Shown in pieces: positions 1-64,000 of a stretch of 64,000 bases of DNA. A program made the translations under genes and the position numbers. The stretch comes from Erythrobacter neustonensis (GTDB lineage: Bacteria > Pseudomonadota > Alphaproteobacteria > Sphingomonadales > Sphingomonadaceae). The first letter of the stretch is position 1; each line of letters begins with the position of its first letter. Below the pieces are notes generated by a model that had not been told where the DNA came from, searched no databases, and saw only the letters and a list, made by a program, of their open reading frames with translations. The stretch is taken from assembly GCF_001663175.1 (NCBI RefSeq), contig NZ_CP016033.1, positions 1,302,001 to 1,366,000 on the forward strand. Reading direction: 5' to 3'.

Positions 1-2
1 AC

Positions 3-329
3 AAGGGCGGGCTTGTCATGCCGATCATCCTCGGGCTGACGTTCAAGGACGGGTCGAAGGAAAAGCTGTCGATCCCGGCCGAAATCTGGCGCCGCAATTC
101 GCGCGAGGTGGCCAAGCTCCTGGTCTATCCCAAGGGCAAGGAACTGGCCGAGGTGGTGGTCGATCCCGAATGGGAAACCGGCGATGCCGATATCGAGAAC
201 AACCAGTATCCACGCCGCATCATCCCGAGCCGGATCGAAGCCTTCAAGGACGAGGCCGCCAAGTCGCGCGTGTCGCGCGATCTGATGGGTGAGGCTGCGG
301 GCGCCGAACCGGACAAGAAGAAGAAATGA
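3..329 (+). CDS. C-terminal fragment of an M1-family metallopeptidase-like protein (5' end outside window)
   Basis: The reading frame is open from the first bases of the window and ends at a TGA at 327-329, so this is the 3' end of a longer gene. The visible part (about 108 residues) reads through a beta-rich segment (GLVMPIILGLTFKDG, then PAEIWRRNS and VVDPEWETGDADIENNQYP) and ends in a Lys-rich tail. This resembles the C-terminal beta domain of sphingomonad M1 aminopeptidase-like proteins; the catalytic HExxH region would lie upstream and cannot be seen. The family call therefore rests on recollection of that tail only. The stop overlaps the start of the next gene (ATGA), so the two are translationally coupled. 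Confidence 0.55.
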   Translation, partial: KGGLVMPIILGLTFKDGSKEKLSIPAEIWRRNSREVAKLLVYPKGKELAEVVVDPEWETGDADIENNQYPRRIIPSRIEAFKDEAAKSRVSRDLMGEAAGAEPDKKKK

Positions 330-844
330 TGCTGCTGCGCCGCTTTCTCACCGTGCTTGCCCTTGTGCTCGCCCCGCTCGCCGCAGCGGGGGGCGCATCG
401 GCGCACCAGCAGAAAATCGCGATCAGCACGGTTTCGCAAAACCCGCGTTCGGGTGGGATAGAGATCGCGCATCAGGTGCCCGTCCACGATGCCGAGCACG
501 TCCTGCGCATTCAGGGGAGCAAAAACCCCGACATCGTCGGCAGCGCCGACAGCCGGGAGGCATTTGCCGCCTATGTCACCACGCGGTTTATGCTAGAAGT
601 GGATGGCACTGTGGTGCAGCCGACGTATGTCGGCAGCGAAATCATCGGCGGCAGCCTGTGGGTCTATCAGGAAGTCCCGGCACCTGTGGCGGGCGCGCCG
701 GGCAGACTGCGGATCAATTCCCAGATCCTCACCAATGTCTGGGCGCGGCAGGAAAACCGGGTGAATATCGGCAGCGGCACGAATGTTGCCACGCTAATCT
801 TTCATCAGGGCGACGCGCCGGCCGAGGCCGTGTTGACGCGGTAA
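326..844 (+). CDS. DUF6702 family exported protein
   Basis: A 172-residue protein with a clear Sec signal peptide (about residues 1-26, cut after GGASA). The mature part looks like the DUF6702 family found downstream of M1 peptidase genes in Sphingomonadales and Bacteroidetes: a small beta-rich periplasmic or membrane-associated protein of unknown function. It starts with ATG inside the stop of the upstream peptidase gene (4-bp overlap) and the two are probably one operon. No catalytic motif was recognised. The next gene converges from the other strand 1 bp after the stop. Confidence 0.7.
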   Translation: MMLLRRFLTVLALVLAPLAAAGGASAHQQKIAISTVSQNPRSGGIEIAHQVPVHDAEHVLRIQGSKNPDIVGSADSREAFAAYVTTRFMLEVDGTVVQPTYVGSEIIGGSLWVYQEVPAPVAGAPGRLRINSQILTNVWARQENRVNIGSGTNVATLIFHQGDAPAEAVLTR

Positions 845-845
845 T

Positions 846-3035
846 TCAGGCGCGGCGGCGGGCCGGCGGCGCGGCCGCAGCAAAGCTTGCCTCGACCTCG
901 GCCAGCAGCCCCGGGCGGCCATAGCGATAGCCCTGCACCATCCGGCAGCCCATCGCGCGCAGGAAGATTTCCTGCTCGTCGGTTTCGACCCCCTCGACCA
1001 CCACGTTGAGCCCGAGGCTGTGGCCCATCTGGACGATCGCCTGGATGATCAGCCGCGACTGGTGATCCTCGCTGATCGCGGCGATGAAATCGCGTTCGAT
1101 CTTGACCTGATGGATCGGGAAGGCCCGCAGGTGGGTGAGCGACGAGAACCCTGTTCCGAAATCGTCGAGACATACGGTAAACCCGCATTCGTCGAGCATC
1201 GCCAGCGAAGCGCGCAGGTGCCCGCTGGGATCGATCAGCATCGTTTCGGTGACTTCGATCGTGATGTTGTGCGGGCCAAGCTGGCTGTCGTCGATCACAT
1301 CGATCAGATGGCGCACGAAATCGCCTTGCCGCAGATCCGCATCGGACAGGTTGATCGCGATGCGGGTGTCCGGGCCGAACAGCGCCAGCAATGCTGGGCC
1401 ATCGGCAACCACATGGTCAAGCATCACGCGGCTTACCCGGCGCGACAATTCAGGGTCGAGCAATGCGCAGAACACCTCGCTTGCGGAGATCAGCGAACCA
1501 TCTTCGGCACGCAGGCGCAGCAGCGCCTCGACCGCGACCACGCGCCCGGTATCGAGCGCGATGATCGGTTGGTAGGCGGCCAGCGCGCGCCCGTTGCCCA
1601 ATGCGCTGCGCAGCCGCGCGATCGCCTGCTGGCGTTCGCTCTGGCGGGCCTCGATCTGCTGGTCCCACCACACCACGCTGCCGCGACCTGAATCCTTGCC
1701 GCGATAGAGCGCAAGGTCGGCGCGGCGCATGATCTCCTCGCTGCTGGCCGCCTCGCACATTCGCGCCACCCCGCAGGTCGCCCCGATGCGGAGCTGCGAC
1801 GCGCCCAGCGGCGGGATCTCGCCCAGTTCGTGCAGCAGGCGTTCGAGAAAGCGGGTGACGCCCGACAGGCCCATCTGCGCCGGGAACATCATCGCGAATT
1901 CATCGCCGCCCCAACGCGCCAGATAGACGCCTTCGCTGGCATGGAGCTGCAATTGCGCCGCGATCGTTTCGAGCACGCGGTCGCCCACCAGATGGCCCAG
2001 CGTGTCGTTGATATCCTTGAACCCGTCGAGGTCGAGGAGGGCGACCGTCACCGGTTCGGTGCCGGCCAGCTGCATCGCATCGGCCAGTTTCCGGTCGAAG
2101 CTCGCGCGGTTGAACAGGCCGGTTAGCCGGTCGCGTTCGGCAGCGCGTTGCAATGCGGCATTGCGCAGGTGCTCTTCGGTGCAATCGAGAATGATCCCGG
2201 CGACATAATCGGGCCGGCCATCGATATCGACCCGTTCGCCCACCATCCTGATCCGCCGCGCCTCGCCATCGGCCCGGTGGAACGTGGTTTCGAACATGAA
2301 GGGTTTGCCTTCATCGATCGTGTCGTCCATCGCCGCGCTGACCAGCGGGCGGTCCTCGGGCTGATAGAGCTGCACGACATCGCGCAGGTTGATCGACGGG
2401 CTGGGCTGCAGCCCGGCGATCGCAAACACCTGGTCCGACCAGTGCAATTGCCGCGTGGCCAGATCGACCCACCAACTGCCGATGTTGACCGCACGCTCGG
2501 CCTGCCGGAAGATCCGCGTCTGCTGGCGTAGCCCCGCATTGGCATTGCTGAGCGCACGGGTGCGGGTGTGCAGCGCGATGCTCTGCTCGGCCAATTCGGC
2601 CAGCATCTCCAGCATTGCGACCTGGTCTTGGCGGAAGGCGCCGGGCTCCGGGGAAATGCCGCACAGCGCGCCGATTACCGTGCCATCCTCGCCGCGTACC
2701 GGCACGCCGATATAGGAGCGCAGGAAAGGTGCAATAATGGCTAGCGCCGATTGAGCGAACGAGGGTTCGGCATGCGCATCGTCCACCAGCAAGGGCGCCG
2801 AATTGCGCACGCACCGTGCGCAGAACGATGCATCGATCGGGGTTTGCTCCAGATCGATGCCGCTGCGCCCCAGAAACCACTGACGGTCATCCTCGACCAC
2901 CGAAAGGAGCGAGATCGGGCACCCGAGCACGGTGCTGGCAAGGACCGTGATGCGCGAAAACAGGTCGCGGTCGGGCATTGCCTCCAGACCGAGATTGCGG
3001 AGAGAATCGGGGCGCGGGATCGGCGTCACGCACAC
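846..3035 (-). CDS. GAF-PAS-GGDEF-EAL cyclic-di-GMP turnover protein
   Basis: A 729-residue soluble protein without membrane segments. In order it has a GAF domain (about 25-160; FCARCV and IGVPVRGEDG are typical of light or redox GAF modules), a PAS fold (about 175-290), a GGDEF domain (GGDEF intact at 376-380) and an EAL domain (EAL at 503-505, then EVTETMLI and LDDFGTGFSSL), so both diguanylate cyclase and phosphodiesterase active sites look complete. The four residues at the usual I-site position (SEGV) are not RxxD, so product inhibition is not expected. The start is a GTG at 3035 or a second GTG six bases downstream. It is transcribed divergently from galM and stands alone. Which activity dominates cannot be told from sequence. 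Confidence 0.9.
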   Translation of the reverse strand: MCVTPIPRPDSLRNLGLEAMPDRDLFSRITVLASTVLGCPISLLSVVEDDRQWFLGRSGIDLEQTPIDASFCARCVRNSAPLLVDDAHAEPSFAQSALAIIAPFLRSYIGVPVRGEDGTVIGALCGISPEPGAFRQDQVAMLEMLAELAEQSIALHTRTRALSNANAGLRQQTRIFRQAERAVNIGSWWVDLATRQLHWSDQVFAIAGLQPSPSINLRDVVQLYQPEDRPLVSAAMDDTIDEGKPFMFETTFHRADGEARRIRMVGERVDIDGRPDYVAGIILDCTEEHLRNAALQRAAERDRLTGLFNRASFDRKLADAMQLAGTEPVTVALLDLDGFKDINDTLGHLVGDRVLETIAAQLQLHASEGVYLARWGGDEFAMMFPAQMGLSGVTRFLERLLHELGEIPPLGASQLRIGATCGVARMCEAASSEEIMRRADLALYRGKDSGRGSVVWWDQQIEARQSERQQAIARLRSALGNGRALAAYQPIIALDTGRVVAVEALLRLRAEDGSLISASEVFCALLDPELSRRVSRVMLDHVVADGPALLALFGPDTRIAINLSDADLRQGDFVRHLIDVIDDSQLGPHNITIEVTETMLIDPSGHLRASLAMLDECGFTVCLDDFGTGFSSLTHLRAFPIHQVKIERDFIAAISEDHQSRLIIQAIVQMGHSLGLNVVVEGVETDEQEIFLRAMGCRMVQGYRYGRPGLLAEVEASFAAAAPPARRRA

Positions 3036-3192
3036 TCACTGCCTTGATTGGCTTAACAAAGTGTGGGCAAGTGCGGCGGTTATGCCGCGGGACCGCTTTG
3101 GCCTTTCGGGACAGTGCCGTGATGGGGCCATGGATCGCGGCCAAACGGCATCTTGCCGAACGGCTCCAGTTGCTGTCTGAGCGCTGGATAGC

Positions 3193-4287
3193 ATGAAACG
3201 GCCACCTCATCCCGCCGCCCCAGGCGCACATCGGCACCTGTTCGGCCATCTCGCCGATGGCCGCGCCGTGGAGGCGGTCACGCTCGCCAACACGCGCGGC
3301 ATCAGCGCAACGGTGATTGCCTATGGGGCAATTCTGCAATCGGTGATGATGCCGGATGCAGATGGGGCCAAGGCAGACATCACGCTGGGCCATGCAACTC
3401 TGGCCGAATACTTTGCCAATCCGCACTATTTCGGGGCCAGCGTGGGCCGTGTTGCCAACCGCATCGCCGGCGGACAGTTCGCGCTCGATGGCGCGGTCTA
3501 TGCCGTGCCGTGCAACAACGGGCCCAATGCGCTGCACGGCGGGCCGGATGGTTTCGACAAGGCGCTGTGGGATATTGCTGCGGTATCCTCTGGCGCGCAC
3601 CCCAGCGTCACGCTGGCGCATACCAGCCCTGACGGCGATCAGGGCTTTCCCGGCGCGCTGCGCGTCACAGTGACCTATGCATTGAGTGACACGGGCGACC
3701 TTGCGATCACCTACCGCGCGTCGACCGATCGCCCGACAATCGTCAACCTGACCAATCACGCCTATTGGAATCTGGCGGGCGAGGGCGCTGCGACCTCCGC
3801 GCTCGATCATGTTCTAACCATTCCGGCAGACCATTATCTGCCTATCGATGCCTTCGCGATCCCGACCGGCAAATTCGCGCCGGTGGCCGGCACGCCGTTC
3901 GATTTCCGCACCCCAAGCGTTATCGCGGAGCGTCTCGGCGATGCGAGTGACCCGCAAATCCGGATCGGAAACGGCTTCGATCACAGCTGGGCCGTGGCCC
4001 GCGCCCGCAGCGAGAGGCCGCGGCTGGTGGCGCGGCTGGCACACGCCGCTTCGGGCCGGGTGCTGGAAGTGCATTCGACCGAGCCGGGGGTGCAGTTCTA
4101 TTCCGGCAACGCGCTTGGCGGGCAGGCAATCGGAAAAGCGGGGCGGGCCTATCGCAGGGGCGATGGCATCGCGCTCGAGCCGCAGATGTTTCCCGACACG
4201 CCCAACCAGCCGGCATTCGGCTCGATCGCGCTTGCACCGGGGCAGGCCTATTGCCACCGGATCATCTTTGCGCTGCGGTCGACGTGA
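3193..4287 (+). CDS. galM: Aldose 1-epimerase (galactose mutarotase)
   Basis: A 364-residue cytosolic enzyme interconverting alpha and beta anomers of aldoses. Family signatures are visible: NGPNALHGG with the catalytic His at about 115, LTNHAYWNLAG with a second His at about 189, and the C-terminal GIALEPQMFPD in which Glu 329 is the expected catalytic base. Length is normal for the family. The start ATG at 3193 follows a 157-bp divergent gap shared with the GGDEF-EAL gene. There is no sugar kinase or transporter beside it, so its pathway context is not evident. A 234-bp gap follows before the 3' end of the fimbrial operon. Confidence 0.92.
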   Translation: MKRPPHPAAPGAHRHLFGHLADGRAVEAVTLANTRGISATVIAYGAILQSVMMPDADGAKADITLGHATLAEYFANPHYFGASVGRVANRIAGGQFALDGAVYAVPCNNGPNALHGGPDGFDKALWDIAAVSSGAHPSVTLAHTSPDGDQGFPGALRVTVTYALSDTGDLAITYRASTDRPTIVNLTNHAYWNLAGEGAATSALDHVLTIPADHYLPIDAFAIPTGKFAPVAGTPFDFRTPSVIAERLGDASDPQIRIGNGFDHSWAVARARSERPRLVARLAHAASGRVLEVHSTEPGVQFYSGNALGGQAIGKAGRAYRRGDGIALEPQMFPDTPNQPAFGSIALAPGQAYCHRIIFALRST

Positions 4288-4481
4288 CCCCGCAAAGTTT
4301 CCGCAATTGCAGGTTGTCCGAGCGAGAGGGACGCGAGAGTCGGCGGTGCAGCCCCAACGTCTGAAGGATTCAAGCGCGGCAATACATAACTCGCGCGGTG
4401 ATCGACCAGAGCTATGATGCGCAACACGGCTCTAACTTATCTTGCCAAGTAGCCGGATCCGCCGGTTTCGGGTGTTCACTG

Positions 4482-4505
4482 CATTTGGCGGTTCGGCGCC
4501 AAATG
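4482..4505 (-). terminator. Hairpin at the 3' end of the fimbrial operon
   Basis: A perfect 9-bp inverted repeat (CATTTGGCG / CGCCAAATG) around a 6-nt loop lies 16 nt after the stop of the last fimbrial gene on the minus strand. There is no U tract, so it is either a 3'-end stabiliser or part of a Rho-dependent end rather than a classical intrinsic terminator. Confidence 0.4.
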
Positions 4506-4521
4506 GCCTGTGAAGACCAGT

Positions 4522-4947
4522 TCAACCGATGGAGGTCGGAACAAGGTCGAACGTTATCCTGTCGGTATCGAAACCTCGTTCACCGGGCGTGGCAAAAAAA
4601 TCCCGGTTGCGAAAGCGGGGGCCTTGTGAGCGGCTGAGGACAGTTCGTCCTGACCCATCCAGAACCACGCGATCGGGCCCGGCGGTAATCACCGTGCCTT
4701 CCAATGTACCCGGGGCGTAGCGAATGGTGAGCGTGTATCCGCTTGGTGCGTTGCAATACTCGCGAAAAGTGCCAAGCGAGAAAGAGCCGTTCTCCCCCTC
4801 AAGTATGCCGGGGCCTCGCTGCTGCAACTGGCAATAGACTGGCACCACTGCACGAAGATTGAACCGCGCATCCGTGCTCATCGCCGGCGCAGCCGTTGCC
4901 AACAAACTAACGGCGCAGATCGCTCTTGTTGCCTGTATCACCTTCAC
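4522..4947 (-). CDS. Small exported fimbrial subunit-like protein (spore coat U type)
   Basis: A 141-residue protein with a signal peptide (about residues 1-24) and a short beta-rich mature part of about 117 residues. It contains two Cys in the arrangement seen in spore-coat-U/archaic pilin domains (VYCQLQQ and FREYCNAPSGY). It is the last gene of the minus-strand chaperone-usher operon, 70 bp downstream of the 319-residue subunit gene. The start is GTG at 4947 preceded by GGTGGG. Its position after the usher suggests a minor or tip-associated subunit. The assignment to the SCPU fold is by pattern and context. Confidence 0.6.
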   Translation of the reverse strand: MKVIQATRAICAVSLLATAAPAMSTDARFNLRAVVPVYCQLQQRGPGILEGENGSFSLGTFREYCNAPSGYTLTIRYAPGTLEGTVITAGPDRVVLDGSGRTVLSRSQGPRFRNRDFFATPGERGFDTDRITFDLVPTSIG

Positions 4948-5017
4948 CCCACCATTTGAATTGGCTCAGTGACGATGACATTAGTGCGTAATGTTTTTCG
5001 ATTGGTTAAGCCGCCTG

Positions 5018-5977
5018 CTATCGCGCGGTGACCGAGATCGAGATAAGATCGGAATAGGTGCCCGCCCGTTTGCGCGAAACGTCGCCAATATAAAACTGGA
5101 TCGGCAGGACGGCGCGGATCAAACCATTTTCCGATGGCCCCTGCAAACGATCCATTCCTGACAGATTTACCGCATTTCCGCCAATGGTCAGCGAGTAAGG
5201 CACTGTCCATTCAGTGCCATTCAGTCGCAGTTTGCCGGAGTTCAGCGAAGTGACGTTAAGGTCATACCGCCCTGTACTGCTGACCCGCAATTGCAAAGGA
5301 ACGGGGGCCGGACCCTCGCGCAATTCGCCCAGGCTAACAATCGCCTGTCCATCCGAAATGCGATAGGCGCCGGCCAGTCCGATCCGCGCCGAAGGAAGAA
5401 CTTCAAGGCCGAGGACGATCCGCGCTCCGCCAAGCGTGCGCATGGTCTGATCCCGCGCTTCGAGGATTACGTCCTGGGTGAAGGTTCCCGAACTATTCAC
5501 CTCGTCGGGCGACGCGACGAGGCGATAGGTGACCGTGCGCCTTTCGTTCGCGGCCAGTTCGATTGTGCGTTGCTCGGAAGAATTGCGAACCGACCGTCCC
5601 GCTCTCGGTGTTGCATCCTGCGAATCGGAAAGGTTGATGAGCGCGTAGCCGATCGGCTTTCCCTTGCCGGACGAAAGACCGAAAGGTGGCTGGGCCAACT
5701 CGAATATTGGCGTGAACCGACATTCGGCGGTGCCATCGTTGACGAACGTGGCGCTGAAAATGGCTTCGGGTGGAACCGTCTCGTATGGGTCGTACCCTCT
5801 GATGATCCATGCCGTCGGCGTGGCGTTGATCCGCAACCGGCAATCGGCAGCCGGAGTGACTTGGGGCTTTCCATTGGAGCCGTCTCCTCGCGGCACGGAT
5901 TGCGCCGTGGCAGGAGCAATGCAACCGGATACCGCGAGCGCGACGACAAAGGCTAATTGCGTGAGACGCACCATCAT
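5018..5977 (-). CDS. Exported fimbrial minor subunit / putative tip protein
   Basis: A 319-residue secreted protein. The signal peptide has a Cys at about 19 (VAVSGCIAPATA), so a lipoprotein is possible, but the ATAQ/S cut site fits Sec signal peptidase I better. The mature protein looks like two beta-sandwich halves: residues about 45-190 with paired Cys (ADCRLRI and TAECRFTP), then a second half ending in an FYIGDVSRKRAGTYSDLISISVTAR strand typical of the last strand of SCPU-type pilins. It lies directly downstream of the usher gene (8-bp gap), the usual place for the tip adhesin in archaic chaperone-usher operons. The adhesin role is inferred from position and the two-domain layout; no ligand can be predicted. 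Confidence 0.65.
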   Translation of the reverse strand: MMVRLTQLAFVVALAVSGCIAPATAQSVPRGDGSNGKPQVTPAADCRLRINATPTAWIIRGYDPYETVPPEAIFSATFVNDGTAECRFTPIFELAQPPFGLSSGKGKPIGYALINLSDSQDATPRAGRSVRNSSEQRTIELAANERRTVTYRLVASPDEVNSSGTFTQDVILEARDQTMRTLGGARIVLGLEVLPSARIGLAGAYRISDGQAIVSLGELREGPAPVPLQLRVSSTGRYDLNVTSLNSGKLRLNGTEWTVPYSLTIGGNAVNLSGMDRLQGPSENGLIRAVLPIQFYIGDVSRKRAGTYSDLISISVTAR

Positions 5978-5985
5978 GGATCCTT

Positions 5986-8625
5986 TTATCGGGTTGAACC
6001 AGCAGCCACGCTGCCAAGGTCAACAAGTCCGGAGTTATCGGCAGGAACAGTGAATTCGAAGCCGCGATCAATCGTGCCATTGTTACCGTAGGTTTCCACC
6101 CGATATCGGCGCCCGGGGATCAACGAGGAAATCGCAAATCGGCCAACGGAGTTGGTGAAGAACGGTAGCGGCTGCGGGTTTTCGCCATCGCGCAGATCGA
6201 GAAGCGTCACGCGCCCACCAGCCAACGAGACCGGTTCTCCGCCTCGCAGCAGCGTTCCGGTGGCGCTGATAAATGCATCGGTACCTACACGCAGGGCATA
6301 GCCACTGCGATACGGAGGCCTGACCCGAACAACGCCTGCACCAATGTCATACCCCGTCGGGGGATTTTCCACGTCGTATTGCACTGATTGCGTCACGTAG
6401 GACGCGAGGAAATTGTTCACCGCTGCGCCGAGTGCACCACTCTTGCCGAGATAATTGTTTTTCGCGAGTGACGCACCTGCCACCACCGAACGATCGCCCA
6501 GGGTTTTGTGGGCATGAACCAGCGCGAAGCTGTCGTTGATACGTCGTCCGACGCCCACGATACCATCGGCAAATGCGATCGTGGTTCCGACTCGAACCGA
6601 TGTTGCTTGCAACTGATCGATCGAGGAGAGCGATGGGCCGAACGCAGCATGGCTTAGCGATGCGTCGAACCGGTTACCCGAATAACTGGCGAAGCCTTGC
6701 GCTTGGACGGCATCATCGCGGCGCGTAAGGACACCGCCAAAGCCAACGCTGTCAAGTTCGTTGAGCCCGCTCTGAACGTAGGAAAGTTCCGCAAGGTTAT
6801 CCCGGGACTCATAGCGAGCTTCGGCACGGCGGCGATAATCCGGTTGGAACACCAAGCCGATATTGGCGCTGAAACCGCTGCCGATGGCAAAATTACTGGG
6901 GAAACCGGCGTAATCGGCACCGGCACGTACCGTCCAACGTTCGCTGATGCGATAAAATGCGGTCACACCGATGCGATAGGTATCGCCGGTGTCCTGCCTT
7001 CCCTTGAGATAGGAACCGCTTACTGTCGCGAGCACATTTTGACTGAATTGCCGGGTATATTGGCCAGTCATCGAAATCGCTGTGAGATTGAACCCTTCGG
7101 GATTGGAAAGGTTTGAAAAATCGGGCGACACATAGTCGGCCCTGATCGAGAAATTGTCTGCAAGACCCCCGCGATCAAAGAACCTGTCGTACGCAACGCC
7201 GGCGGCATAGCCGGCTCCCGCGAAGTTGGATCGGCTGGCCCCGGCGTCGATCAGCAGGCGCGCACCGTCGCGCAGGACGAACTGTGTCTGTCCCGTGAGA
7301 GCCTGCACTTCCTCGCTTGCCTGAAAGCCGATGCCGATGGCGGGCCGATTGAAAAAAGCTTTACGGAAGAATCCCGTGAACGCCGGCGAGCCGCGATAAT
7401 CCGGTGCACGCCCAAGTTGCTGACTCGTTACGCCAAGATAGGCCCCGTATTCATAATCGCCCGGATCGAGGTCGATTGGGTCGAGATATTGCGAATAGGA
7501 CAAGTCTTGCACGCTGCCTGTGGTGTCCTGCACCTGCACCCGAACATCGTTGCTGCCGGCAAGAAGTGGAAGCGAGCTGAAATCGTAGCGACCGGGCTGC
7601 AAACGCAATTCGCGATACAGGCTGCCGTTGCGAAAAAACCTGACCGTGGATTCGCGTTGGACGACTAGCTGGCGATTGCCTTGAAGAACGGCGGCACGAA
7701 AAGTGTTGAACCGACGTTGCTGGCGAGCAACGCCGACCCCGCCCATCTGCACGAACGATTGCTGGCCGCGTACTTCCGGATCAAGGTCTCCGGCAAACCA
7801 CCGGCGATATTTCTCAGGTTCATCATAGACGAGCCGGGCATAATTGCGTGCGAACCGATAGTTTGTGTCCTGCAAGCCGAACTCTTCGCCGAGCGAAGCG
7901 TCAGCTTCGAATACGATTTTCTTGAAACGTATCGCCCCGTCCAGATTGATTGTCGGGCGCTGTTGATCCTCCGCGCCCCACAGATACGTCTGTGATGCGT
8001 TAACGTTAACATAGGCAGATAAAGCCGCTGGCGCCAAATTGACGTCGTTAAGGTCATCGCGCGGTGGGGCGAACAAATCTTCCACTGCTCTTTGATCGGG
8101 ACGGACCTGAACGACCACGACAGCAAGCGACGCTGGATCATAGGTAAGACTGACGCCCGTCTCTGCCAAATCGTCTGGTCCAAAAGTGCGTAGCGGTGCA
8201 AGAGTTGCCGAAAGTTCGGCATGCGCTTCGTCGTTGAGGACAGTGCGCATGAGACGGAGAAATGTCTCTGACTCGAGCTGGAAACGATCATCCGCTGTCA
8301 ATCGCATGGGAATGTCGCCCAGCGAGCGGGTAAGGAAAGTCAGCGGCACCGTCATATCGATATCACGGTCGTAGGGATTGATATCCGGACGTCCGTGCGG
8401 ACCGATGGGCAAATCTGGCTGAATTGTTTCGTCGGGTGGCTGAGCTCCCGGCAAAGGGACGGCGATACCGTCGGGTTCGCCAACAGACACCGGCAAGGGG
8501 GGGACAGTGTCGCCTTCGGACGGCGAGGCCGGCGTTGAACGTGGAAGCGGCACGACGACCTGAGCCCCGACGCCCGAAGCGAAGATTAGCGGCACTGCGG
8601 CCGATAAAATGATCAGGCGCGTCAC
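5986..8625 (-). CDS. Outer-membrane fimbrial usher (PapC/FimD/CsuD type)
   Basis: An 879-residue outer-membrane usher that receives chaperone-subunit complexes and secretes the fibre. It has a signal peptide (about 1-21, ending GVGAQ), a Pro-rich linker, an N-terminal chaperone-binding region, a long beta-barrel with usher-like strands (for example YDFSSLPLLAGSNDVRVQVQD, the typical plug-proximal motif, around residues 330-350) and a C-terminal small domain (VTLLDLRDGENPQPLPFFTNSVGRFAISSLIPGRRYRVE). It begins with GTG overlapping the TGA of the chaperone gene by 4 bp, so the two are coupled. The style of the C-terminal domain and the pilins place the system nearer the archaic (Csu-like) class than the classical Pap/Fim class; that class call is an inference. 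Confidence 0.88.
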   Translation of the reverse strand: MTRLIILSAAVPLIFASGVGAQVVVPLPRSTPASPSEGDTVPPLPVSVGEPDGIAVPLPGAQPPDETIQPDLPIGPHGRPDINPYDRDIDMTVPLTFLTRSLGDIPMRLTADDRFQLESETFLRLMRTVLNDEAHAELSATLAPLRTFGPDDLAETGVSLTYDPASLAVVVVQVRPDQRAVEDLFAPPRDDLNDVNLAPAALSAYVNVNASQTYLWGAEDQQRPTINLDGAIRFKKIVFEADASLGEEFGLQDTNYRFARNYARLVYDEPEKYRRWFAGDLDPEVRGQQSFVQMGGVGVARQQRRFNTFRAAVLQGNRQLVVQRESTVRFFRNGSLYRELRLQPGRYDFSSLPLLAGSNDVRVQVQDTTGSVQDLSYSQYLDPIDLDPGDYEYGAYLGVTSQQLGRAPDYRGSPAFTGFFRKAFFNRPAIGIGFQASEEVQALTGQTQFVLRDGARLLIDAGASRSNFAGAGYAAGVAYDRFFDRGGLADNFSIRADYVSPDFSNLSNPEGFNLTAISMTGQYTRQFSQNVLATVSGSYLKGRQDTGDTYRIGVTAFYRISERWTVRAGADYAGFPSNFAIGSGFSANIGLVFQPDYRRRAEARYESRDNLAELSYVQSGLNELDSVGFGGVLTRRDDAVQAQGFASYSGNRFDASLSHAAFGPSLSSIDQLQATSVRVGTTIAFADGIVGVGRRINDSFALVHAHKTLGDRSVVAGASLAKNNYLGKSGALGAAVNNFLASYVTQSVQYDVENPPTGYDIGAGVVRVRPPYRSGYALRVGTDAFISATGTLLRGGEPVSLAGGRVTLLDLRDGENPQPLPFFTNSVGRFAISSLIPGRRYRVETYGNNGTIDRGFEFTVPADNSGLVDLGSVAAGSTR

Positions 8626-9416
8626 TGGAAGAACGTTAGGCGGACAGGTTGATCCGAAAATCCAAGCACAGGTATCCGGAACGTGCGTTGGCCCAGAGCG
8701 GGAACATAACCCGTACCTACAGCGCGATTAAGCTCTTCAGTCGAAACATCGACGCGCATGGGCTTGCCTTCAAGGTCGGTCCCTTCGAAACGCCAGTTGT
8801 AGCCCGACATCATCGCATGACGCCGACCGGAATTGGTGAGAGTGACTTCCAGTCCACGCACACTTTGCGCCACTTCGGTTGATCCCACCGGGCTTTCGGG
8901 CGTGTAGGTTACTGGTCGCACCGCTTTGGAACTGACATTGGGTGTCGCCCCGGGGGGCGCGACAACCACAAGTGCTCGCATGTTGTAAACAACCTGCACT
9001 TGCGCGGCGAGGCTGCCTGCATCGGTGGGGGCAAATTTGATCGGCAGCTGATTGACGGAAACATAATATGCCTGCGAAGCGGCGATGTCCGGCGCCCCGG
9101 CCCATTGCAGCCGCACGACCTGCCGTGCGCCCGGCGATAAGACACCCTGAGGCGGGAACACGAGAAAATCCTCGTCAGCAGGTACTTCCGAAATCTTGCC
9201 GTCCGCATCCAGCGTCATACGATAGATGCGCGTTTCGAACGCCAAGCCGCCTTTGTTGATGTTCTGAACCTCGATCCGGGCGACTGCAGCACCCGCTTGC
9301 GATTCCATCTCAACGACCATCGGAGATACCCGCATGGCAGATGCGGGCATCGGGCCCAACACCAGCGCCAAGGCTGCCAAAGTTGCCGCGCTACGACGCC
9401 AGAATTTTGTCAACAT
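8622..9416 (-). CDS. Periplasmic fimbrial chaperone (PapD/CsuC type)
   Basis: A 264-residue protein with a signal peptide (about 1-27) and the two Ig-like domains of pilus chaperones. The first domain contains MRVSPMVVEM and the F1-G1 edge-strand region around SQAYYVSVNQLPI. A conserved Arg in FETRIYRM and the QVVYNMRALVVVAPPG stretch near the domain boundary are typical of archaic chaperones. It delivers pilins by donor-strand complementation to the usher encoded immediately downstream. A terminator-like hairpin lies between the preceding pilin gene and this one, so expression is probably much lower than that of the pilins. Confidence 0.88.
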   Translation of the reverse strand: MLTKFWRRSAATLAALALVLGPMPASAMRVSPMVVEMESQAGAAVARIEVQNINKGGLAFETRIYRMTLDADGKISEVPADEDFLVFPPQGVLSPGARQVVRLQWAGAPDIAASQAYYVSVNQLPIKFAPTDAGSLAAQVQVVYNMRALVVVAPPGATPNVSSKAVRPVTYTPESPVGSTEVAQSVRGLEVTLTNSGRRHAMMSGYNWRFEGTDLEGKPMRVDVSTEELNRAVGTGYVPALGQRTFRIPVLGFSDQPVRLTFFQ

Positions 9417-9462
9417 CTGCAGTCCCGTTCGTTTGTTGAAATTCGAGCATGCGCATCAGACG

Positions 9463-9494
9463 TGAAAAAAGGGGAAAGATTGCGCTTTCCCCTT
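9463..9494 (-). terminator. Intrinsic terminator/attenuator between pilin and chaperone genes
   Basis: On the minus strand a perfect 10-bp stem (AAGGGGAAAG / CTTTCCCCTT) with a 6-nt loop is followed directly by a run of six T, 17 nt after the pilin stop codon. This is a canonical Rho-independent signal placed inside the operon, 47 nt before the chaperone ATG. It would let most transcripts end after the pilins and a minority read into chaperone-usher. Confidence 0.8.
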
Positions 9495-9510
9495 CCTTCT
9501 GGCTGATGGC

Positions 9511-10371
9511 TTAAAGTGCGCGCAGCGTGACGGTGGTCGTGCCGGTGTAGGTGCCGGCGACCAGGCCGCGATCGGTGATGGCGGGTGCGTTGAAGGCGAT
9601 GTTCATCGCCGAACGCCATGCGCCCTGCTGCAGCGAACCGGCGTTTGCGTTGCCAGCCACGGTCAATGTCTGCGACGTACCGGCGGTCACGGCGTTGAGA
9701 CCCACGCCGGTCCAGGTTGCGGTCACCGAGTAAGGGATGTTCGCTTGGAATTCGTCGGTGTCGTAGCCGCCCGGATTGGCGTTGACCATGCCGCGGATGT
9801 CATCCTTGCTGACTTCGACGGCGTTGTTGGTGTTGCAGCCTGCGGTCAGCGTCTGGACGTTGGCAGTTGCCGGGCCGGCCATTTCGAATGCGGCATTGAC
9901 GTTCTCGTTGTTGCCGGTGCGAACGCCGATAACGCCAAAGTCGATCGAGCGCGCAGCAGCGGTGTTGCCGGCGTAGAACGAGCAGTCACGGTTCACGGTG
10001 CCTGTCAGGGTGAAGCTGTTTGTGACGGTGGGGGTGGCCGCCTCGGTGTCATCTGCTGCCGAGCCGGAAATCGTGAAAGACGTCTGCACCACATTCGTTG
10101 TTGTCGTCGTCGTGGTTGTAACAGGCGTAGCAACGCAATTGGGGTTTGATGGACAACCGTTAGTAGTAAACTGCGGCTGGTTGTTCTGACCCTGATTGAA
10201 AGAAGGGTTCGGACGTTGAGAGACGATCGTGGTGATCGTGTTGGTGGTCGTCACGGGAATGGTGACGCTTTCATTCACCGGACTGATGATGCTGTGCGTC
10301 TGCGCATAGGCCGTGCTTGAAAAAACAATCAGAGCGGTAGTTGCAGTTAAAGTCTTGAGAACGAGTTTCAT
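9511..10371 (-). CDS. Fimbrial major subunit-like protein, copy 1 (Thr/Gln/Asn-rich N-terminal half)
   Basis: A 286-residue exported protein (signal peptide 1-22, ending AYAQ). The N-terminal half is low-complexity, rich in Thr, Asn and Gln, with one Cys pair (NGCPSNPNCV) and a run of eight Thr. The C-terminal half (from about residue 124) is the structured pilin domain beginning FTLTGTVNRDCSFY and ending GTYTGTTTVTLRAL. That domain is almost identical to the one in the neighbouring upstream gene (485 of 486 bases). The ATG at 10371 was chosen because it gives a clean signal peptide and is preceded by a G-rich Shine-Dalgarno run of seven G; a longer in-frame start at 10425 would add a hydrophilic leader. 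It belongs to the chaperone-usher operon. Confidence 0.75.
   Translation of the reverse strand: MKLVLKTLTATTALIVFSSTAYAQTHSIISPVNESVTIPVTTTNTITTIVSQRPNPSFNQGQNNQPQFTTNGCPSNPNCVATPVTTTTTTTTNVVQTSFTISGSAADDTEAATPTVTNSFTLTGTVNRDCSFYAGNTAAARSIDFGVIGVRTGNNENVNAAFEMAGPATANVQTLTAGCNTNNAVEVSKDDIRGMVNANPGGYDTDEFQANIPYSVTATWTGVGLNAVTAGTSQTLTVAGNANAGSLQQGAWRSAMNIAFNAPAITDRGLVAGTYTGTTTVTLRAL
9517..10002 (-). repeat. Near-identical duplicated pilin 3' half, copy 1
   Basis: These 486 bp match 10471-10956 at 485 positions. The only difference is at 9700 (A against G), which is a synonymous Gly codon change. Identity falls off sharply just 5' of the block and at the last two codons. The offset between copies is 954 bp. 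The pattern indicates recent duplication or gene conversion. Confidence 0.95.
10097..10120 (-). repeat. Run of eight Thr codons in pilin copy 1
   Basis: Eight consecutive ACN codons (with mixed third bases) encode a poly-Thr linker just before the structured pilin domain. Because the unit is a triplet, length changes would stay in frame and alter only linker length. Confidence 0.85.
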
Positions 10372-10378
10372 GAATATG

Positions 10379-10385
10379 CCCCCCC
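10379..10385 (-). promoter_or_regulatory. G7 tract acting as ribosome-binding site of pilin copy 1
   Basis: A run of seven G lies 7 nt before the chosen ATG and is the only purine-rich element in Shine-Dalgarno position. The first gene of the operon has the same kind of G7 run before its ATG. Confidence 0.5.
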
Positions 10386-10423
10386 GTGATGTGGCAGCAC
10401 CCGCTGCCGTTTTCGGAAATGTC

Positions 10424-10451
10424 ATGGGCGGTGCGCGCTGGCACCGCCCAT
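10424..10451 (-). other. Intergenic hairpin between the two pilin genes
   Basis: A perfect 11-bp stem (ATGGGCGGTGC / GCACCGCCCAT) with a 6-nt loop lies 13 nt after the stop of the upstream pilin gene. It lacks a U tract, so it looks like an mRNA processing or stability element rather than a terminator. Confidence 0.6.
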
Positions 10452-10464
10452 TCCGTCGGGGTAC

Positions 10465-11232
10465 TTAGAGTGCGCGCAGCGTGACGGTGGTCGTGCCGGT
10501 GTAGGTGCCGGCGACCAGGCCGCGATCGGTGATGGCGGGTGCGTTGAAGGCGATGTTCATCGCCGAACGCCATGCGCCCTGCTGCAGCGAACCGGCGTTT
10601 GCGTTGCCAGCCACGGTCAATGTCTGCGACGTACCGGCGGTCACGGCGTTGAGGCCCACGCCGGTCCAGGTTGCGGTCACCGAGTAAGGGATGTTCGCTT
10701 GGAATTCGTCGGTGTCGTAGCCGCCCGGATTGGCGTTGACCATGCCGCGGATGTCATCCTTGCTGACTTCGACGGCGTTGTTGGTGTTGCAGCCTGCGGT
10801 CAGCGTCTGGACGTTGGCAGTTGCCGGGCCGGCCATTTCGAATGCGGCATTGACGTTCTCGTTGTTGCCGGTGCGAACGCCGATAACGCCAAAGTCGATC
10901 GAGCGCGCAGCAGCGGTGTTGCCGGCGTAGAACGAGCAGTCACGGTTCACGGTGCCCGTCAGCGTGAAGGTGTTCGCCACGGTGGGGGTGGCCGCTTCGG
11001 TATCGTCGGCAGCGGTCGAAGTCGTGGTGATTCGAGTGCCGATGTTGAACAACAGCAGGCCGTTGTTCGCTGCCCCGGCGAGAGCTTCGCCAAAGGTGAA
11101 AGGCGTATCGATGTTCGTCGCACCGAGCACAGGGTTGTTGAACTGAACGCGCGTCGAGGTGTGCGACTGGGCCTGGGCGCCGGTAGCGATCAGGGCTGCG
11201 GTGGCTGCAACGAGATAAAGTGCGCTCTTCAT
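10465..11232 (-). CDS. Fimbrial major subunit-like protein, copy 2
   Basis: A 255-residue exported protein with a signal peptide (1-21, ending GAQAQ) and a short N-terminal region of about 70 residues that differs from copy 1. It is followed by the same pilin domain from FTLTGTVNRDCSFY to the C terminus, nearly base-for-base identical to the downstream copy. The two Cys in that domain (DCSFY and TAGCNTNN) fit a pilin disulfide. The start ATG at 11232 follows a good GAGGGA ribosome-binding site. It is the second gene of the operon, 179 bp after the first. It is probably a structural fimbrial subunit; which of the two copies is the main shaft protein cannot be decided from sequence. Confidence 0.75.
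   Translation of the reverse strand: MKSALYLVAATAALIATGAQAQSHTSTRVQFNNPVLGATNIDTPFTFGEALAGAANNGLLLFNIGTRITTTSTAADDTEAATPTVANTFTLTGTVNRDCSFYAGNTAAARSIDFGVIGVRTGNNENVNAAFEMAGPATANVQTLTAGCNTNNAVEVSKDDIRGMVNANPGGYDTDEFQANIPYSVTATWTGVGLNAVTAGTSQTLTVAGNANAGSLQQGAWRSAMNIAFNAPAITDRGLVAGTYTGTTTVTLRAL
10471..10956 (-). repeat. Near-identical duplicated pilin 3' half, copy 2
   Basis: Partner of the block at 9517-10002, in the same orientation, with a single synonymous difference at 10654. It encodes the C-terminal pilin domain. Confidence 0.95.
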
Positions 11233-11411
11233 AGTAGTATTCCCTCTTTCAAATATGCCCTTGGGCTTTGCGTTTGCACCGATATTCGCAACCCAGATGC
11301 GTCGGTGCCTCGCATCTTTTATTGTCTCGCAATCGGATGAATTCTGGCCGGCTTGGCATCCGCGATGCCGCTCAATCGACCGTCCTTCGACGCAAGAGAA
11401 TTCTGCCCGCG

Positions 11412-11936
11412 CTACATCGGGGACACCGTGATGGTGATTGTTTCTGCGTAGTTGCCGGCGAGAAGCCCGGCTTCGCCTGAAGGCGTGCCAAGTTCGATCG
11501 ACAGCATCATGCCATCAGTCGCGATGCCGCCATTGGAGGAGAGCGTGCCCCCGCTCCGCAACTCGCGGCTATCAAAGACTCGGTTGACGGTTTCAACGGA
11601 AGGGTGGCGAACCGCCATGGAAATGCCCAGCGCGTAGGGCACGACACCCGAATAAGGGCCTTGGCCCAGTGGCATCGTGGTGTGCGTCAATCCGCCGGTC
11701 GAGCCGGAGACGACCATCGTGAAGGGCACGTTGCAATCCAATGCGACCCTTGCACGCATCGAAAGATTGCCGCGGTTGAGATCGCCAAAGTCGATGTTGG
11801 GGATGCTGCCCATTGAGCAGCGCTGGGGGATCGAGCCATCGACCGCAATCTGGACGGTACGTGCGTTGTCGATTTCGTCAGCAGCAGCAGGCGATGCAAG
11901 GCACGCGGCAGCAAGTAGTCCGGCAAGCAGACGCAT
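11412..11936 (-). CDS. Spore coat U domain-like pilin, first gene of the fimbrial operon
   Basis: A 174-residue exported protein (signal peptide MRLLAGLLAAACLASPAAA) with a spore-coat-U/CsuA-type beta domain: two Cys (PQRCSMG and LDCNVPF), an FGDLNRG strand and a terminal GNYAETITITVSPM strand. The ATG at 11936 was preferred over the in-frame start 99 bp upstream because it gives a standard signal peptide and is preceded at 4 nt by a G7 run. It heads the minus-strand operon pilin - pilin - pilin - chaperone - usher - subunit - subunit. A 179-bp gap separates it from the next pilin. Confidence 0.75.
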   Translation of the reverse strand: MRLLAGLLAAACLASPAAADEIDNARTVQIAVDGSIPQRCSMGSIPNIDFGDLNRGNLSMRARVALDCNVPFTMVVSGSTGGLTHTTMPLGQGPYSGVVPYALGISMAVRHPSVETVNRVFDSRELRSGGTLSSNGGIATDGMMLSIELGTPSGEAGLLAGNYAETITITVSPM

Positions 11937-12421
11937 TATTCCCCCCCATTTGAAAAGGCCTTCGCATGACCTGGCCATGGCGACATCGGCGAATCGTTGG
12001 AGCCTTTGTCGTCCGGTTAACAACTCACTAACCATTGGGAAATTTTTTGTCGAGGGAGGGGCCGCGTGAGCGTTTCAAAACGAAACGTTCGGGGGCGGCC
12101 CTCTTATCATCTCGCGAAGGATGAACTGTTACAAAGGCGCCTTCTCGGCCTGGTTCACGGCCAAAGCGCACCGGAGCGAGCGTCTCGGAAGCCATCGAAG
12201 GCTTTTGCGCTATCGATTGCGGAACGCAATCGTGACGAAGTCGACCAACTTATGCACTGATATTCTTTCCGCGATGGATCAGTCGCCAATCCGAAAAGCC
12301 GGCGCAGCAGCAAAAGCTGGCAGGAAAGCCATCAGCGTGACAAGCGGTAAGAGAGATTAGAGCGCGGTTAACAGACCGCGAGGCCGGAAGGGTGCGAGAC
12401 AGAAATCTCGAAACTCTCAAA
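11937..12421. other. Promoter region of the fimbrial operon and gene-free stretch
   Basis: About 485 bp lie between the first fimbrial gene and tRNA-Leu. A G7 run at 11941-11947 (minus strand) serves as the ribosome-binding site. A 6-5-6 inverted repeat (CGTTTC AAAAC GAAACG, 12071-12087) is a possible operator. Two short plus-strand frames (12066-12260 and 12121-12360) overlap each other and have no recognisable domain, so they are not called as genes. Confidence 0.4.
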
Positions 12422-12508
12422 TGGTGCGGTCGAGAAGACTCGAACTTCCACGGGCTTTCGCCCACAACGACCTCAACGTTGCGCGTCTACCAATTCCGCC
12501 ACGACCGC
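12422..12508 (-). tRNA. tRNA-Leu (anticodon GAG)
   Basis: Read on the minus strand, the 87-nt sequence folds as a class II tRNA. The acceptor stem is GCGGTCG/CGACCGC with discriminator A and an encoded CCA. The anticodon arm is CAACG-TTGAGGT-CGTTG, giving anticodon GAG. A long variable arm (TGGGCGAAAGCCC) follows, then a GTTCGAGTC T-loop. It stands alone. Confidence 0.95.
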
Positions 12509-12616
12509 ACTCGGGTTTGTCGGGGCAGCCAGCTTGCTGCTCCCGCGGTAGGAGCGCGCCCCTAGCAAGGGGTTCGGTAGCGTGCAACCCCTTTGACGCA
12601 CGACATCAAAAAGCTT

Positions 12617-13672
12617 TCAGCGCGGTGCCCATCCCAGCGCCGCTCCCGCAGCATTGGCGGGGATGTTGGCGATCGCTTCGGTAACGGTCACTGTCTCGCC
12701 AGGGGCCAATCGCCGCTTGGCGGGCTGGATCACCCAGTCACCGATGTTGCGATCGCGGCGGTCGCTGAAAACCACCAGCAGATTGGGGACATCGAGACTT
12801 TCGCTCGCGGTGTTGGTGATCGTGCCGCGCACGCGGAAAATCACTTCGCCGTTTTCAAGCGGTTCCTTGCGCTGCTCGGATTTGGGGAAATCGAGCGTCA
12901 GGCCGGGCTGGCCGACGCCGAAGGTGGGGCGCTGCAAGGGCAGCCATTCGGGCAGGCCGTAATAATTGACCGCCACAGCCGTTCCCGTCGCAAGCAGCGC
13001 GAACAGAACCGCCGCCAATGTCCACATCCTGAGCGGGTTGCGCCGCCGGGTGAAGGGAGCGCGGTAATCGAACTGCGATCCGCCATCGTCATCCGCATCG
13101 GTATAGGAAACGTCATCATCGAAGGATGGCGTGGCCGGATGATCGGAAGGGAGCGAGGAAGGGACGGGAGCGGGGCGCACGGGCGACTGCACCGGAGCAT
13201 CGGCTTGTGGCAGCGCATCGCCTTCCGGCCCGCGGCCGCGGCGCAGCGCGCGGGCTGCGATTGCGGCGCTGTCGTTGAGGGCCGCGCTATCCTGCGCCAG
13301 CGTTGCATCCGGCGCAGCCTCGGGGGTGCGCCAGTGACTGATCGATGGGCCCGCAGCTGACTGATCGGCGGACGGCACGCGCGGCGCCATGCGCGCGGCG
13401 GCCTGTTCGCGCGTGGCAGCAGGGGAGGCTGGCTGCGGCGCTGGTGGGCGCACGGACGCGGGCGGAGCCGATCTTGCCTGAGGTGACGGAGTATCTTCGC
13501 GATGACTGTGCAAGGCGGGTGCCGGCGCAGCGGGCGCGGTCCCGGCGGGTTCCGATGCATCTTGGAACCAGCTGTGCTTGCACTTGGCGCAGCGCACGGT
13601 GCGCCCCTCCCCGCCGATGGCCGCATCGGGGACCGCGTAACGTGTGCCGCAGGCTGGGCAAGCGATGATCAT
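12617..13672 (-). CDS. MJ0042-type zinc-ribbon / DUF3426 membrane protein
   Basis: A 351-residue protein. It opens with a zinc ribbon (MIIACPACGTRYAVPD ... VRCAKCKHSWF, four Cys in two CxxC pairs), followed by about 150 residues of Pro/Ala-rich disordered sequence, one membrane helix (about 205-228, LRMWTLAAVLFALLATGTAVAV) and a C-terminal DUF3426 domain with FRVRGTITNTASESLDVPNLLVVF. Start at 13672 puts the zinc ribbon at the N terminus as in the family; an upstream in-frame start would add 12 residues. It is divergent from ftsE, a common neighbourhood in Sphingomonadales. The biochemical role is unknown. Confidence 0.85.
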   Translation of the reverse strand: MIIACPACGTRYAVPDAAIGGEGRTVRCAKCKHSWFQDASEPAGTAPAAPAPALHSHREDTPSPQARSAPPASVRPPAPQPASPAATREQAAARMAPRVPSADQSAAGPSISHWRTPEAAPDATLAQDSAALNDSAAIAARALRRGRGPEGDALPQADAPVQSPVRPAPVPSSLPSDHPATPSFDDDVSYTDADDDGGSQFDYRAPFTRRRNPLRMWTLAAVLFALLATGTAVAVNYYGLPEWLPLQRPTFGVGQPGLTLDFPKSEQRKEPLENGEVIFRVRGTITNTASESLDVPNLLVVFSDRRDRNIGDWVIQPAKRRLAPGETVTVTEAIANIPANAAGAALGWAPR

Positions 13673-13836
13673 ATCGCATTTTGCAATAGCTTTCGCGTGC
13701 AAGCACACAAGAGCAAGTATTCGCGCGGCGTCTATTTACCTGCTGTTTTCCACATTCCGTCGCAGAAAATCGGGCTTTGTGGGGCATTGGCGGCATCCGG
13801 CGGCTTTTCCGCTGCGCACCCCGCTGTTAGGTCGAC

Positions 13837-14571
13837 GTGATGAACGATGTTGTGGCCGGCCAGGTAAAATTCGACAATGTCGGGCTGCGCTATGGCACCG
13901 ACCCCGAGGTGCTGAGCAATCTGAGTTTCACGCTGTACCCGGGCAGTTTCTATTTTTTGACCGGTGCGAGCGGGGCGGGCAAGACCAGCCTTCTCAAGAT
14001 GCTTTACCTGTCGCAGGCCCCGTCGCGCGGGGCGATCCGGATGTTCGGGCACGACCTGGTGACGATGCCGCAAAGCCGCCTGCCCGAACTGCGCCGCCGG
14101 CTGGGGGTGGTGTTCCAGAATTTCCGGCTGGTGCCCTATCTCACCGCCTTCGACAACGTCGCGTTGCCGCTGCGTTTGGCGGGGACCGACGAGAAGAAGG
14201 TGCAGCGCGCGGTGGGCGACATGCTCGATTGGGTGGGGTTGTCGCACCGCGCACATGCCGTCCCGCCGAGCCTGTCGGGCGGTGAACAGCAGCGCGTCGC
14301 GATTGCGCGTGCGGTGATTGCGCGGCCCAAAATGCTCATCGCGGACGAGCCCACCGGCAATGTCGACCCCGATATGGCCTTGAAGCTGCTGCGCCTGTTC
14401 GAGGCGTTGAACAACCGCGTGGGCACCACCGTCGTGGTGGCAACCCACGATGTCCACCTGCTCAAGAAGGTGCCGGATTCGCTGATCATGCGGCTGCACA
14501 AGGGCCAGCTGTCCGATCCGACCGGGGCACTGCGCTATCCCCCGCGCGCCGGTAGCGGTGGCAGTCTGTGA
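13837..14571 (+). CDS. ftsE: Cell division ATP-binding protein FtsE
   Basis: A 244-residue ABC ATPase of the divisome FtsEX complex, which controls periplasmic murein hydrolases at the septum. Walker A (GASGAGKTSLLK, about 43-54), Q-loop (VVFQNFRLVPYLTAFDNV), signature LSGGEQQRVAIARA and Walker B with DEPTGNVDP are all intact. FtsE-typical features include the SRGAIRMFGHDL stretch. Either GTG 13837 or ATG 13840 can be the start. The stop overlaps the ftsX start by 4 bp. Confidence 0.93.
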   Translation: MMNDVVAGQVKFDNVGLRYGTDPEVLSNLSFTLYPGSFYFLTGASGAGKTSLLKMLYLSQAPSRGAIRMFGHDLVTMPQSRLPELRRRLGVVFQNFRLVPYLTAFDNVALPLRLAGTDEKKVQRAVGDMLDWVGLSHRAHAVPPSLSGGEQQRVAIARAVIARPKMLIADEPTGNVDPDMALKLLRLFEALNNRVGTTVVVATHDVHLLKKVPDSLIMRLHKGQLSDPTGALRYPPRAGSGGSL

Positions 14572-15509
14572 CGACCTTGCCCCCGCTTCCGGCCGAGACC
14601 GACGGCGCCGAAGCCGAGCCCGAACGTCCCCGCGGCCGCGCGGCAGCACGGCTGCTGCCGCCCGCACGCCTGACCGGGCCGATCCCGTGGGTGATCGCCA
14701 TCCTGATCGCGCTGGTGGTGCTGGCAGCAGCAGGGGGCCTCGCGCTGCGCAATCTTGCCACGACCGCAGCAGGAGAATTGGCCAGCGCGGTAAGCGTGCA
14801 GGTGATCGAGCCGAACCCCGATCTTCGCACCGCGCGCAGCGACGCCGCAGTCGGGGTTCTGACCGCGCTCGACGGGGTGACTTCGGTGCGTGTCGTTCCC
14901 GAGGCTGAACTGGTCGCCATGCTCGAGCCGTGGCTGGGTGACGCGGCGCGCAGCGGGGACGTGCCGATCCCGGCACTGATCGATGTCGAACTGTCGCGCA
15001 CCGCAGGTCCGGACGAGATCGCCGGTATCAGGACTGCACTTGCGGCAAAGGTGCCGGGCAGCCGGGTCGACGCGCAGGGTGATTTCCTGCAGCCAGTCGG
15101 CGATGCGCTTGCAGCGTTGCAGTGGCTCGCGCTGGGGCTGGCAGTGCTCGTCGCGCTGGCGACCGCGGCGGCGGTGTGGCTGGCCGCGCGCAATGCCTTT
15201 GCCGGCGCGCGCGACACAGTCGAGATCATGCACCTGCTCGGCGCGAGCGAGCGCCAGATTGCGGCAGTGTTCCTGCGCGATGTGCTGCGCGAAGCTGCGG
15301 CGGGTGCATTGCTGGGGGCTGGGCTGGGCGTGGCAGCGGTATGGCTGCTCGGCGAACAGTTTGCCGCGCTCGGCAGCGGGATGGTGAGTGGTGGCGGGCT
15401 GTTGCTGACCGATTGGCTGATAATTGCCGCAATTCCGCTGGCTGGTGTGATTTTGGCAATGGTGACGGCAAGGATCACCATTGCCTATGCCCTCAAGGCC
15501 ATGCTTTAG
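14568..15509 (+). CDS. ftsX: Cell division protein FtsX (permease subunit)
   Basis: A 313-residue membrane protein. A cytoplasmic Pro/Arg-rich N terminus is followed by a first helix (about 41-62), a periplasmic loop of about 110 residues and three C-terminal helices (about 180-206, 245-272, 283-308), the four-helix FtsX layout. The MHLLGASERQIAAVFLRD segment is the FtsX coupling region that contacts FtsE. It starts with GTG overlapping the ftsE stop (GTGA). The periplasmic loop would signal to septal hydrolase activators, which are not encoded nearby. Confidence 0.88.
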   Translation: MTTLPPLPAETDGAEAEPERPRGRAAARLLPPARLTGPIPWVIAILIALVVLAAAGGLALRNLATTAAGELASAVSVQVIEPNPDLRTARSDAAVGVLTALDGVTSVRVVPEAELVAMLEPWLGDAARSGDVPIPALIDVELSRTAGPDEIAGIRTALAAKVPGSRVDAQGDFLQPVGDALAALQWLALGLAVLVALATAAAVWLAARNAFAGARDTVEIMHLLGASERQIAAVFLRDVLREAAAGALLGAGLGVAAVWLLGEQFAALGSGMVSGGGLLLTDWLIIAAIPLAGVILAMVTARITIAYALKAML

Positions 15510-15520
15510 GCCTTGGGGAT

Positions 15521-16051
15521 ATGGTGCGGCGTGCAATCTCTCTGGCTGTTCTGGTGTGGGCCATCGGGTTCCTGTGGTTTGTCGTCGCGCTGCCGCGACC
15601 GGCCGATGGCGTGCGAACCGATGCGGTGATCGTCCCCACCGGCGGACCTGGACGGATCGCGCGCGGTCTGCAGGTCCTCGACAGCGGGCAGGCGGGCAAG
15701 ATGCTGGTGAGCGGGGTCGATCCCGAGGTTCGCCCGCGCGAATTCGCCGCCGAATTCGGCGTGTCCGCGCGGCGGATGGCCTGCTGCGTGACGCTGGGCT
15801 TTGTCGCTGTCGACACGAGGTCGAACGCTGCCGAAACCGCCAAATGGGTGGCGCAGAACGAGGTGCGTTCGCTGCGCCTCGTCACCACCGACTGGCACAT
15901 GCGCCGCGCCGCGGGAGAGCTTGACCGGATGCTGCCCGGCCATGTCACCGTGATCCGCGATGCGGTGCCGTCGCAGCCCGACCTCGGCACGCTGTTTCTC
16001 GAATACCACAAGCTGATCGCGAGCCGCGCGGCAGGATTGGCGGATCTTTGA
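15521..16051 (+). CDS. YdcF/DUF218 family membrane-anchored protein
   Basis: A 176-residue protein with one N-terminal membrane anchor (residues 5-24) and a DUF218 (YdcF-like) domain: TDAVIVPTGGPGRIARGLQVLDSG, then KMLVSG, RSNAAETAKWVAQN and LRLVTTDWHMRRAAGEL. In relatives such as SanA/ElyC this fold is linked to envelope integrity, though the reaction is not known. ATG at 15521 lies 11 bp after ftsX, and its stop overlaps the plsC start, so it is in the ftsEX-plsC operon. Confidence 0.85.
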   Translation: MVRRAISLAVLVWAIGFLWFVVALPRPADGVRTDAVIVPTGGPGRIARGLQVLDSGQAGKMLVSGVDPEVRPREFAAEFGVSARRMACCVTLGFVAVDTRSNAAETAKWVAQNEVRSLRLVTTDWHMRRAAGELDRMLPGHVTVIRDAVPSQPDLGTLFLEYHKLIASRAAGLADL

Positions 16052-16740
16052 GCACGCTTGTCGCCGTGCTGCGATCGCTCGCGTTCTATGTCCTGTTCTA
16101 TGGCGGCAGCACGGTGCTGGTGCTGGCTTCGGTGATCGCGGTGATCGCCCGCCCCAGTGCATTGCGCGCCGTGGTGGCGCGATGGGGCCACTGGCATTTG
16201 TGGTGCGTCGAACACCTGCTCGGCATCAAGGTGGTGCTCGATGGCGTTCTGCCCACGGGGCCGGTGCTGATCGCGGTCAAGCATGAAAGCTTTTTCGAAG
16301 CGATCGACACCCCGCGCCTGTTCACTGCGCCGGCGGTCTTTGCCAAGCAGGAATTGTTCCGTATTCCGGGCTGGGGCCATTCGGCGCTGGTTTACGGGCT
16401 GATCCCGGTCGCCCGCGGAGACGGCGCAAAAACGCTGCGCCACATGCTCGCGCTTGCCAAACAGCGGGTCGACGAGGGGCGCGCGCTGGTGATCTTCCCT
16501 GAAGGCACCCGGGTCGCCCATGGCAGACGGCCTCCGCTGCAGGCGGGCTTTGCCGGGCTCTACAAGTTGCTGCGGCTGCCGGTGGTGCCGATCGCGGTCG
16601 ATAGCGGCGCGACCTATCACCACGTCATCAAACGTCCCGGACACATCACCTACAAGGTCGGAGAAACGATTCCGGCAGGCCTGCCGCGCCCCGAAGTCGA
16701 GGCCCGCGTGCACGCCGCGATCAACGCGCTCAACGCCTGA
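16048..16740 (+). CDS. plsC: 1-acyl-sn-glycerol-3-phosphate acyltransferase
   Basis: A 230-residue membrane acyltransferase that makes phosphatidic acid from lysophosphatidic acid and acyl donors. An N-terminal hydrophobic segment (about 4-32) precedes motif I (KHESFFEAID; a His-x4-Glu variant of the usual His-x4-Asp) and motif III (IFPEGTR). The YKLLRLPVVPIAVDSG region is also typical. The start is a TTG at 16048 overlapping the upstream stop by 4 bp; no ATG fits the N terminus better. It is the last gene of the ftsE operon and converges on a GGDEF-EAL gene. Confidence 0.9.
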   Translation: MSTLVAVLRSLAFYVLFYGGSTVLVLASVIAVIARPSALRAVVARWGHWHLWCVEHLLGIKVVLDGVLPTGPVLIAVKHESFFEAIDTPRLFTAPAVFAKQELFRIPGWGHSALVYGLIPVARGDGAKTLRHMLALAKQRVDEGRALVIFPEGTRVAHGRRPPLQAGFAGLYKLLRLPVVPIAVDSGATYHHVIKRPGHITYKVGETIPAGLPRPEVEARVHAAINALNA

Positions 16741-16785
16741 CGCTGCGACGGCTGCCCGCGGGAGGCCGGCTCAATCTTGCCGCAT

Positions 16786-18864
16786 TCAGGCGCGGTGGGG
16801 GTAGCGTTTCCGCAATTCGGCAAAGGCGGGAAGCATCTTGAGCCCGGATCGCAAGCCTGCCGTTCCGCCGATCTCGCGGTTGGTTTCGAGCCATTCGCGA
16901 AAACGGCGAATGCCCATCGGCCGGGCAAAGACATATCCTTGTGCAAGCGTGCAACCCAGGGTGCGCAAGGTGAGGCAGTCCTCGGTGGTTTCGACGCCCT
17001 CGGCGATGCATTCCACCCCGAGCGTGTCGCACATCGACAGAATGGCGGCGACAATCTTGCGCACCCCCGGTTCGGCAAGGTTCGCGACAAAACTGCGGTC
17101 GATCTTGATCTTGTCGATCGGCAGGCGGCTGAGGTAGCTCAGGCTCGAAAATCCGGTGCCGAAATCGTCGAGCGCGATCGATACGCCCATCGCGCGCAGC
17201 CGCTCGATATGCGCGATCGCGCGGCCATAATCCTTCATCAGCGCGGTTTCGGTAATTTCGAAGGTCACCCGTCTGGGCGCGATCTGCTGCTCGATGATCG
17301 TGCCGATCAGCATGTCGATGGTGCTGGGTGTAACGATATCGCAGGTCGACAGGTTGAACGACAGACCGATCCCCGATGGCAGCGCCTTCATGTGCGCGAC
17401 GGCTTTGGCAAACAGCGTGGTGGTGATGCTGCCCATGAGATTGAGCCGTTCGGCCGCGTCGATGAACCGGGCCGGATCGATCGCACCGATGCCTGCGTTG
17501 TTCCAGCGCGCCAGCGCCTCGACCCCGCGAACCTGCGCTGTGGCAAGGCAGATGATCGGTTGCAATTCGACCCGCAGCTCGCTGGCAAGTCCGGCCGACA
17601 GCAATGCGGTTTCAAGTTCGGTTTCGGTGCGCAGGCGGGTTTCGAGATCGCTGGTGAAGAAGGCAAAGGCACCTCGGCTGTCCGCCTTGACATGATAAAG
17701 GGCATAATCCGCCCGGTCGAAGATCGACGTTGCAGTCGCACCCTCATAGGGGAACGCAGCAAATCCGATCGAGCAGCCAAGCGACAATTGATGGCCGTCG
17801 ATCGCGAACGGCTGATCGAGCAGCGCTATCAGTTGATTGCCGACCGCAGCAGCTTCGGCCGCATCGCCATCCACCAGCAGCCCGAATTCGTCGCCCCCCA
17901 GCCGGGCGATCAGCAGGCTGTCGTTGGTCATCGCGCGCAGCTGCCGCGCGATATCGATCAGCAGCTGATCGCCGGTGGCGTGGCCGTAAATGTCATTGAC
18001 CGGCTTGAACCGGTCGAGATCGAGGATGCCGACGACGAACGGCCTTCCGGTTTGCGCATTGTTCCGCACCCGGTCGGCCAGTTGCCCGAGGAACAATCGC
18101 CGGTTGGGCATCCCGGTCAGGGCATCGGTCATCGCAAGGCTCGCATTCTCGCCCGCCAACCGCTCGGCCTCGCCGCGCTGGACCGCAAGCTCGGCGCGCG
18201 ATGTGATCAGTTCGGTGAATGCCTCGTGAGCGTTGAGCGACACCCGGATCATCAGCGTGGTTACCGTCCCGGCGATCACAGCGACGATCAGAAATGTCTC
18301 ATTGCCGGTGAGCAGCTGGTAGGTTGCATAAGGCACCATGGTCAGCAGATTCACCAGAAAGGCGGCCTGCGGCAGATGCATCAGGCAGAACATGCAGCCA
18401 ATTGCGGTCATCACCAGACAGATCGCCACACCGGCGCGCTGTGACGGGTCGCCATAGGCATCGAGCAGGAACGAGTAAGCCAGATAGGAGAGGCAGATCG
18501 GGATCACCGCCAGCGTCGTGCGATGAAGCAGGTTGCGGGCCTCGGCGACGCTGATCCGGTCTGGTTCGGGCAGGAAAAACAGCCAGGAGACGATCCTGAA
18601 TGTGCCGATTACCACAAAGGCCGCCGACACCCCGCCGACCAGCAAGAGTGGAACATTGCCCACCATCAGACAGAAGCTGGCGAGCGCGATTATGATGAGC
18701 AGGAGATACAGCAGCGGCACCTGCCGCTTGAGATTGGCGTATTGCCCAATCAGCACATCGGGATCGTCGGAAAAGGCCCAGATTTCGCGGCGCAGCCACG
18801 GCATGCCGGACCGCGTTTCGACAGAGTGCGCGGCGTTGGAAGATCTTGCCTTGTCGTTCGACAC
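16786..18864 (-). CDS. Membrane-bound GGDEF-EAL cyclic-di-GMP protein
   Basis: A 692-residue protein whose N-terminal 210 residues hold about six membrane helices (between 50 and 207) forming an unassigned sensory region. A linker helix leads to a GGDEF domain (GGDEF intact at 323-327) and an EAL domain (EAL at 449-451, FEITETALM, LDDFGTGFSSLSYL, KIKIDRSFV). The I-site position reads NDSL, so there is no RxxD inhibition site. Both catalytic sites look complete. It lies downstream of tyrA in the same direction, but a 147-bp gap with two hairpins separates them. This is the second dual-domain c-di-GMP protein within 20 kb, in addition to the fimbrial operon it may help control (inference). Confidence 0.9.
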   Translation of the reverse strand: MSNDKARSSNAAHSVETRSGMPWLRREIWAFSDDPDVLIGQYANLKRQVPLLYLLLIIIALASFCLMVGNVPLLLVGGVSAAFVVIGTFRIVSWLFFLPEPDRISVAEARNLLHRTTLAVIPICLSYLAYSFLLDAYGDPSQRAGVAICLVMTAIGCMFCLMHLPQAAFLVNLLTMVPYATYQLLTGNETFLIVAVIAGTVTTLMIRVSLNAHEAFTELITSRAELAVQRGEAERLAGENASLAMTDALTGMPNRRLFLGQLADRVRNNAQTGRPFVVGILDLDRFKPVNDIYGHATGDQLLIDIARQLRAMTNDSLLIARLGGDEFGLLVDGDAAEAAAVGNQLIALLDQPFAIDGHQLSLGCSIGFAAFPYEGATATSIFDRADYALYHVKADSRGAFAFFTSDLETRLRTETELETALLSAGLASELRVELQPIICLATAQVRGVEALARWNNAGIGAIDPARFIDAAERLNLMGSITTTLFAKAVAHMKALPSGIGLSFNLSTCDIVTPSTIDMLIGTIIEQQIAPRRVTFEITETALMKDYGRAIAHIERLRAMGVSIALDDFGTGFSSLSYLSRLPIDKIKIDRSFVANLAEPGVRKIVAAILSMCDTLGVECIAEGVETTEDCLTLRTLGCTLAQGYVFARPMGIRRFREWLETNREIGGTAGLRSGLKMLPAFAELRKRYPHRA

Positions 18865-18959
18865 AGGAAGCTCCGGTTGCCTGTCTGCGGGAACCGAAAG
18901 TCTAACCTGCGCCGGGCAAATGAAGCGTTAAGCGGCGCCCACGTGGCATCGCCGTGGGC

Positions 18960-19019
18960 GGGATTGACCATGATCTGGCCGATTGCTGCGGGCGAATGCA
19001 CGCACGGATGGTCAATCCC
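18960..19019 (-). other. 12-bp inverted repeat spanning the tyrA stop codon
   Basis: GGGATTGACCAT (18960-18971) pairs perfectly with ATGGTCAATCCC (19008-19019) across a 36-nt loop. The right arm contains the tyrA stop codon. A second stem (CGCCCACG / CGTGGGCG) lies directly beside it at about 18936-18959. Together they look like a structured 3' end for the tyrA transcript; there is no U tract. Confidence 0.55.
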
Positions 19020-19920
19020 CGTGTTCGCGCCCGAAATCGGGCCGCCCGTCATCCTGCCCCTGTTCGATGACGGCGCGGCGGATCGCGCGGGTTCGGGTGA
19101 ACAGGTCGAACAGCGCCTCGCCATCGGCCGACCGGATCGCGCGCTGCATCGCGGTCAGGTCTTCGGTAAAGCGGCCAAGCATTTCGAGCACCGCGCCCTT
19201 GTTGCTGAGAAACACATCGCGCCACATCACCGGATCGGAGGCGGCGATGCGGGTGAAATCGCGGAAACCCCCGGCGGAATACTTGATGACCTCGCCCTGG
19301 GTGACATCCTCGAGATCGCTGGCAGTGCCGACGATGGTGTAGGCGATGAGATGCGGGATATGGCTGGTGACCGCCAGCACGAGGTCGTGGTGCCCTGCGT
19401 CCATCAGCTCGACCTTCGAGCCGAGCGCAGTCCAGAATTCCGAGAGAGCTTGCAATGCGCCCGCGTCGCAGCCTTCGGGCGGCGTGATGATGCACCAGCG
19501 TCCGGCAAACAGCGTGGCAAAGCCTGCGTCCGGCCCGCTCTGCTCGGTCCCGGCGACTGGATGCGCAGGGATGATGCACGCGTCCGGAAGCGCCTGCGAA
19601 AGCGCATCGGCGACCGCGGCTTTGGACGAGCCGACGTCGCTGACGATCGCGTGCGGGGCAAGGCCGGGCGCGATCGCGCGTGCGGCATCGCCCATCGCCC
19701 CCACGGGCACGCACAGGATGACCAGATCCGCGCCGCTGACCGCAGCCTCGGCGGTGTCGCACACCGTCGCCACCAGTCCGCGCTGCGCGGCGCGGGCGCG
19801 GACGGCAGGGTCGCGGTCCCAACCCGTGGTTGTGATCGGCAGGCCGCGCGCGCCGATCGCCAGCCCGATCGACCCGCCCAGCAGGCCGAGGCCAATGATC
19901 GCGACCGAGCGCACGCTCAC
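19012..19920 (-). CDS. tyrA: Prephenate/arogenate dehydrogenase family protein
   Basis: A 302-residue enzyme of tyrosine biosynthesis that oxidatively decarboxylates prephenate or arogenate. The N terminus carries the dinucleotide-binding motif (VAIIGLGLLGGSIGLA), followed by VILCVPVGAMGDAARA, DVGSSKAAV and HPVAGTEQSGPDAG, which are characteristic of the family. The GTG start at 19920 gives the normal N terminus and overlaps the stop of hisC (GTGA); the frame stays open a little further upstream but would run into hisC. It is co-transcribed with hisC, whose product can supply the aromatic aminotransferase step. No ACT domain is visible. Confidence 0.9.
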   Translation of the reverse strand: MSVRSVAIIGLGLLGGSIGLAIGARGLPITTTGWDRDPAVRARAAQRGLVATVCDTAEAAVSGADLVILCVPVGAMGDAARAIAPGLAPHAIVSDVGSSKAAVADALSQALPDACIIPAHPVAGTEQSGPDAGFATLFAGRWCIITPPEGCDAGALQALSEFWTALGSKVELMDAGHHDLVLAVTSHIPHLIAYTIVGTASDLEDVTQGEVIKYSAGGFRDFTRIAASDPVMWRDVFLSNKGAVLEMLGRFTEDLTAMQRAIRSADGEALFDLFTRTRAIRRAVIEQGQDDGRPDFGREHGD

Positions 19921-21014
19921 GCGGCTTCTCCGCACAATGTCCGCAGGCAAGCGATCACGCGGGTCATGTCGTCGGTCTTGCCGATCGTGATGCGCAAGGC
20001 ATTGGGCAGGCCCTGCGAGGGCAGGTGACGCACCGCATAGCCCGCATCGGAAAGCGCATCGAGCGCCGCCACCGCGGTCACCGCGCCGCTGAAATCGACC
20101 AGCAGGAAATTGGCCTCGCTCGGGCAGGCCGCGATCCCGTGGTTGCCGAGCATCGCGATGGCCCGGGCCAACCGCGCGCGTTCACGGGTGTTGTGCGCGC
20201 GGCTGGCGGCGACAAATTCCTGATCGCCCAGCGCCGCGATCGCCGCCTTCTGGCCGCTGACCGACACGTTGAACGCGCCACGCAACCGGTTGATCAGATC
20301 GATCAGGTGCGCCGCGCCCGTTACCCAGCCGACCCTTTCGGCGGCAAGACCATAGGCCTTGGAGAAAGTCCGGCTGACCAGCACGTTGTCATGCGCCGCA
20401 GCGAGCGCGAAAGCCTCGCTCTGGAAGGCGGGATCGACATATTCGCCATAAGCCTCGTCAATCACCAGCAGCACGTCCGACGGCAAGCCTGCATGCAGGC
20501 GCGCGACCTCGGACGGGGGCAGGAAAGTGCCGACCGGGTTGTTCGGATTGTCGAGCAGCACCACGCGGGTGCGGTCCGTGACGGCGGCAAGCAGGTTGTC
20601 GACGCTCGCACCGTAACCGTCGGGCTCGGCAAACACCGGCACCGCGCCGACCTTTTGCGCGAGCAGCGGATAGAGCGAGAAGGAATAGCGCGAGGCCAGC
20701 ACCTCGTCGCCCGGACCGCACAGCGCCTGCACCGCGCAATGCAGCAATTCACCCGAACCGGTGCCGCACACGATCAGCGCCGGGTCGAGCCCGTGGACCT
20801 CGGCGATCTTCTCGCGCAGCAGCCGCGCATCGGGATCGGGATAGTCCGCCGCCACGTGCGCTTGTGCCAGAGCGGCGAGCGCCGCCGGGCTCGAGCCGAG
20901 CGGGTTCTCGTTTGCCGAAAGCTTGGTCAGCGGCGCGCCGCTAGCCGACCGCGACTTGCCGGGGACATAGGCATGGATCTCGGCGATCCAGGGCTTGGGT
21001 TGGGGCTTGTTCAT
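19917..21014 (-). CDS. hisC: Histidinol-phosphate / aromatic aminotransferase
   Basis: A 365-residue PLP-dependent class I/II aminotransferase. Visible landmarks are KLSANENPLGSS at the N terminus, the substrate loop DNPNNPVGTF, DEAYGEYV, and SRTFSKAYGLAAERVGW with the PLP lysine at about residue 219. The start ATG at 21014 gives the expected N terminus (MNKPQPKPWI); an in-frame extension to 21155 would overlap metX on the other strand. It is the first gene of the hisC-tyrA pair, and the pairing suggests a role in tyrosine/phenylalanine synthesis as well as histidine. It is divergent from metX with a 73-bp gap. Confidence 0.9.
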   Translation of the reverse strand: MNKPQPKPWIAEIHAYVPGKSRSASGAPLTKLSANENPLGSSPAALAALAQAHVAADYPDPDARLLREKIAEVHGLDPALIVCGTGSGELLHCAVQALCGPGDEVLASRYSFSLYPLLAQKVGAVPVFAEPDGYGASVDNLLAAVTDRTRVVLLDNPNNPVGTFLPPSEVARLHAGLPSDVLLVIDEAYGEYVDPAFQSEAFALAAAHDNVLVSRTFSKAYGLAAERVGWVTGAAHLIDLINRLRGAFNVSVSGQKAAIAALGDQEFVAASRAHNTRERARLARAIAMLGNHGIAACPSEANFLLVDFSGAVTAVAALDALSDAGYAVRHLPSQGLPNALRITIGKTDDMTRVIACLRTLCGEAA

Positions 21015-21087
21015 GTGCGTGGCGCGATAACCAGTTTGCGCCCACGAATACAGCGCGAAAAAGCGCAGCAAGCGTGCGGCGATTGAC

Positions 21088-22218
21088 ATGCCGACGGCCC
21101 TCGCCCAATTCGCAAGCCCGATGAACGCCGCCCCGCTCTCCAAGGTCTTTTGCATCCCTGCGCCCTTGACGCTCGACAGCGGGCAGGTGCTCGAAGGCGG
21201 CGAAATCGGCTATGAGACTTACGGCACGCTTGCGGCGGACGCATCGAACGCGGTGCTGGTGTGTCATGCGCTGACCGGCGACCAGTATCTTGCGAGCCCG
21301 CATCCGATCACCGGCAAGCCGGGCTGGTGGGAGCGGATGGTGGGGCCGGGCAAGCCGATCGACACGAATCGCCATTTCGTGATCTGCGCCAATGTCATCG
21401 GCAGCTGCATGGGATCGACCGGCCCGGTGAGCATTGCACCCGATGGCGCGCCCTATGCGATGCGGTTTCCCGTAATCACCATCCGCGACATGGTCCGCGG
21501 GCTGGTCGCGCTGCTCGACGGGATGGGGATTGCGCGGCTGCATGCGGTGGTGGGCGGATCGATGGGCGGAATGCAGGCACTGAGCCTTGCCGCCAACTGG
21601 CCGGAGCGCGCGGCGCGGGTGCTGGTGATCGCGTCGACCGCGCGCCACTCGGCGCAGAACATCGCCTTTCACGAAGTCGGGCGGCAGGCGATCATGGCCG
21701 ATCCCGCGTGGGCCGGGGGCGATTACTATGCGCTCGATGCCAAGCCCGACAACGGCCTCGCGGTGGCGCGGATGGCGGCGCACATCACCTACCTGTCCGA
21801 AGCGGGGCTGACCGAGAAATTCGGCCGCCGCCTGCAGGACCGCGAAGCCAAGGGGTTTGGCTTCGATGCTGAATTTCAGGTCGAAAGCTATCTCAGGTAT
21901 CAGGGCAGCGGCTTCACCCGCCGGTTCGATGCCAACTCCTATCTCTACATCACCCGGGCGATGGATTATTACGACATCGCCGAAGAACACGGGGGCAAAC
22001 TCGCCGATGCCTTTGCCGGGACGAGCGCGCGGTTCTGCCTGGTCAGCTTCGATACCGACTGGCTCTATCCTACCGCCGAAAGCCGCCATATCGTCCACGC
22101 GCTGAACGCGGCGGGCGCCAAGGTCAGCTTTGTCGAATTGAGCGCGCCGCATGGCCATGACAGCTTCCTGCTACCCCACGACCAGCTCGACCGGGTGGTA
22201 AAGGGTTTCGTGGAGTGA
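21088..22218 (+). CDS. metX: Homoserine O-acetyltransferase (or O-succinyltransferase)
   Basis: A 376-residue alpha/beta-hydrolase-fold acyltransferase, first dedicated step of methionine synthesis. The nucleophile elbow is [12 protein letters not shown] with Ser at about 158. GSTGP at about 109-113 is the usual family motif, and the catalytic Asp and His lie near SFDTDWLYP and [11 protein letters not shown]. Start ATG 21088 or an in-frame ATG at 21121. Substrate preference (acetyl or succinyl) cannot be read with certainty. The stop overlaps metW. A SAM-II-type leader was looked for in the short upstream gap but not recognised. Confidence 0.92.
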
Positions 22219-22805
22219 GCACACTGCGCCCCGATCTCGCCGCGATCGCTGCGCATGTCGTGCCGGGTAGCCGCGTGCTCGATATCGGCTGCGGTGACGG
22301 GGCGTTGATGGCGGAGCTGGAAAGCGCCAGCGGTTGCGACGCGCGCGGGATGGAGCTGGACGGCGCGCTGGTCGAACGCTGCGTGTCGCGCGGCCTCAGC
22401 GTGGTGCAGGGCGATGCCAATCTCGATCTGGCCAATTACCCTGACAAGGCGTTCGATTACGCGATCCTCAGCCAGACCTTGCAGACCGCGACCCGGCCCG
22501 ACCTGATCCTCGATGAATTGCTTCGTGTGGGCCGCCGTGCCTTCGTCTCCTTCCCCAATTTCGCACATTGGCGCACCCGCGCCGCGCTGATGTTCGGCGG
22601 GCGGATGCCAGTGACCCGCGCGCTGCCGGTGAGCTGGTACGAAACCGAAAACATCCACCACGTCACGGTCGAGGATTTTCGCGAACTTGCGCGGATCAAG
22701 GGCGCGAAGGTGGAACGCGCGTGGTTCTTTTCGAACGAGAAACAGATCGGCGCGCCAGCGGCAAACTGGCGCGCCGAATTCGCGGTGTTCCAATTAAGCC
22801 GGTAA
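22215..22805 (+). CDS. metW: Methionine biosynthesis protein MetW
   Basis: A 196-residue SAM-dependent methyltransferase-fold protein that pairs with MetX in many Alpha- and Betaproteobacteria. The motif I region reads [46 protein letters not shown] and [19 protein letters not shown] are classic MetW signatures. It starts with GTG overlapping the metX stop by 4 bp, so it is translationally coupled. Confidence 0.95.
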
Positions 22806-22807
22806 GA

Positions 22808-23200
22808 TCAGCCCGCGCGGTGCAGCATGCAGAGCTTGTGACCGTCGAGGTCGAGCACATAACCGAGGTTCAGCGTGCCCATCGCGCCGGTGCGCGGACC
22901 CGGCGGGTCTTCGATCGACTTGCCGCCCGCAGCCACGGCCGCATCGTGAAACGCCTGCACCTGTTCGAGGCTGTCGCAGGCAAAACCGATCGTGGCACCA
23001 TTGGCGCAGGCCGCAGGCTCATCGTTGATCGGCTGGCTGATCGCGAAGATCCCGCCATTATGGAACCAGAACGCGCGCTTGTGGCCGGTTGAGGCTTCGT
23101 TGATGTTGCCCGGACCTGCGCCCAAAGTGGCGAGCACCGCATCGTAGAACGCCTTGGCGCGGTCGAAGTCGTTGGTGCCGACCATTACGTGACTGAACAT
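22808..23200 (-). CDS. VOC family (glyoxalase-fold) protein
   Basis: A 130-residue single-module vicinal-oxygen-chelate protein: MFSHVMVGTNDFDRAKAFYDAVLATLG at the N terminus, then a beta-strand-rich second half ending GYVLDLDGHKLCMLHRAG. Members are often lactoylglutathione lyase-like or dioxygenase-like enzymes, but substrate cannot be predicted. It converges on metW with only 2 bp between the stops. Confidence 0.8.
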   Translation of the reverse strand: MFSHVMVGTNDFDRAKAFYDAVLATLGAGPGNINEASTGHKRAFWFHNGGIFAISQPINDEPAACANGATIGFACDSLEQVQAFHDAAVAAGGKSIEDPPGPRTGAMGTLNLGYVLDLDGHKLCMLHRAG

Positions 23201-23310
23201 GGAAATGCGTCTCCTCTCATAAGACCGGTTGCGGATTAGGACGGATGGCGACAGGCGGCAATGTCGATTTCGGTAGCCAGCGGTTCAGGTGGCGCGCCAT
23301 AAAGCGGGCC

Positions 23311-23676
23311 ATGCTCACCGCGATCCTGTCCGCCGCCATGGCGCTGCAAGCTGCCCCTGCCGCGCCTGCGCCGCTTCCCGAACCCGCGCCGCTGTCGCAG
23401 GACAACCGCGCGCTGCTCCGCTGTGCTTCGGCGTTTGCGCTTGTCGCACGCGCGCAGACGCAAGGCGAGGCAGAGGCCAAGGGATGGCCCGATCTGACAG
23501 TGCGCGGCCGCGAATTCTTTGTCCGCGCGCTCGCGCAGTTGATGGACGAGACCGGGCGCGACCGGGTGGCAATCGCCGCACTCGCCAACAGCGAGGCGCA
23601 GGCGCTGGCTGCGTCCGGCGATGTGCCGCGGATCATGCCGTCATGTCTGCTGATGCTCGAGGCGGCAAAGCTCTAG
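23311..23676 (+). CDS. Small exported protein of unknown function
   Basis: A 121-residue protein with a signal peptide (about 1-20, ending in a Pro/Ala-rich stretch). The mature part is helical and has two Cys (LLRCASAF and MPSCLLMLEA), which could form a disulfide. No family was recognised. ATG at 23311 is preferred because it starts the signal peptide; an upstream start at 23245 would bury it. It is followed by the GST-like gene on the same strand. Confidence 0.6.
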   Translation: MLTAILSAAMALQAAPAAPAPLPEPAPLSQDNRALLRCASAFALVARAQTQGEAEAKGWPDLTVRGREFFVRALAQLMDETGRDRVAIAALANSEAQALAASGDVPRIMPSCLLMLEAAKL

Positions 23677-23745
23677 CAATTCGTCCCCCGCCGCGCGCGC
23701 GCGGTGCTGGATTTCATGCGCGACTTGCGGCACAGCTTTGCGCCT

Positions 23746-24414
23746 ATGTGGCTCCTTTACCAATTCCCGCTGTGCCCGTTCAGCCGCAAGATCCGGCTGC
23801 TTCTGAGCGAGAAGAACATCCCCTTCGAGCTGATGCGCGAAGACCCGTGGGTGGGGTCCGATCTGTTCTACAATCTCAACCCGGCGGGGCGCACGCCGGT
23901 GATCGTCAATCAGGACAAGCATCTCACCATCCCCGACAGCCGCGCGATCGCCGAATATTTCGAGGAAACGGTCGATCGCAATCCGATGATCAACGGCAGC
24001 GCCGCGCAGCGCGCCGAGATCCGGCGGTTGGTCGCGCTGTTCGACGAGAATTTCTACACCGATGTCACCGCGCCGCTGTTGTCCGAACGGATGAAGAAGC
24101 GGATTCTGCGCCAGCCGCCGGACAGCGGCGCGCTGCGCAACGCGATGAAGATGGCGCATGGCCATCTCGACTATCTCGACTGGCTGATCGACAACCGCCC
24201 GTGGGTTGCCGGTTCGACGATGAGCCTTGCCGATCTGGCCGCCGCGGCGCAGATTTCGGTCGCGGATTACCTTGGCGGGATCGACTGGACCGGACACGAG
24301 CAGACGCGCGGCTGGTATGCGGTGTTCAAGAGCCGGCCAAGCTTCCGTCCGCTGCTGACCGAGCGGATGGATGTGATCAAGCCGCCCGCACACTACGCGC
24401 TTCTGGACGGGTAA
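23746..24414 (+). CDS. Glutathione S-transferase family protein
   Basis: A 222-residue cytosolic protein. It has an N-terminal thioredoxin-fold domain (MWLLYQFPLCPFSRKIRLLLSEKNIPFEL with Cys-Pro-Phe-Ser near residue 10, and the cis-Pro segment RTPVIV with NLNPAGRTPV) and a helical C-terminal domain containing MSLADLAAAAQISVADYLG. Start at 23746 gives the conserved N terminus; an in-frame ATG 42 bp upstream is possible. Substrate is unknown. The Cys in the active-site region suggests a Cys-type GST. Confidence 0.85.
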   Translation: MWLLYQFPLCPFSRKIRLLLSEKNIPFELMREDPWVGSDLFYNLNPAGRTPVIVNQDKHLTIPDSRAIAEYFEETVDRNPMINGSAAQRAEIRRLVALFDENFYTDVTAPLLSERMKKRILRQPPDSGALRNAMKMAHGHLDYLDWLIDNRPWVAGSTMSLADLAAAAQISVADYLGGIDWTGHEQTRGWYAVFKSRPSFRPLLTERMDVIKPPAHYALLDG

Positions 24415-24511
24415 GGCAGCAGATCAGCCTGCGGCACAGGCACCGCGGCCCGGCGGGCTTGCGGATCGCAGGGGCTGACCCGATATTGGCGCCAGCCAGA
24501 GAGGAAGCTCC

Positions 24512-24919
24512 ATGACCGACGATCCCCGCAGCCTGACCGATGCCGAATGGCGCGAACGGCTGAGCCCTGAACAATACCACATCCTGCGCGAAGCGGGCAC
24601 CGAACGCGCCTTCACCGGTGAATACGACAAGTTCTACGACGAAGGCGAATACCACTGCGCCGCGTGCGGGACACAGCTGTTCTATTCGACCGCGAAATAC
24701 AATTCGGGTTGCGGCTGGCCGGCCTTCACCAGGCCTGCCGATGACGACGTGATCGAAGAGCACCGCGATGTCAGCTACGGCATGGTGCGCACCGAAGTGC
24801 GCTGCGGCAAGTGCGGCAGCCATCTTGGCCATGTGTTCCCCGATGGCCCGCCCGAGCAGGGCGGTTTGCGGTACTGCATCAATTCGGCCGCGCTGGTGTT
24901 CACCCCCGATACGGATTGA
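24512..24919 (+). CDS. msrB: Peptide-methionine (R)-S-oxide reductase
   Basis: A 135-residue cytosolic MsrB that repairs methionine-R-sulfoxide. The zinc site is complete (Cys 49/52 in CAAC and Cys 98/101 in CGKC). The catalytic Cys 122 sits in [11 protein letters not shown], and SGCGWPAF and HLGHVFPDG are both present. Length is typical. It stands alone; msrA is 35 kb away in this window. Confidence 0.96.
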
Positions 24920-25070
24920 CGCCCTTAAATAGCGGACCGATGCGGCGGGTTGTCCGCGCCGCGGGGCCGGGCCATGCAAAGCCGGTTCACCTGCGCTAAC
25001 AACTTGCCTATGCACACGTGCAAGGGTTCCGGCGTGAAGGTGCGGGTCCGGTATCAGATGGGCGCAGGTC

Positions 25071-27215
25071 ATGTCGAGAAGGGGTGAGCAGTTGCAAAAC
25101 AAGAGCGCGCGCGCGCAAAGCCGGTCGGCAGGCGGGCGTTCGGGGGGGCAGGGTGGCGGTGAGCCGTCAGCGCCCTCGCGCGGGCGCCGCTGGTTGAAGC
25201 GGGTGATCGTGTGGAGCGCCGCGCTGCTGGCGCTGGCGCTGGTGTTCCTCGGCTTTGCGGTTGCATTTGCCGCCTCGTCGCTCCCCGATTACGCCACGCT
25301 GAAGGCGACGCAGCCCGGACAGACCATCGTGATCCGGGCCCGTGACGGGCGCGAGCTGGTCGAAGTCGGGCCGAGCTTCGGCGAATGGATGCGCTACGGC
25401 GACATTCCCGACACCATGACCAACGCGATGATCGCGGTGGAAGACAAGCGGTTCCGCTCGCACTGGGGTGTCGATCCCGTCCGGATGACCGGCGCGCTGG
25501 TCGAAGGCGTCACCGGCAGCCGCGCACGCGTTGGCGGCACGTCGACCATCACCCAGCAGCTGGCGCGCAACCTGTTCCTCAACAACAACCGTTCGCTCGA
25601 CCGCAAGGCGCGCGAGGCGGTCTTGGCGCTGGCGCTCGAATGGAAATTCTCGAAGGAGCAGATCCTCGAGCTCTATCTCAACAAGGTCTATTTCGGCGGG
25701 GGCGCGTACGGGATCGATTCCGCCGCGCGCAAGTTCTTCAGCCACCCCGCGAGCGAGCTCAGCGTCGGCGAAGCGGCGATCATCGCGGGGCTGGTCAAGG
25801 CGCCCAGCTCCTATTCGCCGACCGCCGACGTCCAGGCCGCGGTCGACCGTGCGCAGGTGGTGCTCGGGCTGATGCGCGAACAAGGTTACATCACCGCGGA
25901 CGAAGCGCAGGTCGATGTCAGCGCGGTGCAGCTCAAGCAGCAGGACGGGCAGAATTCAGTGCGCTATTTCACCGACTGGGTGCTGCCGCAGCTCGATATC
26001 ATCCTGCCCGAAACCTACGAACCGATCGAGGTGTGGACGACGCTCGATGTCGGGATGCAGCGTGCGGCCACCGCCGCGATCGAGGCCAATACGCCGGGCG
26101 GCGCGCAAGGCGCGCTGGTCAGCCTCGACCGCGACGGCGCAATCCTCGCGATGGTCGGCGGCACCGATTATGTCGCCAGCAACTACAACCGCGCGACATC
26201 CGCGCTGCGGCAGCCGGGTTCGGCGTGGAAGCTGTTCGTCTATCTCGCCGCGCTCGAAGCGGGTTACACGCCCGAAGACAAGGTGGTTGATACCCCGGTC
26301 ACGATCGATGGCTGGAGCCCGCGCAATTCGAACGGGCGCAATGTCGGCGAAACATCCTTGCGCACCGCCTTTGCCTATTCGATCAACACCGTCGCAGCGC
26401 AGCTCGGCAACGAAGTCGGCTTCGGCACGGTGGCGTCGATGGCGCGGCGGTTCGGGATCAATTCGAAGATCAACACCAACCCCTCGATGGTGCTGGGATC
26501 ATCCGAGATGCGCGTGATCGAGATGACGCAGGCCTTTGCCGGGGTTGCCGCGCGCGGAACGCCGCTGACGCCCTATGGCATCACCAAGGTGACCGGCGCG
26601 AGCGGCGAAGTGCTCTATCGCCGCGAAGCGCCGCGTCCGTTGCCGGGGCTGCCCGATCACGTCGTCGCCGGAATCACCGATCTGCTGCAGGCCGCGGTCC
26701 AGACCGGGACCGGGCGCGCGGCAGATATCGGGCGCCCGGTGGCCGGCAAGACCGGCACCACCTCGTCGAACAAGGACGGCTGGTTCATCGGCTTCTCGTC
26801 CGGCGTCACCACCGGGGTGTGGATGGGCCGCGACGATGCGAAGGCGGTGCCGGGCCTTCAGGGCGGGCGTGCGCCTGCGCAGGCCTTCGCCGCCTATATG
26901 CGCTATGCGGTGAAGGATCGCCCGGTCGAACAGTTCGACACCACGCTGAACCTGCCCGAATGGCAGCTCGAGCCTGACGAGGAGGCGATGTTCGGCGAGC
27001 CCGAGGACTATTACTACATCGACGAGCAGGGCAACATGGTCGAGCCCGGACGGCGCGACCCCGACCAGGCCCTGCCCGAACCCGAGGACCCGGCTGCGGC
27101 AAGCGACGATTTCCTCGAAGAGGCCACCGGAGGAGCGCTGCCGCAGAACCAGCGGCCACAGCGCGAATATCGTAAGGCCCCGCCGCTGCCTGCCTTGCGA
27201 CCACCCGAATATTGA
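25071..27215 (+). CDS. Class A penicillin-binding protein (PBP1-type transglycosylase/transpeptidase)
   Basis: A 714-residue bifunctional peptidoglycan synthase. A basic cytoplasmic tail (1-43) precedes one membrane helix (about 44-68), then a GT51 glycosyltransferase domain with catalytic Glu in VEDKRFRSHWG (about 124) and GGTSTITQQLARN. The transpeptidase domain has SAWK (Ser 384, Lys 387), SIN (437-439) and KTG (560-562). The tail after about 650 is acidic and Pro-rich. The start was taken at 25071 (ATG TCG AGA). The gene is followed by a strong bidirectional terminator. Confidence 0.93.
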   Translation: MSRRGEQLQNKSARAQSRSAGGRSGGQGGGEPSAPSRGRRWLKRVIVWSAALLALALVFLGFAVAFAASSLPDYATLKATQPGQTIVIRARDGRELVEVGPSFGEWMRYGDIPDTMTNAMIAVEDKRFRSHWGVDPVRMTGALVEGVTGSRARVGGTSTITQQLARNLFLNNNRSLDRKAREAVLALALEWKFSKEQILELYLNKVYFGGGAYGIDSAARKFFSHPASELSVGEAAIIAGLVKAPSSYSPTADVQAAVDRAQVVLGLMREQGYITADEAQVDVSAVQLKQQDGQNSVRYFTDWVLPQLDIILPETYEPIEVWTTLDVGMQRAATAAIEANTPGGAQGALVSLDRDGAILAMVGGTDYVASNYNRATSALRQPGSAWKLFVYLAALEAGYTPEDKVVDTPVTIDGWSPRNSNGRNVGETSLRTAFAYSINTVAAQLGNEVGFGTVASMARRFGINSKINTNPSMVLGSSEMRVIEMTQAFAGVAARGTPLTPYGITKVTGASGEVLYRREAPRPLPGLPDHVVAGITDLLQAAVQTGTGRAADIGRPVAGKTGTTSSNKDGWFIGFSSGVTTGVWMGRDDAKAVPGLQGGRAPAQAFAAYMRYAVKDRPVEQFDTTLNLPEWQLEPDEEAMFGEPEDYYYIDEQGNMVEPGRRDPDQALPEPEDPAAASDDFLEEATGGALPQNQRPQREYRKAPPLPALRPPEY

Positions 27216-27255
27216 GCCGCAGGTGAGCGGCAAGGCTGCTGCTGAAAGCGACCAT

Positions 27256-27293
27256 AAAAAAACGGCGCCGGGGTTGCTCCCGGCGCCGTTTTT
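27256..27293. terminator. Bidirectional intrinsic terminator
   Basis: A-run, GC-rich stem (CGGCGCCGGG / CCCGGCGCCG) and T-run are arranged symmetrically, so it can end the PBP transcript from the left and the hflK-hflC-degP transcript from the right. It sits exactly between the two converging stops. Confidence 0.9.
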
Positions 27294-27316
27294 AATCGAT
27301 CATATGCCCGAGGCGA

Positions 27317-28870
27317 TCAGGAACGCAGGCGAACCGCGATGAAGGCCGGCGGCGTGTTGCGGCGCTGCACCCGCAGCAGGATTGCCTCGCGCCGTTCGTT
27401 CGATGCCGCGGTGACCTGTGCCAGAAGCGCCTCGACCGAAGCGGTGGGCTGGTAATTGGCCGACAGAATGATGTCCCCGCGCCGCAGACCCTTGGCAGCG
27501 GCGTCGCCGTTGGGATCGACCGCGGCGATCACCACGCCCTTGGTTTCGACCGGCACGCCGAGCGAACGCGCGATATCCGCGCTCATCGGCATGACCTGCA
27601 TCCCGAGCTTCTGCTCGATCGTCTGGTCCGACGTGCCCGGCGCCATCGGCTGCTCGGCATCGGGATCGAAGTTCTGCACCTGCGCCTGCAATTCCTGCTC
27701 GCTCGGGCGCTTGCCCAGCGTGACATTGATCGCAAGCCGCTTGCCTTCGCGCAGCACCTCCACCGGCACGGTGGTGCCGGGTTGCAGGTTGGCGACGAGG
27801 AAGGAGACGGTCTGATCCGCCGTCACGTCCTTGCCGTTGACCTTGGTGAGAATGTCGCCCGAACGCAGGCCCGCGCGCGCGGCGGGGCTGGTTTCCTCGA
27901 CCACCTGCGCCAATTCGCCGCGGCGCTTGGGCAGGCCGAGCGACAGCGCCAGATCCTCGTCGAGCGGCTGCAAGCGGACACCCAGATAGCCGCGCTGGAT
28001 TTCCTGGCCCGCGCGCAGCTTTTCGACGATCGGCGCGGCGATTTCGGCGGGGATCGCAAAGCCGATCCCGACGCTGCCACCCGAAGGCGAGAAGATCGCG
28101 TTATTAATGCCGATCACGTTGCCGCGCATGTCGAACAGCGGGCCGCCCGAATTGCCGCGGTTGATGCTGGCATCGGTCTGGAGGTAGCGGTCATAGGCGC
28201 CGCCCTGTCCGGTATTGCGATAGACCGCCGAGATGATCCCTGCGGTCACCGTGCCGCCAAGCCCGAAGGGATTGCCGATCGCAACCACCCAGTCGCCCAC
28301 GCGCGTGGCTGCCGAATCGCCGAAGCGCACGAAGGGAAAAGTCTTGTTCGAGCGGATCTTGAGCACGGCCAGGTCCGATGCCGCGTCCGATCCGACCACG
28401 TCGGCTTCGTATTCGGTGCCATCGGCCAGCGTGACCGTGATCGATTCAAGCTTCGCGCGGGTGTCGGGCGGGTTGATGACGTGATTGTTGGTCACCACGA
28501 TCCCGTCAGCCGAGATCAGGAAGCCCGAACCCAGCGACTGCGCCTCGCGGGTCTGCGGCTGGGCGTTGTTGCCGCCTTGCGCGTTGCCCTGACGGCGGTT
28601 GAACAATTCGGCAAAGGGCGTGCCGGCAAAGGGGTTGTTCTGCACTTCGACCCGCTGACGGGTGGCGATGTTGACCACGGCAGGCTGGAGCTGCGCGGTG
28701 AGATCGGCAAAGCTTGCCGGCGCGCCCTGCACGGGCACCACGCGGTTCATCACCGCGCCATCGTTCTGCGCCACCTGCGCGCCGAGCGGCGAGCCGGTGA
28801 TCAGCGAGATCGCAGCACCGCCCACCAGCAGCGCACTCGAGAGTCCATACACGTATCGCACGTTGTTCAC
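27317..28870 (-). CDS. degP: Periplasmic Do-family serine protease (DegP/HtrA)
   Basis: A 517-residue periplasmic quality-control protease. It has an N-terminal signal/anchor (about 8-28), then the protease domain with catalytic His 130 (TNNHVI), Asp 166 (SDLAVLKI) and Ser 241 (GNSGGPLF), and two PDZ domains (about 300-390 and 420-515). The GTG start at 28870 is preceded by AAGAGGAC and gives a proper signal sequence; the open frame continues 165 bp upstream but lacks a matching N terminus. It is the last gene of hflK-hflC-degP, a common alphaproteobacterial order. Confidence 0.92.
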   Translation of the reverse strand: MNNVRYVYGLSSALLVGGAAISLITGSPLGAQVAQNDGAVMNRVVPVQGAPASFADLTAQLQPAVVNIATRQRVEVQNNPFAGTPFAELFNRRQGNAQGGNNAQPQTREAQSLGSGFLISADGIVVTNNHVINPPDTRAKLESITVTLADGTEYEADVVGSDAASDLAVLKIRSNKTFPFVRFGDSAATRVGDWVVAIGNPFGLGGTVTAGIISAVYRNTGQGGAYDRYLQTDASINRGNSGGPLFDMRGNVIGINNAIFSPSGGSVGIGFAIPAEIAAPIVEKLRAGQEIQRGYLGVRLQPLDEDLALSLGLPKRRGELAQVVEETSPAARAGLRSGDILTKVNGKDVTADQTVSFLVANLQPGTTVPVEVLREGKRLAINVTLGKRPSEQELQAQVQNFDPDAEQPMAPGTSDQTIEQKLGMQVMPMSADIARSLGVPVETKGVVIAAVDPNGDAAAKGLRRGDIILSANYQPTASVEALLAQVTAASNERREAILLRVQRRNTPPAFIAVRLRS

Positions 28871-29047
28871 GTCCTCTTGGTCCTTATCCTGTGGTGGAAT
28901 GCGCAGGAGGCCTGCGGCGTTCCGAAAAACCCTTTGCGCTGCGGGCCACAAGGCCCGGTCAGCACCCCCCAAATGGCCTTTCCGGGGCTTAACGGCGATT
29001 GAACACACGCCGCACCGGTCGCCCCGGATCGTCACTTGGTCGATGGC

Positions 29048-29893
29048 TCAGCGTTCGCCCTTGAACTGGCGGAAATATTCGCTGTCGTCCGAAAGCACCA
29101 TCGTGCTCTGGCCTTCGCCGGCAAGGAAGGTCTGCCGGTAGCTCTGCATCGCGCGGTAGAAGTCATAGAACTGCGGGTCTTTGCCATAAGCGTCGGCATA
29201 GATCTTGGCGGCCTGCGCGCTGGCTTCGGCCTGGATGATCTGCGCGTCGCGCTGGCCTGCCGCACGGATCGTGGCCGCCTGTTCCTGGCGATCGGTTTCC
29301 ATCCGCGTGAAGGCGGCATCGAGCGGGCTGCCCTCGGGAAGATCGGCCGCCTTGATCCGCACGTCGAGCACCTGCGCGCCATAATTGCGCGCCTGCCGGT
29401 CGAGCGTGGCGGTGATGTTAGTCATCGCGGTGCCGCGTTCTGCGTTGATCAGCGTGGCAAAGGGGATGCGGCCCAGTTCCTGCCGCAGCACCGAGGTGAG
29501 GATCGGCAGCAATTGCGCTTCGAACTGCCGCTCGGTTCCAGCGCGTTCGACCAGCTTGACCGGATCGATGATGCGATAACGCGCATAGGCATCGACCTGA
29601 AGGCGCTGCTGGTCGGCCGAAAGCACCTGTGTGCGCTCCATGTCGATGTCGAGCACGCGGCGGTCGATCATCCGCACCTGTTCGTAGACGGGAATGCGGA
29701 AATTGATCCCCGCACCGGTCTGGCCATAAGGCACTTCGGGCCGGAACTGGTTGAAGGTGCGTACCGGCTTACCGGCAGCGATCACTACCGCCTGATGCGT
29801 TTCGGGCACGATCACCATGCTTGCCAGCAAGGCGGCCGCCACTGCGACGGCACCGATGACGAGGTTGCGCGGATTCTGAAGCACGCGGTTCAT
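29048..29893 (-). CDS. hflC: HflC, SPFH-domain regulator of FtsH
   Basis: A 281-residue membrane protein with one N-terminal helix (about 11-30) and a periplasmic SPFH/band-7 domain (VVIAAGKPVRTFNQF, then VQVLSADQQRLQVDAYARYRI) followed by a coiled-coil region rich in Ala, Glu and Gln (QAEASAQAAKIYADAYG). It forms the HflKC cage around FtsH. ATG at 29893 follows hflK by 4 bp. Confidence 0.94.
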   Translation of the reverse strand: MNRVLQNPRNLVIGAVAVAAALLASMVIVPETHQAVVIAAGKPVRTFNQFRPEVPYGQTGAGINFRIPVYEQVRMIDRRVLDIDMERTQVLSADQQRLQVDAYARYRIIDPVKLVERAGTERQFEAQLLPILTSVLRQELGRIPFATLINAERGTAMTNITATLDRQARNYGAQVLDVRIKAADLPEGSPLDAAFTRMETDRQEQAATIRAAGQRDAQIIQAEASAQAAKIYADAYGKDPQFYDFYRAMQSYRQTFLAGEGQSTMVLSDDSEYFRQFKGER

Positions 29894-29897
29894 GTCC

Positions 29898-31004
29898 TTA
29901 CTGCCCCTGCTGCTGGGTGGGCTGGGCTTCGGCCCGCCGCTTGAGTTCGGGAAGCGGGAGATAAGGCGTGACATTGCCGGATTCGACAATCGTCTTGTCG
30001 GTCTTGGACAGGATCTGCTCCATGGTCTCGTAATAGAGCCGGCGGCGGGTCACTTCGGGCGCCATCCGGTATTCCTCGTAGATGTCGTTGAATTCGCTCG
30101 CATCGCCCTGCGCGCGGGCAAGCACCTGCTGCGCAACCGCGCGCGCGCGGTTGAGGTTGGCATCGGCGTCCTGCTGGGCGCTGGATACGTCCTTGAACGC
30201 TTCTTCCACGCGTGAGGGCGGGTCGACCTTGTTGATTTCGATCCCCTGCACACTGATGCCCGAACGATAGGCATCGAGCCGCGCCTGCATCGCGGCGCGT
30301 ACGTCCTGTTCGACTTCGGCGCGGCCGGCCCCGGTCAGTACCGAGTCCAGATTTTGCCGCGCCACGGCGGCCCGCATCGCGGCCTCGCCGATTTCGAGCA
30401 GGGCATTGCGCGGATCGTTGAGCTGATACTTGTAGAGCGCCAGGTCCGAGATGTTCCAGCGGATGAGATAGGAGAGATCGACCAGGTTCTGGTCGCCCGT
30501 CAGGATCAGTTTTTCGGTCTTGGTGCCGGGCACTTCCTCGAGCCGGACCTGCGTGACGTTTTCCTTTTCAACCATCTGCAGCGGCCAAGGCGCAGTGATC
30601 TGGAGCCCGCTGTCGAGCGTGCCCGAATACTTGCCGCCCATCCAGGTCACCACGGCCTGTTCGCCGGGCTGGATCAGATGGAAGCTGGTGACGCCGACCC
30701 ACAGCAGCGCAACCCCGCCGATGATGAACGGCACCCAGCTTTTGCCGTCGGCGCGTTCGGGCAGGCGGAAACCGGGCCCGCCACCGCCGCCGTTGCCGCC
30801 GGTCCGGCGCGGGCCTTCGGGACCGCGGCCCTTGAAGATGTCCTCGATGCTGGCCGAACGCCGCTTTCCGGGTTCGGCCCCGCTGCCGGGGAGCCAAGGA
30901 TTGCGCGGGCCGCGCGGTTCGTTCCCGCCGCCATCGCTGGATGGTCCGTCTCCCCCCGGCGCTTCGTTGCCGCCCGTGCCGCCCCAGGGGTTCTTGCCGG
31001 CCAT
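29898..31004 (-). CDS. hflK: HflK, SPFH-domain regulator of FtsH
   Basis: A 368-residue partner of HflC. It has a Gly/Pro-rich cytoplasmic N terminus beginning MAGKNPWGGTGG (the typical HflK start), one membrane helix (about 93-113), the SPFH domain (HLIQPGEQAVVTWMGGKYSGTLDSGLQITAPWP) and a coiled coil ending in a Gln-rich tail. Start 31004 is preferred; an in-frame start at 31061 would add 19 residues. It is the first gene of the operon and divergent from apbC. Confidence 0.93.
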   Translation of the reverse strand: MAGKNPWGGTGGNEAPGGDGPSSDGGGNEPRGPRNPWLPGSGAEPGKRRSASIEDIFKGRGPEGPRRTGGNGGGGGPGFRLPERADGKSWVPFIIGGVALLWVGVTSFHLIQPGEQAVVTWMGGKYSGTLDSGLQITAPWPLQMVEKENVTQVRLEEVPGTKTEKLILTGDQNLVDLSYLIRWNISDLALYKYQLNDPRNALLEIGEAAMRAAVARQNLDSVLTGAGRAEVEQDVRAAMQARLDAYRSGISVQGIEINKVDPPSRVEEAFKDVSSAQQDADANLNRARAVAQQVLARAQGDASEFNDIYEEYRMAPEVTRRRLYYETMEQILSKTDKTIVESGNVTPYLPLPELKRRAEAQPTQQQGQ

Positions 31005-31136
31005 AGCGAGGCCCTTGAGACCTGCGCCAAGGCGATATTTCCAGCCATCCGTTCTCTGCATGGCTCATGTATAGGCACGGGTTCCTGCGAAAAACAGGGG
31101 TTCGCTGCGTGAATTTGGTGTTAGAGGCGTGGCGCA

Positions 31137-32144
31137 ATGGACAACCCTTCCGACACCCCGAGCCAAAGCCCCGCTGACGAGGCGCTGATCCGCTCCGCGC
31201 TGACCGCCGAAATCAACCAGCGGCTGCGCTCGGCGCGGATAACCGACGGCCGCGCGGTGATCATCGCCGAAGCCGGCGATCTGTCCGAGGCCGCGCGGGC
31301 CGAGCTTGAGGCGGAGATCGCCGCAAAGCTTGGCGCACTGCCGCAGGTTACCGAAGTGCGCGTCGCCTTGACCGGTGAGCGCCGCCGCCGCCGGCTGATC
31401 GCGGTGGGCAGCGGCAAGGGCGGGGTGGGCAAGTCGACGCTGACCACTAATCTCGCAGTCGCGCTGGCAAAGACGGGCCGCCGGGTGGGCGTGATCGACG
31501 GCGATATCTATGGCCCCTCGCAGCCCAAGCTGCTCAAGACCGAGAACATCAAGCCTGCCGCGACCGCCGACGGGGCAAAGCTGATTGCGATCGACAGTCC
31601 CTATGGAGTAAAAGTCCTGTCGATGGGTCACATCGTTGCGCCGGGCAAGGCGCTGGCATGGCGCGGGCCGATGACGGGCAAGGCGCTGACCCAGCTGATC
31701 GATGCCGACTGGGGCGATACCGAGGTGCTGCTGATCGATCTTCCGCCGGGCACGGGGGACGTGCAATTGTCGATGCTGTCGGCGCACAAGCCCGATGGCG
31801 CGGTACTGGTATCGACCCCGCAGGATCTGGCGCTGATCGATGCCGCGCGCGCTGGGCAATTGTTCGAACAGGGCGATGTGCCGATCATCGGGCTGGTCGA
31901 GAACATGGCGGGATACGCCTGCCCGCATTGCGGCGAGGTAAGCGATCCCTTCGGCAGCGGCGGGGTGGAACGGTTTGCGGGCGCGCTCGACATTCCCTTC
32001 ATGGGCCGGGTGCCGCTGACGCTGGCGACGCGGGTGGCGGGCGACCGGGGCGAGCCGCCCGCTGCGCAGGACGATGACACGGCCGCGCCGTTCCACGGAA
32101 TCGCGCAGAAGCTGGCGCGCTGGCTCGATACCGGGGCGATCTGA
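31137..32144 (+). CDS. apbC: Iron-sulfur cluster carrier ATPase ApbC/Mrp
   Basis: A 335-residue cytosolic P-loop ATPase that transfers Fe-S clusters. It has an N-terminal MIP18/DUF59-like domain (about 15-80), then the deviant Walker A GSGKGGVGKST, the DGDIYGPSQPKLL segment, LLIDLPPGTGDVQLS, and a C-terminal CxxC (CPHCG) that bridges a 4Fe-4S cluster in the dimer. It is divergent from hflK. The molybdenum hydroxylase gene starts 4 bp after its stop, so the two are probably co-transcribed. Confidence 0.93.
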   Translation: MDNPSDTPSQSPADEALIRSALTAEINQRLRSARITDGRAVIIAEAGDLSEAARAELEAEIAAKLGALPQVTEVRVALTGERRRRRLIAVGSGKGGVGKSTLTTNLAVALAKTGRRVGVIDGDIYGPSQPKLLKTENIKPAATADGAKLIAIDSPYGVKVLSMGHIVAPGKALAWRGPMTGKALTQLIDADWGDTEVLLIDLPPGTGDVQLSMLSAHKPDGAVLVSTPQDLALIDAARAGQLFEQGDVPIIGLVENMAGYACPHCGEVSDPFGSGGVERFAGALDIPFMGRVPLTLATRVAGDRGEPPAAQDDDTAAPFHGIAQKLARWLDTGAI

Positions 32145-32148
32145 CCCG

Positions 32149-34422
32149 ATGGCGATCACCCGGCGCGGATTGCTGGCGGGCGGGGCGGCCGGCGGGGGGC
32201 TGGTGGTCGCCTGGTGGCTGATGCCGCGCAGCTATCGTTCGCCGCTGGTGCCCGCGCGCGCCGAACACGTATTCGGTGCATACCTCAAGATCGCCGCCGA
32301 CGGGGTGGTCAGCGTGGCGGTGCCGCAGCTCGAAATGGGGCAGGGGATCACCACACTCCTGCCGCAGATCGTCGCGCACGAACTGGGCGCGGACTGGCGG
32401 CAGATCGCGGTCGAGCCTGCGCCGCTTTCGGGGGCCTATGCCAATATCCCGCTCGCCAAGGCGTGGATGGGTATCTGGGATGCAAGCTTTGCTGGTATCT
32501 CGCGGTCGAGCGACGATCTGCTCGCCTTGCGGTTCGCCCAGCGCCGCCGGTTCAACGCGACCGCAGGCGGCACTTCGCTTGCCGCCTATGAACGCCCCTG
32601 CCGCGAAGCTGCCGCCACCGCGCGCGCGATGCTTGCCCAGGAGGCCGCATCGCGCTGGGGCGTGGCGTGGGAGGCGTGCGAGGTCGAGAACGGGTTGGTG
32701 ACGCATGGCGGCAACCGCGCCAGCTTCGGCGAACTGGCCGAGGCTGCGGCATCGCGCACCCCGCCCGATCCGGCACCGCTGCGACCCGAGCCGATGCGCG
32801 AAAAGCCGCTGCCCGCCGATCTCGATGCCGCCCCCGCCTATCCGCGGATCGATCTGCCCTCCAAGGTCGATGGTTCCTATCGCTTCGCCGGAGACGTGCG
32901 GCTGCCGGGCATGGTCTTCGCCTCGATCCGCCACGGGCCGGTCGACGGCTCGCAGCTGACCGGGTTCGATACCAAGGCCGCTGCCGGAATTCGCGGACTG
33001 GCCGGGATCGTCGAGAGCAAGCGCTGGCTCGCAGTCGCCGCAGACACGTGGTGGAGCGCCGACAGCGCGCTTGCGGCGATGAAACCGCGCTTCGCCACCG
33101 CCGCGCCGGTGAACAGTGCCGATCTGTCCGCGCGGCTCGATGCGGTGCTGACGTCGGGGCAGGCGCACACGATCGCGGAAACCGGATTCGGCGGCGCGGC
33201 CTTGACGCGGGTCGATATCGGGCGGCGTTACGAGGTCGAGGCGGCCTACGCCGCACCTGCCGAAACCGCGACCGCGACCGCGCATTTCGTCGATGGCCGG
33301 CTCGACCTGTGGATCGCCACGCAGGCCCCCGAACAGGCGCGCATCGCGGCGGCGCGGGCGATCGGCATTTCGACCGAAAATGTCGCGCTCTACCCGGTGC
33401 CTGCGGGCGGCAGTTTCGATGCACGGCTCGAACACGACCACGCGATCGAGATCGCGCTGATCGCGCGCGCTCTCGGGCGTCCGGTGCAGCTGACCTGGCC
33501 GCGCCGTGACGAGCTGATCCGCGCCCGCCCGCGTGCGCCGGCATGGATGCTGCTCGGCGCGCAGCTTGCCAAGCGCGGCGACGGCGCGATCGAGGCGATG
33601 CGCGTGCGGATCGCCGCCCCGCCGGCCGCGCGCGAATTCGGCCAGCGATTGTTCGGCAACCTCACCCCCGAAGCCGCGATGCGCGAGACCGCCGGGCAAC
33701 CCGATCCGCTCGCCTGCCAGGGTGCGGTGCCGCCCTATCAAGTGCCGGCGGTGCTGGTCGAGCATGTGCCGGTCGAAATCGGCCTGCCGGTGGGCCGGGT
33801 GCGCGGCAATGCCTATGGCCCCACGATCTTCGCGATCGAAAGCTTCATCGACGAGATCGCCGCCAAGGCCAAGCGCGAGCCGTTCTCGTTCCGGATGGCG
33901 ATGCTGGGGGGCGACGTGCGGCTCGCCGCCTGTCTCCAGCGCGCGGTGCAACTGGCCGGATGGGACGGGGGCGCCGACCAGAGCGGACAGGGGCTTGCCT
34001 GCGCGCGGCTGGGCGATGATCCCGATGCGCCGCGGATCGCCTGTGTCGCCACCGCGCGGCAGGGTGAGGGCGGGGTGCGCGTGGTCGCGCTGTCCGCTGC
34101 GGTCGATATCGGGCGGATCGTCAACCACGACATCGCGCGCCAGCAGATCGAAGGCGGCCTCGTGTTCGGGGTCGGCATCGCGCTGGGCAACCGCGTGGCC
34201 TTGCGCGCCGGCCTGCCCGAGATGGCGGACGACACCGCAATGGGCCTGCCCACGCTCGCCGAATGCCCCGATATGCGGATCGAATTCATCGCCAGCGATG
34301 CCGCCCCCGCCGACCCGGGCGAGCTTGGCGCGGTGGTCGCCCCGCCGGCAATCGCCAATGCACTGTTTTCGGCCACGGGCTTGCGCCTGCGCCGCCTCCC
34401 GCTACTTTCGGACGGCATATGA
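32149..34422 (+). CDS. Molybdenum hydroxylase large subunit, isoquinoline 1-oxidoreductase beta (IorB) type
   Basis: A 757-residue molybdopterin-binding subunit of the xanthine dehydrogenase/IorB superfamily. It starts with a twin-arginine-like signal (MAITRRGLLAGGAAGGGLVV), so it is probably exported. VAVPQLEMGQGITTLLPQIVAHELG is the first MoCo-binding region, and the C-terminal GELGAVVAPPAIANAL carries the expected catalytic Glu. Length is normal. The usual 2Fe-2S small subunit (IorA) and a c-type cytochrome partner are not next to it or elsewhere in the window, so the partner must be encoded elsewhere. Substrate is unknown. Confidence 0.82.
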   Translation: MAITRRGLLAGGAAGGGLVVAWWLMPRSYRSPLVPARAEHVFGAYLKIAADGVVSVAVPQLEMGQGITTLLPQIVAHELGADWRQIAVEPAPLSGAYANIPLAKAWMGIWDASFAGISRSSDDLLALRFAQRRRFNATAGGTSLAAYERPCREAAATARAMLAQEAASRWGVAWEACEVENGLVTHGGNRASFGELAEAAASRTPPDPAPLRPEPMREKPLPADLDAAPAYPRIDLPSKVDGSYRFAGDVRLPGMVFASIRHGPVDGSQLTGFDTKAAAGIRGLAGIVESKRWLAVAADTWWSADSALAAMKPRFATAAPVNSADLSARLDAVLTSGQAHTIAETGFGGAALTRVDIGRRYEVEAAYAAPAETATATAHFVDGRLDLWIATQAPEQARIAAARAIGISTENVALYPVPAGGSFDARLEHDHAIEIALIARALGRPVQLTWPRRDELIRARPRAPAWMLLGAQLAKRGDGAIEAMRVRIAAPPAAREFGQRLFGNLTPEAAMRETAGQPDPLACQGAVPPYQVPAVLVEHVPVEIGLPVGRVRGNAYGPTIFAIESFIDEIAAKAKREPFSFRMAMLGGDVRLAACLQRAVQLAGWDGGADQSGQGLACARLGDDPDAPRIACVATARQGEGGVRVVALSAAVDIGRIVNHDIARQQIEGGLVFGVGIALGNRVALRAGLPEMADDTAMGLPTLAECPDMRIEFIASDAAPADPGELGAVVAPPAIANALFSATGLRLRRLPLLSDGI

Positions 34423-34501
34423 TCCCGACATTTTTGCAACATAATCGCCCGGCTTGTTCCGTGGTGCGGAAACGAAACCGCTGCCAATCGTTAGGCGGGC
34501 T

Positions 34502-35536
34502 ATGACCTGGCAGACCCAGCGCCTTCCGGGCGACCATCCTCCTGTTACGAGCGGCAAGATCGGCGTGCTGCTGATCAACCTCGGCACGCCCGACGGGCCT
34601 GATCCGGACAGCGTCAAACGCTATCTCAAGCAGTTCCTGTCGGACACGCGGGTGGTCGAAATTCCGCCCATCGCTTGGCAGCTGATCCTGCGCGGGATCA
34701 TCCTCAACACGCGCCCCCAGAAAAGCGCCAAGGCCTACCAGAAGATCTGGACCGACCGCGGCTCGCCGCTGGCCGACATCACCGCGCGGCAGGCCGAGGC
34801 GATGGTGGGGCGGTTCGGCGAGAAGGTTCACGTCGACTGGGCGATGCGTTACGGCAACCCGTCGATCGAAAGCCGGCTGAAGGCGATGATGGCCGACGGC
34901 TGCGACCGCATCCTGATCGCGCCGATGTATCCGCAATATTGCGCCGCGACCACCGCGACCGTGTTCGACGAGATCGCGCGCGTGCTTGGCAAGATGCGCT
35001 GGCAGCCCGCGCTGCGCTTCGTGCCGCCCTATCACGACGATCCCAATTATCTGGAGGCGCTGGCGGACGATCTTACCCGCCAGGTGCGCGGGCTCACGTT
35101 CCGGCCCGAAGTGATGCTGCTCAGCTTCCACGGGATGCCGCAGCAGACGCTCGAAAAGGGCGATCCCTATTACTGCCACTGCATGAAAACCGCGCGGCTG
35201 CTGCGCGAGGAACTCGGGCGTCGTCCCGAATTCGAAGGCGTGCGGTTCGAGACGACCTTCCAGTCGCGCTTCGGCCCGGCGGCGTGGCTTGAGCCGTCCA
35301 CCGACACGACGCTGATTGCCGAAGGCGGCAAGGGCACCAAGCGGCTGGTGGTCGCAGCGCCGGGCTTTGCCGCGGACTGTGTCGAGACGCTGGAAGAACT
35401 CGCGATCGAAGGGCGCGAGGAATTCTGCGAGGCGGGGGGCGAGGATTACGCGGTGCTCGATTGCCTCGACACCTCGGATGCGGGCCTTGCGATGATCGAC
35501 GCGATGTTGCGCCGCGAACTGGGCGGCTGGATTTAG
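34502..35536 (+). CDS. hemH: Ferrochelatase
   Basis: A 344-residue enzyme inserting iron into protoporphyrin IX. Signatures: GVLLINLGTPDGPD at the N terminus, PMYPQYCAATTATVFDE, MLLSFHGMPQQTLEKGDPYYCHC with the catalytic His, TFQSRFGPAAWLEPSTD, and VVAAPGFAADCVETLEEL. ATG at 34502 gives the normal N terminus. The Cys pair YYCHC and a C-terminal Cys in FCEAGG/VLDCLD hint at an optional cluster, which is not certain. The P450 gene follows in the same direction after 129 bp; haem supply to P450 is plausible but not proven. Confidence 0.94.
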   Translation: MTWQTQRLPGDHPPVTSGKIGVLLINLGTPDGPDPDSVKRYLKQFLSDTRVVEIPPIAWQLILRGIILNTRPQKSAKAYQKIWTDRGSPLADITARQAEAMVGRFGEKVHVDWAMRYGNPSIESRLKAMMADGCDRILIAPMYPQYCAATTATVFDEIARVLGKMRWQPALRFVPPYHDDPNYLEALADDLTRQVRGLTFRPEVMLLSFHGMPQQTLEKGDPYYCHCMKTARLLREELGRRPEFEGVRFETTFQSRFGPAAWLEPSTDTTLIAEGGKGTKRLVVAAPGFAADCVETLEELAIEGREEFCEAGGEDYAVLDCLDTSDAGLAMIDAMLRRELGGWI

Positions 35537-35665
35537 GCAGAGGCGGGGGCGCGCAACCGCCCCGTATCAATGATGCTATCCGGCGCTTGCCGGAATTGAC
35601 CGCAGGGCCTGTTTACACCAGAGTCAGTTGCGAATCCGAACCTTCGCCCGGAGCATCCCGATACC

Positions 35666-37069
35666 ATGGCCACCCTCGCGCAACGCCCGACCGAACCTGC
35701 CGCGCCGCCCGCGCACTGGGGCGAGGGGCGCCTGACCGACGCCGATCTGGCGCATATCCCGGGCGATGCGGGCTGGCCGGTGGTTGGCAACACCTTTACG
35801 ATGCTCGCCAACCCCCACGCCTTTGCCGAGCGGATGATCAAGACCCACGGCAAGGTCTACAAGAACCGCGCCTTTGGCGGCTGGCAGATCGCGCTGATCG
35901 GGGCAGAGGCGAACGAGCTTCTCCTGTTCAACAAGGACAAGATCTTTTCGTCAGAGCAAGGCTGGGGGCCGGTGCTCGACCAGCTGTTCCCGCGCGGCTT
36001 GATGCTGATGGATTTCGACCATCACCGGATCGACCGCCGCGCGCTGTCGATCGCGTTCAAGCCTGAACCGATGCGGCACTATTCGGGCGCGCTCAATCGC
36101 GGGATCGCGCGCGAAGTCGCCGGATGGGCAGGCCCGCAGGAGTTCTATCCCGCGATCAAGAAGCTCACGCTCGATCTGGCCGCAGACAGCTTTATCGGCC
36201 TGCCTTGGGGGCCGGAAGCGGACAGGATCAACGAGGCCTTCGTCGACATGGTGCAGGCCTCGGTCGCGCCGGTGCGCAAGCCGCTGCCCTTCACCAAGAT
36301 GAAGAAGGGCGTGGATGGCCGCGCCTTCCTCGTCGACTATTTCACCAGGGAAACGCTGCGCCGCCGTGCGGAAGGCGGCGGGCAGGACATGTTCAGCCAG
36401 TTCGCCACCGCGACGCGTGAGGACGGCAGCCTGCTGCCGGTCGACGAGGTGGTCGATCACATGAACTTCCTGATGATGGCCGCGCACGACACCATCACCT
36501 CCTCGGCGACCTCGCTGATCTATCACCTTGCGACCAATCCCGAGTGGCAGGAAAAGCTGCGCGCGGAGATTTTCGCGGTGACCGGCGGCCCGGATGGAGA
36601 GGGCAATCCGCGCCCCCTCGATTACGACGATCTGGCCAAGCTCGATCTCACTGAAATGGCGTTCAAGGAATCGCTGCGGATGATCCCGCCGGTGCCGTCG
36701 ATGCCGCGCCGGGCGCTCAGGGAATTCGAATATGGCGGATACCGCATTCCGGCCGGCGCGATGGTGGGGATCAATATCTACTGGACCCACCATTCGGAAG
36801 AATACTGGGACAACCCCCATGTCTTCGATCCGATGCGCTTCACCCCCGACAAGGTAAAGGCGCGGCACAAGTATGCCTGGGTGCCCTTCGGGGGCGGCGC
36901 GCACATGTGCCTTGGCCTCCACTTTGCCTATATGCAGGTGAAGATCCTGCTTGCCCAACTGCTCCAGCGTTACCGGATCGAAGCGCCTGCGGGTTACAAC
37001 CCCGACTGGCAGGACTGGCCGATCCCGCAGCCCAAGGACGGCCTGAAAGTGACCTTCACCCCGCTGTAG
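35666..37069 (+). CDS. Cytochrome P450
   Basis: A 467-residue soluble P450. The oxygen-binding I-helix reads MMAAHDTITSSATSL, the ExxR motif is ESLR in FKESLRMIPPVPSMPRRAL, and the haem Cys is at about 415 in PFGGGAHMCLG. The N terminus has no membrane anchor. No ferredoxin or reductase gene is nearby. Substrate cannot be predicted; the layout resembles the CYP families common in sphingomonads and marine Erythrobacteraceae. Confidence 0.9.
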   Translation: MATLAQRPTEPAAPPAHWGEGRLTDADLAHIPGDAGWPVVGNTFTMLANPHAFAERMIKTHGKVYKNRAFGGWQIALIGAEANELLLFNKDKIFSSEQGWGPVLDQLFPRGLMLMDFDHHRIDRRALSIAFKPEPMRHYSGALNRGIAREVAGWAGPQEFYPAIKKLTLDLAADSFIGLPWGPEADRINEAFVDMVQASVAPVRKPLPFTKMKKGVDGRAFLVDYFTRETLRRRAEGGGQDMFSQFATATREDGSLLPVDEVVDHMNFLMMAAHDTITSSATSLIYHLATNPEWQEKLRAEIFAVTGGPDGEGNPRPLDYDDLAKLDLTEMAFKESLRMIPPVPSMPRRALREFEYGGYRIPAGAMVGINIYWTHHSEEYWDNPHVFDPMRFTPDKVKARHKYAWVPFGGGAHMCLGLHFAYMQVKILLAQLLQRYRIEAPAGYNPDWQDWPIPQPKDGLKVTFTPL

Positions 37070-37081
37070 TGCTGGCGCAGA

Positions 37082-37097
37082 TGTTTCACGTGAAACA
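37082..37097. other. parS-like ParB-binding site
   Basis: TGTTTCACGTGAAACA is a perfect 16-bp palindrome matching the widely conserved bacterial parS consensus (TGTTNCACGTGAAACA). The palindrome extends to 18 bp if the flanking A/T are counted. It sits in a non-coding gap 12 bp after the P450 stop. ParB loads at such sites to segregate the origin region. Confidence 0.9.
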
Positions 37098-37116
37098 TTG
37101 GATTTGCGCGCCGCAA

Positions 37117-37150
37117 GAGGGGGTCTGAACCGGGCTGGAGGGGGTCTGAA
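37117..37150 (+). repeat. 13-bp direct repeat beside parS
   Basis: GAGGGGGTCTGAA occurs at 37117-37129 and again at 37138-37150, exactly 21 bp apart (two helical turns). It lies in the gap that holds parS. Function is unknown. Confidence 0.7.
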
Positions 37151-37219
37151 AGGGACCAGAAGCGAATCAGGACCTTCCTGCGCGCGGCTAAGATCGGTCT
37201 GATTTCAATGCACGCTTCT

Positions 37220-37381
37220 TTAGAAATCGACCGCGATCCCGTCACCGCGTTCCCAGTCGCCATAGCGGGTGGGCGACAGTTTCTCGTCGTTGGTGACGGG
37301 CTTGGGGGCGGGCACCGGATCGTTGGTCCAGTGAGCGGGCTTCTTGAAGGCCTTGGCGGCTTCCGACTTCTCTTTGGTCAT
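37220..37381 (-). CDS. DUF1674 / succinate dehydrogenase assembly factor 4-like protein
   Basis: A 53-residue protein ending in PTRYGDWERGDGIAVDF, the conserved C-terminal motif of DUF1674 (SDHAF4/Sdh8 family), which in eukaryotes protects flavinylated SdhA during complex II assembly. ATG at 37381 (MTKEKSEAAKAFKKP) gives the normal short length; a longer frame to 37417 is possible. It is divergent from rsmB (56-bp gap) and lies next to the parS site; no sdh genes are in the window. Confidence 0.85.
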   Translation of the reverse strand: MTKEKSEAAKAFKKPAHWTNDPVPAPKPVTNDEKLSPTRYGDWERGDGIAVDF

Positions 37382-37437
37382 GCCTGTCCAAATGCGCGCG
37401 CTGGCGCTTGGTTTCAATAAAGGTTAGGCGCGGGGCC

Positions 37438-38688
37438 ATGGCTTTACCCCCCGGACTTTCCGTGCGCCGCGCCGCGCTCCGCCTGCTCGATGCCGTGCTG
37501 CGGCGCGGCGAGACGCTCGAACAGGCGGAACCTGCCGCGATCAGGGACATGCGCAAGGCGCCCGATCGTGCGCTGGCCCGCGCGATTGCGAGCGAGAGCC
37601 TGCGCTGGCTGACCGATATCGATGCGCTGATCGACAGCGCGACCAAACAGCGCCTGCCCGACGATGCCAAGGCGCGGATGGTGTTGCGGATGATGCTGGC
37701 GCAGGCGCTGCGGCTGGAAACGCCTGCGCATGCGGTGATCGCGACCGGCCTTGCGCTGCTCGAAGGCGGGCCGCGCCGGCTGGCACACGGGGTGTTCTCC
37801 GCGCTCGACAAGGAGGGGGCCAAGCTCCCCGAGGTGCCGACCATGCCCGAACGGGTGGTGGCGCGTTGGGGCGAGGCAAAGACCGCCGCGATCGCGCCCG
37901 GTCTGGTGTTCCCGCCCGAACTTGATCTCGCTGTGCGCGATGCGAGCGAGACGCAGCCCCGCGCGGTGCAGATGGGCGGGGTGAGCCTTGCGCCGTCGCA
38001 CATCCGCCTGCCACGCGGCGCGCAGGTCGAAACCCTTGCCGATTTCAAGGACGGCGCATGGTGGGTGCAGGATCTCGCCGCACAGATCCCCGCGCGAATG
38101 CTGGGTGAGGGGGCCGGCAAAAACGCGCTCGATCTGTGCGCAGCGCCCGGCGGCAAGACGATGCAACTGGCCGCCGCCGGGTGGAAGGTTACCGCGCTCG
38201 ACATGAGCAAGCGGCGGCTCGAATTGCTGAAAGACAACCTGAAGCGCACAGGATTGAAGGCCAGCCCCGTGCGCGCCGATGCGCTTCAATGGGAGCCCAA
38301 GCACCGCTTCGACGCGATCCTGATCGACGCGCCGTGCAGCGCCACAGGCACCTGCCGCCGCCACCCCGATGTGCTCCACCGGATCGGCAAGGGGCAGATC
38401 GCCGAAATGGTCGAACTGCAACGCGCGCTTGTCGCCAAGGCCGCCGAATTGCTGAACCCCTGCGGGGTGCTGGTCTATGCGGTGTGCTCGCTGGAGGCCG
38501 AGGAGGGCGAGCAGCAGGCGGCGTGGATCGACGCCGAACTCGGCCTGACGCCCGCACCGATCACAGCAGAGGAACTCCCCGCAGGCCTTGCCCCCACGCC
38601 GGAAGGCTGGCTGCGCACGCATCCCGGCATGCTGGCGGACAAGGGCGGGCTGGACGGATTCTTCGTGGGGCGCTGGGTGAAGCCCTGA
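37438..38688 (+). CDS. rsmB: 16S rRNA m5C967 methyltransferase (RsmB-type)
   Basis: A 416-residue RNA cytosine-C5 methyltransferase. The N-terminal NusB-like helical domain spans about 1-130. The SAM domain begins near LDLCAAPGGKTMQLAA and contains the two catalytic Cys motifs DAPCSATGTCRRHPD and YAVCSLEAEEGEQQ. ATG at 37438 directly precedes the conserved helix. No htpX or fmt neighbour is present. Confidence 0.9.
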   Translation: MALPPGLSVRRAALRLLDAVLRRGETLEQAEPAAIRDMRKAPDRALARAIASESLRWLTDIDALIDSATKQRLPDDAKARMVLRMMLAQALRLETPAHAVIATGLALLEGGPRRLAHGVFSALDKEGAKLPEVPTMPERVVARWGEAKTAAIAPGLVFPPELDLAVRDASETQPRAVQMGGVSLAPSHIRLPRGAQVETLADFKDGAWWVQDLAAQIPARMLGEGAGKNALDLCAAPGGKTMQLAAAGWKVTALDMSKRRLELLKDNLKRTGLKASPVRADALQWEPKHRFDAILIDAPCSATGTCRRHPDVLHRIGKGQIAEMVELQRALVAKAAELLNPCGVLVYAVCSLEAEEGEQQAAWIDAELGLTPAPITAEELPAGLAPTPEGWLRTHPGMLADKGGLDGFFVGRWVKP

Positions 38689-38944
38689 TCCCCCCACCCT
38701 CGGGTTTGCGTCAGCGTCCGGCCACATAGTTGCGTTGATCGCCCCGTCCGCTTTCAAGCATCGCTACGCCGGGCTGAGATGTCAGCTTGTGGGTGGTTTT
38801 CGGAATGGCGGCTTTGGTAGCCCTGTCGCGTCAAAGTCGATGGTTGCGTCAAGTGCTGCGGACTTTTCAAACGGAGGCTGAGGCGCACTTGGCGCGAATG
38901 GCCTGTGACATCCGGTTGGCCTGAAGTGGTAACCGATATTGTCC

Positions 38945-40978
38945 TCAGAACCCGTAACGCACCCCCGCCCAGACCGTGCGCGGCACGCCCAAATCGATCG
39001 ATCCGCCCTGATTGCGGGTAATGATCGCTTCATCCGTGAGGTTTTCCGCGCGCAGCACCAGCGACAGCTTGCCCCACAGCGGCGCGGCGATGAAGGCGTC
39101 GATGGTGGTGGCAGGGGCGAGGATGTCAGTCTCCAGATCATCCTCGAACTGGGCAGCGACATGGCGCAGCGTGCCTGCTAGCTGCCAGCCATCGACCGGG
39201 CGCCAGGCGAGGGTCAGGGTGCCGGCAAATTTCGGCGTCTGCGCCGGGCGGTTGCCGTCAAGCGCGGTGCCGGGCGCGGCAACCTCGGCATCGGTCCATG
39301 CGAGCGAACCGTCGATGCTGACACGGCCCAGTTTTGCCCCCAAACTCGCCTCGATCCCGCGCGCGTCGATCGCGGGCAGGTTTGCCCGGCGGCGCAGGGT
39401 GGGAGTGATGGTGACGTTGGCGATGGCGTTCTTCACCTTGTTGTCGAAGGCCGTGACCGAGAACACCAGCGCATTGACCGGCTGCCAGTCGAGCCCGATC
39501 TCGTAACCGCGCAGGCGTTCATTGACGAGACTGGCGTTGGCTTCGGTGGTTACGGGGAAGACCGCAAAGGGGCGGTACAGCTCATTGAGGGTGGGCAGGC
39601 GCAGGCCGGTATAGGCCGCCGCGCGCAGATCAAGGCGGCGGGTGGCATAGAACAGCGCGCCCGTGCGCCAATTTACCGCCCAGTCGCTGCGGTCGGGCGC
39701 TGCAAGGCTGCGCAGCGGCGCGCCTGCGGCATTGACCGCGGTGAAAAAGCCATCGGTGATGCTGGTGCGATCCGCGCGCAGGCCGCCGTTGATGATCAGC
39801 GGGCCGATCTGCCAGTCATCCTCAAGGAAAATGCCCAGATTGCTGGTCGCTCCGCCCGCGCGGCGGCGTTCGGTGATCGCGCCGGTAACAGCGTTCAGCG
39901 CCTCTTCCTGCAATTCCCCGTCAGCCTGGCGATAATCCACCCCGATGCGGATATCATGCCCTTCCAGCAGCGGCGGGCGCAGTTCGAACTTGCCGCCGAT
40001 GCCGGTGGACGGCGTGCGGCGCTGATCAAGCGTCGGAGTGAAGCGGGTCGAGGAGATCACGACATTGCCGAAATCGCGCGCCTGCACATAGGCCAGCGCA
40101 TCGAACTGCAATGCCCCGCGCCCGACAAAGCGGATCGAGGCCTCCTCGCCGTTGCTGAAGGAATCCGCGCCGGCAAAGCGCAGCGTGCGATCATCGCGGA
40201 AGGCCGCGACGCGGGCCTGCACTTCGACTTCGTCATTCAGCGGCGCGACCGCGCGCAGGGCGGCGTTCCAGCTGTTAAAGGCCGCGCGGGCGGTGGCAGG
40301 GACGCGCTGATCGGCAGGTGTGGTGAAAAAGCCCTGTCCCCGGTCCCAGCGCCCGCTCGCCACGGCAAACCCGCGCCCGAGGCGCTGGGTCAGCACTCCG
40401 CTTGCCTCGGTCTCGGCGCGGTTGTTGATGGCCGCGCTGCCGAGGAACCCGGCGGTCTGCCCCGGCTCGGCGCTTTCCATGTCGATCGTGCCCGCCAGCG
40501 CGCCTGCGCCGAACGGCCCCGATCCGCCGCCGCGCGTGACCCGGATCATGCCCAGCGTTTCGGGCGCGATGGCCGACAGGGGGATGTGGCCGAAGAAGGG
40601 ATCGGCGATCGGCACCCCGTCCAGCAACACCAGAGCGCGGCTGGTGGCATTGCCGCCCAATGCGCGCAGCGTCACGCCTTGCGCCGTGGGGTTGGACGAG
40701 CGGCTGTCCGAACGGCGGAACTGCTGGAAGCCCGCGACATTCCGCAGCACATCCTCGATCCGGCCCGAGGGGCTGGCGATGATCACCTCGCGTTCGAGGA
40801 TCGAGGTGGCGTAGATCCCGGTCGAAAGCGCCGGTTCCAGCCCGCGCCCTGTGACGATTATGGCCTCGGCAGGCGATGCCTCCTCCGCGTCGGCTGGGAG
40901 ATCAGCCTCTTGCGCGGCAAGGGGCGCGGCCAGCATCACGGCAAGGCTGCTGGCGGCAAGGCGGGGCATCAGGGTCAT
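38945..40978 (-). CDS. TonB-dependent outer-membrane receptor
   Basis: A 677-residue receptor: signal peptide (about 1-20), a plug domain beginning with AEAIIVTGRG (TonB-box-like region near 34) and containing GVTLRALGGNATSRALVLLDGVPIADPFFGH, then a 22-strand-type barrel ending in the aromatic terminus VWAGVRYGF. The plug resembles vitamin-B12/siderophore receptors but ligand is unknown. ATG at 40978 or 40969. It follows the cytochrome b561 gene by 37 bp in the same direction, suggesting a small operon that might couple metal uptake and redox (inference). Confidence 0.88.
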   Translation of the reverse strand: MTLMPRLAASSLAVMLAAPLAAQEADLPADAEEASPAEAIIVTGRGLEPALSTGIYATSILEREVIIASPSGRIEDVLRNVAGFQQFRRSDSRSSNPTAQGVTLRALGGNATSRALVLLDGVPIADPFFGHIPLSAIAPETLGMIRVTRGGGSGPFGAGALAGTIDMESAEPGQTAGFLGSAAINNRAETEASGVLTQRLGRGFAVASGRWDRGQGFFTTPADQRVPATARAAFNSWNAALRAVAPLNDEVEVQARVAAFRDDRTLRFAGADSFSNGEEASIRFVGRGALQFDALAYVQARDFGNVVISSTRFTPTLDQRRTPSTGIGGKFELRPPLLEGHDIRIGVDYRQADGELQEEALNAVTGAITERRRAGGATSNLGIFLEDDWQIGPLIINGGLRADRTSITDGFFTAVNAAGAPLRSLAAPDRSDWAVNWRTGALFYATRRLDLRAAAYTGLRLPTLNELYRPFAVFPVTTEANASLVNERLRGYEIGLDWQPVNALVFSVTAFDNKVKNAIANVTITPTLRRRANLPAIDARGIEASLGAKLGRVSIDGSLAWTDAEVAAPGTALDGNRPAQTPKFAGTLTLAWRPVDGWQLAGTLRHVAAQFEDDLETDILAPATTIDAFIAAPLWGKLSLVLRAENLTDEAIITRNQGGSIDLGVPRTVWAGVRYGF

Positions 40979-41015
40979 CGGAAAACTTTCGTATCGTGCT
41001 TGGCCGGGCAGGCTA

Positions 41016-41540
41016 TCAGGCCATCCGCCGCAAGACATTGTCCTTAAGTAGGAAATGGTGCCGCAGCGCCGCGCCGACATGGAGCACCACCAGCGCCAGA
41101 AACAGCCAGCCGAGCAGTTCGTGGCCTTCATGCCCGATATTATACAGCGCCGAATCGCGGGTCACCGGTAGCTTGGGCAGATCGAACAGGCCGAACCACG
41201 AGAGCGGATACTTGCCCGCCGATGACATGATCCAGCCCGTCACCGGCATTGCCAGCATCAGGCCGTAGAACAACAGATGCGTGGCCTTGGCGGCAAGCAC
41301 TTCCAGTCCGCTCATGCCCTTCGGATGCGCCGGAGCGCGCCAGGTGACGCGCCATGCGATCCGGACCAGCGACAGCGCCAGCACCGTCATCCCGCTCGCC
41401 TTGTGCAGCGGCATGAGGTTGATCACGTCCTCCAGCGCATCGTGCAGCAGGCCGCCAGCAAGATTGCCGATGATCAGCGCCGCAATGATCCAGTGCAGCG
41501 CCCGGGCGACGCGGTTGTAGCGTTGAGCGGTATCCGTCAT
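41016..41540 (-). CDS. Cytochrome b561 family membrane protein
   Basis: A 174-residue integral membrane b-type cytochrome with four predicted helices (about 13-33, 46-62, 85-106 and 139-160). His residues in RALHWIIAA, LHKASGM, ATHLLFYG and HEGHELLGWLFLALVVLHVGAALRHHF are positioned for two haems. Such proteins pass electrons from quinol to periplasmic acceptors. Start ATG 41540 matches family length. It sits between a porin gene (same direction) and the TonB receptor. Confidence 0.9.
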   Translation of the reverse strand: MTDTAQRYNRVARALHWIIAALIIGNLAGGLLHDALEDVINLMPLHKASGMTVLALSLVRIAWRVTWRAPAHPKGMSGLEVLAAKATHLLFYGLMLAMPVTGWIMSSAGKYPLSWFGLFDLPKLPVTRDSALYNIGHEGHELLGWLFLALVVLHVGAALRHHFLLKDNVLRRMA

Positions 41541-41659
41541 GTCGTTCGGTCCCATTCCCTGCCAGCGGTTTGCTGCGACCAGCATAGCCGGTGTCCGTGG
41601 CAGCATCATACTCCCGCGTCCACCGGCCCCCTTTCCGGTCTTCGGTAGCCACGCTCGGC

Positions 41660-43090
41660 TCAGAAGAAGAGAATCGCGCCCACTGCGATGCTGTCGCTGT
41701 CGGCAGCATTGCCGCCATGGGCTTCGCTCTTCGCCTTGCTGTATTCAGCCAGCAGCGTAACCCAGTCGGTGAGGCCATAGCGCACCTGCCCGACATAGCT
41801 GGAGTTCTTGGCTACCAGCGTGTTGCCCGCCGCGATCTCGAAGGCGGTGCGATCAAGATTGCTTTCGCCATAGCTGCCGCCGAACGACACCTTGCCGAAG
41901 GTGGCAAGGGCTTGGAGGTAGAAGCCGTCGCTCCCGCGCGGGCGGCCCAGCGCATCGGTGTCGAGCAGGTTAAGCACGGTGGTGCCCAGCCCTTTGGCGG
42001 TGTACCAGTTGGCGACGGCCGTGATCGGCCCGGCGGTAACCTTCGCCCCGGCGTCAATCCCGCGGCCGGTGTAGGAGACGAGCCCCCCGGTGCCCGCGCC
42101 GATAGTGGTGTGGCGCTGGGTGGTAGCCGAGGTCCACAGTCGCAGCCCGACATCGCCGAACTTCCGATCGAAGGTCAGCTTGCCTTGGAAGCCCGGCGCG
42201 GTGTTGGTTTGGGCCGGAGCGGTGAGCGACTTCAGCGGCTGGAACACCCCTGCCGATGCCTGGAAGCCGCCGAAACTGGGGGTGGTGTAGGTGATCTGCG
42301 GCTGGAAATCGGTGTAGATATAGCCCGATCCGATCCGCCCCAGTGTGGTGTTGGCCGGGGCGACATTGCCGCCCGGAGGGCCCGCACCCAGCAGCGTGAT
42401 GTCGTTGAGGATCGCCTCGGAACCGAACAGACCGATATCGCGCCCCAGCTTGAGCGTGCCGAACTTGCCTCCGATCGTCATGTAGACTTGACGGAAATCG
42501 AGCCCCGCAGTCGCTAACGCGGTCGGCTGGCCGCCATTATTGGCCCCCAGAGCGCCATAATTGGCCGAGTTGATCCCCGGATACATCCCGAAATGCGCCC
42601 CGATATCGAGCCCGGCCTGCTTGGTGGTCACGTCGATCAGCAGGAATCCCGGTAGCAGTCCGTTGCGCACCGCGTTCGAGGAATCCGTAGCCACTGAAGC
42701 GATCCCGCCCGCGACGGTCTTGCCGGGGCCCGGGCTATCGGGGTTGTCGTTGACGTAATAGGCGTTGATCGAGCCCGAGAACTTGATAGTCGCGGGGCCG
42801 ACCTCTAGGCCGATGCCCTTCTCGGTCATGCGCACGATCCGGTTCATGTCGATTGCGGCGGCGACGGCCTCCTGCTTGGCCTCCTGCGTAGAGGCCTGGG
42901 GCTCGGGCGTCGGTGCCGGGGCGTTGGTTTCAGCCATGATCTGGGCGTATTCCTCGTCAGTGAGGATGCCCTTTTCGTGCAAACGCTGAAGAAGTTGCTG
43001 GGTTGCGGTCGCTTGCGCATGGGCGGGCGCGCTCAACGCCCCCAAGGCAAGCGCCGCGGCTGCTGCGTGCAGCAGATAATGGGATTTCAT
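41660..43090 (-). CDS. Outer-membrane porin
   Basis: A 476-residue protein: signal peptide (about 1-26, APAHAQA), a short helical N-terminal segment (QQLLQRLHEKGILTDEEYAQIMAE) like the periplasmic coiled coil of sphingomonad porins, a Pro/Gln linker, and a beta-barrel of about 400 residues with alternating aromatic pattern ending SDSIAVGAILFF. The terminal Phe is the usual barrel-insertion signal. ATG 43090 is preferred. Two copies of the PQQ-island motif lie about 80 bp upstream, so the porin may belong to the alcohol-oxidation regulon. Confidence 0.8.
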   Translation of the reverse strand: MKSHYLLHAAAAALALGALSAPAHAQATATQQLLQRLHEKGILTDEEYAQIMAETNAPAPTPEPQASTQEAKQEAVAAAIDMNRIVRMTEKGIGLEVGPATIKFSGSINAYYVNDNPDSPGPGKTVAGGIASVATDSSNAVRNGLLPGFLLIDVTTKQAGLDIGAHFGMYPGINSANYGALGANNGGQPTALATAGLDFRQVYMTIGGKFGTLKLGRDIGLFGSEAILNDITLLGAGPPGGNVAPANTTLGRIGSGYIYTDFQPQITYTTPSFGGFQASAGVFQPLKSLTAPAQTNTAPGFQGKLTFDRKFGDVGLRLWTSATTQRHTTIGAGTGGLVSYTGRGIDAGAKVTAGPITAVANWYTAKGLGTTVLNLLDTDALGRPRGSDGFYLQALATFGKVSFGGSYGESNLDRTAFEIAAGNTLVAKNSSYVGQVRYGLTDWVTLLAEYSKAKSEAHGGNAADSDSIAVGAILFF

Positions 43091-43168
43091 GTCCTTCCCC
43101 CTTGTCTTGCTTTTTTTATGCCGACCCGTGCGGCAGGGGGATGCTGCGCCTTGGCGCGTGCGACCGAA

Positions 43169-43186
43169 ATTGGACTTTGGTTCTCG
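43169..43186 (-). promoter_or_regulatory. PQQ-island dyad motif upstream of the porin gene (site G)
   Basis: The minus strand reads CGAGAACCAAAGTCCAAT. It shares the CCAAAG core and the CAAT arm with the motif between the propeller and pedF genes (ACCAAAGT.CAAT). It ends 79 bp before the porin ATG. A second partial copy, with 14 bases identical to site F, adjoins it at 43183-43196. Confidence 0.5.
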
Positions 43187-43223
43187 TTCCTTGGTCTTAG
43201 ACGCGCTGCACGATGACGGCTGA

Positions 43224-44165
43224 TTACCCGTCAATCCGGGGGAGCAGCTGCGCCTCAAGCCGGGGGTAGAAATGTGAGACGGAACGGGTCAGCTCATATC
43301 GCGCCTGCGCTATCCCGGCAAAGCGTGCGGGTATCGGCAGGTTGGCAGCCTCGGCCATGTCGAGCCCGCCTGCGACCGCTTCGCGCAAGGCCTCATCCAG
43401 CCAGCGGAGCCAATCGCGGGTCTGGGAAATGGCGATGCCCCCCCGGTCGAGCGGGCCGTGGCCTGGGACGCATTGCCGGTGCGGCGTGGCGGCGAGGCGG
43501 TCCAATGCTGCGTACCAACTGGCCAGATCGGCATGAGGCGTGGCGGGCGCGCGGTTGTGGAAGACGAGATCGCCTGCGATCAGCGTGCCGCTCGCCTCAT
43601 CGAGGATCGCCAAGTCGCCCGCGCTGTGACCCGAAAGCGCCATGAGGCTGAGCCTGCGCCCGCCGAAGGAGACCGCGCCCTCGGCAGCGGCGGCCTGGGG
43701 CAGGATAACTTCGGTCCCCGCCATCCAGCCGTGCAGCATCCGGTACATGGCGTCCGAAAACCCCGCCCCGTCACGCTCCAGATCGGCGCGGGTGCCGGGC
43801 AGTGCGTGGATCTCGGCCCCGGCAAAGGCGCCATTGCCGAAGCTGTGATCGGGGTGGAGGTGGGTAATATAGACCCGCGCCGCCGCTCTGCCTGTCAGCC
43901 TTTGCGCCAGCATCGCCAGCGCCGTGCCGAAGCCGAGCGAGGGCCCGCTGTCGACCACGATGGCCCCCGCATCGCTCGCCATGATGACGCTGTTGGCAAT
44001 CGCGCCGCCATTGCGAAATTCCAGCGCCTCATCCGCGCCGGGCACCATCCAGATGCCGTCACCGATGGCTGTCGCCTCAGGCGCGTAGGTCCCGGCAAAG
44101 CCCTGCGCGCGGGCCATGACGGGAACCGCCAGCGCGCCCGCCAGAACCCCCCGCCGCGTGATCAT
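43224..44165 (-). CDS. Quinoprotein relay system zinc metallohydrolase (MBL fold)
   Basis: A 313-residue metallo-beta-lactamase-fold protein with an exported N terminus (MITRRGVLAGALAVPVMARAQG, Arg-pair signal). The metal-binding motif THLHPDH is at 101-107, followed by LSGHSAGDLAI and VPGHG as further ligands. It matches the SoxH-like family that accompanies PQQ dehydrogenase clusters. Its ATG overlaps the stop of the SoxYZ-like gene by 4 bp (ATGA), so the two are coupled. The much longer open frame upstream is out of frame with the real neighbour and is not coding. Its chemical role is unproven. Confidence 0.85.
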   Translation of the reverse strand: MITRRGVLAGALAVPVMARAQGFAGTYAPEATAIGDGIWMVPGADEALEFRNGGAIANSVIMASDAGAIVVDSGPSLGFGTALAMLAQRLTGRAAARVYITHLHPDHSFGNGAFAGAEIHALPGTRADLERDGAGFSDAMYRMLHGWMAGTEVILPQAAAAEGAVSFGGRRLSLMALSGHSAGDLAILDEASGTLIAGDLVFHNRAPATPHADLASWYAALDRLAATPHRQCVPGHGPLDRGGIAISQTRDWLRWLDEALREAVAGGLDMAEAANLPIPARFAGIAQARYELTRSVSHFYPRLEAQLLPRIDG

Positions 44166-44956
44166 CGCAGGGTCGCGGCGGCAATCCTCGGGCCGCTGGC
44201 GGCAGAAAGGCTGCCTGAAAATTCCATTCCGCCCGTATCGCGCGCTCGCACCGCCAGATCGCCGGAGGTCACGGGCGCAAGCATCAGCGTGAAGGCGGGG
44301 TCTTCGCTCACCGATCCATGCACCACCATCCGCGCCAGCAGCGCGCCTTGCGCATCGGCAATGGTGACCTGTTCGATGTTGTAGGCCGCGATATTCTCGA
44401 CCAGCCCTGTGTCCATCGGGTGGCGCAGGCTCAAGCGCACCCGCGCGCCGTCTGCCCCGTGCCACACCGCGCCGCGCAATTCTCCGAGGTGATCGGCCCA
44501 GTCCCCGCGCACGCGGCTCAGGGGCGGGGCCGAACACCCGCCGCCCGCCGCATCGACCCAGGCGCCCGCCACATGCCAAACGCCATCCGCCGTCAGCACC
44601 GCCGCGCGCACTGGGGTGCGCTGATCGAGCTTGATGCGGGTGGCCACAAAGGCGTGGGCGGCCAGCGGGGTATATTCGACCGCAATGGGAATGGGGTTCA
44701 AGTCGGCAAAGATCACGATCCGCGTGACCTTGCCCAGCGCGCGGGCATCGACGGTGACGGGCAGGACATGCTGGTTTTCGGCCAGCATTGGCAAGTCCAC
44801 CTTCACCTGCGGATCGAACATCACCGGCGCGCCGCCGAACAGCTTGCCTGCGTGATGCGCCCACATGGGCGATCCCAGCGGATCAGCAGGCGGCGCTTCG
44901 GCAAGCGCGGCAGCAGGGACGATGAGGGCCGCAAGGCTGAGGAGTTTGCGTATCAT
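44162..44956 (-). CDS. Quinoprotein dehydrogenase-associated SoxYZ-like carrier
   Basis: A 264-residue periplasmic protein: signal peptide (1-18), a SoxY-like domain (VDLPMLAENQHVLPVTVDARALG, ending in the carrier segment DAAGGGCSAPPLS with a lone Cys) and a SoxZ-like domain (RVRLSLRHPMDTG). In sulfur oxidation the equivalent Cys carries substrate; in PQQ clusters the family function is unknown. It is coupled to the metallohydrolase gene and transcribed divergently from the CXXCW gene. A copy of the island motif overlaps its start codon on the other strand. Confidence 0.87.
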   Translation of the reverse strand: MIRKLLSLAALIVPAAALAEAPPADPLGSPMWAHHAGKLFGGAPVMFDPQVKVDLPMLAENQHVLPVTVDARALGKVTRIVIFADLNPIPIAVEYTPLAAHAFVATRIKLDQRTPVRAAVLTADGVWHVAGAWVDAAGGGCSAPPLSRVRGDWADHLGELRGAVWHGADGARVRLSLRHPMDTGLVENIAAYNIEQVTIADAQGALLARMVVHGSVSEDPAFTLMLAPVTSGDLAVRARDTGGMEFSGSLSAASGPRIAAATLR

Positions 44957-44969
44957 ACCAAGGGACAAT
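44952..44969 (+). promoter_or_regulatory. PQQ-island dyad motif for the CXXCW gene (site E)
   Basis: ATCATACCAAGGGACAAT matches the best island motif at 13 of 18 positions. A GCATAT/CATATT hexamer follows after about 22 nt, and the CXXCW gene ATG is 56 bp downstream. The site overlaps the SoxYZ-like start codon, so a regulator here could also block that gene. Confidence 0.55.
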
Positions 44970-44995
44970 GTATTCCCGTGCCTGCACGTGTGCAT

Positions 44996-45013
44996 ATTGG
45001 ACCAAGGAACGAG
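44996..45013 (-). promoter_or_regulatory. PQQ-island dyad motif for the SoxYZ-like gene (site F)
   Basis: The minus strand reads CTCGTTCCTTGGTCCAAT and is followed after 21-22 nt by AATACAT, a possible -10. The SoxYZ-like ATG is 40 bp downstream. Fourteen bases are identical to a sequence upstream of the porin gene. Confidence 0.5.
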
Positions 45014-45024
45014 AAGGAGAGGGG

Positions 45025-45609
45025 ATGCGCGCTGCCCTGATATTGGTCGCTGCGGCGGCGCTGACCGGCATGGCGCCTGCGCCCGCGCCCAATGACCCCG
45101 CCCTGTTCGACGCCGAGGGTTACCGCAGCGCCCGCTACCGCGCGCCCGTCAAGGTCGATCCCGCGCCCGCCCAAACGATTCGGCTCGCCGCCGCGCTGGC
45201 ACTCGACCCTGAACGAGACGCGCTGTTCATCGATGTGACGCCGGCAGAAGGCGGGGTGCGCGATCCCGCAAGCGGGGTCTGGACGCTGGGGGCCGAGCAT
45301 CTCACCATTCCCGGCGCAGTGTGGCTGCCAGAGACGGGCCGCGCGCCGGTCGATGCCGATTTGTGGGCCGCGCTCGAAGCCCGCATCATCGCCGCGCGGG
45401 CCAAGGCACCGGGCACCACGGTGATCCTGTTCTGCCGCATTGATTGCTGGATGAGCTGGAACGCCGCCCGCCGCCTCGCCATGCGCGGCATGGCCAATAT
45501 CCGCTGGCTGGCCGAGGGCATCGATGGCTGGCATGGTGCAGGGCGCTCACTGGTGGCGGCAGTGCCCATCGCTGTCCCGGCTTCAACGATCATCGAGGAG
45601 ACAAACTGA
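45025..45609 (+). CDS. PQQ-dependent catabolism-associated CXXCW-type protein (rhodanese-like)
   Basis: A 194-residue exported protein: signal peptide (1-17), then a rhodanese-like fold with FIDVTPAEGG, TIPGAVWLPETG and the signature VILFCRIDCWMSWNAARR (Cys 137, Cys 141, Trp 142). There are three residues between the Cys in this protein. A strong GAAGGAGAGGGG ribosome-binding site precedes the ATG at 45025. It is known only from PQQ dehydrogenase clusters; a thiol-relay role with the SoxYZ-like carrier is an attractive inference. The EthD gene follows by 1 bp. Confidence 0.88.
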   Translation: MRAALILVAAAALTGMAPAPAPNDPALFDAEGYRSARYRAPVKVDPAPAQTIRLAAALALDPERDALFIDVTPAEGGVRDPASGVWTLGAEHLTIPGAVWLPETGRAPVDADLWAALEARIIAARAKAPGTTVILFCRIDCWMSWNAARRLAMRGMANIRWLAEGIDGWHGAGRSLVAAVPIAVPASTIIEETN

Positions 45610-45610
45610 C

Positions 45611-45904
45611 ATGGCCAATCTGGTGGTAAGCTACCCGCTGCACGACGGTGCAACATTTGATGCGGACTATTACCGCGACACCCATATCCCGCTGGTCGAG
45701 ACCAGCTGGGGGCCGAGCGGCCTGACCGGGGCGGAGATCCTGTGGCCCGCCGACGACGCCCAGCCGGTTGCCGCGATGGTGGTGCTGCGCTTCAGCGATG
45801 CTGCCGCGATCGACGCGGCGATGGGCTCGCCTGCGACGGGCGCGGTCATGGCCGACATCGCCAACTTCACGAATATCCAGCCGAGCATCTACCGCACGGC
45901 CTGA
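45611..45904 (+). CDS. EthD-domain protein
   Basis: A 97-residue ferredoxin-like (dimeric alpha/beta barrel) protein with MANLVVSYPLHDGATFDADYYRDTHIPLVETSWGPSGL, the EthD signature, and a C-terminal NIQPSIYRTA. EthD proteins accompany several oxidative systems without a settled function. It is directly downstream of the CXXCW gene and likely co-transcribed. Confidence 0.85.
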   Translation: MANLVVSYPLHDGATFDADYYRDTHIPLVETSWGPSGLTGAEILWPADDAQPVAAMVVLRFSDAAAIDAAMGSPATGAVMADIANFTNIQPSIYRTA

Positions 45905-45965
45905 AGCGGGAGAGGCGCGGCGGCAGGTCAGACCCGCCGCCGCGCACCCCGTGCCTTTGCGACCC

Positions 45966-46361
45966 TTATTTCTGCTTCTTGAGATAGTTTATGATTTCCT
46001 GCCGCTTGGCCGCGTCCTTGATGCCGGGGAAGCTCATCCGGTTGCCCGGCACCAGCGCCTTGGGGTTTTCCAGCCACTTGTGGAGCGTTGCCTCGTTCCA
46101 CTTCAGGCCCGAACGCTTGAGCGCATCGGAAAAGGCGAACTTGCCCTGACCGGCAGCCGAGCCGAACACGCCATGGAGATTGGGACCGAGCTTGTCCTTA
46201 CCGCCCTTATCGGCAGTGTGGCACACGGCGCAGCGGGCATAGGCGGCAGGCGGCGCGCTGGCGCTGGCTTGGGCTCTCGCGGCTTGTTCGGGCGGCGAGC
46301 CTGCCGCGAAAGCCAAGGCTAGCACCAGTGTGCCGCCTACGGTGAGCTTTCGCACTATCAT
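45966..46361 (-). CDS. Class I c-type cytochrome
   Basis: A 131-residue periplasmic monohaem cytochrome: signal peptide about 1-30, haem motif CAVCH (Cys 44, Cys 47, His 48), mitochondrial-cytochrome-c-like KDKLGPNLHGVFG, and axial Met 109 in GNRMSFPG. ATG 46361 follows AGGGAGGA. It is a candidate electron carrier between the quinoprotein dehydrogenase and the oxidase. An island motif lies 66 bp upstream. It is downstream of the TonB receptor gene on the same strand. Confidence 0.92.
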   Translation of the reverse strand: MIVRKLTVGGTLVLALAFAAGSPPEQAARAQASASAPPAAYARCAVCHTADKGGKDKLGPNLHGVFGSAAGQGKFAFSDALKRSGLKWNEATLHKWLENPKALVPGNRMSFPGIKDAAKRQEIINYLKKQK

Positions 46362-46426
46362 GATGATCCTCCCTGAAAAATGCCTTTTGTTGGGCAGGAC
46401 TATGTCAGCTTTCCCGCCGTCCCTAC

Positions 46427-46444
46427 ATTGCACCTTCGGACGAT
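46427..46444 (-). promoter_or_regulatory. PQQ-island dyad motif for the cytochrome c gene (site C)
   Basis: The minus strand reads ATCGTCCGAAGGTGCAAT. The conserved GTGCAAT arm is 66 bp before the cytochrome ATG, the same distance as at the aldehyde dehydrogenase gene. CATAGT follows after 22 nt as a possible -10. Confidence 0.6.
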
Positions 46445-46445
46445 G

Positions 46446-48779
46446 TCAGAACCGCAGCCCGATCCCCACCGTGAACCGCCGCGGCGCGCCGGGGCCGAAG
46501 GCGCGCGGGTCGGAGGCGTTCGGGGCCTCTTCAAGCTCGACCTCGTCGACTTCGCTGAAGGTGCCGAAGGTCGCGAATTCGCGATTGAAGGCATTGCGCA
46601 CCTCGCCGAACAGCGAGACGCCCTCTACCACCTCCACCCGCCCGCGCAGGTTGAAGATGACATAGCCGGGCACCGCCGGGTTCTGGTTCGCCTCGTCGCC
46701 CACCAGCCGCTGGCTGGAGCGCGCGATCATGTCGCCGCCGATAGCGAAGACGCGGGCACCGATCCGGCCTTCGTAATCCGCGGTCAGCGCCGCGCTGTGG
46801 CGCGGGATGCCTGTCAGGCGGTCGCCCGCTGCGACGTCGATCTCGCCTTCATCATTCGCCTCGGGGTTGGCCGGACTGCTGAGCGTGGCGGGCAGGCGAA
46901 AGGTCGCGTCGATGAAGGCATAGCTTGCCCCGAGCCGGAAGCCCCCGCGCTGTGCGCTCACGCTGGCTTCGAAGCCCTGCCGCCGGGTGCGCCCGATATT
47001 CTCGAAGAACCCGCGCCCGCGGATGCTCGATGCGACGAACTGGATGTCGTTCACGTTGGTCGCCCGGTAGGCCGAGGCGAGCCAGTCGAATGCCCATCCA
47101 CCGCTGCGATGGCGTCCCGATGCACCCAGTTCGAACGTTTTGGCGACCACCTGTTCGAGCGGCGGGTCGGCGACGAAGAAGTTGGCGAGGCTGCAAGGCG
47201 CGTTCTCGTCCGCGCAGGAGAGCTCGGCCTCGGTCGGTACGCGGTTCGATTCGGCATAGCCGGCGCGCAAGGACACCTCGGGCGTGACCGCCCAGTCGAA
47301 CTCGACCCCCGGATTGAGGCGGCTAAAGCTGTGATCGCCGTTCAGCGCGGTGCCGATCTGGTCTTCGAGCACGATTCGCGCATGGTTCCAGCGCAGCCCG
47401 ATCTCTGCGGTCAGGGTGTCGGTCAGCGGCAAGGTGTCGCTGGCGAACACGCCCCAGAAACGCGAGCGGGTCTTGAGCGCCACCGGGGCGATGGCGTTGT
47501 CGGGCTGGTCGATGAAGAAGCCCAGCCCCTCGACGCTGCGGTCTTCGGTGAGCGCGCCGAGTTCAGTCGAAGCGGCAAAATCGTTCTCGCTTGAGTCGTA
47601 ACTTACCCCGAAGGCAAGGCGGTTGCGGCGCGAACCCATATCCTGTTCGGTGATCATCTGGGCGAGGAAGCCCTCCGAGCGCGAACGGATCGTGCCGCGG
47701 TTGAAGACGCCGTAATCGCCGCCGTCCAGCACGTCGCCCAACGGATCGCCATTGGCTGCGATCAGCAGCGCCTGCTCCTCGTCCCCGTCATCGCCGACGC
47801 TTTCGAGGCACAGCAGGTCTTCCAGCGCCGGATCGTCCTCGCACTCCTCGATATCGGCGGCATCGCCGTTGAGCAGCGCGGCCTTGCGGCGCTGGCGGTA
47901 GAGCGTCGCCTCGAAACGCACGCCGTCGGTGATCGCCAGCCAGGGGTGGAGGCTGATGCGACCATATTTGTTGCGCTGGTTGTCGGGCCAAGTGAACACC
48001 GATTGCCGCCGCGCCGCCAGCAGCTCGACCGGAGCGACACCGTTGCCGGTAAGGTCGGTGTCGGCGCCGATGAACTTGACATGCACTCCGCCGCGTTCCC
48101 CATCATAACCGAGATCGCCAAAGCCGTTGACAAGGTCTGATGGGCTGAAATCGCGCCAGCCTTCCTCCTCGCGATATTGCACCGCGCCGAACCAGCTGAG
48201 CCCGCCGCTTGCCCCGCCCGCTGAAAGCGCAAGGTCGCGTTCGCCATAGGATCCGATTGCGGTCGTTGCCTCGACGCCTTGTTCGGTCCGGCCCGTTGCG
48301 GTCTCGATCACCAGTGCGCCGCCCAGCGTGTTTAGGCCATAAACCGGGCTCGCATCGCGCAAGGTGGCGCTGCGGATCGCGGCATCGGGGATCAGTTCGA
48401 AATTGACTGTATCGCCGAAAGGCTGGTTGAAGCGCGCACCGTCGACATAGGCGGCTATGCCCTGCGCCTGCCCTGCCAGCGGCGAGGCGACATAGCCGCG
48501 ATAGACGAGGTTGGGCTGCCAGGGGTTGTTCTGCGCGTCCTGCAAGGTGACGCCCGCGAAATTGCGGGTCAGCGCGGCAAGCAGGTCAGGCGCGCCTGCG
48601 ATGCTGATGTCGCGCTTTTCAAGGGTCAGGGCATCGTCGAGGTCGATGTCGCCGCCCGGCGCGGTGACGATGATGGCTTCGCGCAGATCATCGCCCGGCG
48701 CCGCCGCATTTTCCGCCTGCACCGCCACAGGTGCGGCCAGCGCCGCCCCTGCGAGCAGCAGGCCCTTCCGTCGCCGCAT
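46446..48779 (-). CDS. TonB-dependent receptor of the PQQ island, with an acidic extracellular loop
   Basis: A 777-residue receptor: signal peptide (about 1-22), plug domain from AIIVTAPGGDIDLDD through LVYRGYVASPLAGQAQGIAAYVDGARFNQPFGD, and a barrel ending PRRFTVGIGLRF. Residues about 305-336 form a loop with 15 Asp/Glu in 32 positions and two Cys (IEECEDDPALEDLLC, then VGDDGDEEQ). A second acidic patch lies near the C terminus (FSEVDEVELEEAP). It lies between the propeller and cytochrome c genes in one direction. Ligand is unknown; a metal or lanthanide chelate, or PQQ, would fit the context. Confidence 0.87.
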   Translation of the reverse strand: MRRRKGLLLAGAALAAPVAVQAENAAAPGDDLREAIIVTAPGGDIDLDDALTLEKRDISIAGAPDLLAALTRNFAGVTLQDAQNNPWQPNLVYRGYVASPLAGQAQGIAAYVDGARFNQPFGDTVNFELIPDAAIRSATLRDASPVYGLNTLGGALVIETATGRTEQGVEATTAIGSYGERDLALSAGGASGGLSWFGAVQYREEEGWRDFSPSDLVNGFGDLGYDGERGGVHVKFIGADTDLTGNGVAPVELLAARRQSVFTWPDNQRNKYGRISLHPWLAITDGVRFEATLYRQRRKAALLNGDAADIEECEDDPALEDLLCLESVGDDGDEEQALLIAANGDPLGDVLDGGDYGVFNRGTIRSRSEGFLAQMITEQDMGSRRNRLAFGVSYDSSENDFAASTELGALTEDRSVEGLGFFIDQPDNAIAPVALKTRSRFWGVFASDTLPLTDTLTAEIGLRWNHARIVLEDQIGTALNGDHSFSRLNPGVEFDWAVTPEVSLRAGYAESNRVPTEAELSCADENAPCSLANFFVADPPLEQVVAKTFELGASGRHRSGGWAFDWLASAYRATNVNDIQFVASSIRGRGFFENIGRTRRQGFEASVSAQRGGFRLGASYAFIDATFRLPATLSSPANPEANDEGEIDVAAGDRLTGIPRHSAALTADYEGRIGARVFAIGGDMIARSSQRLVGDEANQNPAVPGYVIFNLRGRVEVVEGVSLFGEVRNAFNREFATFGTFSEVDEVELEEAPNASDPRAFGPGAPRRFTVGIGLRF

Positions 48780-48830
48780 TGAACCCCTCCTGCCGAAGCC
48801 GCTTGCTGCGGCCCTCGCTTGTTGCATGTG

Positions 48831-49799
48831 CTATTCCGCCAGCACGACCCCCCACGGGCCTGCGCCTGCGGGGATCCTTGCAGTGACCTTGCCCGTTGCC
48901 AGATCGACCACTGCGACATCATCGCTCGTGCCATTGGCGACCACGGCGCGGCTCCCGTCGTCGGTGATGGCAAGGTGCCAGGGGCGCCCGCCGGTGGTGA
49001 CATAGCCCGTCACTTGCCCGCTCTCCACATCGACCAGCGCGATGGCATCCGCCCGTCCGAGGGCGATCACGGCGGTCTTGCCATCGGGCGTAAAGCGGAT
49101 GCCGCAGGGCAGCACCTTGTAACCCATCGCGCCCGGCGGAGCGAAGGCGATGGTCCGGGTGATTTCGCGAGACGCCACATCGACCACGTGGACGGTCTGG
49201 CCGATTTCGGCCGCGATCCATACCTGGCGTCCATCGGGCGTAAATTCGATATGCCGGGGCCGCGGGTCGGTTTCCATCTCGACGATGGTCTGGCGGGTGG
49301 CAAGGTCGATCCAGCTGACCGAGTTGTCTTCTTCGCTCGCGACCAGCAGCCACTTGCCATCGGGGCTGACGGCAATGCCTTCGGGCTCCTCGCCCACTTC
49401 GACCTGCCAGGCGACCTTGCGTGCTTCAAGGTCGATGGCGGTGGCGGCGGCATCATCCTCGTTCGATACGAACAGGAAGCGGCCATCGGGGGAGAGGAAG
49501 AATTGTTCAGGATCATTGCCCGCCGGCATCACCGCGACCAGCGCGCCGGTCTGGGCGTCGCGCACCTCTACCGCATTATCGATGCTGGCGCAGATGTAGA
49601 GGTGCTTGCCGTCCTTGCTCAGCAGGATCCCGCGCGGGCGCTGGCCGACGGCGAAGGTATCCACCACCGCGCCGCTGGCAAGGTCGATCACGCTTACGGT
49701 ATTGCCGCGTTCATTGCTGACATAGGCCGTCTGCGCGGCGGCCGGGGCGGCCAGCCAAAGGGCTGATAACGTAGCGGCCAGGGTGGGACGACATCTCAT
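48831..49799 (-). CDS. PQQ-dependent catabolism-associated beta-propeller protein
   Basis: A 322-residue exported protein: signal peptide (1-22, PAAAQ), then about seven repeats of the YVTN type (AYVSNERGNTVSVIDLASG, LYICASIDNAVEVRDAQTG, LFVSNEDDAAATAIDLEAR, and so on) forming a beta-propeller. The family occurs only with PQQ dehydrogenases and its role is unsettled. The ATG at 49799 gives the signal peptide; another ATG is 9 bp upstream. It is divergent from pedF. Confidence 0.9.
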   Translation of the reverse strand: MRCRPTLAATLSALWLAAPAAAQTAYVSNERGNTVSVIDLASGAVVDTFAVGQRPRGILLSKDGKHLYICASIDNAVEVRDAQTGALVAVMPAGNDPEQFFLSPDGRFLFVSNEDDAAATAIDLEARKVAWQVEVGEEPEGIAVSPDGKWLLVASEEDNSVSWIDLATRQTIVEMETDPRPRHIEFTPDGRQVWIAAEIGQTVHVVDVASREITRTIAFAPPGAMGYKVLPCGIRFTPDGKTAVIALGRADAIALVDVESGQVTGYVTTGGRPWHLAITDDGSRAVVANGTSDDVAVVDLATGKVTARIPAGAGPWGVVLAE

Positions 49800-49833
49800 G
49801 GCCCGCATCCTACAGACACCGCACAGCCTGCCG

Positions 49834-49851
49834 ATTGTACCAAAGTGCAAT
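49834..49851. promoter_or_regulatory. Best copy of the PQQ-island dyad motif (site A, propeller/pedF)
   Basis: ATTGTACCAAAGTGCAAT is an inverted repeat (ATTGtAC N4 GTgCAAT). On the plus strand TAATTT follows after exactly 21 nt, toward pedF. On the minus strand TAGGAT follows after exactly 21 nt, toward the propeller gene. One symmetric site could thus serve both promoters. Confidence 0.7.
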
Positions 49852-49943
49852 GGGTAAACGGCCACTTGGGCGTAATTTGATCGCAAGGGGCACTGCCGCC
49901 GCATGACATCGGCGCCGCACCCATCAAGCAGAGGGCTGAGGAC

Positions 49944-50381
49944 ATGAACACCACCACCACCGCACGCATCATGCTGGGCGCTGCCATTGCCGCGCTGGCG
50001 ATGACCGCCGCGCCGCAGATCATGGCGCATGGCGATGTGACCCCGCAGGCGGTTGATACCTCCAGCCTGCCCGACATCGGCGAGGCCTGGCTGGAAAAGA
50101 ACCCCTACAGCGGCAATGCCCGGGCAATTGAGATCGGCACGTCTGCCTACAACCAGAACTGTGCGCGCTGCCACGGGCTCGAAGCCATTTCCGGGGGCAT
50201 CGCGCCTGACCTGCGCTATCTCGAACTCGGCGAAACCGGCGACCAGTGGTATATGGAGCGTTTCCGCAACGGGTCGAGCCATGACGGCAAGGTCTATATG
50301 CCGGCTTTCGGCGAAGTGCTGGGGCAGAAGGCGGGCTGGGCGATCCGCGCCTTCCTCGAAACCAAGTACACGGAAGAATAA
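49944..50381 (+). CDS. pedF: Cytochrome c-550 PedF
   Basis: A 145-residue periplasmic monohaem cytochrome: signal peptide (1-28, ending IMAHG), haem motif CARCH (Cys 73, Cys 76, His 77), YLELGETGDQWYMERFRNGS and the axial-Met region DGKVYMPAFGE. It matches the PedF/ExaB type that takes electrons from PQQ ethanol dehydrogenase. The substrate-binding-protein gene begins 1 bp after its stop. Confidence 0.92.
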   Translation: MNTTTTARIMLGAAIAALAMTAAPQIMAHGDVTPQAVDTSSLPDIGEAWLEKNPYSGNARAIEIGTSAYNQNCARCHGLEAISGGIAPDLRYLELGETGDQWYMERFRNGSSHDGKVYMPAFGEVLGQKAGWAIRAFLETKYTEE

Positions 50382-50382
50382 G

Positions 50383-51255
50383 GTGGCCGGCACGCGCAGG
50401 GGGTTCCTCGCCGGTGTTGCCGGTGCGGGCGCGGCTTTGGCATTGGGCGGCCCGCTGGGGGCCGCGCCGCTGGCGAAGGTAAGGGAGCTGGGCCTGCTCA
50501 GGGTCGGGCTTTATGCCGACAACCGCCCTTGGTCGTGGGACAAGGGTGGCGGCGTGCCGGCAGGGATTGACGTCGATCTGGCGATGGCCATTGCCGACCA
50601 GCTGGGCGTGAAGCACGAAATCGCCCTGTTCACCGCTGACGAAGACCTGTCCGATGACCTGCGCAACGTTGTCTGGCGCGGCGGGCTGTTGGGGTTCCGG
50701 CGCTGCGATCTGATGCTGCACGTGCCCTTCGACATGCAATTGTCCTCGCGCGAGGATCAGGTGGTGTTCGTGGCCCCCTATTACCGCGAGGAATTCACCG
50801 CCGTCTGCTCTGCCCAAACGCGCGATTGCAACATGCCGCCGCAGCGCTTTGTCGGCAGCAAGGTGGGGGCGGAGCTTGATTCGATCCCCGATTTCTACCT
50901 GATGGGCAGCTTTGGCGGGGTGCTGCGCGGGGATGTTGAGCACTATCCCACCGGCCACGCCGCCGCACTCGCAGTGCATGATGGCGAGATCGAAATGGCG
51001 GTCGCCACCCGCGCGCAGATCGAGGCGGCCACAGCTGATCGCAGCGGCAGCGCGGCCAAGCATCGCACCAGCCCCCTGCCGCTGATGCCCTCATCCGGCT
51101 GGGACATCGGCATGGCCGTGCGCGAGGACAGCCGCACACTGGGTTTTGCGGTCGAGGATATCGTCACGAACATGGCCGGCGATGGCCGCATGGCCGCGCT
51201 GTTCGCCCGCCACGGCGTCACTTGGCAGGCGGCGGCTGCGACCAAGGTGCTCTGA
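50383..51255 (+). CDS. Quinoprotein dehydrogenase-associated periplasmic binding protein
   Basis: A 290-residue protein with a twin-arginine-like leader (TRRGFLAGVAGAGAALALGG) and a type II periplasmic-binding fold (LRVGLYADNRPWSWDKGGGVPAGIDVDLAMAIADQLG, then RRCDLMLHVPFD). It belongs to the family of ABC-type solute-binding proteins found only in PQQ clusters (MxaJ/XoxJ relatives), thought to help dehydrogenase maturation or activation rather than transport. No permease is present. The start is a GTG at 50383. Confidence 0.88.
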   Translation: MAGTRRGFLAGVAGAGAALALGGPLGAAPLAKVRELGLLRVGLYADNRPWSWDKGGGVPAGIDVDLAMAIADQLGVKHEIALFTADEDLSDDLRNVVWRGGLLGFRRCDLMLHVPFDMQLSSREDQVVFVAPYYREEFTAVCSAQTRDCNMPPQRFVGSKVGAELDSIPDFYLMGSFGGVLRGDVEHYPTGHAAALAVHDGEIEMAVATRAQIEAATADRSGSAAKHRTSPLPLMPSSGWDIGMAVREDSRTLGFAVEDIVTNMAGDGRMAALFARHGVTWQAAAATKVL

Positions 51256-51265
51256 GCCTTTCGAC

Positions 51266-51283
51266 CTAGTTCCAAGGTGCAAT
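51266..51283 (+). promoter_or_regulatory. PQQ-island dyad motif for the quinoprotein dehydrogenase (site B)
   Basis: CTAGTTCCAAGGTGCAAT carries the conserved CCAAG core and GTGCAAT arm. TAGGTT follows after exactly 21 nt. The dehydrogenase ATG is 104 bp downstream. Confidence 0.6.
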
Positions 51284-51386
51284 TGTTGCCCCTGCCCCGA
51301 GGGCTAGGTTCACATTTCCTGATGGGGGCGTGACCCGCCAGCGGCCTGCAGCGGCCGGTCGGGGACAAGAACAAGACGAGGAGGGT

Positions 51387-53135
51387 ATGATGAAGGGCAT
51401 GCAAAACATTCTGGCCGCAGGCGCTGCGCTTGTTGCTGTTGCGCTGACGGCGCCCGCTCTGGCCGAGGACGGGCCGAGCATGGACCAGCTGATGAACGAC
51501 GCCGCCACCACCGGCGATGTGCTCACCTACGGCATCGGGCCGCAGCAGCAGCGCTTCAGCCCGCTGGCTGCAATCAATACCGAAAACGTCGCGCGGATGG
51601 TGCCCGCCTTTGCTGCATCGCTTGGCGGCGAAAAGCAGCGCGGGCAGGAATCGCAGCCGATCGTCTATGACGGGGTGATCTATGTCACCGGATCATACTC
51701 GCGCCTGTTCGCCTTCGATGCGCGCAATGGCGAGAAGCTGTGGGAATATAACCACCGCTTGCCCGATGGCATCATGCCCTGCTGCGATGTGGTCAACCGG
51801 GGGGCGGCGATCCATGGCGACAAGGTGATCTTCGCCACGCTCGATGCGCGGCTCGTCGCCTTGAACCGCAAGACTGGCAAGGTGATCTGGAACAAAATGA
51901 CCGCCGACTACAAGGCGGGCTATTCTGCCACGGCAGCGCCGATCATCGTCAAGAATCTCGTCATCACCGGCAATTCGGGCGGCGAATTTGGCGCGGTGGG
52001 CGAAGTGCAGGCGCGCAATGTCGACACGGGCGAGCTGGTCTGGACCCGGCCCGTGATCGAGGGCCACATGGGCACCTTGAACGGCAAGGACAACGGCCTC
52101 ACCGGCAAGATCAATGCCACCTGGCAGGGCGACATGTGGAAGACCGGTGGCGGGGCGACCTGGCTGGGCGGCACCTATGATCCTGACACCAACCTCGTCT
52201 TCTTCGGCACCGGCAACCCGGCCCCGTGGAACAGCCACCTGCGCCCCGGCGACAACCTCTACACCGCTTCGACCGTGGCGATCGACCCCGATACGGGCGT
52301 GATCAAGTGGCACTATCAGACCACGCCCAATGATGGCTGGGACTTTGACGGGGTCAATGAATTTATCCCCTTCGACGGCACCTTCGGCGGCAAGAAGATG
52401 AAGCTGGGCGCCAAGGCGGATCGCAACGGGTATTTCTATGTGCTCGACCGCACCAACGGGAGGCTTTTGAACGCCACGCCCTTCGTGATGCAGCCCAACT
52501 GGGCGAGCAAGATCGACCTCAAGACCGGGAGGCCCGTCTATAATGCCGAAAACCGCCCCGGCGCGCCGGGCACGGCGGAAAAGGGCAAGCCGGTATTTGC
52601 CACGCCGAGCTTCCTCGGCGGCAAGAACTGGATGCCGATGGCCTATTCGCCCGACACCGAGATGTTCTACGTCCCTTCCAACGACTGGGGCATGGACATC
52701 TGGAACGAACCCATCGCCTACAAGAAGGGCGCGGCCTATCTGGGCGCGGGCTTCACCATCAAGCCGATTGCCGAGGATCACATCGGCGCGCTGCGCGCGG
52801 TTGACCCCAAGACCGGCAAGATCATGTGGGAATACAAGAACAAGGCCCCGCTGTGGGGCGGCGTGCTGACGACCCGCGGCAATCTGGTCTTCACGGGCAC
52901 GCCCGAAGGTTACCTCAAGGCCTTCGACGCCAAGACCGGCAAGGAGCTGTGGAAGTTCCAGACCGGGTCAGGCGTGGTCGGATCGCCCGTCACCTGGGAA
53001 CAGGACGGCGAGCAATATGTCGCGGTCATGTCCGGCTGGGGCGGTGCGGTGCCGCTGTGGGGCGGGGAGGTTGCCAAGACCTTCAAGGAGATCAGTCAGG
53101 GCGGGTCGCTCTGGGTGTTCAAGCTGCCCAAGTAA
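51387..53135 (+). CDS. PQQ-dependent alcohol dehydrogenase, predicted lanthanide type
   Basis: A 582-residue periplasmic quinoprotein (signal peptide about 1-25) with an eight-bladed propeller. The adjacent Cys pair (Cys 132-133 in [10 protein letters not shown]) that caps PQQ is present. The catalytic Asp 319 lies in [12 protein letters not shown] and is followed by Asp 321. In characterised enzymes this second Asp marks lanthanide-dependent types (XoxF, PedH), while calcium enzymes have Ala or Ser there. There is no C-terminal haem domain, so electrons must go to a separate cytochrome (PedF). ATG 51387 (or 51390) follows GAGGAGGG. The gene ends in a strong terminator. Confidence 0.93.
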
Positions 53136-53146
53136 GCAGGCACAGG

Positions 53147-53183
53147 GACGGGCGGAGCCACGGCGCTCCGCCCGTCTTTTTCT
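53147..53183 (+). terminator. Intrinsic terminator after the quinoprotein dehydrogenase gene
   Basis: A perfect 12-bp GC-rich stem (GACGGGCGGAGC / GCTCCGCCCGTC) with a 6-nt loop is followed by five T. It lies 12 nt after the stop and separates the dehydrogenase from the response-regulator gene. Confidence 0.9.
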
Positions 53184-53211
53184 TTGCCGTGAGCCGCGCT
53201 AGGACACCGCC

Positions 53212-53865
53212 ATGACCGACGCACCGCCGCTTGAAAGCGTTCTCATCGTCGATGATCACGGGTTGATCCGCGATGGCCTGCGCGCGATCCTGTCGTCTGC
53301 CTTTCCCGCCTGCGCCATTGCCGAAGCGGGCAGTTTTGCCGAGGCGCTGGGCCAGCTTGAAGCCGGGCCCGATCCCGATCTGGTCTTGCTCGATCTCAAT
53401 ATTCCCGATGCATCCCGGTTTTCCGCGCTCGAACAGCTGCGCGCCGATTTTCCGAGCCTGCCGGTGGTGATGGTCTCGGGCTCCTATGACCGCGTCACCG
53501 TGCGCGATGCGCTGGCCGCGGGCGCGGCGGGGTTCCTGCCCAAGACCTTGGACCGCGCGACGATCCTCGATGCAATTCAGCAGGTGATGCTTGGCGAAAT
53601 CTATGTCCCCGGCGAACTGCAAAGCGATCCGGCCGCCGATGAAGAGGACGAGAAGATCCGCAAGCTGATCGACAGCCTCACTCCGCAGCAGCGCGTGGTG
53701 CTGGGCCATGTCGTGGCCGGGCGGCTCAACAAGCAGATCGCGCATGAACTTGATATCTCGATGACGACCGTGAAGGCGCATGTTTCGGCAATCCTGTGCA
53801 AATTGAACGTGTTCAGCCGCACACAGGCGGTGATCCTTGCCAACCGGATTGGCTTTGACGGCTGA
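53212..53865 (+). CDS. LuxR/NarL-family response regulator (AgmR/ExaE-like)
   Basis: A 217-residue two-domain regulator. The receiver domain has the phospho-Asp in LVLLDLNIPD (about residue 61) with acidic pair DDH near the N terminus. The C-terminal LuxR HTH reads LTPQQRVVLGHVVAGRLNKQIAHELDISMTTVKAHVSAIL. By context it matches AgmR/ErbR/PedR1, which activate PQQ ethanol oxidation in pseudomonads. It is the best candidate to bind the island motif. It converges on the hybrid kinase gene with no gap. Confidence 0.88.
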   Translation: MTDAPPLESVLIVDDHGLIRDGLRAILSSAFPACAIAEAGSFAEALGQLEAGPDPDLVLLDLNIPDASRFSALEQLRADFPSLPVVMVSGSYDRVTVRDALAAGAAGFLPKTLDRATILDAIQQVMLGEIYVPGELQSDPAADEEDEKIRKLIDSLTPQQRVVLGHVVAGRLNKQIAHELDISMTTVKAHVSAILCKLNVFSRTQAVILANRIGFDG

Positions 53866-56064
53866 TTAGCTCGCCGCCGCAATCCGGCGCAGCAGCGCGC
53901 GCAGCTGAGCAGGTTTCACCGGCTTGGTCAGCACCGGCAGCCCTGCCGCAGCAAGCTGGCCCCGCACATCCTCGCTGCGGTCGGCGGTGATGATCGCGGC
54001 AGGCAGATCGCCGCCGTGCAGCGCCCGCACTCGCGCCACCGCCTGATCGCCGGTGAGATCATCGGCGAGGTGATAATCGGCCAGGATCAGCGATAGCCCT
54101 GCGGCGGCCGCAGCGCGCACATCGGGGTGATCTGGCCCGACGGCGGTGATGGCGGCATGGCCCCAGTTTTCCAGCAGGGCGCGCATTCCGGCAAGGATCG
54201 TCTCGTCATTGTCGATCACGAGGATCGCCCCGCCGCCTTGCGCAGGCTTGCTCCGGCGCGGCCCGGGCGGGGCGGTGGCAGCCTCGCGCGCTTCGGCGAT
54301 GGGCAGTGTGATCGCAAAGGTCGATCCGCGGCCCGGCACCGATTCCAGCGTCACGCCGTGCCCAAGCTTTGCACAGCTGCGCCGCACGATCGCAAGGCCG
54401 AGGCCGTGGCCGGGGATATTGCGGGTCGCATCGAGCCTGCGGAACTCCTCGAAGACCACGCGCTGTTCATGCGCGGCGATGCCGGGGCCGGTGTCGGTCA
54501 CGGCGACCGTCACCCGCCCGCCATCGGCCTGCGCGGTCACGGTGACGCTGCCTTCGGCGGTGTAGCGGATCGCGTTGGAGACAAGGTTTTGCAGCACCCG
54601 TCTGAGCATCTGCACATCGCTGGACACGAACAGGCCGGTTTCGGGCACGGCAAAGGCCAGCCCGCGTGACCTGGCCAGCGGCGCAAATTCCACCTTCAGC
54701 GCCGACAGGATCCGGTCGAGCGATATGGCGCGCACCTCAGGCTGGATGGCGCCGGCATCGAGCCGCGAAATCTCGAACAGGCTTTCGAGCATGTCCTCGA
54801 CCGAATCGAGCGCGATCCCCGCCTGTCCCACCAGCCCGCGGGTACTGGCCGCCAGCCGCTTTTCATGGAGCGCCGAGACAAACAGCCGCGCCGCATTGAG
54901 CGGTTGCAGCAGATCGTGGCTGGCTGCGGCAAGGAAGCGGGTCTTGGACTGGTTGGCCTGCTCGGCCTCGTCCTTGGCATCGGCGAGCTGGCGGTTGACC
55001 TCGACCAGTTCGGCGGTGCGTTCGCGCACGGCGCGTTCGAGCGTTTCGGCGACCTCGGTCATGCTCTTCTGGAAGCGGATGCGATCGGTCACGTCGTCGA
55101 AGGCAAAGGCCATGCCGCCGGTCGCCAGCGTGACCGAGCGGATCACGAAATTGCGGCTGCCCAGCATGCAATCGGTCGAGATGCGCGGGCCCCGGCCCTC
55201 GCGCCATTCGACCGCCTGCGGCCGGTCGAGCTGGCATTGTTCAACGCAATGCGCGACGAAATCCGCATGCGTGCCGACATGGGCGGCAATATCGCGGCCC
55301 ACGCGCAGCATGTTGGCAAATTCGTCGTTCCAGGCCTGCAATTGCTGGTTCGGCCCGAACAGGCAGGCGCCTTCGGACAGGGTATCGAGCGTCGATTGCA
55401 GGGCAAGGTTGCGTTCGGCGAGTTCGCGCGCGCGCTGGCGGGCGTCCTCGGCCTTGACGCTGGTGATGTCGGTGTAGATGCCGACCGTCCCGCCTTCCGA
55501 CGTGCGCAGCTCGTTGATCTGGAGCCAGCGCCCGTCGGCCAGCAGTTGCACATGCGCGCCGGCATCATTGTGGCGGGCGAGGCGTTCCTGTTTCCAGCGT
55601 TCGGGCGAAACCAGCGATCCCAGCGTGCTGCCGTGTCGGGCCAGCAGATCGACCAGTTCGACAAAGGTCGGCTGCCGGGCGACGATGTCGCGAAATTCGG
55701 GCCAGATATCGAGGAAGGCGGTGTTGCACATCACCAGCCGGTCTTCGGCGTTGAACAGGGCAAACCCGTCCGACAGCGATTCAATCGCATCGCGCAGCCG
55801 CGCGCGGGCGGCGTCGGCATCATGGTGCGCGGCTTCGATCTGGGCGTTGATCGTGGCGAGCTTGCCCATCGCTTCTTCAAGCTCGGCGGTGCGCGCGCGG
55901 ACCATGGCTTCGAGCGTGAGCGCGTTTTCGAACATCGAAAAGGCCCCGGCGTGAAGGTCGCTTGACCGTTCCACCCGGTCCATCAGCGCGGCGTTGATCG
56001 CTTCGAGTTTGCGGACCTGCTCTTTCAGCCGCGCGACTTCGTCCGCTGCGATGGCGGTCGCCAT
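53866..56064 (-). CDS. Hybrid sensor histidine kinase with PAS modules (ErcS'/NahK-like)
   Basis: A 732-residue soluble hybrid kinase: N-terminal coiled coil (about 5-95), two PAS modules (about 95-205 and 215-330), HisKA with the phospho-acceptor in LAAASHDLLQPLNAARLF, HATPase_c with N box (NAIRYTAEG), DTGPGI and GLGLAIV, and a C-terminal receiver with acceptor Asp in LILADYHL. The HDLLQPLNAA style is that of NahK/ErcS' kinases near ethanol-oxidation genes in Pseudomonas. There is no membrane segment. Its ATG overlaps the FIST gene stop, so both are one operon. Confidence 0.9.
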   Translation of the reverse strand: MATAIAADEVARLKEQVRKLEAINAALMDRVERSSDLHAGAFSMFENALTLEAMVRARTAELEEAMGKLATINAQIEAAHHDADAARARLRDAIESLSDGFALFNAEDRLVMCNTAFLDIWPEFRDIVARQPTFVELVDLLARHGSTLGSLVSPERWKQERLARHNDAGAHVQLLADGRWLQINELRTSEGGTVGIYTDITSVKAEDARQRARELAERNLALQSTLDTLSEGACLFGPNQQLQAWNDEFANMLRVGRDIAAHVGTHADFVAHCVEQCQLDRPQAVEWREGRGPRISTDCMLGSRNFVIRSVTLATGGMAFAFDDVTDRIRFQKSMTEVAETLERAVRERTAELVEVNRQLADAKDEAEQANQSKTRFLAAASHDLLQPLNAARLFVSALHEKRLAASTRGLVGQAGIALDSVEDMLESLFEISRLDAGAIQPEVRAISLDRILSALKVEFAPLARSRGLAFAVPETGLFVSSDVQMLRRVLQNLVSNAIRYTAEGSVTVTAQADGGRVTVAVTDTGPGIAAHEQRVVFEEFRRLDATRNIPGHGLGLAIVRRSCAKLGHGVTLESVPGRGSTFAITLPIAEAREAATAPPGPRRSKPAQGGGAILVIDNDETILAGMRALLENWGHAAITAVGPDHPDVRAAAAAGLSLILADYHLADDLTGDQAVARVRALHGGDLPAAIITADRSEDVRGQLAAAGLPVLTKPVKPAQLRALLRRIAAAS

Positions 56065-57257
56065 CAGCGGCCGATCATCAGACAGCTGAAGGTCTGGTTG
56101 AGGTGCGCGGCGCGAAACTGTTCGCCATAGGTGTTGAAGCCCGTCACGCGGTTGGCGGCGTAGAGGTCGGACACGGTGCGGGTGATCTGGCGGGTTTCGG
56201 CATCGATGCGGTTGAGCACGCAGTCAAAACCGAGCATGTGATCGACCTCGCCCATCTCGGCCCGCACCCGGTCAAAGAAAGCCCGCATCCGCGCCAGCCG
56301 GTCCACGGGCTCGCCCACCGACAGCACGATCCCCCTATCGACCGCGCCATAGAAGGTGAGGCTGCCGTCGGGGTTGGCGGTCTGCACCGCGCGGACATGA
56401 TAAGTGCCGCCAGCGCGCACCATCGGCGGGTGAGCGGCGAAAAAGGCGGTGTCAAGCGTCGCCTCCGGCACGCCAGCCAGGCGGCGGTATTCGTCAGCGG
56501 CGGGCGCGGCGTTGATTTCGTGGACGATGCGCTGTTCCGGATCAGCAGCGGTCACGACCATGCGGACGGGGCCGGGTTCATAGAAGCATTCCGAATAGAC
56601 CTGCATCGGCTGCGCGCTGGTGAGCAGCACGATGGCCGCCGTGCCCGATCGGAACGCGCCGTCGCACAGCACGCCGGTTTCGCTGAACAGGAGATCATCG
56701 CCGCTCGACCCGCCGATCAGCGGAATATCGCCGAGTGCGTCCTGCACCGTCATGGTCAGCAATTCCTCGCGGTGCGAGAGGCCATCGACAAGGAACAGCG
56801 CGACCTGGCTCGCATCCGGGCCGAGGAAACGCGCTTCGTGGCGGGCATTGGCGGCAAGATGGCGCACCTGCGCCTGCGCGTCCTCGCGGTCGAAACCGTC
56901 GATGTCGGTGACGTGCAGCACCCGGAAGGTAAAGCTGCCCTCGGGAAAGCCCATGAAGACGAGGCTGTCGGCGTCATAACCGCGCCCGGTGATTTCGCCG
57001 GCGCTGGTGCACCCGGCAAGCGGGATGTGGCCCAGATGCTCCCCGATGGCAGCGGCCAGCGCTTCGCGCGGGTAGGTGCTGGAACAGAAGATCACGCCGC
57101 CGGCCAGCGCCCGCCCGTCGATCGCGCGGGCAATGTCCGCCACAGCCTCAACCGGACAGGCGGCATGCGAACTTGCCACGACAAGACCGCCTGCCGCCGA
57201 AGGGCGCGGTGCGTGCACAGGTCTCTCCCAAGTTTCCCACGAAGGCCGAGCCTTCAT
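56064..57257 (-). CDS. FIST-domain sensory protein
   Basis: A 397-residue soluble protein with FIST N (about 20-215; GVIFCSSTYPREAL, GCTSAGEITGRGYD, IGGSSGDDL) and FIST C (about 220-385; YSECFYEPGPVRMVVTAADPEQRIVHEINAAPAADEYRRL and FNTYGEQF near the end). FIST proteins are thought to sense small ligands and pass the signal to a kinase. It overlaps the hybrid kinase gene by one base and is the likely input partner. ATG 57257 is preferred over an upstream start. Confidence 0.88.
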   Translation of the reverse strand: MKARPSWETWERPVHAPRPSAAGGLVVASSHAACPVEAVADIARAIDGRALAGGVIFCSSTYPREALAAAIGEHLGHIPLAGCTSAGEITGRGYDADSLVFMGFPEGSFTFRVLHVTDIDGFDREDAQAQVRHLAANARHEARFLGPDASQVALFLVDGLSHREELLTMTVQDALGDIPLIGGSSGDDLLFSETGVLCDGAFRSGTAAIVLLTSAQPMQVYSECFYEPGPVRMVVTAADPEQRIVHEINAAPAADEYRRLAGVPEATLDTAFFAAHPPMVRAGGTYHVRAVQTANPDGSLTFYGAVDRGIVLSVGEPVDRLARMRAFFDRVRAEMGEVDHMLGFDCVLNRIDAETRQITRTVSDLYAANRVTGFNTYGEQFRAAHLNQTFSCLMIGR

Positions 57258-57301
57258 CCCTAACCCATATTGTTGGAGATTCCCCGGCCCGGCAAGCACT
57301 T

Positions 57302-57706
57302 TCAGGCGCCCGTCAGCGGTGCGGGCGCAGCGTCCAGCGCGGCGGCCTCGGCATCAGTGAAGACTCGGGAACGGGTGACGAAGCGTACGCCCTCGGGCGC
57401 CTCAAGGCTCATTCCCGATCCGCGCCCCGGCACGACATCGATGATGACCTGAGTGTGCTGCCAGTATTCGAACTGGCGCGCCCCGATCCACACCGGGGTA
57501 TCCTCTGCAATATGGCCAAGCAGCACGTCCTGCGAGCCCACCTTGAACTCGCCTCGGACAAAGCACATCGGCGCAGACCCGTCGCAGCACCCGCCCGATT
57601 GGTGGAACATCAGCAGGCCGTGGGCAGCGGCAAGGCGGGCGATCCAGCCCTCGGCCTCGGGCGTGGCAAGGATGCGGGGCGGAGGCGGCGGGGTATGATC
57701 AGACAT
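57302..57706 (-). CDS. DUF779 family protein
   Basis: A 134-residue cytosolic protein with the DUF779 signature: HGLLMFHQSGGCCDGSAPMCF, then DVLLGHIAEDTPVWIGARQFEYWQHTQVIIDVVPGRGSGMSLEAPEG. The three Cys could bind a metal or be redox-active. The family is commonly found next to acetaldehyde dehydrogenase, as here; function unknown. ATG at 57706 is preferred. Confidence 0.9.
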   Translation of the reverse strand: MSDHTPPPPPRILATPEAEGWIARLAAAHGLLMFHQSGGCCDGSAPMCFVRGEFKVGSQDVLLGHIAEDTPVWIGARQFEYWQHTQVIIDVVPGRGSGMSLEAPEGVRFVTRSRVFTDAEAAALDAAPAPLTGA

Positions 57707-57738
57707 GGAGGTTCTCTCCGGCAAGCAAGCGACAAAGC

Positions 57739-57821
57739 GGGGCGGAGGGCCATGTCAGGCCGTCCGCCCCGTGGGACACCGGAACCGCTTCGGTGGGAGA
57801 GAGAGCGGGAGGCGGTTCCGG
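57739..57821 (-). other. Two hairpins between aldehyde dehydrogenase and DUF779 genes
   Basis: One stem pairs GGGGCGGA (57739-57746) with TCCGCCCC (57763-57770). A second is a perfect 10-bp repeat CCGGAACCGC (57779-57788) / GCGGTTCCGG (57812-57821). Neither has a U tract in the direction of transcription; they may tune the ratio of the two products. Confidence 0.55.
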
Positions 57822-57830
57822 CCAATCGGC

Positions 57831-59351
57831 TCAGAAGAAGCCCAGCGCCTTGGGGCTGTAGCTGACGAGCAGATTCTTGGTCTGCTGGTAGTGCTCCAGC
57901 ATCATCCGGTGGTTCTCGCGCCCGATGCCGGACTGCTTATAGCCGCCGAACGCCGCGTGGGCGGGGTAGGCATGGTAGCAGTTGGTCCAGACCCGGCCCG
58001 CCTCGATCGCGCGGCCGAAGCGGTAGCAGGTGTTGGCATCGCGGCTCCACACCCCGGCGCCAAGGCCGTAGAGGGTGTCATTGGCGATGCTGAGGGCTTC
58101 CGCGTCATCCTTGAAGGTGGTCACCGACAGCACGGGGCCGAAGATTTCCTCTTGAAAGATGCGCATCTTGTTGTGGCCTTCCAGAACGGTCGGCTTGACG
58201 TAATAGCCTTCGGACAGCTCGCCTTCGTGGATGTGGCGGCTGCCGCCGGTCAGCACCTTTGCGCCTTCGCCCTTGCCGATCTCGATATAGCTGAGGATCT
58301 TTTCCAGCTGATCGTTCGAAGCCTGCGCGCCGATCATGGTGTCGAAATCGAGCGGGCTGCCCAGCTTGATCGCGTTCACCCGGGCAATCGCCTTTTCCAT
58401 GAAGCGGTCATAGATCGATTCGTGGATCAGCGCGCGGCTTGGGCAGGTGCAGACCTCGCCCTGATTGAGCGCGAACATGGCGAAGCCTTCGAGCGCCTTG
58501 TCGAGGTAATCGTCATCCTCGCGCATCACGTCGGCAAAGAAGATGTTGGGGCTCTTGCCGCCCAGTTCGAGGGTGCAGGGGATGAGGTTTTCGCTCGCAT
58601 ATTGCATGATCAGCCGCCCGGTGGTGGTCTCCCCGGTAAACGCGATCTTGGCGATCCGCGGGCTGGTGGCGAGCGGCTTGCCCGCTTCGATGCCGAAGCC
58701 GTTGACGACGTTGACGACACCTTCGGGCAGCAAATCGCCGATCACCTCCATGAGTGCCATGATGCTCATGGGGGTCTGTTCGGCAGGCTTCAGCACCACG
58801 CAATTGCCGGCGGCGAGTGCCGGGGCAAGCTTCCACACCGCCATCAGTAGCGGGAAGTTCCAGGGAATGATCTGCCCGACCACGCCCAGCGGCTCGTGAA
58901 AGTGGTAGGCGATGGTGTCGTGATCGATCTCGGAAATGCCACCTTCCTGCGCGCGCAGGCACCCGGCGAAATAGCGGAAGTGATCAACGGCGAGCGGCAG
59001 GTCGGCAGCGGTGGTTTCGCGGATCGGCTTGCCGTTGTCGATTGTTTCGACCAGCGCCAGCATATCGAGATTGTCCTCAATGCGCTGGGCGATGCGGTTG
59101 AGGATGTTGCTGCGCTCGGTGGTCGAGGTGCGGCCCCAGGCGCCCTTCGCCTTGTGCGCGGCATCGAGTGCAAGCTCGATATCCTCGGCGCTGCCACGCG
59201 CCACCTGACACACCCGCTTGCCGTTCACGGGCGAGATATTGTCGAAATACTGACCCTTGACCGGCGCGGTCCAGCGGCCGCCGATGAAGTTGTCATACTT
59301 GGCCTTGATCAGGGTTTTGCCTTCGAATTTACTAAGGGCCTGTTCAAGCAT
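57831..59351 (-). CDS. NAD-dependent aldehyde dehydrogenase (ExaC/acetaldehyde type)
   Basis: A 506-residue ALDH. Landmarks: [50 protein letters not shown] with the catalytic Glu, and [17 protein letters not shown] with the nucleophilic Cys. It would oxidise the aldehyde made by the quinoprotein dehydrogenase to the acid in the cytoplasm. ATG 59351 gives the standard N terminus ([12 protein letters not shown]). An island motif lies 66 bp upstream. It leads the operon ALDH - DUF779 - FIST - hybrid kinase. Confidence 0.94.
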
Positions 59352-59781
59352 CGTGCTTCTCCTCTCGCCAAGCGGCCGTTGAAGCCCGAATTTGCGCCAG
59401 TCGGCTCGCAAAACCTATTGTACCTTAGGCCGAGATAGATGCTGGCTGCGGTGGCCTGGCTAACCTCATCCTGAACGGCCAGAGCCCAGTTGGTGGTGAC
59501 ATACCCGCCATTGACCGCACGGACGCACTCGGTGCCGGATTATGCAAATCTCATGGTCTGCCGGGCGCTTTGGATGCCAACAAATTCGCTGGCCGAGCGA
59601 ACCTATGCCTTCTTGGCGCGCTCCCGTTTTCGGGAAGTCGCGCTCTGCTGTCAGGCGTCTGGTGTGGGGTCGATACCCGAAGGTCCGCTGTTTTCCAGAA
59701 TGCCGCCAATCAGCCATTCCCCGCCCGCGCCCGCCGGAGGCATCGCTCCGGAACGGGCGTGGAGTGGGGGGCTGCGTCGCT
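59352..59781. other. Gene-free stretch with the aldehyde dehydrogenase promoter
   Basis: A 430-bp region between the aldehyde dehydrogenase start and the msrA stop. Apart from the island motif at 59417-59434 and a small CCGGAG/CTCCGG hairpin at 59734-59751, nothing was recognised. Short frames on both strands have no domain character. Confidence 0.5.
59417..59434 (-). promoter_or_regulatory. PQQ-island dyad motif for the aldehyde dehydrogenase (site D)
   Basis: The minus strand reads CTCGGCCTAAGGTACAAT, with the GTACAAT arm and AAG core of the shared motif. It ends 66 bp before the ATG, matching the cytochrome c gene. CAAATT follows after 22 nt. Confidence 0.55.
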
Positions 59782-60336
59782 TCAGTCCTTCACATATTTC
59801 TGAAAACTCTTGCGCAGCTTCATCAGCTTGGGCGGGATCACTGCGAGGCAATAGGGATTGCTCTGGCCCTGACCGTCCCAGTATTCCTGGTGGTAATCCT
59901 CGGCCGGATACCACTCGGCGGTCTGCGTGCCGCCCGACAGGCCCTCGATCGTGGTCACGGCCTGTTTGCCGTTGTCCGCATTCCAGCGGGCGATCGCGGC
60001 CTTGGCCTCCTCGCCCTGTTCGTCCGACAGCGGGAAGATCGCGCTGCGGTATTGCGTGCCGATATCGCCGCCCTGACGGTTCAACTGCGTCGGATCATGC
60101 GTGCCGAGGAACACGTCGTAGATTTCGGCAAGGCTGATCGCGTGCGGATCGAAGGTCACGCGGATGCCTTCGGCATGGCCGGTGTCGCCCGTGCAGACCT
60201 CCTTGTAGGTGGGGTTCGCCTTGGTGCCACCGATATAGCCGCTTTCGACCTTGGTAACGCCAATGACATCGCGGAACACCGCTTCGGTGCACCAGAAGCA
60301 TCCGCCGGCAATGATCGCGGTTTGAGTGTCGCTCAC
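59782..60336 (-). CDS. msrA: Peptide-methionine (S)-S-oxide reductase
   Basis: A 184-residue MsrA: IIAGGCFWCTEAVFRDV with catalytic Cys 13, ESGYIGG, EGIRVTFDP, FLGTHDPTQLNRQGGDIGTQYRS and the C-terminal YHQEYWDGQGQSNPYC with a resolving Cys. The GTG start at 60336 gives the conserved N terminus and follows a purine-rich AACGGAGA. It is divergent from the exported methyltransferase-like gene. Confidence 0.95.
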   Translation of the reverse strand: MSDTQTAIIAGGCFWCTEAVFRDVIGVTKVESGYIGGTKANPTYKEVCTGDTGHAEGIRVTFDPHAISLAEIYDVFLGTHDPTQLNRQGGDIGTQYRSAIFPLSDEQGEEAKAAIARWNADNGKQAVTTIEGLSGGTQTAEWYPAEDYHQEYWDGQGQSNPYCLAVIPPKLMKLRKSFQKYVKD

Positions 60337-60434
60337 GAGAATTCTCCGTTGGTTTCTGGCTGAGATAGGGTAGCACTGCGCCATTGCCAGCGGTGATCCG
60401 CGCTATTCTTTGCAAACTTCGGGAGAGAACACCC

Positions 60435-61319
60435 ATGAACAAGCTGATCCTTGCGCTTGCCGCGGCAGGCGGACTTGCGCTTACCGCCCCGGCGCTGGCC
60501 GATGGACATGGCCATGCTGGCCACGGCGCGGTCGATGAGGCGCATGTCAAGGACACCGCGCATTTCCTCAAGATGCATGGCGAGGCTTTGTCGGGTGCGA
60601 TCAATCATCCCAGCCGCAAGGACGACCGCGCGCGCGACGCGTTCCGCCATCCTGAACAGACGCTGGCGTTCTTCCATGTCGGGCCGGAAATGAAGGTCGG
60701 CGAATATTCGCCCGGCGGCGGCTGGTATTCGCGCCTGCTCGGCCACTATCTGGGCGGTGAGGGGCAGCTGGTCGGGCTTTACAACAACCCGCTTGTTGCC
60801 ACCGCCGATCCCGCGCGCCAGCAGCGGCTGCGCGACCAGGCGGCAGGTTTCGGTGCGGAAGTCGCGGGCTATACCGGGCTGCCCGCGGACCGGTTTTCGG
60901 GCATCACGCTGGACAAGGCGGGCGAACAGAAGGGCACGTTTGATCGCATTCTGGTGATCCGCGCGCTGCACGGCATCACCCGCGCCGGGATCGCGGACAC
61001 CGAGATTCGCGCGATGCGCGAGCTGCTCAAGGATGACGGGCTGCTCGGCGTGGTCCAGCACCGTGCCAAGGCGGACGCGGCGTGGGCGGAGTCGAACGGC
61101 ACCAAGGGCTACCTGAAACAGCAGGACGTGATCGATTTCATGCGGCTGAACGGTTTTGAACTGGTCGCATCGAGCGAGGTCAACGCCAACCCCGCAGACA
61201 CGGCCGATTATCCTGAAGGCGTGTGGGAACTGCCGCCGACGCTCGCCACCAAGCGCGAGGACCTGAAGGGCAAGGGCGAAAGCGACCGCATGACGCTGCT
61301 CTTCAAAAAGGCGAAATAA
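60435..61319 (+). CDS. Exported class I methyltransferase-like protein
   Basis: A 294-residue protein with a good Sec signal peptide (1-22, ending APALA) followed at once by a His-rich stretch (DGHGHAGHG). The rest has a Rossmann-like methyltransferase layout: MKVGEYSPGGGWYSRLLGHYLGGEGQLVGLY at the motif I position, FDRILVIRALHGIT and LLKDDGLLGVVQHRA. An exported SAM enzyme is puzzling because SAM is not known in the periplasm, so it may bind another ligand or act before export. Similar proteins exist in Sphingomonadales without known function. Confidence 0.75.
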   Translation: MNKLILALAAAGGLALTAPALADGHGHAGHGAVDEAHVKDTAHFLKMHGEALSGAINHPSRKDDRARDAFRHPEQTLAFFHVGPEMKVGEYSPGGGWYSRLLGHYLGGEGQLVGLYNNPLVATADPARQQRLRDQAAGFGAEVAGYTGLPADRFSGITLDKAGEQKGTFDRILVIRALHGITRAGIADTEIRAMRELLKDDGLLGVVQHRAKADAAWAESNGTKGYLKQQDVIDFMRLNGFELVASSEVNANPADTADYPEGVWELPPTLATKREDLKGKGESDRMTLLFKKAK

Positions 61320-61399
61320 GCCTTTCGCCACTAACGGTTAAGCGGCAATTCAGCGCGCGGGGTGCGTCTGGGGCGGGTCTATTGAGAAAAGGCCATGCC

Positions 61400-62140
61400 A
61401 TGACCAGACTGCACCCCGCCGCTCTGCTTTCCATCACCGCCCTGCTGCTTACCGGCTGCGCCGACACCGCGGCGGACCCGCGCGGAGTAGCACGCGATGA
61501 GACGCTGCTTTCAGTGAGCGCCACGGGCGAGGCCGAGGCACGCCCCGATCAGGCGTTCTTCCAGGTCGGGATCGAAAGCTTCGGCGCCACCGGGGAGGCG
61601 GCGAGCACCGCCAACCGCACGCGGATCGCCGCGCTGCTTGCCGCGCTCAAAGGCGCGGGCGTTCCCGAGGCCGACATCCAGACCCGCGCGGTCAACATCC
61701 AGCGGATCGATTGGGGGGACAGGAAGGGCCAGTATCAGGCGAGCAACATCGTCGCGGTCACCGTGCGCGAGATCGCCCGCGCCGATGCCGCCATCGCCGC
61801 GGCAACCGGGGCGGGCGCGAACGTGATGAGCGGGCCGGACCTGCGCATGACCGATCCCGAGGCTGCGGCCAATTCCGCCTATGCCGCCGCCTATGCCAAC
61901 GCGAGGAAGCGCGCCGAGGCCTATGCCGGGGCAGCAGGGATGGAGATTTCCCGCGTGCTCACCATCCGCGATGGTGGCGGGATGCAGGGCAACCGCTTTG
62001 TTCCTCCCGCGCCGCCGCCGCCGCCGGTCGCCGCTTCCGTGCAGACGATGGCGCGCCCCGAGGAAGGCGGCATCATCCAACCCGGCCAGACGACCAGCAG
62101 CGTCAGCGTGCAAGTGGACTTCGCGCTGCGGCCAAAGTAA
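61400..62140 (+). CDS. SIMPL-domain (DUF541) lipoprotein
   Basis: A 246-residue protein with a lipoprotein signal (LLTGC, Cys about 21). The SIMPL domain contains LLSVSATGEAEARPDQAFFQVGIESFG, TRIAALLAALKGAGVPEADIQTRAVNIQR and YANARKRAEAYAGAAGMEISRVLTI. The Pro-rich loop (PPAPPPPPVA) and the final strand SVSVQVDFALRPK are typical. Family members sit in the envelope; role unclear. ATG at 61400 is chosen for the lipobox. Confidence 0.85.
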   Translation: MTRLHPAALLSITALLLTGCADTAADPRGVARDETLLSVSATGEAEARPDQAFFQVGIESFGATGEAASTANRTRIAALLAALKGAGVPEADIQTRAVNIQRIDWGDRKGQYQASNIVAVTVREIARADAAIAAATGAGANVMSGPDLRMTDPEAAANSAYAAAYANARKRAEAYAGAAGMEISRVLTIRDGGGMQGNRFVPPAPPPPPVAASVQTMARPEEGGIIQPGQTTSSVSVQVDFALRPK

Positions 62141-62150
62141 TGCGGCGGCC

Positions 62151-63029
62151 ATGACCGCAATCACTGTCGCCGCCCTGCAACTCGCCCTCGGTTCCGAGGA
62201 CGAGGCCGCCAACATCGCCGCCGTCTGTGCGCTGGTGGAAGACGCCGCCGCCAAGGGCGCGCAGCTGATCCTGCCGCCCGAATTGTTCAGTGGCCCCTAT
62301 TTCTGCCGCGAGGAGGACGAGGCGCTGTTCGCTCTCGCCCGTCCCACAGAGCAGCACCCCAGCGTGATCGCGATGCGCGAACTTGCCGCGCGGCTGAAGG
62401 TGACGATCCCCACCAGCTTCTTCGAGCGTGACGGGCACCACTATTACAACACGCTCGCGATGATCGGTCCAGATGGCGCGATTATGGGCACATACCGCAA
62501 GAGCCACATTCCCGACGGGCCGGGCTATGAGGAAAAATATTATTTCCGCCCCGGAAACGACGGCTTCAAGGTGTGGGACGTGCCGGGCGAGGGCGGCGCG
62601 AGCGTGAAGGTCGGCGTCGGGATCTGCTGGGACCAGTGGTATCCCGAAGCGGCGCGCGTGATGGCGCTGCTGGGCGCCGAATTGCTGCTCTATCCCACCG
62701 CGATCGGGTCCGAACCCTATGATGCTGATCTCGACACCAGCCGGATGTGGCGGCGCGCGATGATCGGCCATTCGGTTTCGAACTGCATGCCCGTGGTGGC
62801 TGCCAACCGGATCGGTCACGAAGGGCCGGAGACCCGCGCGCAGAGCTTCTATGGCCATTCCTTCATCACCGACGAATGGGGCGATGACCTCGCGCTGTTC
62901 GGGAAAGAGGAAACCGGCGTGCTGACCGCGCGGCTCGATCTGGCGCGCGCGGCAAAGCACCGCGCCGGCATGGGTTTCTTCCGCGACCGCCGCCCGCAGC
63001 TTTACGGGCGGATCGCGCAGGACATCTGA
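62151..63029 (+). CDS. aguB: N-carbamoylputrescine amidase
   Basis: A 292-residue nitrilase-superfamily hydrolase that releases putrescine from N-carbamoylputrescine. The Glu-Lys-Cys triad is visible: Glu 44 (LPPELFSGPYFC), Lys 117 (GTYRKSHIPDGPGYEEKYYF) and Cys 159 (GVGICWDQWYPEAAR). The HIPDGPGYEEKYYF segment is diagnostic of AguB. The agmatine deiminase partner (aguA) is not next to it in this window. ATG 62151 lies 10 bp after the lipoprotein stop; folK begins at its stop. Confidence 0.93.
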   Translation: MTAITVAALQLALGSEDEAANIAAVCALVEDAAAKGAQLILPPELFSGPYFCREEDEALFALARPTEQHPSVIAMRELAARLKVTIPTSFFERDGHHYYNTLAMIGPDGAIMGTYRKSHIPDGPGYEEKYYFRPGNDGFKVWDVPGEGGASVKVGVGICWDQWYPEAARVMALLGAELLLYPTAIGSEPYDADLDTSRMWRRAMIGHSVSNCMPVVAANRIGHEGPETRAQSFYGHSFITDEWGDDLALFGKEETGVLTARLDLARAAKHRAGMGFFRDRRPQLYGRIAQDI

Positions 63030-63520
63030 TTCTGCCCAGCACCTATCTGATCGCACTGGGCAGCAATAGGCGGCACCACCGTTACGGCGCGCCGCAAGCC
63101 GTGGTGCAGGCGGCGATGGAGGAGCTTGCCGCCTTCGGCACGGTCACCGCGCGCTCGCCGATCATCGCGACGCCCGCGATGGGCGCCGCGCAGCGCCGCT
63201 TCGCCAATGCCGCCGCGGTGCTCGAAAGCGAGCTTGATCCGCCGTCGCTGCTCGCCGCGTGCAAACACACCGAGCGCGCCTTTGGCCGCCGCCCGGGGCA
63301 ACGCTGGGGCGACCGCGTGCTAGACCTCGACATCGTGCTGTGGAGTGGGGGCGTATGGGCATCCAAGATGCTCACCATCCCGCATCCTGCCTTCGCGCAG
63401 CGCCGCTTCGTGCTCGACCCGGCCTGCGCGATCGCCGCCGATTGGCGCACCCGGCCGCGCGGTTTACGGCTGATCCATCATCAAGCCCGCTTGACCCGCC
63501 CGCGCCCCCTGCCTAGGTGA
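63029..63520 (+). CDS. folK: HPPK (2-amino-4-hydroxy-6-hydroxymethyldihydropteridine pyrophosphokinase), non-canonical start
   Basis: About 163 residues of the folate enzyme HPPK: STYLIALGSNRRHH at the N terminus (the universal LGSN start), RRFANAAAVLES, RAFGRRPGQRWGDRVLDLDIVLW with the metal-binding DLD, and IPHPAFAQRRFVLDPACAIA. No ATG, GTG or TTG lies between the aguB stop and the LGSN motif; the first in-frame candidates are ATT 63029 and CTG 63032. The first ATG (63116) would cut off the conserved N terminus. Start therefore is probably ATT or CTG, coupled to aguB termination. Confidence 0.8.
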   Translation: MLPSTYLIALGSNRRHHRYGAPQAVVQAAMEELAAFGTVTARSPIIATPAMGAAQRRFANAAAVLESELDPPSLLAACKHTERAFGRRPGQRWGDRVLDLDIVLWSGGVWASKMLTIPHPAFAQRRFVLDPACAIAADWRTRPRGLRLIHHQARLTRPRPLPR

Positions 63521-63554
63521 GCCCCGCCAGCCGCCATTCGCGCGGCACATGTGT

Positions 63555-63630
63555 GGGCCCGTAGCTCAGTAGGTAGAGCAGCTGACTTTTAATCAGCGGG
63601 TCACAGGTTCGAATCCTGTCGGGCTCACCA
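63555..63630 (+). tRNA. tRNA-Lys (anticodon TTT)
   Basis: A 76-nt cloverleaf with acceptor GGGCCCG/CGGGCTC (one G-T pair), D-loop AGCTCAGTAGGTAGAGC, anticodon arm GCTGA-CTTTTAA-TCAGC giving TTT, T-loop GTTCGAATC and encoded CCA. Confidence 0.97.
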
Positions 63631-63667
63631 TAATTTCGCGATGCGGCGTCCGGTCATCAGGACCGCT

Positions 63668-64000
63668 TCACAATCCCAGCGCCTTCAAGCCGGCATCGAG
63701 GGCGCCTTCCAGACCATGGCGTGCGCCCCCGCCCCTGCGTCCGGCGAAGGGCGCTTCCTCGATGATCAGCACGCCGGTGCCCGCTTCGACCCGGTCCTTG
63801 AACAATTCTTCGCGGCCGAACAGGTAGGGCGCGAAAGTCTCGGTGCGGATCACCGAATAGGCGAGGTCCGCACTGAACCCGACCAGCTGGTCCTGCCGGA
63901 ATATGCGCCCGGTGGCGGCAGGTTCGATCCGCACGCCGCGCCCGCCGCGCACGATCAGGCTGCCGGGTCCGTGGAACACGAAGAACCGCAATTGCAGCGT
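63668..64000 (-). CDS. AIM24 family-like protein, C-terminal part (5' end outside window)
   Basis: The frame is open through the right edge of the window; only the last 110 or so residues are visible. They include FFVFHGPGSLIVRGG, RIFRQDQLVGFSADLAYSVIRTETFAPYLFGREELFKDRVEAGTGVLIIEEAPFAGRRGG and a helical end GLEGALDAGLKALGL, a beta-rich pattern resembling the AIM24/DUF124 family of small proteins of unknown function. The identification is moderate because the N terminus is missing. Confidence 0.55.
   Translation of the reverse strand, partial: TLQLRFFVFHGPGSLIVRGGRGVRIEPAATGRIFRQDQLVGFSADLAYSVIRTETFAPYLFGREELFKDRVEAGTGVLIIEEAPFAGRRGGGARHGLEGALDAGLKALGL

Follow-up and report, generated by a model that had tools for sequence, protein, structure and literature searches.

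A conserved 18-bp motif predicted to be the operator of a PQQ-dependent alcohol oxidation regulon in Erythrobacter neustonensis and its relatives

Here, we present an analysis of an 18-bp motif in a stretch of 64,000 nucleotides of Erythrobacter neustonensis DNA (the window; contig NZ_CP016033.1, positions 1,302,001 to 1,366,000, forward strand). A previous sequence-only reading had placed variants of this motif at seven sites in an island for PQQ-dependent alcohol oxidation; the 18-mers are present at all seven, in eight orientations, confirming that the shared motif is real. The further proposal that one shared operator marks these promoters is strongly supported by orthologous promoters, by the orientation of the motif, and by its near-fixed distance to a −10-like signal. 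We consider it likely that the 18-mer is the operator of a class-II-type activator and that the LuxR/NarL response regulator encoded beside exaA binds it to switch on the regulon. Altogether, the operator is well supported and probably new, and the regulon is of a known kind. AgmR/ErbR-type regulators have long been studied genetically; with the conserved box, members of the regulon can be predicted from sequence across many genera, and footprint, mutation, and reporter tests have a ready target. Moreover, it reveals helpers of uncertain role (propeller, SoxYZ-like, CXXCW, porin, and TonB receptor) that appear wired with the dehydrogenase, and this in organisms apparently unable to make the PQQ cofactor.

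Sites and genes of the island

A plausible gene start lies downstream of each of the seven sites, which are listed together with the fraction of orthologous upstream regions, from 89 related loci, that carry a site.

43169..43186, minus strand: predicted operator of the porin-like gene; CGAGAACCAAAGTCCAAT; 78 nt to the ATG at 43090; 59/63
44952..44969, plus strand: predicted operator of the CXXCW gene; ATCATACCAAGGGACAAT; 24/30
44996..45013, minus strand: predicted operator of the SoxYZ-like gene; CTCGTTCCTTGGTCCAAT; 25/37
46427..46444, minus strand: predicted operator of the cytochrome c gene; ATCGTCCGAAGGTGCAAT; 65 nt to the ATG; 17/25
49834..49851, both strands: predicted palindromic operator common to the divergent pedF and beta-propeller genes; ATTGTACCAAAGTGCAAT, readable on either strand; pedF 77/83, propeller 68/78
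51266..51283, plus strand: predicted operator of the exaA-type PQQ alcohol dehydrogenase gene; CTAGTTCCAAGGTGCAAT, then TG; TAGGTT 21 nt after; 75/88
59417..59434, minus strand: predicted operator of the exaC aldehyde dehydrogenase gene; CTCGGCCTAAGGTACAAT; 65 nt to the ATG; 47/54

The promoters of the divergent CXXCW and SoxYZ-like genes lie face to face and overlap. The genes of the island are as follows.

41660..43090, minus: porin-like outer-membrane protein, named from the reader's island, its N-terminus, and Pseudomonas gene order; no family match over cut-off
43224..44090, minus: quinoprotein relay system zinc metallohydrolase 1 (TIGR04558 over cut-off; start approximate)
44162..44956, minus: quinoprotein dehydrogenase-associated SoxYZ-like carrier (TIGR04557 over cut-off)
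45025..45609, plus: PQQ-dependent catabolism-associated CXXCW motif protein (TIGR03865 over cut-off)
45966..46361, minus: cytochrome c
46446..48827, minus: TonB-dependent receptor, apparently in one operon with the propeller gene, which it follows by 3 nt
48831..49799, minus: PQQ-dependent catabolism-associated beta-propeller protein (TIGR03866 over cut-off)
49944..50381, plus: cytochrome c-550 PedF (TIGR04494 over cut-off)
50383..51255, plus: periplasmic substrate-binding protein, without an operator of its own (start approximate)
51387..53135, plus: PQQ-dependent alcohol dehydrogenase, ExaA type (TIGR03075 over cut-off; active-site stretch WDFD)
53212..53865, plus: LuxR/NarL-family response regulator, the proposed operator binder, AgmR/ErbR-like by neighbourhood
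53866..56064, minus: hybrid histidine kinase, NahK/ErcS-like (NF041831 and NF041832 matches below cut-off)
56064..57299, minus: FIST-domain protein, NosP-like (NF041558, 377 bits; cut-off 450)
57831..59351, minus: acetaldehyde dehydrogenase ExaC (NF050026 over cut-off)

Because the kinase and the NosP-like protein both score below the curated cut-offs, their orthology rests on neighbourhood.

Conservation of the motif and control scans

When orthologous gaps are compared, as the sequence-only reading had proposed, the motif is conserved across genera while the flanks have diverged. It is nearly absent upstream of luxR (1/83), kinase (0/60), fist (NosP-like; 4/59), substrate-binding (0/82), and DUF779 (1/50) genes; among other classes, it lies upstream of 9/24 tonbP and 0/20 mbl genes. 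Some orthologs of the island genes lack it, and 12 of the 37 SoxYZ-like upstreams score below 10 bits. With 40 column-shuffled matrices as a control, the mean was 0.1-4.4 counts per gene class and the maximum 20. Upstreams with a tblastn query start >60, shorter than 150 nt, or containing N were left out of these counts, leaving 88/89 for exaA, 63/70 for porin, 37/41 for soxYZ, 30/31 for cxxcw, 25/29 for cycA, 24/28 for tonbP, 60/71 for the kinase, 59/61 for fist, 54/55 for exaC, 20/40 for mbl, and 0/42 for tonb2; three pairs of loci (L044/L066, L045/L101, and L048/L113) are the same genomes, each counted twice.

A motif derived de novo from 56 exaA upstreams, with the window and the named Erythrobacter loci (L050-L052) excluded as well as Azospirillum, loci from L117 up, L047, L112, L115, and near-identical upstreams, gave only eight matches >2 bits in the window. 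Seven of these are the claimed sites, at ranks 1-6 and 8; the two weakest (44995 at 6.9 bits and 44953 at 3.5 bits) are separated by a false match of 5.2 bits at 54686, within the kinase gene. That the motif arose by chance, or is a repeat spread by copying, could be argued from the longer stretch GACCAAGGAACGAGAA common to the sites at 43169 and 44996; however, its rediscovery without the window and its retention in orthologous promoters with diverged flanks make such an origin exceedingly improbable. A matrix from 206 distinct sites of relatives reached at least 14 bits only at the seven places and at 41037-41054; this matrix is partly circular because the sites were chosen with a window-derived matrix as seed. 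In 40 Markov-1 simulated windows, we found a mean of 0.5 and a maximum of 2 matches of at least 14 bits. Because the top simulated match, at 22.8 bits, falls within the range of the real sites (21.3-28.2 bits), single sites are unproven by score alone.

The genome scan that had likewise been suggested gave 15 exact matches in the 3.09-Mb genome for CNAARGKNCAAT, a pattern derived from the sites themselves, of which six fall within the 16-kb stretch of the seven sites, versus 0 for the reversed pattern. CCAANGNNCAAT has 12 matches, four of them within the island (control, 3). Outside the island, the matches occupy 15 distinct places (eight for CCAANGNNCAAT, nine for CNAARGKNCAAT, two common); nine of the 15 lie in a predicted frame or at a frame start, and six lie outside any predicted frame (L003, L005, L008, L133, L135, and L136). 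No site >7.2 bits is present in the genome's second PQQ dehydrogenase region (L137). Separately, CGAAGGTGCAAT was found repeatedly in many genomes; in this genome it is coding (L130), in a gene that we take to be purH.

Promoter architecture and the candidate regulator

The consensus from relatives is approximately [AC]TnGn[AC]C CAA[GA] GTnCAAT, often with TG next. The claim that the right arm points to the gene holds for 220 of 254 one-sided sites. Downstream of the site (n = 152 distinct sites), T/TG is preferred at +1/+2, followed at +22 to +28 by a TAnnnT-like signal in two registers; if the −35 element begins at TTG, the spacer is 16-17 nt. In the window, the −10-like hexamers listed in the sequence-only reading can be read 21-22 nt past CAAT. 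Because the −10-like signal follows at a near-fixed distance, the site is placed over the −35 region, in agreement with the predicted class II placement. The distances from site to ATG of the cytochrome c and exaC genes are indeed the same, at 65 nt rather than the 66 claimed. TTG follows CAA at only one of the eight site orientations in the window (51266), a rarity that fits activator-dependent promoters.

Instead of an activator site, the motif could be a −35 element recognised by an alternative (ECF-type) sigma factor. The near-fixed −10 distance and the orientation toward the gene would also be compatible with this, and RpoE6 affects exaA and pqqA in A. brasilense, as described in excerpts of PMC12826043. 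We regard this explanation as very unlikely: a single near-palindromic site serves the divergent pedF and propeller genes, TTG is rare as described above, a conserved element of 18 bp exceeds the usual length of a −35 element, and the −10 element looks sigma-70-like. Returning to an activator site, its dyad character is uneven. In correction of the sequence-only reading, the dyad is imperfect: the shared site at 49834 alone is a good palindrome, and at the others the left arm is weak. Sites in divergent gaps have a mean of 4.02 matched arm pairs (of seven) versus 3.41 for one-sided sites (p = 3e-5, with rows that are not independent), in line with a dimer that acts in both directions. One-sided sites do not exceed halves shuffled between sites in self-complementarity (3.41 versus 3.50), so that their left arm may amount to a weak half-site or to none.

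The protein that binds the motif is probably the AgmR/ErbR/EraR-like LuxR regulator encoded next to exaA, a candidate already named in the sequence-only reading and indirectly supported here. The luxR gene adjoins exaA (∼1.8 kb) in most loci. Among the 79 loci with enough contig (10 of the 89 were skipped for short contigs), 68 have regulator and motif, five (Azospirillum) have the regulator with a weaker motif variant, five have neither (four loci of Solimonas and Hydrocarboniphaga and one paralog locus), and one has the motif with no regulator in the locus. Alternatively, the motif could be the operator of another DNA-binding protein, with the island regulator acting elsewhere or in a cascade. 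Locus L118, with the motif and no regulator within the 20 kb covered, and the Phaeobacter stretch L195, with a 17-bit site and no response regulator annotated within ∼4 kb of exaA, would fit such an arrangement, and several LuxR-type regulators take part in the Pseudomonas ethanol network in the excerpts of PMC12997753 and PMC9927353. We find this rather improbable, as five of the six testable loci that lack the regulator also lack the motif, the regulator adjoins exaA in most motif-bearing loci, the box is almost never found before regulator or kinase genes, and the island regulator scores 167 bits with the ErdR model NF041830, under its cut-off of 390. Counting against the island regulator as the binder, changes in the recognition helix do not track those in the motif: L115 and L117 have ETTVKAHV as in Azospirillum and a sphingomonad-type motif.

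With the regulator beside exaA as the activator, we propose that it would bind the 18-mer as a dimer, after receiving phosphate from the NahK/ErcS-like hybrid kinase encoded next to it, either directly or via a relay. Bound over the −35 region, it would recruit sigma-70 RNA polymerase to a weak promoter in class II style, as an activator and not a repressor, and in the pedF/propeller gap a single palindromic site would serve both directions. The predicted targets are exaA, pedF, exaC, the cytochrome c gene, the SoxYZ/CXXCW helpers, the propeller gene with the TonB receptor gene behind it, and the porin gene.

TonB receptors and PQQ supply

PqqC has no match in this genome and PqqE none over cut-off, so there is no pqq operon here to control. 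PqqC was not found in 146 of 149 genomes of the family, and most sphingomonads show no PQQ synthesis; PQQ is therefore probably supplied from outside. We tentatively speculate that the PQQ-alcohol regulon is defined by one operator type, present in sphingomonads, Shinella, Roseobacteraceae, Azospirillum, and some loci of other classes, and that in sphingomonads this operator controls a TonB receptor importing PQQ or a lanthanide-PQQ form. If true, the regulon would tie scavenging of the PQQ cofactor to alcohol oxidation.

The only solved-structure matches of the receptor at 46446-48827 are YncD/PqqU, and these are weak; it scores 92.8 bits with the PqqU model (cut-off 1200), the PQQ-binding residue Y99 (or F/W) of E. 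coli PqqU stands opposite Ala in a weak alignment, and the other two PQQ-binding residues, R304 and R365, fall outside the aligned stretches. Upstream of other copies of this receptor, 5/20 have a site of at least 14 bits versus 37/400 random pieces from related loci, true sites included. Split after the fact, sites occur in 5/8 copies at ≥55% identity, where two of the five sites point away and one of the eight stretches is only 171 nt, and in 0/12 at ≤48%. The linkage of these copies to the operator is weak.

The additional match in the window lies before another TonB receptor gene.

41037..41054, minus strand: candidate eighth site; TTCCTACTTAAGGACAAT, scoring 15.5 bits; within the final codons of the cytochrome b561 gene at 41016-41609

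Counting against an operator, this site encodes the cytochrome b561 end (the PF01292 match reaches residue 196 of 197), and the closest orthologs of the receptor gene (∼60% identity) have no site. Counting for it, 12/34 receptor orthologs examined have a same-strand site of at least 10 bits (eight of at least 14 bits); 10 of the 12 sites are GACCnAAGGnnCnAT, followed by GTC as in the window, at 154-189 nt from the aligned start, compared with 176 nt for the window site. A separate listing of receptor rows covered the best 60 of 70.

One genome, that of Sphingomonas formosensis (L048), is suggestive of the pqq operon as a target: its exaC upstream gap contains a 14.5-bit site that is oriented toward pqqC, 1.9 kb upstream of that gene. 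The available pqqC flanks in L168 (from this genome too), L170, and L171 contain no site of at least 11 bits.

Relation to described systems

In the excerpts of PMC12997753, AgmR is described as an activator of the P. putida ped genes as well as of its pqq operon, and the AgmR/PedR1/ErbR regulon of Pseudomonas comprises much the same genes as here (PQQ dehydrogenase, PedF, propeller, SoxYZ/rhodanese/metallohydrolase helpers, and porin), likewise with a LuxR regulator encoded next to a NosP-like protein and a hybrid kinase of the NahK/PedS1-like kind. The AgmR/ErbR-type arrangement of LuxR/NarL regulator, NahK/ErcS-like hybrid kinase, and NosP/FIST gene is found together in the island, and targets of this type (PQQ-ADH, c550 PedF, and ExaC) carry the predicted common box here and in relatives. 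In contrast to the Pseudomonas regulon, which targets the pqq operon, the predicted regulon here is found in a genome without a PqqC match. In the excerpts of PMC9603970, ethanol metabolism of Acinetobacter is also under a LuxR-type response regulator, EmaR, whose box was derived with MEME. EmaR is ErdR-like, however, and its box, xCTTATxxxxAT(A)xAT, is unrelated to the present motif. The sequence-only reading did not recognise the motif from described systems, and we found no AgmR/ErbR-type operator sequence printed in the parts of the literature examined, including those of PMC12997753.

EraR of Azospirillum may qualify this view of novelty. In six Azospirillum loci, ATTCGACTATTTGCCAAT-like dyads lie in the same register; however, these dyads lie 188-224 bp before the exaA start, whereas the sphingomonad sites lie over a sigma-70-like −35 region. 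With the window matrix, the exaA sites of six Azospirillum loci reach 7.3-13.2 bits, and with the refined matrix those of five loci reach 8.9-10.0 bits. EraR, a LuxR-type regulator of Azospirillum brasilense Sp7, was reportedly found by Singh et al. 2017, a study cited in PMC11837500, to bind a 17-bp dyad upstream of exaA, and it is said to act with sigma-54 on a −12/−24 promoter. The EraR dyad is probably related to the present operator.

Among ten far relatives, a palindrome-constrained search gave no sensible motif; when applied to 26 far G loci, the search returned another dyad, GGTATTGCTACCAAGG-like. Of six plasmid records, those of Methylorubrum, Aquabacterium, and A. lipoferum have no site before exaA, and those of Shinella, Sulfitobacter, and Phaeobacter have one; in A. 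lipoferum, the box lies upstream of pedF and of a substrate-binding gene.

Probable island operators and their conservation

The island of PQQ alcohol-oxidation genes, which lies in a single-contig genome of 3.09 Mb, carries an 18-nt motif in the gaps before several of its genes. Read off the sequence, the seven places coincide exactly with the positions proposed in the sequence-only reading:

43169-43186, minus strand: gap before the porin-like gene
44952-44969, plus strand, and 44996-45013, minus strand: two sites, face to face, in the gap between the CXXCW gene and the SoxYZ-like gene
46427-46444, minus strand: gap before the cytochrome c gene
49834-49851, both strands: gap of the divergent pedF/beta-propeller pair
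51266-51283, plus strand: gap before the PQQ alcohol dehydrogenase gene exaA
59417-59434, minus strand: gap before the aldehyde dehydrogenase gene exaC

Among the other island products are a response regulator of the LuxR/NarL family, a hybrid kinase resembling NahK/ErcS and a FIST protein resembling NosP. The promoters of the CXXCW gene and the SoxYZ-like gene face each other at 44952-45013 and overlap, with each operator near the -10 element of the opposite promoter. An identical 16-mer, GACCAAGGAACGAGAA, is found at 43181-43196 (minus) and 45000-45015 (plus), overlapping two operators.

Using a matrix from the seven window sites only, we scanned 250 nt upstream and 30 nt of the gene for each ortholog in 80 named loci and nine stretches from eight further family genomes, and a score of at least 10 bits was counted as a site. 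The motif was present before exaA (75/88), exaC (47/54), pedF (77/83), the beta-propeller gene (68/78), the porin gene (59/63), and the genes for CXXCW (24/30), SoxYZ (25/37) and cytochrome c (17/25); these counts are not independent events, because the loci are interrelated and three genomes are present twice. It was almost absent before regulatory or operon-internal genes, i.e., luxR (1/83), kinase (0/60), FIST (4/59), substrate-binding (0/82), DUF779 (1/50) and metallohydrolase (0/20) genes. With 40 column-shuffled matrices, the mean counts were 0.1 to 4.4, with a maximum of 20 (pedF).

To avoid circularity, de novo motif discovery was performed on sequences lying upstream of exaA orthologs (56 regions), without a window seed and with the named Erythrobacter loci excluded. 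The resulting motif, TNGNCCCAAGGTCCAATT, had only eight matches above 2 bits in the window, of which seven are the sites of the sequence-only reading, two of these seven being weak. Simulated windows had on average 0.5 matches at 14 bits (maximum, 2; top score, 22.8 bits) compared with eight places, one of them undecided, in the real window. Genome-wide, the pattern CNAARGKNCAAT had 15 matches, six of them within the island stretch, and the reversed pattern had none; across 24 whole genomes, CNAAGGTNCAAT had 99 matches, island and non-island together, versus 16 for the reversed control. A possible further operator at 41037-41054, before a second TonB receptor gene (38945 to about 40980), overlaps the final codons of a cytochrome b561 gene; ten Sphingobium-type loci have similar sites at a similar distance.

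Motif anatomy and promoter geometry

Among 206 distinct sites, C7, A9, A10, G12, T13, C15, A16, A17 and T18 are strong, while T2, G4, C8 and G/A11 are weaker. At one-sided promoters, the motif is oriented toward the gene at 220 of 254 sites. Sites in divergent gaps are more dyadic, as expected if one dimer site is shared. One-sided sites are no more self-complementary than shuffled halves, and the description of the motif as an 18-bp dyad is therefore overstated. Directly after the motif, T and then G are preferred, and a TAnnnT-like element follows in two registers, +22 to +28 past the motif (152 distinct sites for both). T18-T-G would then be the start of the -35 element, with a spacer of 16-17 nt to the -10 element, and the activator would accordingly cover the -35 element.

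Candidate regulator and reach of the motif

The island LuxR regulator probably binds the motif here. Its gene neighborhood equals that of AgmR/PedR1 in Pseudomonas putida; by model score, it is not ErdR. Its gene lies ~1.8 kb from exaA in most loci bearing the motif. Among 79 testable loci, 68 have both regulator and motif, five neither and one the motif only, while in five (Azospirillum) the regulator is accompanied by a motif variant below 12 bits. In P. putida, AgmR/PedR1 activates the ped genes together with the pqq operon (PMC12997753). An operator sequence for an AgmR/EraR-type regulator was not found among the literature matches listed, nor in the accessible parts of PMC12997753, PMC5487730, PMC6115532, PMC9927353, PMC8041468, PMC9603970, PMC12826043 and PMC11837500.

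Same-register motifs lie upstream of exaA in Shinella (TTACGACCAAGGTCCAAT), Sulfitobacter (CTACTACCATTGTGCAAT) and Phaeobacter (CTACGACCATTGTGCAAT). In Azospirillum lipoferum, they precede pedF and a substrate-binding gene. Among six plasmid records, the motif was not found before exaA in Methylorubrum, Aquabacterium and A. lipoferum, nor upstream of the other Methylorubrum genes tested. Singh et al. reportedly showed in 2017 that EraR of A. brasilense binds a 17-bp dyad in front of exaA. In six loci of A. brasilense and its kin, ATTCGACTATTTGCCAAT-like dyads lie upstream of exaA at a distance of 188-224 bp, and an Aestuariibacter locus has CCAAGGTTTAAT upstream of exaA. Eleven exaA promoters from other classes of the phylum (loci L145, L146, L150, L153-L155, L157, L159-L161 and L163) have GGTATTGCTACCAAGG-like dyads in place of the motif. 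These dyads lie ~20 bp ahead of a conserved nAATTGTTG/CAAGAAT promoter, a stretch reading nAATTGTTG in most of the eleven, and may be where a different LuxR regulator binds.

PQQ supply and possible further regulon members

PqqC had no match in 29 of 33 genome entries searched, that of E. neustonensis included (two genomes counted twice). Within the family, 146 of 149 genomes lacked a PqqC match, although 87 of these 149 have a PQQ-dehydrogenase match; therefore, E. neustonensis and its family likely depend on external PQQ. The TonB receptor encoded at 46446-48827, behind the beta-propeller gene and under the shared operator, is a candidate importer. Its sole solved-structure matches are YncD/PqqU (~57 bits), and its relatives were detected in 30 of the 32 genomes examined, E. 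neustonensis included (11 at ≥55% identity, 11 at 40-48% and eight at 35-38%); the motif was present at 9 of 24 orthologs of this propeller-linked receptor (≥10 bits). Compared with the PQQ-binding signature, one residue is mismatched in a weak alignment and the other signature residues fall outside the comparison. The ligand may be PQQ or a lanthanide complex, lanthanide uptake being an alternative role. ExaA (51387-53135) has WDFD at its active site, which we take to be the signature of the lanthanide-dependent (PedH/ExaF) type.

Outside the known targets, a conserved ATAGGACCAAAGnnCnAT site occurs in seven loci (named Sphingobium and one MAG) and may mark a further, unassigned regulon member:

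L065, position 18649
L068, position 1025
L069, position 18654
L071, position 18658
L076, position 20269
L078, position 20270
L090, position 20281
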